Positions 1-64,000 of a stretch of DNA of 64,000 nucleotides are shown piece by piece. A program made the translations under genes and the position numbers. The notes under the pieces are model-generated. The model saw only the letters and a program-made list of their open reading frames with translations. It was not told where the DNA came from and searched no databases. The stretch comes from Hydractinia symbiolongicarpus. Its lineage: Eukaryota > Cnidaria > Hydrozoa > Anthoathecata > Hydractiniidae. The first letter of the stretch is position 1, and each line of letters opens with the position of its first letter. The stretch covers positions 5,768,001 to 5,832,000 of the forward strand of contig NC_079875.1 of assembly GCF_029227915.1 (NCBI RefSeq), read 5' to 3'.

Positions 1-1424
1 TAGCTATGTTGTTTAAAAATAATAAGCACTAAAACAGCTGTTTTAGTATGTTTAATGACATTTTTCGCCAACTAAAAAGTCGAAAAAGTAGAAAAGTAGT
101 GACTCATGGAAAGGAAGAGAAAATGAAAAACCCTTGCAGGCTAAAAGATTTCGGATTCTTGTTTGTGTGTAATTTTGTTCCCTATACCTAGGTCGCCAGT
201 AGCCTGTTTTGTACAGAACCTCTACAATGTTGTTTCGTTATTTAAAATTAATAAGTTATTATCCCGTGGTATTTTCTTGAACTTGCAAAATGTGTCTTGT
301 GGTGAAATATACAAAAATTGATTTGTGAAAATTAATACTTGAACAATACTGCACTATACTGCACATAAATAAGGAAGACGTTTTAGAATTCAATTTATTA
401 CATATTATTGATTGTGGTGTAACGGTATTTGGAAATGTTTTATTATACCTGTGACATGACTAAAATCTTTATCAAGTTTAAGATATCTAAGATTTGACCA
501 TAAAGTTGAAACCTACAAGTTTAAAAACGAAAAAAGAAATTGAAGAAGGTGAAAGAAACAAAAAAGGTTAAGACTACGTTTATTGGTTTAGAATTAGCAA
601 TAGAGACTAAATCCAAAACGCCGTTATGTGGTAATAATATTTAGACTAGCCGGGGAACCCAGAGTCGAAATGCTGGGTTAAGCCACAAGTAACTGTGTTA
701 CCTGGCCTTGAACGCCTGGAAGAGCGATTAATAAGAAGTGTAAACTGTGCCGCACATTCAGGTGAAGCGCTTTAGTATAATATGTCATCAATTGAGTTAC
801 AAAATATAAAAAAAAATAAGCAAACAACATTATGGTCTTTCCAGTGTAATATATTTTTCAAAAAATAACTTTTCACAACTTTAGCTGAAATAAAAACACA
901 GTTTATCACTCTTTGCTACCCTGTTATAGCAAAAACAGTTGGCCAACCTTTTTTATCGTTATCCCGTCCAGCTAAAAAAATCACTCAGCAATTCTATTTT
1001 GTGGAGTAAGTTTTCGTGACACTAATAAAAGTTGTTGCTACCTACTAACTGCATTTAGAAATATTGATTAAGAATTTTGTTGTAGCTAGCCAAACTGCAT
1101 TTAGCTACATTTAGCTAGAAGATAGTCACAACCCCAACATAAAAATAAATAATAATATACCAAGCCTTAAAATAATAAGAATAAATAAGGCTAGCTACAG
1201 CTAGCTGGCTTCAGGAAAATGCTGCCTTGAAATCTATGTTAGCTAGCTATAATCTTGTAATTAGTTTGTTTCAGATTTGCATATTTACAGAATAATTATA
1301 CTAAACTAACCCAACAATTTGCAGCTTGATGAAGAAGCCGGAGTATAACAAATATCGCGTCCTTGAACTTGTTACCTCGAAAGAAACGACTTGTACCTTA
1401 ACCTCTTTAGCTCGGTCTCATCAT
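1..1424. other. Gene-free AT-rich stretch
   Basis: I see no exon that can be joined in phase to gene A and no RNA gene here. Short AGCTAGCT-type repeats cluster around 1080-1250, and similar ones recur near 63340-63400. Upstream exons of gene A (signal peptide, lectin or further thrombospondin modules, by analogy with gene B) are not in this stretch and are presumably to the left of the window. Confidence 0.5.
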
Positions 1425-1676
1425 CATTCTCGGCTTAACGTCCGTTTTCCATGCTAGCATGGGTTGGACGGGGTATATTAATGACCCTCTTCCAATCTGA
1501 TCTAGACTGTGTTAGATCTAAACTCAACTTCCTCTGTATCAAGTCTGTCCTTATAACCTCCTGCCAAGTCTTTCTTGGTCTGCCTCTGGGCTCTGCCACA
1601 GGAACTATCAAGTCTCTACACTTTCTTACCCAATTATCCTCCTCCATTCTTTCTAAGTGCCCCAGCCAATTCTAGT
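1425..1676 (-). mobile_element. LINE 3' fragment (5'-truncated)
   Basis: This stretch matches 58766-58990 closely and in the same orientation; both are the reverse complement of the 3' end of an endonuclease/reverse-transcriptase LINE. On the minus strand it encodes the family's C-terminal peptide, with a KCRDL motif and a PRGRPRKTW motif, ending near a CATCATCAT-like tract that would be the LINE 3' tail. It is a 5'-truncated insertion with no catalytic part. An independent short copy next to the receptor locus shows the family has inserted more than once here. Confidence 0.75.
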
Positions 1677-2236
1677 TGAGTAAAATCTGCCTTGTTAAAA
1701 ACATAACTGGAAATGGAAATTTAAAGGAGTATTTAGCATAGCTCATCAAATAATGTTAAAATAACAGTCTATGACAATATTTGTGATCAAATTCACAAAG
1801 CAGTCTTCATTCTTTTTCCAATTTAACGAACATCAAGATACGCACACAGCTGGAAAAGCACTGGTTGCGGGGGCAATCGGTTAAAAAAAATGGTTAAAGA
1901 AGAAGGAGGAGGAGAAGAAAAAGACTGCCCGTTTTAATAAGATCTTGGATGTAATCCGAAATCTTAATCATTGTACAAATACAATACCCCTGATATCCCT
2001 TTTGTAATTGTAACACATTTATCATAACATATGCTAAAATTGGGTTTTGCAACATATTGTTGTATCTCCTATATTAATAGGAGTGCACATGAACTTTTTC
2101 CCTTAAAAATTGATGTAGCAAAATATTGGTTTATTGTTTACATTTATGATCGACGTTAACAAACCATGTGAAAAAATAATGCAATTTAATTTGCTAAAAT
2201 AGTTCTAACTGTGTAATTTATTACCTTTTTTGTCAG
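1677..2236. other. Intron sequence before the first visible gene A exon
   Basis: No coding module is recognisable. The stretch ends in a pyrimidine-rich tract and the splice acceptor (tttttgtcag) of the first thrombospondin exon, so it is most likely the end of an intron whose upstream exon is outside the window. Confidence 0.5.
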
Positions 2237-3279
2237 TGCATGGTCAATATACTGCTTGGACGCAGTGGTCTCAATGCTCAGCAACCTGTGGAGAAAGTAT
2301 GCAAACAAGAAACAGAACATGTACAAATCCAACTCCAAGATTTGGTGGATTCGATTGTATTGGTGCAAGTGTTGAATCAAGGCGATGTGGTTATAAGAAA
2401 TGCCCAAGTAAATCTTCCTTATTTGATTTTTTGTGTAATAATTTTCCATTACGAAACTCTTTTAATTTCATGCTTATCCAAAACTACTGGTAAGCCTGTG
2501 AAAATATTTACAGAAATAAAACTGTTGGAAACAACCATAGGAATTTGCCAGCCCCGCTTCCAATTACCTTGGTTGGCTTACAAACAGCAAGCATTATTAT
2601 AATGCCTTGTTTTTTTTATTTGTCCAATTATTCTAAAAGATTCAGCAGTTAACTTCAAATAAAAACAATTTTTACTGAAGAATTTGCAAATGCATTTTTC
2701 TGGTGTTTTTCGCTGTAGGAAATTTCTTAATTCCATGTTTGTAGTTAACCCTTTTAAATATTATGAAAAGTCATGATTACATTTTCAGGATCTGTTTTAT
2801 TTTATCAGCCTTTATATGGATCCTGTAAATACAGCTCAAAGCCGCTTTCATAAATGCAAGAGAGCTCAGATTTTGGGAACCTTTTGTGGTGGAATAATAG
2901 CCTATAATGGGATTTGAAAGGGTGAGGAAGCTATGTGCACAAAAACAAACAGAGTGAAAAAAATGTTTACTATAACATGTTACTTTTAGGGTAGTTAGAA
3001 TAACTTTAAAATAAATTTTTTTTAACATAATAATTTAATGCAGAATTGTCTATGTTTACAATCAATACAATACATTAATTTTAAATTTTTAACTAATTTG
3101 ATGTTTAGTAAATGGAGAGTGGAGTGGTTGGTCTTCATATTCAGGTTGCACGAAACCTTGTAATGGTGGTGTGCGTGTAAAAAGAAGATACTGCACTAGT
3201 CCTGCACCAATGTATGGAGGAAGACAATGTCATGGAGCATGGAATCAGACTATGCCTTGTAACCAAAGACTTTGTCCAG
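2237..3279 (+). CDS. Gene A exons: two thrombospondin type-1 repeats
   Basis: Exons 2237-2407 and 3109-3279 are each 171 bases, phase 1 to phase 1, and each encodes one TSP1 repeat. The first has the W-x-x-W-x-x-C pattern (WTQWSQCSATCG) followed by RNRTC and a closing KCP. The second has the related WSGWSSYSGCTKPC. TSP1 repeats of this kind bind glycosaminoglycans or protein partners and are often C-mannosylated on these tryptophans (family knowledge). The second exon is about 90% identical to its gene B counterpart, while the first has diverged clearly. Confidence 0.85.
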
Positions 3280-6200
3280 GTATAAATTTTGAAAACCTGT
3301 ACACATAACAAAATATGTTTTCCTTTCTATTAAGTTAGCCCTTATTTAAATGAAGTTATAGCTGTATCATTTTTTGTATATTTGTCATTTTAATCGCAAC
3401 ATTTTAGCTGCTTATGTCAATGTTACTTGCAAATTCGACGTACCCTATCATCCAAACTTAGAATTCGTTTCTGGAGAACGGTGGAATCAACTTGAAACAA
3501 TGATATATGAACAGGTTGATTTTTCTCATCTGTTATTATGTTTTCTTATTGAAAGGTGTAGAGTTGTCTGTTTGATATTGTTAGATATTTTATTTTTAGA
3601 TATTGGATTCTTTCAGTGAAGGTTTTGAAAATGCAGTCACTGGAGTAATATTAAATGATGCAAGGTAATGTAAGAACAAACGTTGAATCAACTCCTTTTG
3701 GCTTTAAAATAGTTTTGTTTTACATATTTTAAGATATTTTTTATGTAAATTGTTTATTTGTTAGACGGGGCAGTATCCTGGCATCTTTCACAGCTTTTTT
3801 CTCTTTTTTTGATTCCTATCAACTGGTTTACTTGCAAGATAGTATACAGAATGAAAGCTCAATTGCAAAACTTCCTGTAGTTCTTAACAGTCCCTCATCA
3901 TTTGTCACTGGATCAGGTTAGTTTGTGTTTCAGTGTTGATAAGAACTGTGTTGTATTTTATTTTTTATATTTATATATATATATATGTGTGTGTTTATAT
4001 TAAATTATAAGTTACAAATTCGTAATTATCAATAAAAAAGCAGGATTGTTTAAGCTGGGGCTTTAGTTAAGAAAAAGAACATGATGGATACGAGTTTAGA
4101 TCTTGGAGCTGTCTGCTTAGTCATTAAGGAATTTGCCTTGTAATTGCAAAGGTCTTGTTCAATCCTTGCTCTAACCAACTTAGGTACAAATAGCACAGGT
4201 GGGGTAATCTAATCAGTTTCAAAAGGGAATAGCCTCTTTTATGATAAATCATTCCAACTACGTACTTTATGATATGCTGACAATTTTTTCGTATCAATAG
4301 TGTTTTAAAAAAGTAATCATAACATTTAGTTCCAACTGGTCCACCATCCAACATACATGTTGTATCTACTTTTCCAACATCTTTAAATGTATCGTGGAGT
4401 GAAGTTGATATCACATTACAAAATGGAAACATTCAGGGTTACCTTTTGTTTTATCGTGAAAAGTTTAAACCTTCAGACCCGTATGAAGTGTATGGCTCTG
4501 TTGGGTATTGGGCTGAAATAACTGGATTAAAACCTGGTACAGTGTATGTCTTTAGGCTGTTAGCATTTACTGCTGCAGGTAATGGAGTGGCATCTAATCT
4601 GATGGGTGTTAAAACGATGGAAACAGGTAAATTAATATAGGTGCTTACAAGAAATGTTTTATTTATTGAGAATTGTTCTTCCTGTATGTAAATGATGACT
4701 TAGTCTTTTTTGGTAAGCGTATTTTACCAGTTTTAACTAGTTTTAACTTATGTAAGTTTTACTTTGTTTATATGTAATATATGTATCGTTAAAATTACTT
4801 CAAAGTGGAAGTTTTGTTGATCTGACAAAATTCGTTTTTAACAGTTTTACACACTATTTATTTGTTTGTTTGTTTTTAAGAATTAAATGTTGTGTGTGGC
4901 AAATTATATTTTATAACATTTTTTGGTAGATTTGCCTATCATGGTGGATATTTTTTAAAAAGTAATTGTGTTTTGTCCAAGCAAAGGAAAATGTTCGTTA
5001 ACAAATTGGTAGCAATGTATAAATATATATTAAAGATTTAAACACTGTATTGTTTCTTGTTCTGTTTTTGTCATACATCACAGTGTTTCTAGAATCAGGA
5101 GAAATAAGAGTGCTAAATTTTAGTGTCAGTAAGTTTCAGTGATACATATGTGAGGGATTTGGAAGGCCAATTTGGAAATCTCTAAAAATCATGCATTAAT
5201 ATCTCTCTGTTCAGCTCCATCTGCACCACCGACATCTTTGACTGGTTTTGCAATTGATGCAACATCAATATATGTGCAATGGTCTGGTGTTGATATGGAT
5301 GATATGAATGGCGATCCACTTGGATACAATGTGTATTTTAATGATGGATACAACACTAAAAAGGCAATTTCACCTTTCTCTCCACCGCACGTTATATTAA
5401 ATGGCTTACATCCAGTCACTACATATGTTATTGATGTGTGTGCTTTCAATGCAGTTGGAGAAGGACCATGTGAAGCAACTGAAGTCACAACGAAATTGTC
5501 AGGTATTGCTTTGCTAAAATTCATATTGTATGTTAAATTTTTAAACTCAAAGGCTTTAATTTACACTACCAGGAGTAAAAAAATTAGCTGTTTTTGAAAT
5601 TTATTAAGAGGGTTTAAATCCATGTGGTTTTAATTGCTCCAAATGCTTCAAAATATTTTGCAACGTTTAAAGACGTATGCTTAGGTTTCTTGCAAAATTA
5701 TGAAATCAAAGTAGATTTTACTTAATCTATTCTGCAAGGTATCTAATCTAGTTTATATTTTTAACATAATTAGGTTGAGGCCCCCGTTCTTTTTAATTAA
5801 TACAAATTATTTAAAATGTTTTTTTTTACTGCAAAGGTTTATCAACAAACAAAACTGGGATCAAAAAGATGTTTTTTTGGAGCAGGATAGCATTGACCAC
5901 AGCAAGTTTAATCATTAATTCTGAGTGCTCTTAATGCTCCCAGTGAACTGTTCCTTTAGGAGTTTATCCAGATTTGATTCTGACTGATCCTGATTACTAA
6001 AGAAATGGTAAATAGAGCATTTGGAGCATTCAGCTCCTAATCTTGGTAAAAAAAAATCCTTAGAAATTTTTATGAAAACAGTGTAGCTTCCAGTTATTGG
6101 CCTTTAATGACAGTTAATAAAATAAAATACAAATATTTTATGGATTGGCTTCAATTCAAATAAGACTTTTTAGAGTGTATTTATTTCAGCTATTCTGAAC

Positions 6201-9200
6201 CTACTTACCCTTCCAAACATTCCAAGTCAAATCCAAGTCAATTGTATATTCAATTGTTTATTCAAAAAAGCAAGAAAGGCTTATATCGTTGGCTAACTTT
6301 ACTAAAACCATGTAGGGAGTTTGTGGGCAGGGCTATATTATTATGCATGCATCCACATTATAATATAATTATGCAGAAAATGTAAACAAATGAAAAAAAA
6401 GGTGTTAAATAAGACATGTTGTTTCTTCTATAGTATAATAAAAACCTCTTGTGAACGTCAACGATGCTAGGTATTTCTTCAAAAAACATTATTAGATTTT
6501 GCCCTCCATATTTCTATACTTTGCGCACTTGTTTACTTATCCCAAACAAATTTACTTAAACTATGCTGTTGCTATGCAAAGCCTGCATAATTTACGTGAA
6601 TTATACAAATGAATTAAATTTGACAGCTTTTGAGAAGGTTGAGAGGTTAAAAAAATAGACAGAAACATGGCGTGAACTTTTCCTTCTAAACATTCTGATC
6701 AATTTGGAAAATAATTGGAAGGCCTTCTTGGAAGGTTTATAGAGCTAAAATAAATAAAAACGATTGGTTGAGCATGTTTAAAAGGCTTAAAAGCCACTAA
6801 AACAAATAACCCTTTGTTAGGTAAACTATTATTCAAATAATTAGGTACAATTTTTCTTACTGTTTTAGCCCCAAGAGTCCCTCCACTCAACCTTATGGTT
6901 TATAGAACGCTTCATAACACTTTGTGGATAAAATGGAATTCAATAAATACAAGCAGTGAGATAGTGGATGCATATCACATTCAATATTACATGATTGAGA
7001 GAGGTGGAAAGCCTTTACAGAAGGCTGAAATAAAGGAAATTGTAGTAGTACCTTCTTTTTTAACTTACAAGCTAAAATTTTTGTCCTCCAATTCGAAATA
7101 CATGATCAAAGTTTCTGGTGTTAATATTATTGGGAATGGAGTTCCAGCAGTTATTGTTGGAGGTAAAATCAGTCTTTAGTGTGTGACAAGATGTTTATGC
7201 ATTAAGCGTGACATTTGGATTATGCTAGAATAATTCTAACTATTAGTATGCAGTAAAATTTTGTTTGAGTAAATCAGCTGGAATAAAGTTTTGAACGTTT
7301 TACTAGGCCTAAGGTGTACAATAACTTTTAAGGTTACCCATGCTCTTTTGACACATTTGAAATAATTAGTGAAAAAGGTGCATTTCTGATAAAATATTGA
7401 TAATACAAAGTATTGAAAACTAGATTTCCTTCGATAAGTTTAATTTTCTTTTTTATAAGTGAGCACCAATCTTCCAATTCGTAACATAACTTAGGTATTC
7501 AAATGAAGCTTCATTATGTTTAGAAACATGTAAATGTCCTCCTCATGTTCATGCAAACTATCTCTCAATGCCACCTTACGTTACGTACACATCTGATGAT
7601 AAACTTACTGGTGTTTTTCCTAACATTATTCAAGATATGGTCACCTTTGCATGTGGATTATGTCCTCATCGGTCAAACCATCCAGGGACAATTATAGACT
7701 TATTGTTTAATGGAAAATCAGGATTTTCACGAAAGTCGAATATTGATCGAATGGTAGAAGACATTGATGAATATACAGAGTTAACTTTTCCTCTTTCTTC
7801 CAATCCATCTAAAAACGACACCTTAAATGCAAGATATGTGCCAATTATATCATACCCAGGTGCCGTTTTGATCATTAAGGATGTTGATGTTTCCACTCAT
7901 GTCAAAAAAATGATCTATGAACTTCTTCACACTTGGCCAATCTTCATGTTCAACTTCTTCTTCATCATTATATCAGGGACAGTTTTATGGTTTTTAGTAT
8001 GTCTTTTTAGCTTTTATTTATCATGTTTTTAGTGTTTTTTTTTAATTTTTTGCTTTTTGATTCTTTTTAGTAAAGATTTGATTGTTTATTTTAAAGGAAA
8101 TATACTTCAATGAAAGTACAACTGATTTTTCAACATCAATGAAATATTTAATTGGATGGCGCCAAGCATGGTACTGGGCATACATAACTCAAACTACTTT
8201 GGGGTAAGTTGTGTTTATTTTAAAGTTCATTTCCTTTTGCCCATTTTCTTATTTCAGCACAGGGGTGAAAAACAAATAAATGTTTCTTTACAGACAGGAT
8301 TTTTGAATAAATGAAATTTTTAATAGGTGAAATAATTCTTTTCGAATCTAAATACATCGAATGCACTGTAAACTAGTTTGTAGATTTCAAAATTCGAATA
8401 TAAACACTCAGAATAATTCCTTAAATTTATGTAAAAACATCCAGTAGTTCAACTATAATAAACTGATATTTTGCAAGATGTGTAGTGTTAAAAAATCTCA
8501 TAAAATAGAGCTACTTCAGGATGTGTGTGTTTGTGTGTGACTTTTTCAAGGAAAATGTTTTATGTACTAGTTTATGTACTTGTTGGCTAACACAGCCAAA
8601 AGTTAGCTCATTTTAGTTTGACATCGATATCTTACGGTTACTTTAAAGGAAACAAATTTTTTGGAGGTTTTTTGCAAAAAATGCATAACATATAAAAAAA
8701 AAATTCTCTTTCGAATGACAAATTTTATATTCCATGAAAATATTTGAAACACTCTTTTTTTCCTTTTGATATGTGCAAAATGAGTTTAGCATATTTTTTG
8801 TAAACACTATGCATGATATGGAATTCCCGTATAAAAATATGCATAATAATTATTTTTTAGATAATTTACTTTCACCATCGATATATAAATGAATATTGTC
8901 ATATAAAAAATCATTAAAAAAATCAAAGTTAAGGAGTTTGCATACGAGCTGTCTGTTGTAACCCTGACTTCTGTTTATTAATAATTCTGAACGTGTACAC
9001 GCATTTTTAGCATAAATAAAAAGTTTGCACTTCTATCATCTTTCTGCATACTAAGTTCACACATTCATAACACATACAAATATCTTTAAAAACAAATATG
9101 TCGTTAGTAAATTTTTGCATACATGCTTTTACGTTTGTGGTAAAGCTTTCTATTGTCTCATTGAAATTTTCAGTAATGGAAAGCTAAATAAATTATGCAC

Positions 9201-12200
9201 AAAAGGTTCCTGGATTTTTTTGTAGAAATTACTGATTAGCGAATTATGACAACAGAAAGAAAAAAATATGCATTTTTTTTAATGATTATATATAATTACA
9301 AATAATGTTATTACAACGTTATTAGAAAAAAAAACCCGGGAACCTTTTTGAATTTAATTTATGCTAAATATAAAGGTGCAAAAACGAGATGTCTGCAACC
9401 ACGCATTCAGAAGAAGAAACCATTTTTAAACTTACAGTAAAAAAAATATGGTGTGTGTTTATTTCATTATATTTTCTTTTTGGAAAATTAACAACTTACA
9501 AAAATAACACCATCAAATAAGTCTTTTATCAAGCATTTGGAAACAAACAAACAAAAAAAAATAAGGAAAACTAAAAAAGTATTGATAAATTATAAGGGTT
9601 TTTTCTTTTACAGTAACCTTAATTGTAATTAGTGAGTCCAGTGCAAAGCACTTATAAGTTTAAGGCCAAGTAACATTAAAACAAATAAAATAATTGATGT
9701 TATCTCCTATGTGGGTAACTAAAAGCCACCTGAGACCTACAAGTAGATTTGAACCAGTATGTAATAATTTATTAGAAAATGTTAAACTATATTCTTAAGC
9801 TTTGCATAAAAGTAATTGTTGTTGGTTTTTTGTTACAGGAACAGTTGTAGCATCATATAAAGATAGGATTACGTTATTTATTTTTGTAAACATTTTTTTC
9901 AAAATAAAAGTAGATTTTTTTACAGGCGGTTTGAACTAGTATGTAATAATTTATTAGAAAACGGTAAACTATATTTGTTGTTTTTTTTGTTACAGGAACA
10001 GTTATAGAATTCAGGCGTAAATGTCAGTATATAATCTGATAATATACATGCCAATGCTTTCTTTTTAAGATATGGAGATTTTGTTGCCAAAGGAAAAGCT
10101 TCAAGATTATTAGCTGTAATATGGATATTCATAAGCCTTGTTATGACTTCCTTATTATTGGGTGCATTGACAACTGCTTTCACAGCTGTCCAAACATCAA
10201 AAACAACATCAATATATGGCTTAAAGGTAAGATCATTTTTCTAGAAATACACAACTTTTATAAGTAACGAAATTGCTGAGGGATAAGTGAAAATTTGCTA
10301 AAAACATTTTTTAAAAGATTGATCTTGGTAACTGAGCCTAGTATAAAAAAACCTTACAAAAAACTGTGTGGTAAAATTTGTCATGTTTGTCTGCATGTTT
10401 ACAAAAACTTTTGTTATTTCATGTATTCTTATTCATGTATCTTTAGCAATTTAGCACCATTTTGAACAAAATACGGTTATAAATGTGAGAAAATGGTAAA
10501 GAATGTTGAAAAAAGATTTTACGTTTTTAAACATTTTACGTTATTCTTTACATTAAGTTGAAAATTAAACTTTTGAAGAAATTTTGAGCTATATAGCTTG
10601 TTAAAACTTTTATTATTATTGTACTTAACCTATATAAAAATCGATTTGGGCAGATAAACATTGAAAATGAGAAATAACACTTTCAATTTGATGACGTCAT
10701 CAAGGACCTGTTAATACACAATTTTTTGAGATTTTTTTTATCTGTTGCTTATATAGTGTAGACGTTGAAACGCTGATTTATATAGCGTCAATTTTTTTTT
10801 AAGATTTGATTACCTTCTTATATAGCTTCTTATTATTATATAGATTGTGGTATATTTTAATATTAATATTTTTTTAGGTTGCTGTTCTTTCTGGTTCATT
10901 TGAAGAACGATTGGCAATTTTGAGGAATGGTAAAATTGATAAAGGTGAGTTTTGTTGTAAGTTTTGGTATAAGAAACTTTGGAAAGGAGTTGGTTAACAA
11001 GTTTACTTTAAAGCTTCAATGGCTTGTTTATTGAAGTCATGGGAACTAGTTTATCAGCTGATAGAAATAATAATAAAAACCTTTTTATTAATTTCAATTC
11101 TTATTATATTTTTAGGTAGTAAATATACAAGAGTAGCCGAGTTAGCAAAAGCACTAAAATCCGAAAAAGTTGAAGGTATTCTTGTCGACGCATACACAGC
11201 AGGGTATTACAAGGATGAATTAAATGATCCTGCTTTTATTGCAGCCAGCTTGATTGAGTATCCCAGAACATTTGGTGTTGTCTTGAGTGGCTCTCTTGCA
11301 AATGTAAAGAAAAATGTTGCAGATTATGTTAATTCAAACCAAGGAAGAATACTTGACATTTTAGAGAATTTCACTGAGAAGATGGAGGTGTAAAACATAA
11401 ACCTTTATTATTATTTTTTAATTATTATTGAAATGATCCAAACATTACTTAGAACAAAGTTTTATTATCATGTTAAAAAGTTTTTTTATATCTTTAACAT
11501 TGCACTTTGTTACATATCCAAATTAATTTTTAAGCAGTCGTTAAAAGCATATAGTTGATGCACCTTAGTTGTTCTAAATTTTTTTTAACTTGATTTTGAA
11601 ATTTAGCCTAAAGAACCGGGAGAAGAAAAATCTGTGTTTGATCCATCATCTGAATCATTAAGAAGCATGTTGAAAATACTTGCTGTCTTGTTATTGCTTT
11701 TCTGCATTTTTGGCTATGCAATATGGTGGATTTGCTGTGTGAAGAAAAAGTCTGTTGTTGTAAAGCCAGATAATGGTAAGTCTTTTTGTACATATAATTT
11801 GATCTAGACAGTTTTGTTAAAGTCAAAATATTATAATTTTGCTAACGTCAGCATGAATTCCTTGTCTTTGCTACCCTTTCATGTATTTTTATCATATTTC
11901 TTGTTTAGTAAAATTGATCACAAAGTTATAACATATATACTGAAAAACAAAGATTATTTATTATTAATGCTTTTGGACTTTAGAAAAAGATTTATACCTT
12001 CCACTCTTTTGTGATTATTCTTTAATTATAGTGGAGCCACCTAGAACAGAAAACATTGCTGCTGTTCAAAAACTGATAGATGAATTTCACACAGACTTTA
12101 GTTCTAAAATTACCAAATTATCAGAACGTATCGATACAGAAAGACTTAAACTCTTCAAGGATCGTGGATCCAGCAGCTTAAGAAACCACAAAAAACATAA

Positions 12201-12642
12201 TTCACGTTATTCCAGATTGTCGCGAAATTCTCGAAGCACACCATCTTCATTTGTTTTCCTTAAAGGTAATGATCAGCCATTGACAAGTATTCAAACAGTT
12301 AGTGTACAAGATATTGAAGATGTGTCGCATGATATAGAGGGCCTTCCACAGCATATTGAAGATATGTCGCAAAATATTGAAGACATTCCACAAGACATTG
12401 CAAATGTCCCACAAGACATAGCAGACAGTCTACAAAATATTGAAGACATCCCACAAAATATTGAAGACATCCCACAAAACATTGAATACATCCCACAAAA
12501 CATTGAAGACATCCCACAAAATATTGAAGACATCCCACAAAATATCGAAGACGTCTTACAAGATATTGATATCTCCAAAGATATAAAAGAAACACCAAAC
12601 ACAATTAAAAGAGAAGACAATTTTGAACAAACTGAAGTGTAA
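2237..12642 (+). CDS. Gene A: TSP1-SEA-FN3 receptor with iGluR-like, potassium-type channel core (5' partial)
   Basis: Fifteen exons join in frame: 2237-2407, 3109-3279, 3408-3514, 3600-3664, 3765-3916, 4330-4626, 5215-5502, 6869-7162, 7524-7996, 8097-8203, 10070-10226, 10878-10944, 11116-11387, 11607-11775 and 12032-12642. They give 1133 residues ending in TAA. The order is two thrombospondin type-1 repeats, a SEA-like domain, three FN3 domains, the S1 lobe with TM1, a pore loop with GYGD, TM2, the S2 lobe, TM3 and a repetitive cytoplasmic tail. The first exon enters in phase 1 from an acceptor and has no signal peptide, so the 5' end is outside the window. Intron positions and phases match gene B throughout. 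Role inferred: a plasma-membrane receptor-channel gated by an extracellular ligand. No exon carries a disabling stop, so I see no sign of a pseudogene. Confidence 0.8.
3408..3916 (+). CDS. Gene A exons: SEA-like domain
   Basis: Exons 3408-3514, 3600-3664 and 3765-3916 encode about 108 residues beginning VNVTCKFDV and containing RRGSILASF near the middle. SEA domains carry a G-S-V-V-V-type turn where the chain can cleave itself; the G-S pair is present here and in gene B. The intron phases (0, then 2) break the phase-1 pattern of the flanking modules and are the same in gene B. The call rests on length, position between ectodomain modules and the G-S turn, so SEA is likely but needs a profile search. 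Confidence 0.55.
4330..7162 (+). CDS. Gene A exons: three fibronectin type III domains
   Basis: Exons 4330-4626 (99 codons), 5215-5502 (96) and 6869-7162 (98) are symmetric phase-1 exons with one FN3 domain each. All show the FN3 pattern: a proline-rich start (PTGPPSNIHV, APSAPPTSLT, APRVPPLNLM), a core tryptophan (VSWSEV, VQWSGV, IKWNSI), and L-x-P-x-T-x-Y in the first two domains (the third has LSSNSKYMIKV) followed by A-x-N-x-x-G or an equivalent (AFTAAGNG, AFNAVGEG, GVNIIGNG). The first two exons are about 95-98% identical to those of gene B, silent sites included, whereas the third has diverged strongly. Confidence 0.9.
7524..7996 (+). CDS. Gene A exon: S1 ligand-binding half-lobe plus TM1
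   Basis: This 473-base exon (phase 1 in, phase 0 out) starts ETCKCP and then shows an iGluR/periplasmic-binding-protein S1 pattern: PPYVTYT, then LTGVFPNIIQDMV, then CGLC, ending with YVPIISYPGAVLII, which occupies the place where S1 usually ends. It closes with a hydrophobic segment (WPIFMFNFFFIIISGTVLWFL) that I take as TM1. The arginine of the usual S1 ligand motif is not evident. Four cysteines (two in the CKC start, two in CGLC) are conserved with gene B and could form disulfides. Confidence 0.7.
8097..10226 (+). CDS. Gene A exons: potassium-type pore loop and TM2
   Basis: Exons 8097-8203 and 10070-10226 encode WYWAYITQTTLGYGDF followed by TM2 (LLAVIWIFISLVMTSLLLGA) and LTTAFTAVQTS. W-x-W plus T-T-x-GYGD is the selectivity-filter signature of potassium channels. 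The intron falls inside the first glycine codon of GYGD (phase 2), exactly as in gene B. The 1.87-kb intron has no recognisable gene; it holds a partial internal duplication (about 9749-9860 and 9927-10007). There is no S4-like voltage sensor nearby, so gating is probably by ligand. Confidence 0.85.
10878..11387 (+). CDS. Gene A exons: S2 ligand-binding half-lobe
   Basis: Exons 10878-10944 and 11116-11387 follow TM2 and restart the clamshell: YGLKVAVLSGSFEERLAI, then GILVDAYTAGYY, then FGVVLSGSLANVKKNVADYV and an amphipathic end. This matches the S2 layout of iGluRs, where a G-S helix start and an acidic residue (here the D of VDAY) contact ligand and the end reads like 'G-x-x-L ... V ... G ... 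L'. The aspartate is conserved in gene B (IDAY). Family assignment is by pattern, not by search. Confidence 0.7.
11607..12642 (+). CDS. Gene A exons: TM3 and cytoplasmic tail
   Basis: Exon 11607-11775 encodes a third hydrophobic segment (ILAVLLLLFCIFGYAIWWIC) followed at once by the basic stop-transfer KKKS; this corresponds to iGluR M4. Exon 12032-12642 encodes a cytoplasmic tail of about 203 residues. Near its start it has ERLKLFKDRGSSSLR, which gene B retains as ERVKLYFDRGSSSLR. It then runs into a seven-residue repeat of the IEDIPQN type and ends in TAA. Confidence 0.8.
12301..12570 (+). repeat. 21-bp coding minisatellite (seven-residue repeat) in the gene A tail
   Basis: Around thirteen units of about 21 bases encode variants of IEDIPQN. 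The 3' units are nearly identical (homogenised) and the 5' units have decayed (IEGLPQH, IANVPQD, IADSLQN). Isoleucine every third or fourth position gives a heptad-like pattern, but the proline in each unit argues against a classical coiled coil. Gene B has no such repeat, so the array arose or expanded after the duplication. Confidence 0.9.
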
Positions 12643-15600
12643 TTCATGCTATGTAATGTGAGTACTAATGGCTGATCTAAATGTGTCTTGATGTAATGGA
12701 AATTAATAACTGTATATAAACTTACAGAGTGATTTATAAAAATAATATAGATTTAAAACGTAAAAAATATATTAAGTAAATAATAATGTTATTATCTATT
12801 GTTAGCTTTATGCATCTTTTGCACTGAATTATATACTTTTAAAATAAATTTTAAAAATTGACTAAACAAATATACACTTCTTAAAAATTAAAACATAAAA
12901 TCGTAAAGAAAAGTAAATGTCAAAAAATGCTTATTTGAACTTAGAAACTTAATTCCATGCCCACTGGTTTATTTTAATGTTCGTACATCAACCTCTTTTA
13001 AATGGGTTTATGCACTTTCTCTCAGAATTGATCTACTAAACAAAATCCCCTTCGGGATAAAATCCATGTTTTAAATATAACCTAAAGTAAAATTTATTGA
13101 TAATAAAATAAACACCTGCATTATTTAATTGTTAATTTACCACCTGTTAAATTTCACAGAGGACATATTTTGAAATGTTGATGTTGAAAAGTAAAGTTGA
13201 AGATCTGTTCATACCACTTCTCAGAGAGATAGGTTACTTTTGTTAAAACTTATTATTAACATGTCTGATGGCAGATCTCTTGTTTTTCGCAGAAGAAAAA
13301 AACGGATGCTCAGAATGATCTTAATTAAGGCCATTGTGTATTTAATGTCTACTCAAATTTGTGGCTTCATTTTTAAGAAATAGGAATTTCAAATACTGTA
13401 CTGTATCCTTATTATCAAATGGTTACTTTTGATTCGGTGTGGTAATTAATATTATAGATTAATTAATATTATATTATAGAAAACACATTTCTATTTTAAA
13501 ATTCAATGTTGATTTTTAGAATTTTTGGAACAGTCTTTGTTTATTTCCTAAATCAGAAAAGGATATGATAAAACATTTTTTTAAAAGCAACAAATCTCAA
13601 ATCTTCCGCTACCTCTTCGTTAAGGCACAAAAGTTTTACTTAAAGCACATGACACGTTCTGCATAACGTGGACATAAATACTTTGTATATGTATAAATTG
13701 CATTATATATCTTTGTAAATACAATATCTCGAATATAAGAGCAATGCAGGAATAATAGAGTGAATGCAGTTTGTTATAATTTCTTAAACTTCCTCTGTAG
13801 TAGCTGTGTTTTTTATGTTGATTTCCAATAAAATTTGATGTGTGGCTGTCATACTACAATCTGACAACACATTGGAAAGACTTGTCGTGCAATATTTTTT
13901 GGTTGCAAGAAAATGTCGTAGAGATGAAAACATTAATGCTGTACGACACATTTTTTTTGATTTGGAGACTACTTGCATATCTTTCAATTTGATCATAGGT
14001 TTGGTTTAAAAAATTCTATTCAATAGAAGTAATTATTATATTATTCTTCTTGAAAAACAGGAAATATATACTGTTACATGAAATTTGCATCAGTGTCATC
14101 TAAATCTAGAAATTGAAAACTCTACAAAAACAATATTCTATTGATTTTATGGAGCATACCGCATTTGTTAATAAACAATAAAATACTTTATCATCAACAT
14201 CAAAGAGATGTCAAAAACTTATGGAAAAAAATTCAAAAGTATATTTTTATCTATATTCCTCTTTCTTGTTTACGCAACTTTTTTCAATTTGAGGAAAAAG
14301 ACTTGTTGTTTCAATATTTTTTTACCTTTTGTCATACTTTAACCTACAACCTTTAAAATATATGTAATCTTGTAATACCGTTAAAAAATAAATGAGTTTT
14401 AATAGATACAAGATCTAGGATGTCCTCTTCCTAATTTAAAAAATTAAGAGGTTTAATAACACCAACTAAATATGTTTAACTTAAATGTTTTAATATTTTA
14501 AAATGTGTTATTCAGCTAAAGATTCGAAACTCTTTCCCTAAAAACGCTTTCACAAGGGTGGCCGCAAGTCAAAGAAATCTCAAAGTCATGAAAAAAGTTG
14601 TACAATTTCTTTTGGTCTGAAAAACGTTGTTATGGTAAGACATGTTGTATACAAAAAACACAATTCTAAACATAATGATTTACCAGGAGTTTGTGCACTT
14701 GAGAAAAATAAATAGATCCTAATGATAATTATCTTGCAGCAAGAAAGGTTGTGAAATGATATGATATGAATACCAGTATAAATTGTGTAACTTACCAACA
14801 TAATGAGAAAAAAATTGTGTCAGTAAAGTGCTAAAGATTAGCCTTTTCACTTCACATTGGAACAATTGCTTATTCGAATGCCAAAGTGTCAAGTAATTTG
14901 ATAGAGGTTGAAGATTTTTTCATTTTATTACAAAAAATCAATGGTTGTTAATATTTTGTAAAATCGTATATACGTTTTGCCAAGCATCCTAAAAACTATT
15001 ATTTATTAAGGTTCCAGTTTAACCCTTTTAATCTGGTATATATAAGTCACGATGCCTGTAGGACATATATATATATATACGTTACAGTTACATTTTCAGG
15101 TATTTATATCTTAAGTTTCAAGATCAAAGCAGGGTTCTTTTCAATGCACAACATTAGGCACTATTTTAGGTTGTTTCCAGTTAGTTGACTTTAAACTTAT
15201 AAGTGCAATGCAATTTACTTACTAATTTTAAAGGACCTAATAAATAAAGCCAATAAATGTTCTACGTCTGCAAAATCTATTACATATTAGTAAAATCGAA
15301 AGTTTGTTTTGATGAGGAAGCAAAAACAACACAAGGGACTTTATTGGGCTTCATACTATTACCTTTAAGAGGGTAATAGTATAGTAAGGTAATAAAGATT
15401 CTAAAGTCAGTTTTGTTTCCTTGACTGGCCTTAATGTGCGATAATCTTGTATGTTTCTACACAAAATTTCAAAGAACATGACTACCCAACTAGTTCAAAA
15501 ATGTTTAAGTTTATTTCATCAGAAGGCTTGAAGAAGCCAATTGCGTATATTGAATAGATTATGAACGTCTATTGCAAGTACGGAACTTTCATGTTGTATT

Positions 15601-16874
15601 TAATTATAGTAGGTTGTCCACTGTGATATTTCAGATGATTGTAGATCTTGTTTGCTTGTAATTTTAATTGCCTGGCTTAAAGTAAAAGTTTAATAACCCA
15701 TTTTGTAGTCCCTTTAATAATATTAATAACATCAATCTTTGTAATGACGTAATTTTTAAATAGCTGATTAACAAAGAACTTTTTGTAGTTCCAGTCTGGA
15801 AACTTAAATTTTGATCTGGTTTGATTTTTTCAATCACAGACACAGTTGCACACTATTGAAAGAGAATATGCAGAAAGTTCACTTAAAAAAAAAAAATTGA
15901 TTTTGTCTTAAATATGTAAAGAGGTTGAAGAACATACTTTATATGTAATTTTTGAGCTATCAAAAATCTGCAAGCATTTTTTGCTCTTTTTATTAATTGA
16001 ATGTAAAATTGCTGGTCAAATCCATTCAATCTATGTTTAGTGTATGTTTTACGAGTACAGCAACAAAATGAATTCATGAAAACAGTACAATGATCGAAAC
16101 TGTAAGTTTTCAAAATATTTATTTGTTGCTATGGTTACAGTAAAATAAAGAAACATTCAGTTTTAGTTTGTGGTTATCCTTGTATTAAAATTCCAACTTA
16201 AAAACTCATGACCTGAGGAAAAAATATATTATCCAATTTATCAGAATTTTACTGTTTCGAAACAGGATCAAGTAACAAGTGAATTGTTTAATTTAAATTT
16301 TTAAATTCCCATAAAAAGTGGCTATGTAAATTTAGTTTTTTTTGTTAAGTTAACTTGACTAAATTCACACTTTGAAACATTGACGAAAGTCAAGTAAACA
16401 ATGTTAATATTATTTAAAGGAGAAATGTGTTTTGTAATGTACTTTTAAAGAAAGTTTATTCTTTTCACTTAATGGTTTTTGCTTTACTGAGAGTTATAAT
16501 TTTGTACAGAATAGTTGACCTCTGAGAAAATAAAGTTACCCCATTCAGAAGTAGATAATGCATATTAATTGTTAAAGTAATAGAGTTTACATAATATGCA
16601 TTTTCTTCGCATGAAGATATATACAAACTGTGAATATGATGTAATAATTTTCGTTAAATTCAGATTATTTATTTATTCATTTAATTCCTCCGAAAAAGTC
16701 ATAAATCTTAAATGACAAAAAAGTAAAAAAGTTTTTTAAAAAAATTGTTAAATTTTTTTTTCATTTGTTTTTTGATTGATGATTTTTTTGTGTGTCTTGT
16801 GTGTCTTGTGTGATCACCTTTAACTTTTTATCAAATCTGAATTATAATTACGTATTTGATTGTTTTTTGTTTAG
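12643..16874. other. Intergenic region between genes A and B
   Basis: No protein-coding module or RNA gene is recognisable in these 4.2 kb. The open frames are short, lysine- or phenylalanine-rich and lack splice or family support. It presumably contains the gene A 3' UTR and the gene B promoter; I cannot name a specific promoter element. Confidence 0.5.
12843..12848 (+). promoter_or_regulatory. Candidate poly(A) signal of gene A
   Basis: This AATAAA lies about 200 bases after the gene A stop codon. Other A/T-rich variants lie nearby, so the choice is tentative. Confidence 0.35.
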
Positions 16875-16950
16875 ATGAAGACATTTAAACTCAATAAAAA
16901 ATTGGGTTTTTTCTTGCTTTTGTTAAACCTGATAACCATTGTAGCAAAAG
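16875..16950 (+). CDS. Gene B first coding exon: signal peptide
   Basis: The 76-base exon encodes MKTFKLNKK followed by a hydrophobic core (LGFFLLLLNLITIV) and AKG, a standard secretory signal with a small residue at the likely cleavage site. It ends at a GT donor in phase 1, matching the next exon. The ATG follows directly on a perfect acceptor-like tract (tttttgtttag), so the start codon probably sits at the beginning of a spliced exon, with a 5' leader exon or a trans-spliced leader upstream. Confidence 0.75.
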
Positions 16951-19900
16951 GTGAACTTCTGTTATTTATCTTACCAACTAGAAACTTACCATGTTGATAT
17001 CGTCTCCTTGACATGCATGTAATACAATTTTTTTTAGGTTCTGTACAAGAGTATGGTTGGCATTTAATTGAGGAGAATTGGTACTTCTATGTCGAATCAC
17101 CACTTTCCTGGAGCAATGCCTCTTCTTTGTGCGCACTGCTAAATTCTCAACTGGTAGTGTATGAGACAGTGAATGAAAAGGATACAGTGGTTGAGAAATT
17201 TGTTGACAAAACAGATTTTTGGGTTGGTGTAGATGGTAATTGGCAGTGGCTTGATAGAATTTTTGTTGATGGACCTACTTTAAATAGTGATTTCATGCAA
17301 TGTGGATATATGTCTATCACAAGAAAAGCTACATATGCCGAATCTTGCTTTACGGAGAAGAATTTCATGTGTAAAAAAAAATCAGGTTATACTTATTGTC
17401 TTAATTGGGGTCATGGCCTGTCTAATATCTATGTAATGCCCAAATTTTTTTCACATGGTGATAAACAGAAATGGTAAATCTTCTACATACTAAACAGGTA
17501 CTGATGGGGTATCTCTTCTTAAATTAGCATCTATACTTTCATCTAATAAACGCTGGAGGAAGAAGGGAGGGAGTTGGGTCTTTCTTACGATCTTTTGGAA
17601 ATGCTGCAAGGAGCTAGTTGGAAGAGTCTTTTTTGGTGGAATATTTTTATTTAGTAAGTGCTTGCACTAAATGCTGCTTATAGGACTTCAGTTTTTTTTC
17701 ATAATCTCTTTTCATAATCTTTGTTTTCATGTTCTGTTTTTTACTTTTCGCTTTTCACAATCTGCTTTTCTTAGCCTCCTTCTCACAATATACTTTTTTA
17801 CGATCTGCTTTTCTCAATCTGTTTCTTTACGATCTATTTTTTACGATCTGCTTTTCTCAATCTGTTTCTTTACGATCTATTTTTTACGATCTGCTTTTTA
17901 TTGAACGGTATTTTACTTTATTTTAACTTAGTAGTAAATTGATTTGTTTGAAAGACTATATGAATTCTCCTAATTGGATAGCTATTGTTGATAGCCTAAT
18001 TCCCTTTCCATGCACATGCTGTAAAATATACAAAAAATTATAATTTTTTTTTGTATATTTTTATCAGTCCAACCAAATAATTAATGTATGCAACATTATT
18101 TGAACATCAGTTTTTAACCTTAGATACCCTTTACGTTGATGTTATGGAGAAAGCAAATTGGCAGATTAGGGGAGGTTTAAAATACAAAGCCATACCCTAT
18201 CCAATGACATGGACATACAGCAGGGTTATTTGTGGTGCAATGGGTGCAGATCTTTCGGTGATCAGGTCTCCGTGTGAAAATAACTTCATTAATTCACTAC
18301 TCAAATTTCAAGAAGCATGGATTGGACTTCATCGCTCTGTAATTAATAATCACACTTTAAAGCAGGTTGATGGTGAAAGATCTAGAAATTTTAGTAATTA
18401 TCTCAGTACGGTTGACCAAACACAAAGGTATTGCATTTTGTAGTTTAGTATATTGGGCTCAATAGTTTATTAAAATAAAAGTTGTTTTTATTGATAAAAA
18501 AATTGCTACAGGTTTGATTGAATATCTCATTAAAAATATTATAGAAAAGACAAAGGAAAATTGCTAACCAGCACTTAAAAGCAATACATATCAGAGCAAA
18601 TTGTGCCTGGTTTATTGCTTATCTATTGTGGAGCAGTTTAGCAGGGTTAATACGCTAATACTTCTTAATTCTCCTCCAAAAGCAGCAGTAGTTCAGAACT
18701 TTAAATCTCCTTAAATTGCTTATTTTATTCAAGCTTCAGGAACTTTTGGCATTCGCCAGAGTTCGGGTATTTTACCATACTTCTAAATTCTTTTGTAAAA
18801 TATCTTGGCAACTTTAATTTTTTCAAAAATTGATTAATGATTCTTTTTAAATTTTACTTTAAAGAATGACAAGCGTGTTTAGATACGCATTGCTGTGATT
18901 TAGTTTTGCAAACTGGTGTTTTGTTTTCTTGTGCGTTTTTTAGGGATAACAAGACCAACTATATTTCTTACATGGGTGCCAATGGCAAGTGGTTGGAAGA
19001 AAAAATAAACAGCGATAATGCAAATTTAATTAAAAAACCTTTTGTTTGTCAAAATGTAGCTGGTAAGAATGTTCAAAACATAGATAGCATTTCTTTAATA
19101 AAGGGTTTGTATAATTCGTGAAACTATGACAAAAGGAATTAAAAATTATCGAAAAAAACATTATCAAGAGGTAACATTCTTCCTAATACGAACCTTGGTA
19201 TGCTCTGTCATATTTATTTTTGTTTTTTATTTTATTTAAAGAAATTATAAAGCCAAAGTAATTTAATTTGCTGTTTTAACCGTTATTGACTGCCACGGAG
19301 GGTTTACTATACTCTACTTCAAGTGTTGTTTAAAAATATGAATTTAAAAATGTGAGTCTTTAAAAAGAAAAAGTTTGTTGCATCTGACTGAAGATGATAA
19401 AAAGCAATCTTGCCAGAAAACAAAAGTTGAAGATGTAGACTGAAAAAAATATGTAGAAAGTAAAATTAAAAAAGGTTATACTTTGCTAAATATGTACAGG
19501 TCTACAGATTAAAAAAGGTCTCATACTCTTCAATTTAATAGAAATTTTTCTTACTATCAATCTGTTGCAACTATTTAACATCGCTTTTTGGTATCAACAA
19601 CAACAAAAGTGCCTTCTGATGTCTTTTAATTTGAATTCAAAATAATAGTGTGTTTGTGTTACATATCTGAAAAAATGAACACAAAATATATTTAAAATTC
19701 AAAGAAAATTGCATGAGGGCATTTTCAAAGATGGTTTTATTAAAGGATTGGACTTATTCGAAGATAGGACTTATTCAGGCATGGGACTTATTCGAAAATG
19801 GGACTAATTCAAAGATAAGACTTATTTAAAAAAGAAACTTATTAAAAAATGTTTTTTGTATTTTTTAAAGTTTACTTTCTTTTTTTTTAATTTAGAACTT

Positions 19901-22900
19901 TTTTTGGAGCTACCAGGTGCATCGTGGAGTGCAAGTAATAGAATATGCTCTAATAGAGGCATGCAACTCCTTACTATAAAAAGCAAGGAAAAAGCCAAAT
20001 ACATTGAGGAAATGTATGCTCCAAAGACATTTTGGCTAGGGTTACAATATTCACTAAATGCAGAAAATTACCAATGGCTTGACGGTAAGTTAAAGTAATC
20101 AAGTCTGCTGGAATATTAAAATTTTATATAACCTAACTTACTTTTAATCTAAGTAGGCAGGTCAATAACATGTAACGTCAGCAATATGTACTAACGTGAA
20201 AATAATTGATTAGAAAGACTGTGATCTAGGATTATTATAACAAAGAAGATGTATTATAAACCTACTTAAACTACTTTTTAAATCCACCCGGTACGAGTGA
20301 GATTCTATAAAATGACCTGTGTCTGTCTGTCCGAGCATCTGTCCGTTACAAGGTTTTCACAGGAATTTTTTCTGATTTTTGCACAATGATAGCGAAAATT
20401 TAGACCCTCAAATGTAACAAAGTCAGCTCCAAAAATGGCAGTTTTATGCGCAAAATTAGCCAAAACAGTTTAATAGTGTTGACAGCATTTATCGGGATTG
20501 TATCATTATTATTGGTTACACAAAATCAGCCAAAACAATTGGAAAAAATAAAGTGTTTAGGGCATTTCTCAGGATTGTCAAAACAATCCAAAAATGTCAA
20601 CATGCCCTAAGATAATACCAGTTTTTGGTCCGGTCCAGGTAGGTTCATTGAAATTTCGCTTGTTTAACTATTTGTCAACTTAAACTCATTTTCACTGCCT
20701 CTGTTTTTAGTTGTCTCTTAAGATTGGAAGGGAACGCATGGATTTCTCTCTTCCTGTTTGTTTGTGTGTCAAAATGGTAGAGAAGTTTTGTTATCTCCTT
20801 TAAATCTTGACGCTAGGCTGGCAAAAAAAACGGGGTTGAATTACTAGAAATCTGTATTTCATATGGCATTTTGAATATAAACCTATATCACATTTCCTTT
20901 AAAAGTACAATATTAAGTTCTAATTTTTGCAAGACATTGTGAGTAGTGGTAGTTATTTATGTGGGGTTTTTTAATCCTTTTTCTGCTTTTCGGTCACACA
21001 CGATCCGTACGTCATAGCTTTTCCGCTCCTTTTTTTATTTTATTTTTTTGCACAAAGTTACTTATTAATAAATGCTCGAAAACAACATTTTCGGATTATT
21101 TTGAAAAATGTTATAATAGCACTATTTTGGACAAAAAACCCACAATGGAGCCCAAGAATATATGGTTTTTGAGTTATTCTTAAAAAATTCATTAATAAAA
21201 TGTGTAATATTTAAAAAAGGATTTTGTCCTCTTATATTTAGTTTTATTCATAATTTTTATGTTTTTGTAAGTTCGGGTTAATATTTTATTATGTTTTTTA
21301 GCTATGCATAAATCTTGGTGGTCAAAATCAAGCTAGCTGTATTCATTCTGTCCTGTTAGGATTTTTTTTCAGTTTGGTATCAGTGATATATATTCTAGCT
21401 AATATTGTTGTGTTTTTTGCGCTATTTACAAGTGAAATTTATAGCCATATACAAATTATGTTACTTAATGTTTGTTTATTTTATTACAATTTTTTTTATT
21501 TCTAGGAACTGATCTTTCATCAACATATTCTGGTCTTAAGGAAATTAAAATTAAACAATGTGTTCAACTAAAAAATTCAGATAAATGGGAGGAAAGTAAA
21601 TGTGATGCAATTGCTGATGTGAATCTGTGTGAATTCACTCCAGGTATATGTTCTCTAAAAAGAAATATTTTTTTTACAGTTTGCAAATATCAATTTTATA
21701 TGCATCAGTTATCTATCATGTCTTAAAAACAGAAGTGAGAAGTTATTTTTTCAATACTTTTCCCAGGAGCAAAACCAAAATGGGTAAAAAAAATGTCTTC
21801 GTGGGTTGGCTGTCAGTTAATATAATGGTATTTTTGCAATAGGTAAAGCGAGAACACATTTGCTTTATTTCTTTTAAAACGAACCTTTAGACATAAGTAT
21901 GGTTTTAAATATGGTTTTACTGGTTTGTATGTCCAAAAAAACTGGTTGTATTGCTGGTTGTAAAGTGTAATTTTTACTATTATCATCTAAGCTTATCAAA
22001 ATCTGTTCTGTAATTATGTTCAATCAAAACAATCTTAAGTAGTTATGGTGACTTAGTTGGGTTTTAGGAAGAAATCTCAGTTTGTTTACATGTTCAGCTA
22101 ATTCAGTCTATTAACATATTTGATCATTCTCATAACAATCTCTTTGATATGGTGACTTTTTACTAATATATTGAACCAAACTTGACCCTAACAACTTCAC
22201 ATCAATTTTAATAAAATTTATTTTTTTTTCTACAAGAGTGTTGTGCGAAAATACTGTATTTCCATTTTGTCAAAATTTGCCGATTAGGTCCATAGTAAAT
22301 TCAAATTGTTTGACCTTCTAGCAAACTAAATTGTTGCAACCCACAATGCTAATCAATTCTCTTAGAAATTAAAAACAACCAATCGACACAGTGCTTTCCT
22401 GTTTTTCTAATCTAGAAGATTAGAATATCCGAAAAAACGCAACCAATCTTGACTAATACGGTTGGATTTTAGTAAGATTTGGATTTTGCTAGTTTAGCAG
22501 TATTAGAAAAAAAATATTGTAAAATTCGGAAAATATCAGAGGCAAATCAGTGATATTCAGCAAACACACTAAATGGATTTTGGGCCCAATTATTGCTCGA
22601 GTTTTTGATTCACAGAATTTAATCTATGCAAGAAATCTTACTTTAGTCAATCACCAAATTAAATTGTTGACAAATTTTCACCTAAAATTTGAATTATGCA
22701 TTTTAAAACTGTTTTTATACAACAAATTCTAAGTCCTTTTAAAGAGAATTTCCAGGGAACGCTTGTGGGAACTCTGGTATAATTTTTTTTTGTAGTTAAA
22801 ATTTAAAAATATATTTAAACGCTATGTAGTCCTTTAAAAATTAGGGCGAAAATAAGTCAATGCTCTTTAATAAAAGTTTTCTAATGTTGATGTTACGTTT

Positions 22901-25900
22901 AGATCCATGGAAAGACGATCCTTCAAACACAGGTATAATAAGTTTAGTTTATTTAGGAATAGGGATTTTAAGGAATTTTAAAATTATTGTTAAAAAATGT
23001 CAGGACAATGTCTAATTTTCAATGATTGATCAGAACTATTTCAGAGTTCAAATCTGTTCCTAAAATTTTTTTACAATTTATTTATCACTATGCTTGTATT
23101 AAATTTACATTTTTCAACATAAATCAACGTTCCCATACAATAATATTTCCTGGTCTAAGATATTTTATTTTATTTTGTATTTTTAATTTCTGCTATGGTA
23201 ACATGAAAGCAGTAGTGACTTAGTGGTAGATCAGGATTCCGGATTTAAATGCTGCTCAATGGTTAGCCTGTTGGTTAAAACAATAACCTCTCCTGACATA
23301 CTGATAATAGCTTAATCCTTACGAGAATGAATTCAGCCATGCTTTGCGAGATGGGGAGATTTCACTTTAAAAAGGGAAAAATGGTCCCTCTCCTTGTAGT
23401 CTGGCTACTGTACTGTAACTGGTCTGTTATTAATAGCTGTTTAAACTTTTGCAGGTGGTAATTGTGAATTGGTGATGAGTCATCGATGCTTTATGAAAAT
23501 TAATTCAAGTATGTCATGGGATAATGCAAAAAGTACCTGTCAGAAAAGGGATTCACATTTAGCTTCTATTTTAAGTGAAGAAGAGAATAATGCAATTTAC
23601 GTAATGTATGGTAGAACAGATTACTGGCTGGGTGGAATTTACAGTTCAAAACATTCTGAATATATCTGGGTGGACGGTGAGTTATTGCTTCAGTTATTTT
23701 GTTCTTTGTCAATTTATTGTGGCAATTATGTATTTGGAGTAACAGAATTACCAAAACCATAATGGATTTCACTTAATTTGTTCACAATTTAAAATTAAAT
23801 TAAGCTTTTTTAATAACTAATTTTGTGTTTTTGGAAATGTAAATAATTTAATAACTTCTCCTGGATCAGAATCCTGCAACATAAATATAACGTTTTTACT
23901 GTCTTATGTTTGTGCGTAAAGCGTGTAAACTGCCTCTCAACCAACTTATTTTTATTCACTGCTCTGCTTTACCTTCAATGACTTGTCAAGAAAAAATAAA
24001 CGGCAGCGAGAGCGTTAAAGGGGAACTCAATACAATTTATTTTTGATGCAGCAACAGCATTTTGTTTAGGATACTAAATTATAATAATGAACATCACGTC
24101 AATGTGTGCAAAAAATAACAAACAAATATACTGAAGACCTTTTTTAAATTGGAACGTTTTTACACTGGTCTTTGCTAGACTTATCAACATGCGATTGTTA
24201 AAAAATGCTGATGGAAATAGGCTTTTTTCAGCAAGAGAAATTTAAAAAAACATTGGTCTTAGAGGATTCGTTTTTGGTTATAGTTATTGTATTAAAAGAA
24301 CTTCAAGGTGTTTCAATAAATATTCTTGTAAAACAACAAAACGCTGAAAAAACTTTGTATACTATTCCAAAGATTTTTGGAAAGTACGTAGCCTAAAGGT
24401 TGATTTGTGCTTCACTTTATTCTACTGTATTAACAATATTAAACTGAAAAAGTTAAGTTCTTTTATCAAACAGGCCCTTAAGACATCGTTTAGGGCGATT
24501 TAAATACCTAAAAATCTTTTTCCAATTAGGGCTGATAATTAATCATGATTGTGATTATCCTAGCTCTCGTCCAACTCTCATCCTTCGGCGGATTAGGTTG
24601 CTAATTTTCACAAATTTTAATTGTCAATTTTTTTTTCCTCACTGCTTGTGTATGAATCTCTCTACCACGTAGTTGGTTTCTTTTCGAATGTATTCTCTAG
24701 GCTTTTAAGTGTAATGTCAAACGTCATCTTCCTCTTTATTTAGCTTTCTGCCTAGTAGCGGCTTTGGCCTTGCAGGAACCTATGTAAAACAAAAAAATCG
24801 TAAATGTACTGCACATGTACATAGTTGTTTCAAAATGTTTTTTTAGGAAATGATTTTATTTACAAGAACTATCACACAGAAGCATTTACAGAATGTGTCT
24901 ACATGCATAAAGACAAATGGGAGACAGGCGATTGTTTAAGGCTGATGCCCTTTCTTTGTGTCAAATCGTTGCGAGGTAAGATACAGACTAGAAAAAATGA
25001 AGAAAACAAAATGGAATCAATCTTGTAGTTCTGATACAGTTTTGTACTTAAGGTTGTAATGCTTGATCTTGTGTAGTCTCTTTGATATATTAACTCTAAC
25101 TTTTCTCAAAACATCTTTGGTAGTGATATAATAATGCCAGCTTTTATAGTAAAATTACATACGAAAGGTATTTTTATAAAAGGATTTAAAGTTTTGTTTC
25201 AATTTGGAAGTTTTTAAATTAGAGGTTTGAACTATGGAAAGGAAAAAACAAAAACCTTCTTAACGCTGCATACAACACCCCAAGAGGAAATTTTTTTTTT
25301 CTTTATGAATCTCTGTTGAGCTGGCAGAATTTAAAATGGGATCCTTTTTGCTGCTCTATTTACTACCATGACTATTGAAGTACGAAGCATTAGAGAAATA
25401 ATAAGTATTAAAAACAGAAGTTCCATGTTGCAGTACGGAAACCTATTATTTTTACAAGCTCGTGAGCTTGTATTAAAACGCAAATGTGTGAATTGAAATT
25501 TTTGCCTCTCTGAGCACCGAAACGGGAGTATTAAGTACATCGATTTTACAAAGTTTGGTTAAAATGTAAGCAAAAGGCAAATTATACTGTAAATAATGAC
25601 GAGAATGGAATTCTTTTCGCTACGCTAATGACACGCCAACTGAACGTAAATTTTCCGATTTTTGTTTTCCGATTTTGTCTCCGCGCCATAAGTGCACAGG
25701 ATTCTTTTTAACGAAGTTTGCTATAACTACTATTTCCTCTTTAACTATTTCCTTTTTCGAACGATCTAAGTGATTCTCTTATACCCCGTTCTTTTTTTCT
25801 TTTTTTTTTTTTTGGGGGGGGGGGGGGGGGTGGTTTTACAAATTTAGTTGGGGCTTGTGTTCTTTCTTCTTTCTTTCAGTCAGTTTACCTAGACTGACCC

Positions 25901-28900
25901 ATTGGAAATCGGAGGAATTTTCTGTTTAAGAAGATCTTGCAAATCAATTTTTAAAAGTAACTGCTTAGTGTTTAAAACAAATTTATTGCCTATCTGAATA
26001 GCAAATGTCTTGTCTAACTTCGTAACAGAAATAACAATGTGATAGACAGCTTATACGTCTTGTTTATAAATAAATCATTTCTTCTTCTTATCATTATTTT
26101 GTGTTCAGTCGATTTCACCAATACCAAATACAATGGTAGCTTGTTTACAATGCTTGTTTGGGTTTAAGTACAGCTAGAATTTTTATTGTTAATAAGATTT
26201 TTAACTAGCTAAAATAAGTGAAAAGGGTTGTGTGTATTAATGTTTCATAAAAACATTGTTCACAAGAAAAACTACATTATTTGCGAACGTTTCGGGTGTT
26301 TCACACACCCATTTTCAAGCAATCAAAAACGTACAAAGTTCTCCTAAATATATGCAAGTTTAACACCCGAAACGTCGCAAATAATGTAGTTTTTGTTGTT
26401 GTCAATTTACTAGCGCGATGATTGTTTACAAGGTTGAACTCGTGTACTTAACCTGAATAATCTTTTTCATATGTTGCTTTGCTAGTTGTTGAAAATAATA
26501 AAACCAAAACATTTCGTATTTTCAGTTAGTTTAGTCCCAGCATACATTTCTTTGTTTACACTAAACTTTCCTGCATCCGCTAAAATGTCTGATTTTCGGT
26601 TTACGGTAATTGTTTTCTCAAAGCGGCTGATATAAAGTGAAATCGTTTTTGAAAACTACTCTAGTGTAATAATTATCACAGTGTAGAATCAAAAAAGTAC
26701 AACAGAGAAGTACGAAAATAACTTTTTAAATACATTTATAATAGACTATAAAAGCAAAACTGAGATACTGTTTTAGTACTCAAGTGGTGAGATTTATATG
26801 GTGTGATTTTTATGTGATAAGCTGAAATGCTTATACCATTTAGGCTCAAAAGTGGGCAACTTGAAAAACAGTTATTTTTATGTCCTCCAGTTTTATTATT
26901 TTACTAGTCGTTAGCTCATGCAAGATTCCAGATGCGTGTCACATACTTCCCACATCGTTCTCTCATGTATCTTTGCCTGCCTCTTAACATGAAGTAATTA
27001 AATTCGCTTGAACGGAAGTTATTATATTGATCATAAGTGCGATAATAATCGATTAAAAAACTTTTCCTTTTGGGGACGAATTTTTTTAATTTTTGTTTCT
27101 AATCTTGTTTTTGTGAATATTAACATGTAAAACTCGTGTAAAATGTTATTGTATCTTTGACATGCGTTTCATTAAAAATTTCCAAGATTTTCAATTTAAG
27201 TAGTAATCTTGAACAGCAAAATAATTATTAACTGAGTAAGTTCCATTCTGACTGAATAGAAAAAATATTTTACGTGGCATTTTCTTCGTGATGCTGGTAA
27301 AAATAACTTATTTCTGGATGACAATTTTAAAAGAAAAAATCAAAGCATTGTATTCTATCACGTGGAAATGGTAAAGCCAATCATTCGGCAACTTTTTATT
27401 TTTCCTTATTGGTTGACCTATTTTCTTGTTGTCAAGCTTTTTATATTAAACGATGAAAGATTTTGTTTTTTAGAAAAATAAGGTTTACTTTTTTAAATGA
27501 AAAGCAGTTTCTTTTGTGATAAAACTTTAGAATCTAATTTTCTCTAAGAAACTTTGGTAAAGCAATGGCACACAATGAAATATTTTTTCAAAGAATGTTT
27601 TTAAGTGTTTCTTTAACCTATTTCTTAATCATGTATATTGCAATTTTTTGTCTACTTTTAAATTTCACAAACAATAGAAAACAAGAGAAAACCGTTTGAT
27701 TTCATGTAAATAAGTCACAAAAATAGTATTATAATAAATACCCTCAAGAAAATTGCTGGGAAATACTTTGTCGTAGTCATATTTTATTTACCATATTTCT
27801 CCATGCATAAGCACTCGCACCCAGCATTGTTAAAATATTAACGAACTACTGTCAAAAATTCAGAACATAGACCTTAATTTTCTATGTTTATAAGTGGGTA
27901 TTTTTTAATTTCCAAAACCAATGGGTTTTTAAACATCTTTTTTTTTCATAAAAAGTTGTTTAACTTTTCATTTTTTAAAGGTGCTTCCACTGGCAAATGA
28001 CATTAGTTTTGTTCTAAACTGTATTCTGTATTAGAAAAGACTAAGTTGGCTGGTTAAACTCAGAAAAAATTATTTGTCCACATCTTTGTATTCAAAGACT
28101 TTTGTCACGCCTACCCTTAGTTTAGGAATATTTTATGAGAAAGCTATTTCTGTGTCATAGCGAAGTGTCATTTGTATTTACCTGAAGCTCCATTCACGGT
28201 GCCAAATTTAGTCCCTAAAACGTCTTGTAACGCTGTGATAGATTTTCTTAAAAAACAATGCCATAATGCTTCAGCAAAATAACTCTTCAACTTGATGTTC
28301 AACCTTTCAGATCCTCTTCTTTTTTGTATTGTTTTATTTTATATGAAAAGGTGGAATTTAATAAAATTGAATCTATTACATTGTTTTCCTTAATTTTCTG
28401 TAATTTTAAAACTTTACAGGTTTAAGTTTCTAACAAAGCATTTAAAACTTTCACATTAAGCTTTTACCCATAAAAGTAATTGCTTTAGTATCTACTTATT
28501 GCACTAAATTACTTTTTCTTGAAGTTCTGTTCTTAGAACTTGATAAGTTGTGTTTACAAGTAAAGGTACATTTTAAAAGTAAATCCATAAACATTGTTTT
28601 AAAGTTATGCATGCGTGATGAAAAAAAAAGTGAGAAACGTTTACTATAATTTGACTATAAAGTTTTTATTCCTAGAATAAGTAGGCATTGGGAAATGTTT
28701 TGTTTCTATTTTGATCAATTATGTTTGACCTAAAAGTATGGATCCCATATAGTGGGTATTTTTTATAAGATCCTGTGGCACTACGTATTGTTTGTTGAAC
28801 AATCCTCATTCTTGACTTAAGCATTGTTTGTTAAGAATCTGTAAATATAGTCTGTCATTTTTATTTCACGTGTGTTTGACTTTGTTTTCATTTCTAAAAA

Positions 28901-31900
28901 AACCAAAACTTTTCAGATTCAACTTGCTCTTGTTGTATTCCCTTTTTTTTATGTTTTATGCTTTATTGACGCCCATGCATTAATTAATAAAAAATAGTGT
29001 CAATTAAAATCCCCTTTATATGCGAGTTGGGTTAAATCGGCTCTTGCTATTTTGCTATTTGCTGCAGGGTCACTTCTGCAATAGATAGCAAGAGCTGATT
29101 TATAATTGTTTCGACTAAGATCAGAGTTTTAGGCCTTGTCTTTAGAATACCGTTAAAAGCAAACAGAGTGGGCTATCCTTGTATATTAAATGATGCCAAA
29201 TTTTTCGCAATGTTATAAAAATAAGCGGGGTGTTCGTTTAAACTGATTTTACAGTTGTTACATATGATTGCAGTTGATGAGCAATGACTAAATTGTTTAG
29301 ACATTATTGTACTTTCGATTATAACAATGTTGCATATTTAGATGCGGGGTCTGGAGCAATTGAAGCATCTAAAGAAATATTAGGTGAGGAAATAGAACTT
29401 CATTGTATAACGTTTTTTAAGACACATGAAATACACAAATCATCATTATTTTTATTTTTCTAATGTTTTATAAAAGGGAAGCTGTTCTTTTGATTTTAAT
29501 AATGTTGCATGTTTAGATGCAGAGGCTGCAGCACGTATATCAAGTCCAAAATCACGCATGCCAGGTTAGGAAGTAGAACTTAATTGTAGTTGATGTAAAC
29601 GCAGAGATTATAACATATGATGGCAAGCCCATTTATTTAAAAACATTTTGTACGAATTTTCGGCCGCTTCCGCACACCATGATCACAAATAATTATATTT
29701 TCTAGAAGTTCATAGATTTATACAAAAAGTATAAACCGTTAACAATAAGAAATTATACGCTAGAAAAATTCTGAAGGTAGTGATGTAATAGTTCTATTGA
29801 GACAAGGTTTGTCTCGGTTGATAAGCAAGTTCTCCTTCAGAGTTAATTTAAAATCATTACTCTCACTACCTGTACTAGTAAAATTACAAAACGATGGAGT
29901 AGAAACAGGATAAGTATAAGTATAAACAGTATAAACAGTCCAGGATCATAGAAATCTATGACCCTGGACATCGGAAGGATAATAAAGACCGTTCACGGGT
30001 TTATCAGTGAGATGTGATAGTGCTCACACATTCTGCCATTAAGTGGCGAATAGTTTTGCCGTAACAGGTAACAAAACTATGATTGTATAATTGATTGTAT
30101 AACGTTTTTAAAGGCAAATGAAACATTAGAATCATTATTATTTTCATTTTTCCTAATGTTGAAGCTTTTAATTCATAAAATATAACATGCATAGCTAGAT
30201 TACAAGCAAGATCATTCCAAACTTTGTGCCCTGGCCATTTAATTTTAACTTATGTACGATAGATATATTTCGCATGCAAAATATGTAACAAATTAAAACC
30301 TTTAACTGATTTATTTTTACTGTTTTGGCTTGTTTGTTGTTTACTGTTCTCCAGTTCTGGCAAATATTCACCATTTTTTAGTTTGATACTGTTGTCGTGT
30401 GATCTTGTTTGTTGCAGGATCCCCATTGCTGACATAAGCGTAGCATCTACTGTAAATCCAGGTTTGAAAGTATGATTTAAACATGTTTAGATGCAGAGGC
30501 TGCAGCACGTATATCAAGTTCAAAACCACGCATGCCAGGTTAGGAAGTAGAACTTAATTGTAGTTGATGTAAACGCAGAGATTATAACATATGATGGCAA
30601 GCCCATTTATTTAAAAACATTTTGTACGAATTTTCGGCCGCTTCCGCACACCATGATCACAAATAATTATATTTTCTAGAAGTTCATTGATTTATACAAA
30701 AAGTATAAACCGTTAACAATAAGAAATTATACGCTAGAAAAATTCTGAAGGTAGTGATGTAATAGTTCTATTGAGACAAGGTTTGTCTCGGTTGATAAGC
30801 AAGTTCTCCTTCAGAGTTAATTTAAAATCATTACTCTCACTACCTGTACTAGTAAAATTACAAAACGATGGAGTAGAAACAGGATAAGTATAAGTATAAA
30901 CAGTATAAACAGTCCAGGATCATAGAAATCTATGACCCTGGACATCGGAAGGATAATAAAGACCGTTCACGGGTTTATCAGTGAGATGTGATAGTGCTCA
31001 CACATTCTGCCATTAAGTGGCGAATAGTTTTGCCGTAACAGGTAACAAAACTATGATTGTATAATTGATTGTATAACGTTTTTAAAGGCAAATGAAACAT
31101 TAGAATCATTATTATTTTCATTTTTCCTAATGTTGAAGCTTTTAATTCATAAAATATAACATGCATAGCTAGATTACAAGCAAGATCATTCCAAACTTTG
31201 TGCCCTGGCCATTTAATTTTAACTTATGTACGATAGATATATTTCGCATGCAAAATATGTAACAAATTAAAACCTTTAACCGATTTCTTTTTACTGTTTT
31301 AGCATGTTTTTTGTTTACTGTTCTCCAGTTCTGGCAAATATTCACTATTTTTTAATTTGATACTCTTGTCGTGTGATCTTGTTTGTTGCAGGATCCCCAT
31401 TGCTGACATAAGCGTGGCATCTACTGTAAATCCAATGTCGTATTAAGACGGGATTATATTTTTAATGCATGAAAATTCAACAAGTTTTAAAAGGTCACCG
31501 AATTTTGATGTATAAATAATATCAAAACAAGAATAGGTTTAACACAAATCTGTTCTGTATAATAAAAATGCAACTTTCACGAGTTTAGTTTCATATTCTA
31601 ATATGTACAATCCTTTCTGCTGACGTCAACAATCATGTCATCATCAATGATTTTGTTGTTTTTTGACTTTGCACTATGCAGGTATGGTACAAATTTGATG
31701 AGCAATCTCACATGAGAGCATTATTAGGGTGGAAGGATTGTTTTTCAACCTGCCCCGAGACGGCAATTTTTACTAGAAAAACGGGACTAATAAAAATGTG
31801 GGAAGAATTAAGTAAATTCAATATTTGTTTATACATTATCTTAAATCTAATTTTGCGTTCACCTTAATTAAGTACGCGCCAATGAAAATGTCTTAACATA

Positions 31901-34775
31901 ATATGTGTTGTTTAATTAAAATCTAGAATATTCAGAAGCTAGTAGCTATCCCTGCAGTACAAAATGTACTCTAGCTTATTTTCCATGCATGGTGTATCTA
32001 CAAACAATCATGGGCACCTTATGTGCGGACGTTTAAAGAAAAATCATTTTTCAACTGTAATGTCCTCAAAAGGCGTTCTGGGGATTAGAGTGAAGTCCAG
32101 TTTTTTAGTATCTTGCAATGTTGGCAAGCTCAAGATGCACAAAGTTTAAATAGTAAAAGCAAACCTTAAAATAGTATTCATGCTCTATATTTTTAGATAA
32201 CTGGCAAAGATACAACCAAATTGAGTATTTGATGACGGGGTCCCTTTTTTCCTTCAAAGAAGCATCTTCAACTTGTTTATCCAAGGGTGGTGTGCTATTG
32301 AATGAAACATTCCCATATTACGTTATCAAAAATAGTGAAATATGGATAGATTTAAAATATAATGGAAGTGTGTGGTTATTAGGCAGTAAAAATGCATCAT
32401 TTTTTGAAGTTGCAGAACAATTTCCTGACCCACCTATTTCGAATTGTAGTAGTATCACAAGATGTGGAAAGAAACAAGTACCATGTGATACTAAGCTAAA
32501 AGTCTTGTGCCAACGACCTAGTAAGTTTATTCCATGACCAGTATTTAGTTTGATGGCTATGTAGTACCTTGAGAAAGTATGATTTAAACAGTTGGCACTT
32601 CATATAGAAGATATATTCAATCAATCTAGCCATGACTTTTAAAGTGAAAGTAAAACCTTTTCTTTGTAACAATCAAGGCGAAATGAAAACCAAGGAAAGC
32701 GATTTCTTTATTGGTTTTAAATTACGTTTCTAAATTAATGTAACAAGTGACTGATTGTTGTTTTATGAAGTTTTGCTCTGTTTTTCAGTTCCAACAACAA
32801 CCACTACGGAATCAACAACAACAACAACCACTAAGGAATCAACAACCTCTTATGAATCAACAACCACAAAGGAATTAACAACCACAAAGGAATCAACAAC
32901 CTCTAATGAATCAACAACCACTAAGGAATTAACAACCACTAGGAAACCAATAACAACACCAATAACCACAGAATCCACGACAACATCTTCTGCTACAACA
33001 TTCTTTTTTTCAACAAATAATTCAATGTTAGCAACAAATGGTAAGCAACTTTGGAATCCTTACCCAAAAAAATTAAAAAAAGGTTCTCCTGTTATAGTTT
33101 CTAGAATGACTTATTTATCTAACTGCACATTACTTTTCGATAATTTAAATTATAATAAAACAAGTGATAACTTTATTTAATGGTTTTTAACAGGTTTTTT
33201 AGTACAAGAGAAAAAAAAATGTCTTACTAACTCCTGTTGTGTTTTTTTTATTAATTTAGCAGAAGGCAGTACTGCACCAACATCTAGTTTTTTTCCCCTA
33301 CCAAGAGGTAACAAGTTTGTTAAATTAAACATATTTTTAATATTGCTCATTCTAGAGACTTGAAACTCCATATATTATATGCATTGAATGTTTCATATCG
33401 GAACTTTATTATTAAGAATAAAGTACTTATTTTAACCCTATTCGGACCGGGTTTTTCAAACATATTATGACTGAAAAGGAGGGGTGGTGATCTGCATTTT
33501 TTTGTAGTCGTTACTGTTTGTGTTGACAGTACAGCATCAGTACAAGGCTCTTACTAACTTTGTTGTATTTTTTCTTTCTGTATTTTTATATTTTTTTCCT
33601 AAACGTTAGGTACATCATTTTCTAATCAATACATATCTATGGTAAAGGACAATATTAGCTACCACTGTGGTGTTAAAGCATATGCGAAAATGGAACCAAT
33701 TAGTTGGGAATATGTTAACCTTCCTAGATTCTCATACAGTAACATAACCGGACACCTGCTAATGAATACTGAAGCTGGGGAAAAATTATGTTTAACCTTA
33801 AGTGGTGTATATGATTGGAAGAACGAAAACAAAATTTGGAATGTTATTAGCCTTGGATCTGAGATTGTAACAGGTAATTTTGCTTTTCTATTTGGAGTTA
33901 TTAGTTATTAGTTATTATTGTTTTGCTTTGTTTTAATTTTGCATAAGAACTAAACCTTGAGAACTTTCTTACATCTCTCTATCATTTTCCTTTAAGGTTC
34001 TGCATCAACTGGTTCAGAATGCATGGTTTTGAACTACAGTTTTGCAACATTCAATGTGGAACTTGGAACTGAAAACATGAGAATGTGCTTTGTCTTTGAT
34101 AACAAAAAATTGAAACTTGGGAAAAATTGTCTGTATTCTTTACACCTGTCAAGTAATCCCCCAGGTATCGAAAATCACATTAAAACAGCGGGGATAAATC
34201 ACACATATTTTTTCGGTTTTTTCCTACAGGTTTGTGGAAATTGTCTTACTTGCAAAAAACCTTAAATAATACGTTCATGAGGGTTTTAGATTGAATTTCA
34301 AGTAACACTCGAAATTCTTTTTGATGAATATAAGAAGGATTAGAAGAGTGCCTCCATTTGAACTACTCTCCAAATTTATTTTTTCTAGCGCATTGGTCAA
34401 GGTGGTCTGATTGGCAACCTTGCGATGTTCTCTGTGGCAATGGTACACAGACCCGATTCAGACACTGTATAAATGAAGCTCAGGGTAGTTGTGTTGGTAA
34501 GAAGGATGCCATAAAAACTTGTAAAGGTTCAGGAGACTGCTCTGAACATTATATTCCATCAACAGGAAAAAGCTGTACAGAGTCATGCCTTTTAATAGGT
34601 GAGTGATGAATTAGGGAAAAATTGTTATGTAGAGATCTTTTCATTATGTGTCTTCTAGCACGCTTGATCTGGTTTCATTTCAAAGGCGCTAGTATCCTAC
34701 CACTGTTTTATAGAGGTGGGCGTTCACTAATTTTTTTTCTATTGCTAATTGAATACGAAATTGTCACATAGTATC

Positions 34776-34833
<58 letters not shown>

Positions 34834-34834
34834 T

Positions 34835-34880
<46 letters not shown>

Positions 34881-37800
34881 CCATCACCATCACCAACGCC
34901 ATCACCATCACCAACGCCATCACATCACCAACGCCATCACCATCATCATCACCACCATCAGTGATACTGAAGCATGATAAGGAATGACTGTTTCCTTCCT
35001 TCTTTTATTTATTTATTTCATATCATTTCCCTAATTACCACCCATTTGAAAAAGGTATGTCTAAAGGAAGGCAAGAATCATATTAAAGAGGGTCATATAT
35101 TTAAACAAGTTCTTGAGGGTTTATTTAAAGTAATAAGGTATATATATCAAAATACGATATGGGTTTGAAGCTAATACAATGTATGGTATCATCTGTGCCT
35201 TAAATGTTTTGTTATATGAGGCATGAAAGAAAACAAATATAATTAGTATTTGTTTTTCTACGAGAAATTTTCAAAACCAAAATGGATTTTTAGGTTTTCT
35301 TATTTTCTTGTAAGCATCAGTGAGAAACTGATAAAAAAAGTTAGGAATATTTTAACTCACTTTTGTATATTTGCTTTAGGAAAAAGATGTGACCACTTTC
35401 TGGTAACAGGTGAAAGCACTGTATTGTTTGAGAGTTTTGGATATCATTGTAGCAAGAATGTTTCTCAAAGAACATGGCAGAATATGTATGCACCTTTTTA
35501 TGATCTCGATACCAAACAATGTGTTGGATATCAGAAGATGCCGAAAGAAATGGATTGTGATGCTGTGCCACCAAGTAAAAGATACCTACGATTATGCAAA
35601 TGCATCGGAAGTGGTAAAAAATTATACACACGTTGTTTTTTTTTTTTTTATATATTAAAGTTCAGTAAATGTAAATGTCCTGAATTTTTCCTCTTGTTGT
35701 CTACCTTTCAAGTTTTAAGGTATGAGCGTCATCAATTTGGACTAATTTTTATATTTTTGAAGAAAAGCACAGGCAAAAAAAATCCCAATGGACACAAGTT
35801 ACTTGGTGATTTTTTATTGATGTGAAAGCATGTAGTTATGTTTTGTGCAATTGTTTTGTGCGACCTGTCTCTTTATAGCATTTATTTTTTGGTTCAGGAG
35901 TTTCAAAAGTTATTGTCCAAAATTTACTCTACTATTTTTCCAGATAGTGTCGATACAACAACATGGTTACCTTGGAGTGAATGTTCACAGAGTTGTAATG
36001 GAGTTCGATCAAGAAAAAGATTTTGTGCCTTGACTTCCGAGAATCATTGTGCATCGAATAGGTTTGAAACAGAATCTTGCAATACTGACGTTTTATGTCC
36101 AGGTCAGTTCTTGTTTTTGTAAATAAACTGTAAACAAATTATTTGCAGTATTCTAAAATTAATTGGTTTCGAAATAATGTGATATGATTTCATGGGACAT
36201 AAATATGTATACATGGAAATACAGGTTTAATTTTCTCTATATTTCATGAAGGCACAAGAAAACATTTTCATGGGGTAGTAACAATTTTATGTTAATTCTT
36301 CATTCTTTGAATGATACAGATATATATTTTTAATGGTTTTTTCCTCGTCAAATAATATTCGAGCTGTACTAATAAGCTGTAAAGTTTGGTTTTGATGTTA
36401 TTATTATGCTTGTACAGGGAAATACTTTATTTATTGTAAATTTCGTGAATATAATGAACTAAAAATAAGGATTACAACAACTGACTCTTTATTTTAGACA
36501 GTTTACGGTAAATTTTAGGCATGTGTAAGAATTTGGTGAGGTTGACTCCCCTGAGGCTCTGACCATTAGGTTTTCAAATAATCCTGCATTTTTTGCAAAC
36601 GAATAGGACAAGATAATTCCATGTGGCAATTTAAATAAATTGTATTTTTAATAATATAAATATATATATCTTTATCCAAAATAGGTTTTAATAAACAGAA
36701 AAAGATTGTAGCCACCTACAAAGTCGTTTCTCTACGATTTTAATCTTAAAAAATGATTTAAGAATTTAATACATATAATCATTGTTTTTATTTCATTTTA
36801 ATTTGTTCTTTAAAACATTTAGTGCATGGTGGTTTCACACAGTGGACACAATGGTCCAACTGCTACGCATCCTGCGGTTTAGGACATCGAGTCAGGAATA
36901 GAAGTTGTACGCATCCGTCCCCAAAAGATGGCGGATTTACCTGTGCGGGTGCATATACTGAGCAACAATCTTGTGCTGCCCGAAAATGTCCAAGTAGGTA
37001 TTTTCGTGATATGGTTTTTATGTAAAATAAATGTTAGTGAAACATCATGGTACAGGGTGTTAAATAACTTGCAAAAAAAGTGTTTTGTTAAAAAAAAAAC
37101 TAAAAATTAAAGTGAAATGCCTGAAATCTTTGAAATTATTAAGGCTATTTTCCACAAAATAGCTTTAATCCTGCATAACGAAACAGAAAAGCTATTGAGC
37201 CTGCGTACTTAAATTGTTCACACCATGTTAGTGGAAAATTTTATTTTCCGTTCCTTTCCGTAGAAGGAAGTTCAACTATTTCTTTGCATTCTGGACGGAA
37301 AAGGCAGGCGGATCAGATTTTTTTATTTAGTGAGAATTTCCCAGTTTGTGTGCTTATTTTCTGTGTCACAATGTGCGCAATATGAAGTGAAAGTTACCAG
37401 CAGAAAATTTTCTTTTTTGTTCTGTACTTGTCTATTTAACACCGCGGAAACAGCCTTCGATGAGGTGAGATGAGGAATGGATAAATTTCAAAGAAAATTT
37501 CTTTAAATCTATTTCTTAGGTGTTTAATTAAGAATAACTCAATAATAAAATTATTAAAGTCATTTAACTTAATTATTGTCCCTTGTTAGTAAATGGAGAG
37601 TGGGGTAGTTGGTCTTCATATTCCGGTTGCACAAAACCTTGTAATAGTGGTGTGCGTGTTAAAAGAAGATACTGCACCAGTCCTGCACCAATGTATGGAG
37701 GAAAACCATGTCAAGGAGCATGGAATCATACTGTGCCTTGTAACCAAAGCCCGTGTCCTGGTATGTGTATACTTTTTGATATATCAACTAAACATTGTGT

Positions 37801-40800
37801 CATATTTCCAAGAAAATTATGTATTGATTCAAATGTTTCTGCAAACGCCTCCTTTCTTATTTGTTAAGGTGTTTCTTTTAAGTAGTCACTTATCTTTATG
37901 CAAACTGATTTTTAACTAAATGCATCTTTTGAATAAACGGCTATTTAGATAAAAGATTTTTGCACGCTCGGGTATATGAGAGAAACATTATAGCCTATGT
38001 TTCACCACGTAAAGGGCTCTTCTGCTAAATTAGCACAACGATGATGAAACTTTTATTTGCTTTTTGTCTAGTCATGTTATGTCCTGGTTTAATGGCTACA
38101 AACACCTCGATTATGAAATGAGTTTCTTCTTTTAGCAACCTATATTAACGTGACCTGCAAATTTGATTTGAAGTATACACCGGCATTAGGAGATAAACAA
38201 GGTTCGCAATGGCGCGATTTTGAGAATGCCATATTATCAGAGGTAGGAAGATATTTCTCCCATTGTTTCAACCTTCTTACTTGAAATAAAGGGTTTTTGG
38301 CCATTTTTCAAAATTCAAAATAACCCCGACCCTTTATGGAATACCAGAATTGTAAAAGGCTTGCAAGCATGAATATATATTGGTATAGTCATAATTAGTA
38401 CTATTTATTCTAAACTAACCAAGTAGGTTAAGATGCATAGTCTATCTTTGACATCAGAAAGTAAAATTTAACAAGCTTGCATGAATATAACAAACGTGAT
38501 TGTTAGTGCGTGCTGTTATTGCAACTTGAGCCTCAAAAAAATCAATAGTAGCATAGTTAAACGTACCATACCTAGACATACAATCTTGGTTAAAGTATTC
38601 GTAGAAAAAAAGTAGTGACTCTCGAACTTTAACTTACATTCCCGCATTTTAAACTTGTCAATGTTTAGAGCAGGTGAATTTTGAACTTTCCATAGTTCAA
38701 TTGCCGATGTCAAATATCTTAGGTTGTTGGGTTAGTTTCAGACTTTTAAAATGCGCTAAATGGTAGTGACATCAACATGGTCACTTTTCCCTTGATTTTC
38801 CAAGCCTCTTTGGCTCCGACGTGAATTATTTCATAATGCAGGAATGCTATAATGTGCGATTAGCTGATTCTAACGGATCCCACTACGTCTAAATATGCAG
38901 GCTGTAGACAATTGACTATTTAATGATTTCGGCCATATTTATCGAACATTAAAAAACACATTTGTCTACAAACTTTAGTCAAAAGTTGCAGGTTGTGCTA
39001 TATGCACTTTTTTATAGCCTGTTTTGCATTATAATATTCGTCTATTTTTTCTAGAAGTATTGTGCTCAGTCACTCTAAAAATGCCAATAATGTTCTTATG
39101 TTTTTCACATTTCAAGTAAGCAGCGTTATCGCACAAAAAGTAAGATAAAGTTGCATGTTATCTGTTTGTTACCTGTGTTGTGATCTCATTGTGTCTTGTA
39201 GACTAAATTCATGTACGAAGATACATTTGGTGATGTTGTATCTAGTATCAAACTTTCCGACGTTAGGTGTGTATATTTACTTTTTGGATTTATTTTGAAA
39301 ATTTACCCAGGCCAATGAGATGACGTTAAGTAGTAGTTAAGAATATATCGGAAGGTATCGGATCTTGGGTACCGGCACCAGGGTATTTAGTCTCGGAAGT
39401 CGCCTGCGAAATAGAAATCCACTTTTAGCATTGATTATATATTTAATTATATATTATATAGTGACTTTCAATTTGTTGATTATTTTCTGTTTAGTTAAAA
39501 ATGTCTGAGAAACGTTTTTGAGATTTTTTTACTGTTAATTTCAGGCGTGGAAGTATCCTAGCGTCTTTTTCAATCAATTTCCATCAATTCGATTCTTACC
39601 AACTTGTATATCTACAAGATAGTTTACAGAATGAAAAGGCGATTGGTAAGCTACCAATTGTGGATGGTAGTCCTTCTTCAATTCTCACTGATTCTGGTAT
39701 GTGCCATGACACTCGCTAGCGGCTTTACTTGCAATACAATTTTATGGATAAATAGACAGATAAAAAATGCAATAACATTTTAAATGTTTTTCCGTGCATT
39801 ATTTGTTGAACCTGCAATTTCATGAAATGAGTTAAATTAACAGTAATTATACATTCAAGATAAACGAAACAATTAATCTATATACACTCAAATCGTACAT
39901 GTTTTTTGCTGCTTTGAGTATGCATTTATAATAATTGTTATGCTTATTTTAAGTGTATAACTGCTATTAATTTAATTTTTCAAAAAAATATCCTTATACG
40001 TTTTACCTTGAAAATGGATGGGTAGCCATCTGATAATTTGTAGATTTTGTTGTTGTTTTTACCCACGAAACCATTTAACTTACGTTGACCAATGTCCCTT
40101 AAATATTTTACCTCATCCATAACAACTGTTTTACATCCGTACAAAATATTTTTATTTATTTCAGTTCCAACTGGTCCACCATCCAACATACATGTTGTAT
40201 CTACTTATCCAACATCTTTTAATGTATCGTGGAGTGAAGTTGATATAACATTACAAAATGGAAACATTCAGGGTTACCTGTTGTTTTATCGTGAAAAGTT
40301 TAAACCTTCGGACCCGTATGAAGTGTATGGCTCTGTTTTATATTGGGCTGAAATAACTGGATTAAAACCTGGTACAGTGTATGTCATCAGATTGTTGGCA
40401 TTTACTGCTGCAGGTAATGGAGTGGCATCTAATCTGATGGGTGTTAAAACTTTAGAAGCAGGTATTGTAATTTAGTCTATTTTTAATGTTTGAAAAAACA
40501 GTCGGTTTTTAATTGAGTAGGTTTCATAAATGGAATAATAATTCTTCACCTTGGGCAATATCAAACTTAGGTTTGTATTGATTAAAATGCTGCAGAAACT
40601 CAAAATATAGTTCGATCATGGAAATGAAGGAAAGTTTACCCAGAAATCTAAATTCCTAATGTTAAATGTGTATAAAAGCTTGATGTATTACAAGCACACA
40701 GGACAAAGTAATTACTTTGATTATTTTTGATAATTTTACATCATTATGACAATATCTGTAAAATTTAAATTGCAGTATGGATTTTTGTAATGGTTTAATC

Positions 40801-43800
40801 GCTTTAACAAACCTAATTGAAATCTACCTACCTGTACTACATGAGTTTTTGTTTCGTTTTTAAGACACCCAGAGTCACTTGAAACAGGAGTGAAAACATC
40901 TTTGGGCTCTCGAAAGAAAAGTAAACTCGATTTTGCAAAATTGTCTTGAGATTAAACTGTTATTAACTTTTTATTTATTTTTTTAAATTAATTATACCAC
41001 ACATTGTTGAAAAAGTTGAACACGCCACGTCATAATTTTAAAAAATTTAAGTTGCTCGGATCACCGTCTTCAAATGATCTACACAGTTAATTTTAAAATT
41101 TTTCTCTCCCTTGGACAACTATGGTAGCCCTTAGGTAGACAATATATCATGTATCACTCCCATTCCGCCAAAAAACGATTTTGATTCCTTCAAGTCAGCA
41201 TACGAAACAATAGGAAATTTATTTTAAGAAACTTATAGGAACTTCCTAATCTGTTTTTTAATCATTTAATAAATCAATTTATTCTCTGTTCAGCCCCATC
41301 TGCACCACCGACATCTTTGACTGGTTTTGCAATTGATGCAACATCAATATATGTGCAATGGTCTGGTGTTGATATGGATGATATGAATGGCGATCCACTT
41401 GGATACAATGTGTATTTTAATGATGGATACAACACTAACAAGGCAATTTCACCTTTCTCTCCACCGCACATTATATTAAATGGCTTACATCCAGTCACTA
41501 CATATGTTATTGATGTGTGTGCTTTTAATGCAGTTGGAGAAGGACCATGTGAAGCAACTGGAGTCACATCGAAATTGTCAGGTAAGAAAAATACTTGATG
41601 AATGTTCGACGATTCTCCTTCCACGAACCAGGTGAAGATTTTACTTTTTCTTCTTCGATTTTTATAAAACTTGTAATTACAAAAAACAGATTTCCATATA
41701 GTGAAGTGGAAACCTTGCACCGGTTTCACTGCTGTTTTTTTGACGGAAGTTAAAAGCCATAAAAATTGAGTTTTACTTCGGTTAGAATGATAAAAAATGA
41801 AACATTTTTAATCACGCAAACCGGTTTAGGTTCACTCCAGGTCTCATGCAGACATTTCTCAGTAATATAGCGTGTGTCTTCTGGATCTTAAAAACCTTGA
41901 CTTTCAGAGTCAAGGTTTTTAAGATCAAGATCAGGTTTTTAAGTAAGTTTCCTAAACCTGGGTCACCAAATCCGTTTCGGAATGGACGGGTTGATGACGT
42001 CAAACCTTAATATCTCCGCAACCGTTTGTAAAAAGTACATAATCCTCTACATTTTCTTGATCATCGTTTAAAGGTCTATACGATGAAGGTAACAGGGATA
42101 TAAATTTCTGAAAATTTTTTTCGCGTTTTACCGGGCCATTGCTGACGTCAGCAAAATTTTTAAACCCTTATATGTCCTTAGTCGTTCGTAGAAAAGATAT
42201 GATCCTATACATTATTTTGATCAGCGTTTCAACTTCTACACGTTACAGGCAACGAATAAACTAAATTTCTCCAATTTTTTTTTGGATTTCCAATGCTGAC
42301 TTCAGCAAGACGTCTTAAACAACCAACTTTTTCAATGTCCTATTGCCTAAGTGGATTTTTCCACGGGTCTTTATAAACTAGTTATTACTATTATTACTAT
42401 CATTATGCAGGATAGCTTCTTCAGTTCCTATTGGTACCACTATCAACGAGGTTCCTGCGAAGGGGGTCTTAGTGCATTTAAAGCTCCATTTTGAGCTACG
42501 AAAGTCGTGGAAGCACAGCAATCGCTCAACTAGACAACCGCCTAAGATATCAATCCTATTCTCAGATATACTAGACAAAAATGTTTTATTTGATTGTGCT
42601 TCAAAACCTTTAATTTATATTTATAATTAAAAATCACTTAGAAAGTGACAAAAAAGCTTAAATACATTAAAATCTTTTTTTAAAAATGGCAAAACATTAA
42701 TGGTAAAACTTTCTTTTAGCTCCAAGGATTCCTCCAGGCAACCTATTCGTCTACTTTAAACTTCACGATAGTTTAGCTGTCAAATGGGATCATATAAGCT
42801 CAGAAGTAATTGACGCTTATAGAATTCAATACTATATGATAGAAAGAGGGAGGGTTGCTGTAGAGAAACCTGATATTAAAGAAGTAACATTGGTACCCTC
42901 ATTTCAAACGTACAATTTGAAGTTTTTGTCACCAAATTCTAAATATGTGATTAAAGTTTATGGTGTGAATGGTGCGGGAGATGGTGTTCCTTCTCTTGTT
43001 ATTGCAGGTGATTATTTTGTTTTTCGTTTTCTTTTTTTCACTCACACCTGTGGGTGAGAGTGTTTAAAATGCAACGAAAATTCGGCGGTGGTAACAACAA
43101 ATTTAATTAGGGCGTCGTATAGACCAATATTCGCTGTATCCCCCTATACGGATTTTTTGATGGTTATTTTATTTTATTTTTTTAAGAAATATATTTGTCT
43201 GTTGCCTTAGTTTGAGTGTTAGAACCGCTGCGGTTACTTGTTATATGTGGATTGGAGATAACTGATTTAAAGCTAAGAATTTCAACGGTTAATTCAGAGT
43301 CGTGAATTTTAATTGTTAATTCTACAGGACTTGTCACATTAATGTGACAATATACTAAGCAACTACACAAATATTTTACGAATCTCAAATTTAAGCTATT
43401 TTTTATCCGTTTCCGAAAATTTTATGACGTAACTGGCCGAAATGTCTTGTCATTGGTCTGGGCAATGAACAATAACTTTAGAAATTACAAGGGGAGGGCG
43501 AATCAACGAACCCAACATTAAGGAGCCCCTAATTAGCCCAACAGGAATAGCTTCAAGGAAAGTGTTTCTTGAGCTTGTGGTTTAAATTTGTAATACAATA
43601 AAAAAAATTTCTTTCTATAGAAACTTGCAAATGTCCAGCTACTGTCCATAGTAACTTCTATGTCAATCCACCATACACACAGCGAAGTGACAAAAACCAC
43701 CTAGATGGAGTGTTTTATAACATCCTTCCAGATATGATCAAAGCTGCTTGTGGCAAGTGCAACCATAGAATGTCCAAAGAAACAGTTGTTGATTTCATTT

Positions 43801-46800
43801 ATAATGGAAAATTTGGTTTCTCTTTTAAACCTAATGGGGATCGTGTGACCGAGGATGTAGATGAATTTACTGATTTATCATTTCCCTTGTCAGTAAATCC
43901 TGCGAAAAACGATTCGCTGAATTCCAAGTATGTTCCACTGCTCTCCTACCCGGGTGCTGTTTTTATTATCAAGAACTTAGATGCATCAAGTCACGTAAAA
44001 AAGATGATTGGTGATGTGCTGGCCACGTGGCCAATATTTATGCTCAATTTTTTCTTCACTCTTATATCCGGCGCCTTGGTGTGGTTTCTGGTAAGTTTAA
44101 GGTTTTTTTATAGCTTTGTGTAATTTTAAAGGAATTTTAGGACTGAAGGTCGAATGTCGATTCTCTCGCAGCTGAATTCAAGTCATCTTGTGTAGCTTAT
44201 TTCTGTTTATATGTACATACCCTGAAACAAATATACGCAGAAAGAAATTTAGATATAAATTGAAAACAAAAGGATTGTAAAAAGGTAGTTTTTTAAGGTG
44301 TCAAAGATGACTGATCAACTGCCCAACTTAGTTCACCTTCAAGATTTCCTTTGCGGAATAACGTAAACCTAATATTCTTTTTGGAGCATTGAAATGTTAA
44401 ATTTTTTAAGAGGCGATAATCTTTGAACTCTGTTCTTAACACTTTTCCGCGTATTTCTAGGAAATATATTTCATTCAAAAACCAGAAGCCACCTTTTCAC
44501 CATCTTTAAAAAATTTGATTGGCTTACGCCAAGGGTGGTACTGGGCGTACATTACACAGACAACTTTAGGGTGAGTGAGTGTTTATTGACAAAATTGAAG
44601 AACTAAAAACTTTTAAACCAAAAATAGTTTTCTATTCTTTAGATTCTAGCATATTTAACTTCTGATTTTTGGGGATCACCTCTCCATAGTTGTAATTTTA
44701 GGGATTACTTTCCACAGCTTCTAATTTTTTCGGGATTATCCTATCTTAGTTCCGTTTTTCTTGGATTACCTCTACTGATTTTTGGTAATAATTTCTATAG
44801 CTTTCGATCTATAGGAAAACTACCCATTTTAGGTTTCGATTGTCGTGGATCAACATTTTTCCCTTTTGATTGGACAAGTATTAGTGATTGTAAATAATCA
44901 ATTTTTCCATTAGAATTTTCGATGCACAATGACGTCATCAAAACTTTAAAAAATACTAAAAAAGATCCCTTTTTTGCTGAACTTAAAATGGTATAAAGTT
45001 CCAAACAAAACCAACTGGCTCCCCTCCTTCCTGGACGAATAATTAAAAAATATCAATGGAGTTCAGCTTGCTTAACGTTTATCTTTTAAGATTTGAGATG
45101 ATATATATTGCAATATTTGAAGTCGAATAGTTCTCAAAATTAATTTTTTTTAATCATCATTTCTAGGTACGGTGATTTTGTACCAATAGGAAAAGCGTCA
45201 CGATGTTTTGCTGTTATTTGGATTTTCACGAGTTTGGTGATGTCATCTTTACTCCTTGGAGCGTTGACGACGGCATTTACCGCCGTTCAGACGACAAAAA
45301 CAAAATCGATGTACGGCGTGAAGGTATGACGAGAAAAGTGGAAAAACAAGGACTTATGTTTACAACAACTTTGTATTTAACCACGTGACTTATGTTTACA
45401 ACAACTTTGTATTTAACTACGTGACTTATGTTTACAAAATTTCGTATTTAACCACGTGACTTTTACAACAATTTTGTAATTAACCACGTGACTTTATTTT
45501 TAAACTTCATCTTTTGTATTTACGTTTTTAGGTAGCTGCACTCTCTGGCTCTTTTGAAGAGCGGCTGGCAATATTAAAAAATGGTCAAATTGATAAAGGT
45601 AAGAATTGGTTTAGAATTAATTTTTTTTTCAAGAGATTGAAAGTCTTTAACCTTGTTTTATTTAAGTACTAATTCCCGTTAAACATTGTGTAAAAATGTG
45701 AGGGTGTTGTGAGGGTGGGTGTTGTGAGGGTGGGTGTTGTGAGGGTGGGTGAATAGTTACAGGTGGTCTAATCAAAATTAATTAATGTTTGATTTGCTAT
45801 GAAATAACAGAACATCAAGTTAATACATTTATTCGCTTCACCATTCACGATAAGACGCTGAAGATAAATCTCCTTAAAAATTAATTCCTTTTGTTTCTCT
45901 TTAGAAAAAACTTACACAAGTGTATCTGAGTTGACACAAGCGTTGCACAACGACCATGTTTTTGGTATACTTATCGATGCGTACACAGCCGGGAGTAATC
46001 GAGACATCCTTGACGACCCGCTACTTCATGTGGCTAATTTGATTAAATATCCGCGTTCGTTTGGTGTTGTTCTCAGTGGAGGATTAGCGAATGTTGACCA
46101 AGAGGTTTTAGATTATGTTAAGACAAACGAGGGGAATATTTTAGAAGTATTGGAAATGTTCACCCAGAAGTTAAAGGTATTTACGCATTGTGGTTCAGTA
46201 CGTTTAATCCTGAATTTTTGACCGTGTATTTTTAAGAGTTCAGTCAGTTTTGCAGAAGAAAATACGCAAGGAACTACCATTAACCATTTTTTATAACATT
46301 TTCACTACAATCTATCAATCACTGCCGCGTGTAAATTTGACGACTCTAAAAATAGGTCAAAATAAATCTCCCTCCATCCTCAATGTTACTATTACTAAGA
46401 GCAGGGAGTAACAAGCCTCTACCTTAATTTAAATTTTTTTTTAACAGACGATCATTTTTGTTTCAATTTAGCCTCAAACTGCAGCTAAAGAAGTATCGTT
46501 ATTTGATGCAGAATCTACTGTGTTGAGAACAGGAATAACCGTCCTCTCTGTTTTGTTGTGTCTGACGCTGTTGTTAGGGTTTGTGGCCTCACAGCTATGC
46601 AAGAAGAAAAGCAGAATAAAAGTAAAACCGGTGGAGAGAGGTACGTAAGAAACAAAAACTAATGTTCTTTTGAAAATCAGCATTCAAGTTTAATTCTCAC
46701 CATTTCATTGTGAAATGCAAAAATCAATGCGAAAGCCTCGCGCAAAATTGTATTCGACTAACGTCATATCTATAAACAGTAAATGTGGCTCTCGGTTCGG

Positions 46801-47217
46801 CATAAGAAGTCCCTGATAATCCAACTTTTTTTGTTTTGATATTAAACGTGTCTATTTCTTATAGCCACCAAGGAAGCAGATGAAGAGGAAGCCATATGTG
46901 ACTTACAATGTTGTATCAAAACGTTCTATGAACAGTTTCATAAGAACATCAACACATTATCGTCCCGTATTGACGCTGAACGCGTCAAATTGTATTTTGA
47001 TCGTGGTTCAAGTAGTTTAAGGATACAACCACGCCAATGTAGAACAGCATTAAGACATCCTAAAAGTTCTGCAAGAGGTGATAGAGCAAGTGAAGATGGA
47101 AGTGATATAGTAGCAGAGCATCCTGAGAGCTTTGCAAGAAGTGATACTTGTAGCGGAGAACCTGATTCAATACCGGACGTTGAAAGTGACGTGGACACAA
47201 CGACACTAAGTGACTAA
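16875..47217 (+). CDS. Gene B: lectin-TSP1-SEA-FN3 receptor with iGluR-like, potassium-type channel core
   Basis: Thirty-five exons join in frame from ATG to TAA (6489 coding bases, 2162 residues). Approximate residues: signal peptide 1-25; C-type lectin-like domains 26-141, 142-282, 283-391, 402-518 and 565-672; Ser/Thr-rich stalk 673-772; unrecognised module 773-916; TSP1 917-986; Cys-rich 987-1064; TSP1 1065-1117, 1118-1174 and 1175-1231; SEA-like 1232-1339; FN3 1340-1630; S1 and TM1 1631-1787; pore with GYGD at 1824-1827 and TM2 1788-1876; S2 1877-1989; TM3 about 2010-2029; tail to 2162. Exon coordinates are given with each module. It is inferred to be a surface receptor-channel. The union of lectin exons and channel exons in one gene rests on shared strand, unbroken phase-1 introns and the absence of any intervening stop or new signal peptide. 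Two adjacent genes are the main alternative. Confidence 0.65.
17038..17385 (+). CDS. Gene B exon: C-type lectin-like domain 1
   Basis: One 348-base phase-1 exon encodes a whole domain: YGWHLIEENWYFY, LSWSNASSLC, the WVG core (DFWVGVDGNWQWLD) and the final C...C pair (AESCFTEKNFMC). The EPN or QPD and WND calcium-sugar motifs are missing, so calcium-dependent sugar binding is not expected. A protein or non-classical ligand is more likely (inference). Confidence 0.8.
17796..17898 (+). repeat. Short intronic tandem repeat (unit about 42 bp)
   Basis: About two and a half copies of a pyrimidine-rich unit with tacgatctgcttttctcaat follow lectin exon 1. The resulting phenylalanine-rich open frames in this intron are not genes. 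Confidence 0.85.
18124..19062 (+). CDS. Gene B exons: C-type lectin-like domain 2
   Basis: Exons 18124-18427 and 18944-19062 join in phase 2. They show MTWTYSRVICGAMGADLSVI, then AWIGLHRS in place of WVG or WLG, and a closing FVCQ. The C-terminal half (ANGKWLEEK) resembles the region before the last two cysteines, but the cysteine pattern is reduced. The acceptor at 18124 was chosen because the two upstream AG sites lead into stops in phase 1. Confidence 0.65.
19896..21643 (+). CDS. Gene B exons: C-type lectin-like domain 3
   Basis: Exons 19896-20084 and 21506-21643 join in phase 1: ASWSASNRICSNRGMQLLTI, then TFWLGLQYS, then YQWLDG, then QCVQLKNSDKWEESKCD and LCEF. This is the ordinary lectin-fold pattern with the WLG core, but the first strand is short and the sugar-binding triplet is absent. 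The 1.4-kb intron includes an interspersed repeat-like stretch (about 20285-20640) and no gene. Confidence 0.75.
22903..22932 (+). CDS. Gene B 30-base linker micro-exon
   Basis: A 30-base phase-1 exon between an acceptor (acgtttag) and a GTATAA donor encodes a hydrophilic ten-residue linker (DPWKDDPSNT) between lectin domains 3 and 4. It is symmetric, so inclusion or skipping keeps the frame. It is supported only by splice sites, phase and position. Confidence 0.45.
23455..24975 (+). CDS. Gene B exons: C-type lectin-like domain 4
   Basis: Exons 23455-23676 and 24847-24975 join in phase 1: CELVMSHRCFMKI, MSWDNAKSTCQKRDSHLASI, DYWLGG, YIWVDG, then CVYMHKDKWETGDC and FLCVK. This is the clearest lectin fold of the five, with the extra N-terminal cysteine pair of long-form domains, yet it has no EPN or QPD motif. 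Confidence 0.85.
25790..25830 (+). repeat. T-run followed by a run of 17 G
   Basis: A run of T is followed at 25814-25830 by 17 consecutive G. Such a tract may fold into a G-quadruplex and is also prone to sequencing error. It lies in the large gene B intron. Confidence 0.9.
26267..26394. repeat. Long inverted repeat, arms of about 33 bp
   Basis: The left arm is 26267-26300 and the right arm is 26362-26394. They are reverse complements apart from one extra base in the left arm. The arms contain ACATTATTTGCG and the CGTTTCGGGTGTT half. It is compatible with a small foldback MITE in the large gene B intron. Confidence 0.85.
29342..30538 (+). CDS. Gene B three duplicated linker micro-exons
   Basis: Exons 29342-29383 (42 bases), 29517-29564 (48) and 30491-30538 (48) each start with the same acceptor context (tttag then ATGC) and end at a GT donor, in phase 1 to phase 1. 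They encode related short acidic or alanine-rich linkers (DAGSGAIEASKEIL, DAEAAARISSPKSRMP and DAEAAARISSSKPRMP). The second and third belong to a recent 952-bp tandem duplication, and the first looks like an older copy of the same unit. Use in mRNA is inferred. Confidence 0.45.
29509..31434 (+). repeat. Recent 952-bp tandem duplication in gene B
   Basis: 29509-30460 and 30483-31434 are almost identical, separated by 22 bases (offset 974). Each copy contains one 48-base linker micro-exon, a short hairpin around CATAGAAATCTATG and the same intron text. The stretch around 29342-29480 resembles part of the unit and is probably an older copy. Very few substitutions separate the two main copies, so the event is young or an assembly artefact. 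Confidence 0.93.
32197..32520 (+). CDS. Gene B exon: C-type lectin-like domain 5 (divergent)
   Basis: A 324-base phase-1 exon encodes about 108 residues: FSFKEASSTCLSKGGVLL, then EIWIDLKYNGSVWLLG in place of the WVG/WxWxD core, then NCSSITRCGKKQVPCDTKLKVLC. The cysteine spacing and single-exon layout match domain 1. It has several N-x-S/T sites and no sugar-binding triplet, so it is the most diverged of the five. Confidence 0.65.
32789..33307 (+). CDS. Gene B exons: Ser/Thr-rich mucin-like stalk
   Basis: Exons 32789-33040 (84 codons) and 33260-33307 (16 codons) encode a stretch dominated by T, S, P, E and K, with ESTTT and KELTTTK units repeated, plus IPTTTTT at the start. Such segments are heavily O-glycosylated and act as rigid extended stalks (family knowledge). 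At the DNA level it is an AAC/ACC-rich tandem repeat, so length variation between alleles is likely. Confidence 0.8.
33610..34164 (+). CDS. Gene B exons: unrecognised Cys-containing module
   Basis: Exons 33610-33873 (88 codons) and 33997-34164 (56 codons), both phase 1, encode about 144 residues with YHCGVKAYAKM, EKLCLTLSGVYDW, ECMVLNYSF and MRMCFVFDNKKL. Alternating hydrophobic strands and paired cysteines suggest a compact beta-rich extracellular domain. I do not recognise the family and assign no function. Confidence 0.6.
34389..34598 (+). CDS. Gene B exon: thrombospondin type-1 repeat 1
   Basis: A 210-base phase-1 exon encodes HWSRWSDWQPCDVLCGNGTQ, with the W-x-x-W-x-x-W-x-x-C core, then a cysteine-bearing extension ending SCTESCLLIG. 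The extension and the next exon share a cysteine-rich character and may form one unit. Confidence 0.85.
34776..34962 (+). repeat. (ATC)n microsatellite in a gene B intron
   Basis: A long CAT/ATC trinucleotide array runs through this stretch, with interrupted CACCAT and CCAACG variants toward the 3' end. It creates artificial open frames of polyserine on the plus strand and polymethionine on the minus strand, which are not genes. Confidence 0.95.
35380..35613 (+). CDS. Gene B exon: Cys-rich module between TSP1 repeats
   Basis: A 234-base phase-1 exon encodes 78 residues with KRCDHF, YHCSKN, KQCVGY, MDCDAV and RLCKC. It sits between two TSP1 exons and may pair with the cysteine extension of the preceding exon. 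I do not recognise a named family. Confidence 0.6.
35944..36102 (+). CDS. Gene B exon: thrombospondin type-1 repeat 2
   Basis: A 159-base phase-1 exon encodes TTWLPWSECSQSCNGVRSRK, then RFCALTSENHC and CNTDVLCP. It is a short TSP1 repeat with the tryptophan and cysteine core intact. Confidence 0.85.
36823..37760 (+). CDS. Gene B exons: thrombospondin type-1 repeats 3 and 4
   Basis: Exons 36823-36993 and 37590-37760 are 171 bases each, exactly as in gene A. Repeat 3 reads FTQWTQWSNCYASCGLGHRV with RNRSC. Repeat 4 reads WGSWSSYSGCTKPCNSGVRV with RRYCTSP. They are the direct equivalents of the two TSP1 exons of gene A. Confidence 0.9.
38136..39696 (+). CDS. Gene B exons: SEA-like domain
   Basis: Exons 38136-38242, 39202-39266 and 39545-39696 have the same lengths (107, 65 and 152) and phases as in gene A. 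The possible self-cleavage turn is G1291-S1292 in RRGSILASF. The opening VNVTCKF-type strand is INVTCKF here. Overall the domain has diverged from gene A except around the G-S turn and SYQLVYLQDS. Confidence 0.55.
40165..43007 (+). CDS. Gene B exons: three fibronectin type III domains
   Basis: Exons 40165-40461, 41294-41581 and 42720-43007 (99, 96 and 96 codons, all phase 1) encode three FN3 domains with the expected P-x-x-P-P start, core tryptophan and L-x-P-x-T-x-Y or equivalent. The first two are almost identical to gene A at the DNA level; the third (APRIPPGNLFVYF) is strongly diverged. Confidence 0.9.
41884..41926. repeat. Perfect 19-bp hairpin in a gene B intron
   Basis: The arms 41884-41902 and 41908-41926 are exact reverse complements around a five-base loop (ttcag). 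It lies between FN3 exons 2 and 3 and shows no link to a coding element. Confidence 0.9.
41990..42313. repeat. Two-unit diverged intronic repeat
   Basis: Two diverged units of about 160 bases follow each other. Both carry a line resembling ttgatca-cgttt, then a uracil-rich segment, then GCTGACGTCAGC or GCTGACTTCAGC. It looks like an old interspersed repeat in the intron before FN3 exon 3. Confidence 0.5.
43621..44090 (+). CDS. Gene B exon: S1 ligand-binding half-lobe plus TM1
   Basis: A 470-base exon begins ETCKCPATVH, continues with PPYTQRSD, LDGVFYNILPDMIKAACGKC and YVPLLSYPGAVFII, and ends with TM1 (WPIFMLNFFFTLISGALVWFL, residues about 1767-1787). The layout is that of an iGluR S1 lobe. 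A ligand arginine at the usual place is not evident: the residue before YVP is K here and R in gene A. Confidence 0.7.
44461..45323 (+). CDS. Gene B exons: potassium-type pore loop and TM2
   Basis: Exons 44461-44570 and 45167-45323 encode GWYWAYITQTTLGYGDF (GYGD at 1824-1827) and TM2 (about 1838-1860), followed by LTTAFTAVQTT at the place of the iGluR gating motif. The phase-2 intron again interrupts the first glycine of GYGD. W-x-W-x-x-x-T-x-T-T-x-GYGD is the canonical potassium filter context, so potassium selectivity is expected but unproven. Confidence 0.88.
45357..45492 (+). repeat. Intronic tandem repeat, units of about 35-45 bp
   Basis: Four imperfect copies of a unit carrying CACGTGACTT and TTTACAACAA follow the pore exon. 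A separate short repeat (gagggtgggtgttgt, three copies) lies at about 45705-45750 in the next intron. Confidence 0.8.
45532..46176 (+). CDS. Gene B exons: S2 ligand-binding half-lobe
   Basis: Exons 45532-45598 (67 bases) and 45905-46176 (272 bases) match the gene A lengths and phases. They encode YGVKVAALSGSFEERLAI (first residues from the preceding exon), FGILIDAYTAGS and FGVVLSGGLANVDQEVLDYV. The GSFEERLAIL segment and the D of IDAY are conserved with gene A and fit the S2 lobe of iGluR-type clamshells. Confidence 0.7.
46472..47217 (+). CDS. Gene B exons: TM3 and cytoplasmic tail
   Basis: Exon 46472-46640 encodes TM3 (GITVLSVLLCLTLLLGFVAS, about 2010-2029) with KKKS after it. Exon 46865-47217 encodes a 117-residue tail with LSSRIDAERVKLYFDRGSSSL, then a serine- and acid-rich end (TTLSD). 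The DRGSSSLR block is shared with gene A; the gene A heptad-like repeat is absent. Confidence 0.82.
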
Positions 47218-47222
47218 ATAAA
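47217..47222 (+). promoter_or_regulatory. Candidate poly(A) signal overlapping the gene B stop
   Basis: AATAAA begins in the last base of the TAA stop. A second AATAAA at 47378-47383 is better placed for a normal 3' UTR; either or both could be used. Confidence 0.3.
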
Positions 47223-49195
47223 AAGTCTTGTTATAGTTTTAAGCGAAGTCGACTTTGGCTGTTTTGGGAACTATTTCTATCTCAAACTTGTGTGTTCTAG
47301 GTCAAGAAATGTGAAGAAAAAAAGGAGAAAATAAGCTTGAAAGTCATACAATATGACCGAGAAGACGAAAATTTCTAAATAAAAAGGGTCTACTGCAATC
47401 CATTTTTAATATAGCACTTCTTAAAAAAAAGTAAGAATACATACAGCTCTCTTTAGTGGTAGAACCCAAAGTTGTAGCGGGACAAATGTCTTCTTGAAGT
47501 ACTCGTATTTAAGGAAACTTGCTTCACTAAACCCGTTTAATATAGATCTTCTTTTTTATATCCCCTCTGTAAATAAACATGCGTAGGTTGCAGTCATTCA
47601 TAAAAAAAATTTATGTGAGAGCAAGAAAGAATCTGTAAATATGTATTATGATTTTGTTGCTGTTGTTTTTATATCACTTTTTTTACACATTACCTAAATC
47701 ACATTTATGAAGTTTATTTGTAATTTTTTTTACTTCACTTAAAAAGATTATATTGACACTATTCATAAATGTCCCTGAAAAAAAATAAATGGTTGACAAA
47801 ACAGATGTTGTGGAAAATACATCTTCGTTACCAGCATCTTTTGCATCTTTTGACGAGATTCGTGGCGTCAAGCCAACCAGAAGGACAAAGTGACCGGGGA
47901 ACGAAGTTGAGTTGTTTGATGAAAAATTATTACTCTATAGCGTTGGCTCAAGGTTTCGTAAACACTGGGAAAACAGTAGAAATAAAATGGTCGTTCGCAT
48001 CCACATTGACATAAATAAATTGTATGAATCCCTTTCTTTACACCGTCTTCTCTGTTTTAACTTCACTCTCAACTAATTTTACATTAATTTTACACCTTTT
48101 CTTAGAGCCTAATCTCCAGATACAAAATGGTAACTTAACATGTCAGAGTGGTAGTTGGCAAAAAATAATCTGAATCCAGATACCAAACAAATAGCAGCTA
48201 GAATAATACGCGTAGCAGAAGAGGCATAAATTCAACCTAGTCCCCAGGGTCTGGTAGTCCCTTAGCCGTTAAAACGGATTCCAATTTTTATTGAAAAAAT
48301 GACAACAAATCGAATTTTTTGTTAAAGAACGAATACAACTTGTAAAACGAAAAAAAATTTAGCGATTTTTTTTAAAAAATAAAAAGGACGTTGCCTGTCA
48401 ATTTTTCGATCTATATCCTTGATTTGAACAATTTGTTATCACAAAAATATGTACACGTGCATCCCTTTTCTCAATCTCTCTTTACTTCTACTAAAATTTC
48501 CGAACCTTCGGTAGTCGAAAAAATGATTCCGCAAATTGAAACTGTAATCCTTCGCAAAATGCAACAACAAAGTGTTAATTAACCTACTTTGGACCCAGCT
48601 TTAATTAACAAGGTATGAAGTAACGTACCCTGGACCAACCCAAAAAAGTAAAAGGTGACCTACTTTGGATCAACCTTTAACTAAAAACTTTCGCGAAAAA
48701 GTATTTCGGAACATTTAATTAATCTTCGCATCGTAAATTTAATTTTTGCAATAAACGCAAAATATTTTTCGCCAAATTTTCCGTAATAAAGAATAATTAC
48801 TATTTCCACTTTCACGAATTTCTTCGTGTAGAAACAAACACGAATTGCTTTAATATTTGATTTATTGTTTTAAAATAATATAAAATTTAAAAATACAACA
48901 AAATTTACAACTGTAAAATTTACAAACATCACCCTTCACTGTGTTTGATTTGTTTTCTAAGGTTATTATTGGTCCAATTTAAATCTTCTCTTTTTATCTC
49001 CCAGTGAATGATACACGAAACAAAAACTCAACTCCAGTATCGACATATATACACAGGCATATAGCACACTATAACAATAGAGCGTAGCAGCACTGGTGAT
49101 AAACTTCACGGCAGGCTAACTCTTGAAGTTATTTTCTACCCTCTTTACCCATTCTTTCAATGTTGTCTTTCACAAATTTCTGTTCAGTGCAGTTG
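47218..49195. other. Convergent intergenic gap between gene B and TENT2
   Basis: No gene is recognisable. The region should contain the 3' UTRs of both flanking genes. AT-rich repeat-like text with repeated cgaaaa/ttcgc motifs lies at about 48590-48800. A minus-strand AATAAA at 48861-48866 could end the TENT2 transcript. Confidence 0.5.
48861..48866 (-). promoter_or_regulatory. Candidate poly(A) signal of TENT2
   Basis: AATAAA on the minus strand about 330 bases after the TENT2 stop codon. It is the first good hexamer I noticed downstream. Confidence 0.35.
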
Positions 49196-52100
49196 TCACA
49201 AAATATTATCCAAGGACATTTTTACACTCATTCGGTTGTGTGCCTAAAATATTAATAATATTATAAATATTTTGAAAGAAAAATTATTTACCGCCATCGT
49301 TATAGTTCTGTGGAAAAACCCACGGGGATTTAGTCGTCATACACATTTTGGGTATCGCTATTTTGTTCAGTACTAAAGAAATAATTAGGAACGAAATAAC
49401 AATACTTGTACTACACAAGCATTATCACTCAGTTGCAACTTAAGAGCCGTCTGACTGACATCCTACAGCTAGTCAGGTAAGACCACACCTGGTCAACTCT
49501 TACAAAGACCATCGTATAGATTGTAAAAAAAAAGAAGAAAACAACTTCAGAGGCTGGAACACAACATAAAAAACACAACAACATACCCGCTTAAACTCGT
49601 CTATAATTTGCGAATAATACGTATAGTTTCGAACAGCTCGTGCAGTATTTGTTAAATCAAATGGTTCTAGAAAAAAAGTTATATTTACTCTACAAGTAGC
49701 TACAAAACGCAAATGCGGTTGTGAGACATGATGAAAAAATGGTAAAGAGACGAACTTTACGTTGTTACAAAAGGTATCAAATTAAAAAAGATTATCATAC
49801 AAGATAAACCGACATTTTTTATCGCCTTTGATATGTCGTAGAATAGGAACAACAACACCTTCGGCTACCGTAAAAAAGCCAGGAGGGCCAAATTTAAAGT
49901 CAATAAACATTTAAACAATCTGAAAACGGGCTAGCATGTGTCTAACAAAGTTTTTGCATGCAATGGTGTATGTCTGAAAGAGTTAATTCTACAATATAAG
50001 TTACGCTTTAATTCTAAACAAACAAACAATCTTATTTCTTATCTTATCAATGTTTAAAACAGCATACTCACCTTCTATACATATCCATTTTCCTCTCCAG
50101 GCTGGAAGCGACGACCTCGGTAACTTACGTCCCAACCGAACACTCATAATTGTGGTTTCGTAACTAAAACAAATAAATGATTTGTACTTACACGTAGATA
50201 TAAGGTAGACAGATACATGTACTTACACGTAGATATGAGGTAGACAGATACGTATACTTACACGTAGATATAAGAAAGACAGATACATATACTTACACGA
50301 AGATATAAGAAAGACAGATACGTATACTTACACGAAGATATGAGGTAGACAGATACATGTACTTACACGTAGATATAAGGTAGACAGATACGTATACTTA
50401 CACGTAGATATGAGGTAGACAGATACGTATACTTACACGTAGATATAAGAAAGACAGATACGTATATTTACAAGTAGATATAAGGTAGACAGATACGTAT
50501 ACTTACACGAAGATATGAGGTAGACAGATACATGTACTTACACGTAGATATGAGGTAGACAGATACATGTACTTACAAGTAGATATGAGGTAGACAGATA
50601 CGTATACTTACACGTAGATATAAGAAAGACAGATACGTATATTTACAAGTAGATATAAGGTAGACAGATACGTATACTTACACGAAGATATGAGGTAGAC
50701 AGATACATGTACTTACACGTAGATATGAGGTAGACAGATACGTATATTTACACGTAGATATAAGGTAGAGAGATACATATACTTACACGAAGATATAAGA
50801 AAGACAGATACGTATATTTACAAGTAGATATAAGGTAGACAGATACGTATACTTACACGAAGATATGAGGTAGACAGATACATGTACTTACACGTAGATA
50901 TAAGAAAGACAGATACGTATACTTACACGTAGATATAAGGTAGAGAGATACATATACTTACACGAAGATATAAGAAAGACAGATACGTATATTTACAAGT
51001 AGATATAAGGTAGACAGATACGTATACTTACACGAAGATATGAGGTAGACAGATACATGTACTTACACGTAGATATAAGGTAGACAGATACGTATACTTA
51101 CACGAAGATATGAGGTAGACAGATACGTATACTTACACGCAGATATGAGGTAGACAGATACGTATACTTACACGCAGATATGAGGTAGATAGATAAGTAT
51201 ACTTACACGCAGATATGAGATAGACAGATACATATACTTACAAAAGATACGAGGTAGAAAGATACGTATACTGACAAAATATTATTAAAAAAATATTACT
51301 CACTCAAAAATATTTGTGTAGTAATTGAAGAATCCTTTTAACAGCTCGCCAACACTTTGTTTATTCCGAGATCTAAATTAGCAGATATTTTGCATCTTAA
51401 TTACAAATGTTTTCCTTAATGCTCACACTTAACTCTAAATCTAGAAATTTAGAAAACAAATTGTTACCTTCCAGGAATTTCAATTAAAATAGCTATTTTC
51501 TTAAGATTTTCCAGGGCATTACTGGCGTTAAAATGAAAATGCAGCACTTCTTAAAAAAACATTTTACATAAATAAATAAAAAGTTTGAACTTGAAAAAAA
51601 TGAATGGTCATCATTTTGTGCATGCCATGTGACACCACTATCGGGACAAAGCTGGTCGTATTTCACACTTTTACGCAATATCTGGTGGTGATTTGTAAAA
51701 ATCTCCAGTGATTTGCATGTCTGGTGAATTGCACAGACGTTTGTGCAAATCAACTAACATTTGTGCTTACCAGAAAATTTCCGCAAATCCGGAACATTTG
51801 CCAAAACACATTTGTTCAAATCACCAGATATTTGTTCAAATCACCGGATATTTGTTCAAATCACCGGATATTTGTTCAAATCACCGGAATCAACAGACGC
51901 GTGTGCAAATCACCAGACGTTTCTGGAAGTAACCGGACGTTTGTACAACTTGTAGTAATGCCTGCTTTACAGGGTAGCAAGCACCTGGAATCTGGTGGTT
52001 TGCACAAATTTCAAGTGATTTGGATGTCCGGTGATGTATTAGAAATGTCCGGCGATTTAAAGAAATATGTGGTTAGCCTAAATATCACAAAACGCTGAGA

Positions 52101-55100
52101 ATAATTACTTGGTGAAGATGAGAGTACCTGTTACATTGTATCAAATCTGCTGGTTCAAACATTGGAAGTTCATCCACATTTTTAGTTGGATTAAAAAAAT
52201 CCTATGTATAAAAAAAAAACAATTAACAATGTTTTTTTATAAGCAAGTGAAAATTTAAAATCAGGCTGCGATATGCTTCTGCGTAAGACAATCCGGTTTA
52301 GAGTATGGTCAGGTTATGCTTATTGTAAAATTATCAAAACACAACTGTTGTCTTATGGGATAAGATGAAATAGTTACATTTTTACTTTTAAAAATCAACG
52401 ACAAAACTAAAGTTATAATTACACAGGGCAAGTTCGGAGAGTATAGTGGTGTTAATAGTCTTATTGTGTATAAGGAGTTAGAAAAGTCTGTGTCTAATTT
52501 AAATGGTAATAACAAAAACATACATCAGAAGGATTCAACATACGCTTAACATATACTCATAGAATTCCCTGATACAAGCCTAAATATGCTTGTAAGCGCT
52601 ATGCTCATAAAAAAACATGTAGCCCTTAACTTTTAAGTGCTAATCTTCTTTGGTGTTATAAAAACAGATAGAACAGATAAAAACAGAAAACACAAGTGAC
52701 TTTACCGGATAGAGCGTTTGTAAAGAATTTAAAACTGGAGGATCGCAGCCACCTAAAAAAATAGATCAAACTGTGAACGTATGGTTAGCAAGATTGTGGA
52801 AATGATTTGTCTGACTTAAGAGGCAAATTTTATCTAGTATTCCCTGCGTTTTACCTAAATTTTAAAGTGAAATTCTGAATAACTTGAAAGATAACATAAA
52901 AGGACAAACCACTAGGAATAATAATCACTTTTATTATCATTATTTCTTTTAAATATACAATAAGCATATAGCATATTTAATGTGAAAGTTTGAAACAATG
53001 ACCGTTGGATTTTTAAAAAGAATTTTTACATCCAAATATACAAAAAGCAAAATTATGATTAACCTAAACATATTGCAAATCATTCTTCCTGCATTTGATG
53101 ATTTTTCAAAACAAGACATAATCAAACTGTAAAGACAGCGAAAGTTTACCAAAAAAACTCACTTTGAAGATAATTTAAGACCATCAAAACGATTGAATAG
53201 CTGGATAGTGTGCCAGCACTAGCATCATTAATATCTCGAGCTTTTGCCCACCTTTTAACTATCATTACCATTGGTCGAACACGATCGTCAACTAAAAAGC
53301 AAAATTTTTATAAGAAAACGTGAGGTCTTCCATAAACCTTGATGGTATATACTCAAATTTTTGCAGCTATTAATTTTGGCACTTTTTCCAGCTTTTCGTC
53401 AAAATCACGAAATTAAGTATGTGTGAAATATTCTTGACATAGCGAAAATTAATACCTGGGAATTTTTGTGAAATATTACGCTAGAGTGGCACCTGGCACT
53501 CTGGCATAATATTTTACCAAAGTACAATAAAATTTCCAGCATTAATTTTCTTTCCTTTGAGGTTTGAAAATCTGTAATTTTACTTTGATTTTGTTTCCTT
53601 CTCAAATCTATGCGCCGGGGAAAACAAATGTCAAATATAAAAGTCCAAAAAATAATTTCTAATACACAGCTGTCTAATTGTCCACAGATTCATTTCATAA
53701 CATTTCCACATTATTTGCGATTATTATTAACCGCAATTATTTCTGCAAAAAAAAAACTCCTGAAAATTAATACACATGAAAATTTTTTTTGGTCAACAAA
53801 TATTTGCAACGCAAAAATTAGTATAATTACCATTAAGGCACCTTCTGCAAACTAAAAACTTCTTTAAATTGAAATTTAGAAATTTAATCAGATGGACTAC
53901 CATCTTGAACAAAAACATAAGCACGATCAGTTCTTTAAGATGGACAGATTACAAAACGATATTAAAAACTATGAAGAACTTTAATTTTTTTATAGAAACA
54001 AATTATACTTCCACAAATATTATGTTTAAGATTTAGCAGTGAATAATATGGTTGAAAGATGTCTATACCTTTGGAGTATGTTCTCATCAAGTGAGTATTT
54101 CTTATTCCCTATGAAAATTAAAAGTATAAAGGTGAGTAATTGACAATGCACTAAGAGACTGTCAGTCAACATAAAAACTGTTCCACCATAATGCTTATAT
54201 AACAGAAACAAAATTAGTGCAAGTGAAGACCAAGGGTGACAAAAAATTTATTAATAATTACAAATTATTTACCCAATTTAAAACACAACCCCATTTACGA
54301 AGTATTTTAAGTCTTCCAGGTTGTTGAAAACTCTGTGCTAAAAATTTACTTACTGTTGGATTGTTTATATTCAAGTCACACTCGCATCCACTGAAATTGA
54401 AAGCAAATTATATAATGCAGTAAACTGCGAAAGTTTGTTTACAATATGAAATATACAAAAAAAAACACAAGAATTAACTTAACTTTGACAAAATTAAGCA
54501 TGCAAAGTATAAACAATTTTACTTAAATACTGAATATGAATTATATGATAACAAAACTTTAATGTTAGTTGGTGATTAAAATGAAAACAATCTTTAAAAT
54601 TGAAAAAACTGTTCATTGCTGAACAATTGGATGCCAATCACTGTAAACTGTGTTTGGCAACTCAGATCTTGCAACATTGAGATGCAGGTTCCACCTTAAT
54701 CCTGAAATATAGCTATGGTGTATAGTTAAAAGAAACTTAAAAAGACGTGTCAAACCTTGCGTAAATCTTAATCACTCTGGGAAGACCAAGAAGCGAGTAC
54801 CTTCACAAGAACTGTTAATCTATGTACACCGTGTAACGTCACAAATAACAAATATATATACAAACCAAGTTGGCTTTTGTTTGATAATGACTGCGACCAT
54901 TAACGTAATTATCGTTTTGGGGGGGACAAAATTTGAAAATGAAAAAAATTAGTGCCATGTTGTTTTCGGGATATGTAAGAATGTTTTATTACAAAAATAT
55001 ATATATGTAAGTTTTTTAGTTAGTTCTCCTTTAACCATTTATGGAAAGGTAAGGAAGCTACAAACACACAATACAGGACAGTGTATCACAAATAAAAACT

Positions 55101-57599
55101 GTTTTTTGAAAGATTCCTACTTTAAAGCTATGATTTTTCTCCAGAAAATCTGGATATTAACATTTTCTAGGTTTAGCCAAATTTGAAGGTTGAATTTAAA
55201 GGTTGAGGGTATTTTTTTCTACAATAGCATTTTTCCAATAAAATTGATGTTTACAGCAGAAAAATAGGTTAAAAATTTGCAATAAGGAGGATAACAATGA
55301 TGCTAGAAATAAAAACAGCTGTAAGTATAAGAAAAAATAGAAAAAATAGAAAAAATAAAGGAAATCCAGTTTTGGTGGCATGGACAGCAACATTTGACAG
55401 TACTCATTGGAAATATGTTCCATGTGTTAGAAAATTTACAATTACCTGATAGAATCCTCAAACTTCAGAATGGGCACTGTTGCTCGTATTAGCTGAATAT
55501 GCTTGATAGAAGCTGAAATTAAAAAACTTAGTAACAAGGGGTTCATTGCATCTGAAAAAATAACATTGTTTGCTAATCTAAAACTACACCATCGTTTGCT
55601 TTGCTCTCCCCAATTTTGAAACTGTTATCCAAACGAGAATTCCAATAAACTTACATATTGTACGGAATGCTCTTTGAATATGTTGAAGATACATACATGC
55701 TTCATATCTCTGGTCTACCTAAAATGTCCAAAACAACAGAATTTAATTATCAAAATTTAAACAAATGATTAACAAACATAAAATATAATCAGTTTAGGAA
55801 AATTACAAAAAAAATAATTTTTTCTCATGAAAAAAAATTCCCTGACAGATTGAAAGTTGTGCAATAATGCAGTTTTATCAGATAAAATTATTGATATGAC
55901 AAATAACTAGTTGCACAAAGGATATATTACTTATGAAGAAATAAAAAACAACGTGATGCTCAAAAAAAAATTTAGTTTTTCTTAACAAAAACATTGCAGA
56001 CAAAAAAGCAACAATCTAGACCGTACCTTTCTCTCTTGAGTAAACATCACACAGAAATCTGCATCAGATGAATCAGTTGCAAAGCCATTGCAAGACGAAC
56101 CAACAAGATGCAAACTTGCAGCTAATGATAAAGGTTGTTATGTTGAGCAATTTCTGAGTGCAAGTACAATTTTAGAATAGTACCTTCAAACTATGACCTA
56201 CTCGGGTAGTTTTTTCTGATAAGAGTCAACAAAGCAGAGCGTAAATGCAATTTCTTTTGAAGCATTTTATCAGACTGTTTGTGTGTTTCAGAATAATTTA
56301 TTATCTCTTCTGTGAGCTATAAAAGAAAAGGTTATGTGTAATAACAAAAATTGCTCCAATTTTTCAAATAAAGCAACAACAAACCCAATCATTTTGCATA
56401 AAAAAGTGACAACTTTGGAAAGGCCTCTCGAAAACATCTCTGTTAAGGGCAGCAAAGGAAACTTGCTATATTTATACTATTTTAGACAATTTAAGGAAAC
56501 CCAGAACCATAAAGGTTTAAAAAGTACATCAGAAGTACATAATTATACAGCAATAAAATTTCAATTTTTACAATGTTCAAACATTACACACCTAAGTTTT
56601 GCAAAAGTCTGAAATATGTCAACGTTCTACAAAACAACAAATTACCTGTTCAAAATTTACATTTGTTTTACGTGATTGATTAACTTCTGTTGGTAAGGGT
56701 TTCCGTCGTTTATTTGGAGAGCTATTACTTCCTGAAAAAGTTATTTGTGTATTGTCTTGCCGTCTTTTTCTACTGAACACATTACTTTGTTGTTGAGGAA
56801 CCACCTAACCAAAAACAAACAAAAATATTTGAGAGAGAGTGAAATGTTGGAGTAAAGAGTTAAGCATGTAAATCGTCTGGATGTTTATAAGGTACTATAT
56901 ACAAACTATATACTTATAAAAATTGACCTTATCAATCGTTTGTAGATTGTTCTTAATAAAATTAAGGTACTCGTTGCGTACACAATGCATGTGTAAACAA
57001 ACGATAACATTTTTTTTGTTAAAAATAAACAAAAATTATGCATTTATATATATATGCATGTTAACAAATCTGGTGGTTATTTAAAAACACTTTATAAATT
57101 ACTCTGACTGTTTTACCTTAAATAGATACTATTTTCCCTAACCATAAGGCCTTAAGGATACTAGTTATATAATTGTTTGAGATTGAATTAGAAAAATATT
57201 TCATTTATTGAAATCCCCAAGTTTCCCTGACCTCACAAACAAAATAAATTAGCCAGGGATCCTAACTGTTAAGATGCTATGAACCCTCTGTGCGTAAAGA
57301 AAAAAAAGTTTACCAATAAAAAAGTGTGTTTGGCAGCAACGAAAAGTTCACTAAAAATAACTTATGCAAATATGCATATGTGTGACACTTACTTGCATTG
57401 GCCCTCGCATATGAAAAGATACTGGTATAATTTGATTTGGAACTTGCATATGAATAGGACTTCTTAAGACTGGAGGTGCAAACAAACTTTGTTGCAAGGT
57501 GCGTAGTTGTGATGTCACAATTGGATATGGACGAGTATACTTGCGAGTTTTCTCCTCAATAGTTTCCTTTTCAAAAAATTTTCTTCCATTGTAAGCCAT
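49196..57599 (-). CDS. TENT2: GLD-2-type non-canonical poly(A) polymerase (TENT2)
   Basis: Fifteen exons join in frame (440 residues). In transcript order: 57393-57599, 56646-56804, 56202-56316, 56027-56121, 55655-55718, 55446-55512, 54354-54390, 54069-54108, 53163-53291, 52706-52752, 52128-52201, 51304-51372, 50072-50163, 49587-49666 and 49196-49243. TENT2/GLD-2 extends poly(A) tails, mainly of cytoplasmic mRNAs, with RNA-binding partners. Signatures are LVGSSCNGFATDSSDADF with catalytic D180 and D182, CECDLNINNPTGIRNTHLM with the third aspartate D241, VRPMVMIVKRWAKAR, INDASAGTLSSYSIVLMVL, and EPFDLTNTARAV near the end. All three catalytic aspartates are present. The N-terminal 120 residues are basic and low in structure (FSRKRRQ, NKRRKPL), as usual for the family. 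No RNA-recognition domain is visible. The last exon is the least certain. Confidence 0.92.
49587..53291 (-). CDS. TENT2: TENT2 exons: central and PAP-associated domain
   Basis: Exons 53163-53291, 52706-52752, 52128-52201, 51304-51372, 50072-50163 and 49587-49666 encode the helical central and PAP-associated part. It runs from VKRWAKAR and GTLSSYS, through SVGELLKGFFNYYTNIFDY and WRGKWICIEEPFD, to NTARAV. Two of the introns within this span hold the large repeat arrays at 50186-51270 and 51700-52050. Confidence 0.9.
50186..51270. repeat. 35-bp minisatellite, about 31 copies, in a TENT2 intron
   Basis: The unit begins acttacacgtagatataagg, continues with tagacagata and ends cgtat or catgt. Copies differ at a few fixed positions (cgt/cga, ataagg/atgagg, gtagac/aaagac), and some variant pairs recur in blocks, which points to higher-order duplication. 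On the transcribed minus strand each unit contains GTAAGTAT or GTAAGTACA. The array fills most of the intron between exons 51304-51372 and 50072-50163. Confidence 0.95.
51700..52050. repeat. 20-bp tandem repeat with inverted partial copies
   Basis: Several near-perfect copies of tttgttcaaatcaccggata lie at about 51805-51890, flanked by decayed copies. Inverted forms of the same motif (ggtgatttg, ccggtgat) lie at about 51685-51725 and 51990-52050, so the stretch could fold into hairpins. It lies within a TENT2 intron, and the open frames across it are artefacts of the repeat. Confidence 0.8.
54354..56121 (-). CDS. TENT2: TENT2 exons: nucleotidyltransferase catalytic core
   Basis: Exons 56027-56121, 55655-55718, 55446-55512 and 54354-54390 encode the polymerase-beta-like palm. 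They include the GSS helix turn, the D-x-D pair (SDADF), a strand reading IQLIRATVPILKFED and the third catalytic aspartate in CDLNINN. The order and spacing follow animal GLD-2 proteins closely. Confidence 0.92.
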
Positions 57600-58743
57600 A
57601 ACACCAGTGTTTATTCACAATACTGAAATACAATGTTCAAATACGCATTTTGCATTATTTTAATAACTTTTAAAATTCAAAGCAAAGTTACAGATTTGAG
57701 TGTGTGAAAAATGAGTAAAAGCTTTGTCAAATTTTATTTTAAATATATACATGTTTTACTCTTTTCACTTGTTTCTATTGGACTTAATGTAGAAAATATT
57801 TTGTACAAAACCTCAAAATCTTCTTGCCTCATTATGGAGCTGCTATAAAGCTTACGTTATAAGTTGTAGTATTTATTTATTTAAAAACTTATCAAAATCT
57901 TTCAGAATTCTGAATGTCTTGATTTTTTTTACTATAGTGGTTGCCTATCACATTTGAAAACAAAAGTAATCACCATGGTTATTGATGAACACGTTTAATT
58001 TTGTGATGTTACAGGGAAAAAGTAATGCTACAAACCACAAAATATTTATAAAAAGCTTTAATAAAGGACTCCTAGCTTTGTCATTCCCCTTAATATATAG
58101 CAAGGGATATAGCTAATCATTTCTTTTTTCTGTTACTACAAAATTTTAATGAACATTAATTTTAAGCAACCTATTTTTTCCCAAATGTAGCCTTCACAGT
58201 TTAAAATCATTAATTACTTTATTCATTTTGTTGAATGATTCTCCTTATTATTTTATTGGATAACTTTACTTGATCAACATTTTAATACAACACAATGCTT
58301 TTTTGACAATAAAAAAGCAAACTGAATCTTTATGGGTCATCTTAGGATCTGAATAAGTTATAGTTAATTTCATTTAAATAGTAATTTAATTTAATTACAT
58401 TTCTATAACTACACGGACGCTAATATAATATAACTTCAAGAACAAAACAGAGGTTGTTTACTTTGTTCTCAGAGGTTCTTGCATACACACCACACCAACT
58501 TTCAATGTTTATATCTATCTCGCAATGGAGATATCACTCAATAATGTAAAATTTACCGTATGCGAATAGCAGTGACTGTAGGTTGAAATAATTTGGCATT
58601 TTAGGACTAAATTTGGGTTTTAAAGAATAATATTTATACTAGGGTATTTTTTAATGTATATACTACAACATTCTAGAAAAGTAATACTTCACTTTTGAAA
58701 AATTATTTAATTTTTCGGTTAGAGACTAAGAACAACACTAGTA
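57600..58743. other. Upstream flank of TENT2
   Basis: No gene is visible. On the minus strand an acceptor-like TTTCAG lies about 30 bases upstream of the TENT2 ATG, so a 5' UTR exon may lie in this stretch. Confidence 0.4.
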
Positions 58744-59332
58744 TTCATCATCACCATCATCATTCTCGGCTTAACGTCCGTTTTCCATGCTAGCATGAAC
58801 TGGACGAGGTATATTAATGACCCTCTTCCAATCTGATCTAGACTGTGTTAGATCTAAACTCACCTTTCTCTGTATCAAGTCTGTCCTTATAACCTCCTAC
58901 CAAGTCTGCCTCTGGGCTTTGCCCCAGGAACTATCAAGTCTCTACACTTTCTTACCCAATTACCCCCTCCATTCTTTCCAAGTGCCCCAGCCAATCCAAT
59001 CTTCTTATCTGGATAACATCTTTAATTCTACGGAGACTTAGCCTGCTTCTTAACTCATCTGAACTCTTTCTGTCTCTCAAACTGGCGTTACACATCCACC
59101 TAACCATTCTCATATCATTCCTTTCTAAACAGATAAGATCTTCCTGCTTCACTGCCCATGTCTCACTATTGTACAACATAACACTTCTTACACAGGCCTC
59201 ATATAACCTACCTTATAACTCAATTGACAAGACTCTGCTAGTCAACAAAGGAAGTAACTCTGAACTTTTTTCCAAGCAGAACCTATCCCGCAAGTAACAC
59301 TTCTTCCAACACCCCCTTCACTGCATAACATA

Positions 59333-59974
59333 TCACCTTAAGTAACAGAAGTTCTCAACTAACTCCAACGAGCCACTGTTGTACATCATTGAAGCTGGAA
59401 ATACTTCATTCTCTATAATCTCACCTTTGCAATGCTTGCATAGAAACTGAATGTCAGCTCTTAACCTTCCACCAATACTACTGCACTTCTTATGTACCCA
59501 ATGCTTGCAAGTCTGACAAATAATTGAGTTACTACCAACCCCTTTATTGCAAACTCCACAAGGCCACTTTCCAACTACAAGGTTACACTTGGCTGCAATG
59601 CTACTAATCATGACTTTAGACTTTGCTGTGTTCACCCTTAGCCCTTTCTCTTCTAGTCCTTTCTTCCACTTCTCAAACTTTTTAACTAATTCTTCCATCG
59701 ACTCTGCTATGAGAACCAAATCATCTGCATACAATAACTCCCATGGACAACCTGTTCTGAACTCCAGCGACAGCGCTTCTAAGACTAGAACAAACAACAA
59801 AGGACTAATTACAGAAGCTTGATGTACACCAACATTTACACTAAATTCATCACTAAGTGAATCGTTAATCCTGACACGACTTCTAGCATTGCTGTACATA
59901 GACTGTACCATTGTAACTAGCCACTCATCCTCACCTAATTTTTTCATAGCCCACAAAATAACATTACGTGGCAC
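59333..59974 (-). pseudogene. LINE reverse-transcriptase segment with zinc cluster
   Basis: An open stretch of 213 codons encodes PRNVILWAMKKLG, then SPLLFVLVLEALS, YADDLVLIAESMEELV and the C-x2-C...C-x2-C-H cluster. The residue before SPLLF reads ASVI where functional copies usually have GSVL-like text, another sign of decay. It is a fragment of the surrounding LINE, not a host gene. Confidence 0.85.
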
Positions 59975-60073
59975 TCTATCAAAAGCTTTCTCTAAATCTA
60001 CAAAGGCAAAATAGAGATTCTTTCTCTTTCCTAAATACTTTTCCTGAAACTGTCTGAGTAAAAATATAGCATA

Positions 60074-60739
60074 CAGTACAGTCTGAACATAATCTCAATT
60101 TTTAATTGCAGTAATTAAGAGTTTTTCTAAAAGTTTATAAACGAAAAACGGCGATAGAAATGTTTTTTTAGATTGCATTTTAAAAGTTTATAAATGATAA
60201 GCGGCGATAGAAATGTTTTTTTTAGATGGCATTTTAAAAGTTTAAAAACAAAAAGCGGCTATATAATTGTTTTCTTAAATCGCATTTTAAAAGTTTAAAA
60301 ACGAATAGCGGCGATAGAAATGTTTTTTCAGATCGCATTTTAAAAGTTTAAAAACGAAAAGCGGCATTTAATAGTTGTGAACAATGCTTCTCGTATGTTT
60401 TTTAAATTAAACGCGCTGGAATCTTTTTAAGTAATTAAATCAACAATACATTCTGGCGCAATGTATTATAAAACTTCGCGAAATATTTTTATTATTTAAT
60501 TACTTCACGCTAATACTTACGGTGATAGCTTATCAATACATTTACACAATGTATCTCGCTATTACAAGAAATATAATTGCTCCGATATTTCTTCATGAGC
60601 GCATTGTTTTTTAACACGCAAATATAAACTCACAAAACCCTTAAGGGATTTAATTATAACAAAAGACAAACGACTGCCGTCCTCCACGCAAAGGTGTGAT
60701 ATCAGCGTGTACACGGTAGATTACATTCAGACTGTACTG
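60074..60739. mobile_element. 666-bp MITE inserted into the LINE reverse transcriptase
   Basis: The element begins with CAGTACAGTCTGAA and ends with its exact reverse complement; the similarity continues imperfectly for some bases inside. It is flanked by TA on both sides (60072-60073 and 60740-60741), a TA target-site duplication. Removing the element and one TA makes the RT text continuous. No transposase is encoded, so it is non-autonomous. About four and a half 53-bp units (gcattttaaaagtttaaaaa plus gcggcgatag text) fill 60120-60365. Confidence 0.85.
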
Positions 60740-61254
60740 TATGTAGTGCCACGCCCTGGAACAAAACCAAATTGCATCTTATCTATATCAATTCTTTCTC
60801 TTAGTAACTTATCAATCACTCTTTCAATAACTTTCATCACTTGATCAATCAACTCCAAACCTCTTTCTAATACATCACTCTTGCTCTTGAAACAAAGTTT
60901 CCTCTTTTCTTTTATACACTGGTCAACCTTATTATTCCACCACCCGGTCTGCCTATGTCTAGCTGGTCCTTTCATCCACCCACAGGTATCATCAGAAGCT
61001 TCTAGAAGACAATTCTTCAAAGTAGTCCATGCAATTTCAACATTGTCACTATCACACTGACCATTGTGGGCTAACTGCTGAACTTTTGCACTAAATTGTC
61101 TTGCTACAATCTGTTCCTTCAGCTTCCAGACTTTACGACGGAGCCTGTACTTTTCCTTGGCTTCTTTAACACTCTTCAAGATAATATCACAAACCAGCAA
61201 CCTATGCTGGGAAACACACTTTTCTCCCGATATAACTTTCAGGTCCTTCACCAT
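60727..61254 (-). pseudogene. LINE N-terminal RT and linker segment
   Basis: An open stretch of 175 codons holds the region between endonuclease and reverse transcriptase and ends in FGFVPGRGTT, where the MITE interrupts the reading frame. It belongs to the same LINE copy as the downstream RT segment. Confidence 0.8.
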
Positions 61255-61955
61255 TTTCTTGTCTGACTTTCTAGCCAGGAAGTAATCTATCTGTGTCTTA
61301 CAGCCACCTGACTCAGCCTACTCTGTCTCTTACTGAATGGTGTGTTGCAAACCACCATGTCCGTTGCCATTCCAAACTCAAGCAATCTCTCCCCTTCCTT
61401 ATTTCTGCTCCCAAATCCTTAGCCTCCATGCACACCTCTATAACCTTCAGATGACATCCGAACATGACCAATGAAGTCGTTGCCCACCATGACAAGTTCA
61501 GTGTCTCAAAACTTTGATGTGACTGCTATTAACTCATCATAAAACTTATCTTTATCTTCCTCGCTGAGTCCACACTGTGGAGCATAAACTGACAGAAAAG
61601 TGCCAATCCTATTACCTATCAAAAACTTTATCACTATAATACGACTATAACAAGCATAACATCTATTACCTTTTCCACCCACTTCTCTGCAACGAATATG
61701 CCAACTCCTCCATATCCATCACTATTACCAATCCAAAAAAGTTTATACCTTGCCCTTCTACCTTCCACAAATCACACTGAAGCTCCTCCCCATCTGACTC
61801 CCTGAACACAACACATAACAACAAATCTACGTTCATCTGCTCTACCTCTCAGAGTACCAACACTAGCCACCTTGTGATGTGATAGCTGGGTAACAGTCTG
61901 ACGATGCTTACACCTGACATCTGTCCTACCATGTCCCACCGTATTCATATAAATT

Positions 61956-62493
61956 TTTTTAAAAAAAACTGGATGCTGAAGAGGAATAATTTCTTGGGAC
62001 TTTTTATTTATCTTTGATGCATTGTTTTAGACATATTCACTTGTACCAGCCTTGATTTTTGTGTTTACAAGGTATATACTCTTTGCAGAAGCGCATTTTT
62101 TTAAAAAAAACAATTATTATCTTGAGCTCCGCTTACCTTTTTTGCTGAAATTTTTACCAATGTTTCACATTAGAATGTAGATTCGAAATATAAAACTCTT
62201 GGGTAATGTTTTACCAATTAAAAATTTATTAGGGTTAAAACTTAAGATTTTGACTTTTTGTTTTTGGGATGGAATTTTTGGTCATTCTTCAGAATGATCA
62301 GGCACAAATGTTTTCGTTTGTGTTTTCCGCCATTTTTGTCATGAATTATCATGAATTAACACTCGATAAGCAAAACAAAACAGAATAAATAAGGACCTGG
62401 ACTCACATTCCTTACTTGGCTAGCTAGCTTTCCATAGAGCCTACAATTTTTATATTTTTAACACGTGTTGCGTGAAATTGCAATTAAAATTAA

Positions 62494-62532
<39 letters not shown>

Positions 62533-64000
62533 GATTCCAGAAAAACTAGCAACATAATTTGTTTTTGGGAATCCCCATGATTTACAACGCAGCACAAAAA
62601 TCAGCTCAGGGCACATTGAAAGTATTCTGATTGGTTTTTTAAAACAAGACGAGGTGTTATCATGAGATTTAGGACTCAAAACCGAGATTGAAGAAGACTT
62701 TTTCCTAAAACATTTTTTGCACAAGATGGTCTCAGAAAAGGCCCAGGAATAATAATAATTTCACATTTAATTATGGCACTTTTAACGAGAAAAAAAGCAA
62801 AGCAGTACTTTTCTGTTTTTTTATCAACCTTGTTCCCAGGACATTTTGCCTTTTTCATGAACTTTAACTCTGTAATAACAGCTCAGGGGCCAAGACATCA
62901 TGAGGACAAGGTTGGATTTTCATATTTTTGATTCTCAAAAATATAAAGGATGAGAAAATGTGGTGATGTGTAAAACCTTATCTGATTCGATGTTTTAACT
63001 GTTTTTAAGTGTTGTTTAAGTCTAAAAAAAGAAAACGGTTTAGCTTGAAGAACTATGGCACATTTTGCGTTACAGATTTTCAAGAGGTTTGAAGCCAAAT
63101 ATAGCTGAACAAAAAAAGTCAGAAAAAAAGTATATTCATAATTCAGAATTGAAGTGAGCTTTTTAAATATGTAGCTTGCTACATGTCTACAGATTTACAG
63201 ATGGAGAGCGGGATCTTCAATCAGTCAGCGCCAATAGTAGCAACTTGCTAACTCACCAACTACTTCACTCCAACTACCTAACTTCTTGGCCATAAAAGTT
63301 TCCATACGCCAGTTGATTTAATATACATAAAAAATATTTGACTGAATGCTAGCTAGCTATAACTAATAAAAATAATTGACTGAATTAGCTAGCTATATAA
63401 ATTGACTGATTATTATATAAATACAGACTAATAGCTTAGCCACCATCTAAATCCGAGCAACCATAAAAAATGTCTATTGTTCAACAGATTAACGATAGAA
63501 CTTAGTTTAAAAGAAATAATAAGTGATATTAAAGAATAACTAAATACCTTTTAATCAATCACTATATTATACCATGTTGCGCATGTTAGCTGGTTAACAA
63601 CAGCCCCACAGCTACAGAATATTTTAGGACAAGATTCGCCATTTCCTATTTAATTGACCGCGAGTGAGCTGTTAATTTGCCTGACAGTGTTATTTATAAA
63701 GACATATTTTTTATGGATTAAATATAATACAATTTTGTATATATTTGAAGTTAAATTTATTAATTACAATGTTCAAAAATATCTTTTTTGAATATTATCT
63801 TAAAGTACTAGGCACCGTTAAAGTATCTTAACAACAGTAATAGTCAGTAAAATACACGGTCATTTCTTTTCGCAGAAATACATTTGTTTTGGTCTTTTCG
63901 GCTCGTATCCCTCCTGTTCAGGTAAGTTTTTATCCTTTCATATCTGCAGAATTATAATATGTTGAACTTCATCAATCCATCAATGTCAATAAGTTAACAC
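61956..64000. other. Gene-poor right end of the window
   Basis: I see no protein family or RNA gene. AGCTAGCT-type repeats occur around 63340-63400. One candidate exon lies between an acceptor-like ttttcgcag and a GTAAGT donor (63876-63921); it could be a leader exon of a gene continuing to the right, but has no coding support. Confidence 0.35.
62498..62529. repeat. (TA)n microsatellite
   Basis: About sixteen TA units lie here in otherwise AT-rich sequence. Confidence 0.95.

Follow-up and report, generated by a model that had tools for sequence, protein, structure and literature searches.

In the window (64,000 nucleotides of Hydractinia symbiolongicarpus contig NC_079875.1, positions 5,768,001 to 5,832,000), a chain of 35 exons on the forward strand (16875-47217) was re-derived by hand and joined by script to 6489 nt encoding 2162 aa. 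All of its introns are GT-AG, the frame is unbroken and there is a single terminal stop, so the chain from signal peptide to stop proposed in an earlier sequence-only reading was rebuilt exactly. RefSeq LOC130633755 isoform X2 corresponds to residues 149-2162 of the spliced protein, letter for letter. Exons 1-2 are absent from this isoform; exon 2 is supported by homology to lectin domain 1 of LOC130633709 (E 2.6e-9) and exon 1 by a signal-peptide-like segment. Hydropathy indicated the signal peptide and three membrane segments at about 1763-1792, 1839-1864 and 2010-2028. The features are as follows.

16875..16950, +, exon 1: ATG start, preceded by AG, and a signal-peptide-like segment (aa 1-25); absent from isoform X2
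17038..17385, +, exon 2: C-type-lectin-like domain 1 (Pfam; homology to LOC130633709 aa 37-143); absent from isoform X2
18124..19062, +, exons 3-4: C-type-lectin-like domain 2 (Pfam and LOC130633709 alignment)
19896..21643, +, exons 5-6: C-type-lectin-like domain 3 (Pfam and LOC130633709 alignment)
22903..22932, +, exon 7: short linker, present in RefSeq P0002
23455..24975, +, exons 8-9: C-type-lectin-like domain 4, the best Lectin_C stretch (aa 420-515, Pfam)
29342..30538, +, exons 10-12: short linkers; 11 and 12 are copies inside a 953-bp tandem duplication
32197..32520, +, exon 13: C-type-lectin-like domain 5 (Pfam and LOC130633709 alignment)
32789..33307, +, exons 14-15: Ser/Thr-rich stalk, judged by eye
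33610..34164, +, exons 16-17: domain kept in LOC130633709, matching no Pfam family
34389..34598, +, exon 18: TSP1 repeat 1 (Pfam)
35380..35613, +, exon 19: cysteine-rich insert separating TSP1 repeats, kept in LOC130633709
35944..37760, +, exons 20-22: TSP1 repeats 2-4; WxxWS occurs at aa 1072, 1125 and 1179
38136..39696, +, exons 23-25: SEA-like domain; presumed cleavage site at Gly-Ser (aa 1291-1292)
40165..43007, +, exons 26-28: three fibronectin type III (FN3) domains (Pfam)
43621..44090, +, exon 29: S1, from aa 1631 to about 1760, with the greater part of TM1
44461..45323, +, exons 30-31: pore helix and TM2, between them the TTLGYGDF filter, interrupted by the intron
45532..46176, +, exons 32-33: S2 lobe (profile and hhalign homology)
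46472..46640, +, exon 34: end of S2, TM3
46865..47217, +, exon 35: tail on the cytoplasmic side, ending at the stop codon; its DRG(S/A)SSLR motif is common to the four paralogues

The five C-type lectin-like, four TSP1 and three FN3 domains noticed earlier were each matched by Pfam profiles on the spliced protein (Lectin_C, 5 stretches, E 1.6e-45; TSP_1, 4 stretches, E 7e-28; fn3, 3 stretches, E 2e-33). The calcium-sugar motifs of C-type lectins are EPN/QPD and WND. None of the three occurs anywhere in the window protein, which counts against a simple sugar-receptor reading. The SEA-like domain stands mainly through its relatives. On the whole spliced protein no SEA match was found up to E 1, whereas two of the five SEA domains cut out of family members matched Pfam SEA (best E 2e-4); the window's own cut-out copy remained below the Pfam gathering score of 26.4 (14.2 bits, E 0.049). 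Gly-Ser are the residues at the SEA cleavage position, and this pair is invariant there in all five hydrozoan SEA domains, aligning with the GSIVAGY segment of adhesion GPCR F1 (E 0.17). Such a site, together with the long stalk formed by the TSP1 and FN3 modules, would suit a mechanosensor or adhesion-coupled channel, in which force on the ectodomain, possibly via a self-cleaving SEA, moves the core and no small ligand takes part. However, the SEA match is weak and the anemone protein reads SG in this position, and we consider a channel of this kind possible but doubtful.

Phase 1 is found in 27 of the 34 introns, including every inter-module intron, and frame continuity by itself is therefore weak evidence for one gene. 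Introns of one phase would let any pair of module genes splice in frame, and RefSeq gene models of this kind are predictions, so a secreted lectin gene and a neighbouring channel gene might have been wrongly fused in both the sequence-only and the RefSeq model. On the other hand, the tandem paralogue LOC130633709 is collinear with the window gene in alignment, lectin exons included, and both it and LOC130642791, elsewhere on the chromosome, have lectins ahead of TSP1-SEA-FN3-channel. Since the channel gene plan with lectins recurs in two paralogues, the window locus appears to be one gene and not two. As a measure of selection between the tandem copies, dN/dS lay between 0.09 and 0.48 for 11 of the 16 exon pieces; four pieces, S1-TM1 included, were not estimable, and one gave 0.78 at dS 0.03, with dS elsewhere at 1.4-3.2, near saturation. 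Outside exons 22, 26 and 27, synonymous sites have reached or almost reached saturation, so the module order has long been kept and is not due to chance. A wrong fusion is thus most improbable. The earlier placement of lectin and channel exons in the same gene agrees with isoform X2 and the lectin-bearing paralogues, and a single predicted gene for the lectin-stalk-TSP1-SEA-FN3 ectodomain and the channel is supported.

The TTLGYGDF filter lies, as proposed, in the pore between TM1 and TM2 and is encoded across the exon 30/31 junction. TxGYGD is kept in all six multidomain cores examined (GTHGYGD in P0005), and the S1-M1-pore-M2-S2 order is present behind the signal peptide, S1 by position only. 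The profile search suggested by the sequence-only reading succeeded for Lectin_C, TSP_1, fn3 and Ion_trans_2 (E 3.6e-9), but Lig_chan and SBP gave no match up to E 1 on the spliced window protein. Among the 60 matches listed, both a single core and the six-core profile found K+-channel-type chains. Taken with an S1 that has no significant match, this could mean an ordinary 2TM-type K+ pore fused to an adhesion protein, its S1/S2 unrelated to periplasmic binding proteins. The pore tree is contrary to this: 6 cnidarian and 13 bacterial GluR0-like sequences were separated from 51 ordinary K+ channels by one branch (100/98), and the same split was weaker (86/82, few columns) when 16 single-exon members were included, with 37 K+ channels. 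Addition of S1/S2 to a bacterial GluR0-like pore profile (13 sequences, 9 of them without GYGD) raised the score by 9.2 to 18.1 bits in 6/6 cnidarian cores, in contrast to a change of -4.7 to +3.4 bits in all 71 ordinary K+-channel loci. By hhalign, the six cores aligned with four actinobacterial GluR0-like proteins over 192 columns from TM1 into S2 (E 2.2e-19). In these four reference proteins SBP_bac_3 (E 2.6e-19 to 1.8e-22) and Lig_chan are both present, and for L024, the one compared with PDB, the best match is 2pyy, "ionotropic glutamate receptor bacterial homologue".

For S2 alone, hhalign of 22 cnidarian against 13 bacterial sequences gave E 1.6e-10 over 111 columns. A 14-member S2-only profile, compared with all PDB sequences, placed Slr1257 of Synechocystis (1iit, 1ii5), which we take to be GluR0, on top at E 2e-4, followed by AncQR at 0.0094 and an unrelated protein in the next row at 0.011. 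The first S2-only tests were weak, as the score was reached by 12 of 300 column shuffles and one of the six cores (anemone) scored below the best control. Lig_chan (PF00060) was detected in P0006 (E 6e-6), P0001 (1.7e-4), P0003 (2.3e-3) and P0005 (0.045), but not in the plain K+ channels L023 and L059 at E <= 0.1, nor in P0002 and P0004 up to E 0.1. The best scores among relatives, 26.6 bits (P0006) and 28.5 (L134), are below the gathering score of 30.8, which is a curation threshold and not a biological feature. An ordinary K+ pore is accordingly very unlikely. The pore tree, the hhalign alignments and the S2 match to Slr1257 support the earlier view of a GluR0/iGluR-type core with a K+ filter, whose pore and S2 lobe descend from the GluR0/iGluR line, and GYGD in such a pore predicts K+ selectivity.

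On the cores, the bacterial S1 profile reached at best 1.8 bits, compared with 4.2 for shuffled controls. S1 hhalign gave E 0.17 in one comparison and E 0.0073, over a mere 27 columns, in another, and a profile search with the joined S1+S2 of six members gave no match to any family of periplasmic binding proteins at E 10 or below. In structure models S1 had low confidence and S2 had pLDDT of 63-87 over residues 611-690 and 35-62 beyond; the S2 model is not independent evidence because its input held bacterial rows. The clamshell expected between the membrane segments thus holds for S2, by homology, while its S1 part has low model confidence and no significant match. In glutamate receptors an S1 arginine binds the ligand carboxylate and an S2 acidic residue binds the amino group. 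The arginine is present in 13/13 bacterial GluR0-like sequences and is Val/Ile in all six FN3-type cores, in an alignment holding 4 of the 13; an alternative ungapped S1 register, read by eye, also has non-Arg there. This arginine therefore seems to have been lost from the multidomain cores, a provisional statement because the S1 alignment is weak. The S2 acid is kept as Asp in 6/6 cores. This Asp, the homology of the core to GluR0-like receptors and the single-exon relatives, which keep the same core without such an ectodomain, would all agree with an amino-acid-gated K+ channel like AvGluR1 or GluR0, whose lectin-TSP ectodomain just anchors or clusters it and has no role in gating. The provisional arginine loss is against it, and we regard such gating as somewhat improbable. 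The clamshell's natural ligand is unlikely to be classically bound glutamate.

The sequence-only reading knew of no described protein of this composition; the window gene is not an isolated case. The SEA-FN3x3-K+-filter core recurs in four further H. symbiolongicarpus proteins (LOC130633709, LOC130642791, LOC130632586 and LOC130634855) and in one partial sea anemone protein, Actinostola QZH41_013793. The first three also share TSP1, and the first two lectins as well; LOC130642791 differs from the window gene in an extra CBM_14 and one QPD motif, and LOC130632586 in having no lectin match. LOC130634855 X2 and the anemone protein start inside SEA, so the same order in another cnidarian was recovered from the end of SEA through FN3x3 to the channel. 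We found no published description of a gene family joining lectin/TSP1/FN3 modules to a K+-filter glutamate-receptor-like channel. In the same genome, 24 open frames of >= 420 codons match a single-exon relative, one of them over the pore only, and GYGD is present in all 17 distinct frames inspected. Single-exon members (L122, L126-L140) have the window gene's S1-TM1-pore-TM2-S2-TM3 plan with a TTVGYGD-type pore, most of them, by eye, beginning with a signal-peptide-like segment, but consist of one open frame and have no such ectodomain; they form a clade apart from the multidomain one in the pore tree (97/97 vs 91/93). As judged from homology, K+-filter iGluR-like receptors are a sizeable family in H. 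symbiolongicarpus, with the window gene in the multidomain branch. With possible partner subunits encoded in the genome and so large an ectodomain, the protein might retain its pore sequence without conducting, and as a receptor or regulatory subunit serve adhesion or assemble with single-exon relatives, but this is unlikely given TxGYGD in every multidomain core examined.

GluR0 (1ii5, 1iit) and its homologues (2pyy; L024, L025, L027, L036) share with the window core S1-TM1-pore-TM2-S2, the K+ filter and S2 homology. Beyond these, the window protein has one more membrane segment, the third, as well as a cytoplasmic tail and the lectin/TSP1/SEA/FN3 ectodomain, whereas the carboxylate arginine is apparently not kept and S1 matches by position only. 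The polycystin-1 family likewise combines a large ectodomain, with lectin-like and cleavable modules, and a channel-related membrane part, but that part is TRP-like and the GluR0-type core is absent. To our knowledge, AvGluR1 has no lectin, TSP1, SEA or FN3 ectodomain. Bacterial GluR0 and AvGluR1 of one rotifer, Adineta vaga, are cited as K+-filter iGluRs that are evolutionary links, and AvGluR1 is described as having a K+-channel filter sequence within a eukaryotic iGluR architecture (PMC12332018). By that description, AvGluR1 resembles the window protein as an animal iGluR-type receptor with a K+-channel filter sequence.

We hypothesize that the product of the gene is a receptor channel of very large size that crosses the membrane three times. 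Four subunits would form an inverted (iGluR-type) K+ pore gated by the S1-S2 clamshell, and the TSP1-SEA-FN3 stalk would occupy the place of the iGluR amino-terminal domain. The lectin-like tip may bind a partner on a surface or in the matrix. Engagement or tension, perhaps following SEA autoproteolysis, could then move the clamshell and alter K+ efflux, by which cell excitability would be damped or reset. As a whole, we give this explanation a probability of about 0.7. Its structural part, namely the domain order, the K+ filter, the GluR0/iGluR descent of pore and S2, and the plan retained in tandem and dispersed paralogues, is established at the level of sequence comparison.

More tentatively, a large class of K+-filter glutamate-receptor-like receptors may have gone unrecognised in Hydractinia, and perhaps in hydrozoans generally. 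Many of its members would be single-exon and chemoreceptor-like, and in a multidomain branch the lectin-TSP1-SEA-FN3 ectodomain would convert contact, be it with surfaces, mucus, microbes or adjacent tissue, to K+ efflux. If true, this would be a rapid inhibitory sense of contact whose core has been kept since the GluR0 stage in the evolution of iGluRs. With about two dozen single-exon relatives and five or more multidomain genes in one cnidarian genome, what was a curiosity becomes a family that would allow tests of how iGluRs arose, lost the K+ filter and gained large recognition ectodomains. Hydractinia permits transgenesis and has a contact-recognition biology of its own, so the function is accessible to experiment.

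LOC130633755 was rebuilt by reading its splice sites and joining the exons by script, on an assembly of 480.9 Mb in 76 contigs. The 35-exon chain without a frame break proposed in the sequence-only reading was recovered exactly (window 16875-47217), with GT-AG borders at all 34 introns, 6489 nt, 2162 aa and a single stop. Residues 149-2162 are an exact match to isoform X2 of the RefSeq-type model, from which exons 1-2 are absent; exon 2 is nevertheless supported by its homology with lectin domain 1 of LOC130633709, the gene next door (E 2.6e-9). The profile search bore out most of the domain list drawn up earlier, finding five Lectin_C, four TSP_1, three fn3 and one Ion_trans_2 in the window protein, but the SEA-like domain between TSP1 and FN3 stayed below the Pfam threshold there (E 0.049). 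Pfam SEA was recognized in two of five cut-out member domains (best E 2e-4), the first PDB match of the SEA-like family profile was adhesion GPCR F1 (E 0.17), and Gly-Ser is invariant in all five hydrozoan members where that receptor aligns. Three membrane segments follow the ectodomain, with TTLGYGDF between the first two; this filter is split by an intron in the window gene, and a sequence-pattern search for it gave no matches. The motifs EPN, QPD and WND are marks of classical calcium-type sugar binding. None of the three occurs in the window protein, so binding of this type is not predicted.

Two extracellular stretches kept in LOC130633709 belong to no Pfam family, namely the segment encoded by exons 16-17 (33610-34164) and an insert rich in cysteine that separates the first two TSP1 repeats (exon 19, 35380-35613). 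Intron 18 carries a long ATC/CAT microsatellite (window ~34780-34960), and a recent tandem duplication (29508-30460 and 30482-31434; 953 bp, 98.7%) doubled a 48-nt exon into exons 11 and 12. Elsewhere in the window, open frames on the minus strand (59333-60094 and 60727-61317) are candidate pieces of a reverse-transcriptase element with a YADD motif seen by eye, and a dispersed repeat lies at 1419-1670 and 58755-58995 (91% identity).

Frame continuity was dropped as proof of one gene, since 27 of the 34 introns are in phase 1, every inter-module intron among them, and such introns join in frame anyway. The stronger argument for a single gene is that the whole plan is duplicated in paralogues. 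The nearest of these has the same plan, with six Lectin_C stretches, and its alignment to the window gene starts at lectin domain 1 and reaches into the tail:

C1:5741273-5780639 (3' part = window 1 to ~12640), same strand as the window gene: LOC130633709, tandem upstream neighbour.

LOC130642791, elsewhere on the same chromosome, has four Lectin_C domains followed by TSP1-FN3-channel. LOC130632586 has TSP1-SEA-FN3-channel and no lectin match, and isoform X2 of LOC130634855 starts within SEA. The search for the same domain order in other cnidarians, suggested previously, led to a partial protein of the anemone Actinostola, which has three FN3 domains and the core, preceded by a stretch that aligns with the end of SEA. 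Between the tandem copies, dN/dS is 0.09-0.48 in 11 of 16 exon pieces (0.13-0.41 in three lectin pieces) and 0.78 at dS 0.03 in one; the other four, which include S1-TM1 and a lectin piece, allow no estimate. Apart from exons 22, 26 and 27, dS is at least 1.4 and thus saturated or nearly so. These three exons (window 37586-37764, 40160-40475 and 41283-41584) are 91-98% identical to the neighbour at 3105-3283, 4325-4640 and 5204-5505, the matches ending no more than 14 bases from splice sites; other matching exons reach 68-81%, and no introns match. By sequence, this looks like exon-limited gene conversion. The channel region of LOC130642791 is present in two copies 3.6 Mb apart (C1:12461453 and C1:16052774), differing at 139 of 3522 positions in a side-by-side comparison, and the pair may represent either a segmental duplication or an assembly duplicate.

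The first protein search (7990 candidates scored) yielded one relative and the second four; the third (7991 candidates scored) added LOC130634855 (P0006) and eight more rows (P0007-P0014), all eight with precomputed PF00041. These protein searches, which reach only as far as shared words and length allow, brought up no relatives from Hydra, Clytia or Nematostella, and this is not taken as evidence of absence.

Against the PDB, K+-channel-type chains were among the matches listed for the window core alone (best 60), and likewise for the six-core profile. When the six-core alignment was used to scan prokaryote genomes, 76 loci came up, five of them GluR0-like, one of which was left aside for an in-frame stop. 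The remaining four all carry SBP_bac_3, Lig_chan and Ion_trans_2; they lie on actinobacterial contigs, are mutually close and have the filter TMTTIGYGD. The one searched against the PDB, L024, matched best the bacterial iGluR homologue 2pyy, and vertebrate GluA2 was also matched. By hhalign, the match between the cnidarian cores and the GluR0-like proteins starts at TM1, runs into S2 and spans 192 columns (E 2.2e-19). Nine further GluR0-like sequences were taken from plasmids, none with GYGD. When S1 and S2 were added to the bacterial pore profile, all six cnidarian scores rose by 9.2-18.1 bits, and the 71 ordinary K+-channel loci shifted by -4.7 to +3.4 bits. With the bacterial S2 profile alone, five of the six cores outscored every one of the 306 controls (shuffled or reversed); with the S1 profile, none of the six did. 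Earlier, shallower column-shuffle tests were weaker, the S2 score being reached by 12 of 300 and the S1 score by 35 of 300. In the pore tree, a branch with 100/98 support separates 19 GluR0-like and cnidarian sequences from 51 K+ channels. Lig_chan was found below the cut-off in P0006 (6e-6), the anemone protein P0001 (1.7e-4), P0003 (2.3e-3) and P0005 (0.045), whereas isoform X2 (P0002), P0004 and the pair of plain K+ channels that were scanned gave no match up to E 0.1; Pfam on joined S1 and S2 gave a periplasmic-binding family in none of the six members. The iGluR-type, potassium-filter core proposed from the sequence is supported for the pore and S2, which are kin to GluR0-like proteins; S1 is a putative lobe, assigned by its position.

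A genome search with LOC130634855 returned exon pieces of multidomain members together with long open frames elsewhere. On translation, 17 distinct frames were obtained, all with GYGD, and by eye most of them run from a signal-peptide-like start through S1, TM1, a TTVGYGD-type filter, TM2 and S2 to TM3. Lig_chan was below threshold in all ten single-exon frames scanned (E 1.6e-6 to 0.018). A search with one single-exon member gave at least 38 matches, of which 24 or more lie in open frames 420 codons long or longer; these counts are lower bounds, and one of the 24 (on C10) matched over the pore only.

C4, C5, C7, C11, C13 and other contigs: single-exon K+-filter GluR0-like genes, with clusters at C13 7.74-7.85 Mb and C5 21.36-21.37 Mb.

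Once 16 of these frames had been included, the whole core matched bacterial GluR0-like proteins at E 1.7e-30 and S2 alone matched bacterial GluR0 S2 at E 1.6e-10 (111 columns); for S1 alone the match covered just 27 columns (E 0.0073). When a profile built from the S2 of 14 members was run against the whole set of PDB sequences, Slr1257, which we take to be Synechocystis GluR0, ranked first (E 2e-4). Only this entry stands clear, because unrelated rows begin at 0.011, just past AncQR at 0.0094. When the pore tree was enlarged, the multidomain members and the single-exon members each fell into a group of their own next to the bacterial sequences. This tree favours no pair of the three as sisters, and the three together are set apart from K+ channels with 86/82 from few columns. 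We put the probability of the sequence-level reading at about 0.9.

The arginine of an ITxxR-type motif is present in all 13 bacterial GluR0-like sequences. In an alignment holding four of these 13, its column is Val or Ile in all six multidomain cores, and the S2 Asp is kept in all six; in another, ungapped register, read by eye, the position is Asn, Lys, Val, Met or Asp. The S1 arginine was probably lost in the multidomain cores; since S1 homology itself is not significant, this counts as likely and no more. Structure prediction was run on relatives. The AlphaFold model of P0006 (six rows) had a mean pLDDT of 62.9, with S2 blocks at 26-55. That of P0001 (ten rows) reached a mean pLDDT of 69.5 and a pTM of 0.32; it used four bacterial rows and hence depends on the homology claim. 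Its S2 has pLDDT 63-87 at residues 611-690 and 35-62 beyond, and the predicted strand and helix order reads like that of a binding-protein lobe. Of the clamshell expected between the membrane segments, S2 is supported as a lobe; S1 remained at pLDDT 30-65. In three fold searches, the best 50 matches listed for each were all FN3-bearing chains; they say nothing on the core, because the other parts of the protein were barely probed.

Public databases already carry these genes, as uncharacterized proteins. The gene was compared with the literature (PMC12226733, PMC6307864, PMC12332018 and PMC12464821). There, K+-filter iGluRs are given as known from Synechocystis and one rotifer (PMC12332018), GluR0 is mentioned once in a 2025 phylogeny paper (PMC12226733), and GYG, potassium and selectivity filter do not occur in the main text of a metazoan survey (PMC6307864). 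At the level of titles and abstract openings, no description of a lectin/TSP1/FN3 iGluR-like channel was found, and both architecture and family look undescribed as far as literature searches reach.

We hypothesize, as the order of parts suggests, that the protein would be tetrameric, with the clamshell gating an inverted K+ pore and a long stalk with a lectin-like tip standing in place of the usual amino-terminal domain. The clamshell might be moved by binding of a small ligand, by contact or force, or by cleavage in SEA, and any single gating model is rather unlikely to be the right one. Opening of the pore would let K+ out and may thus quiet the cell.
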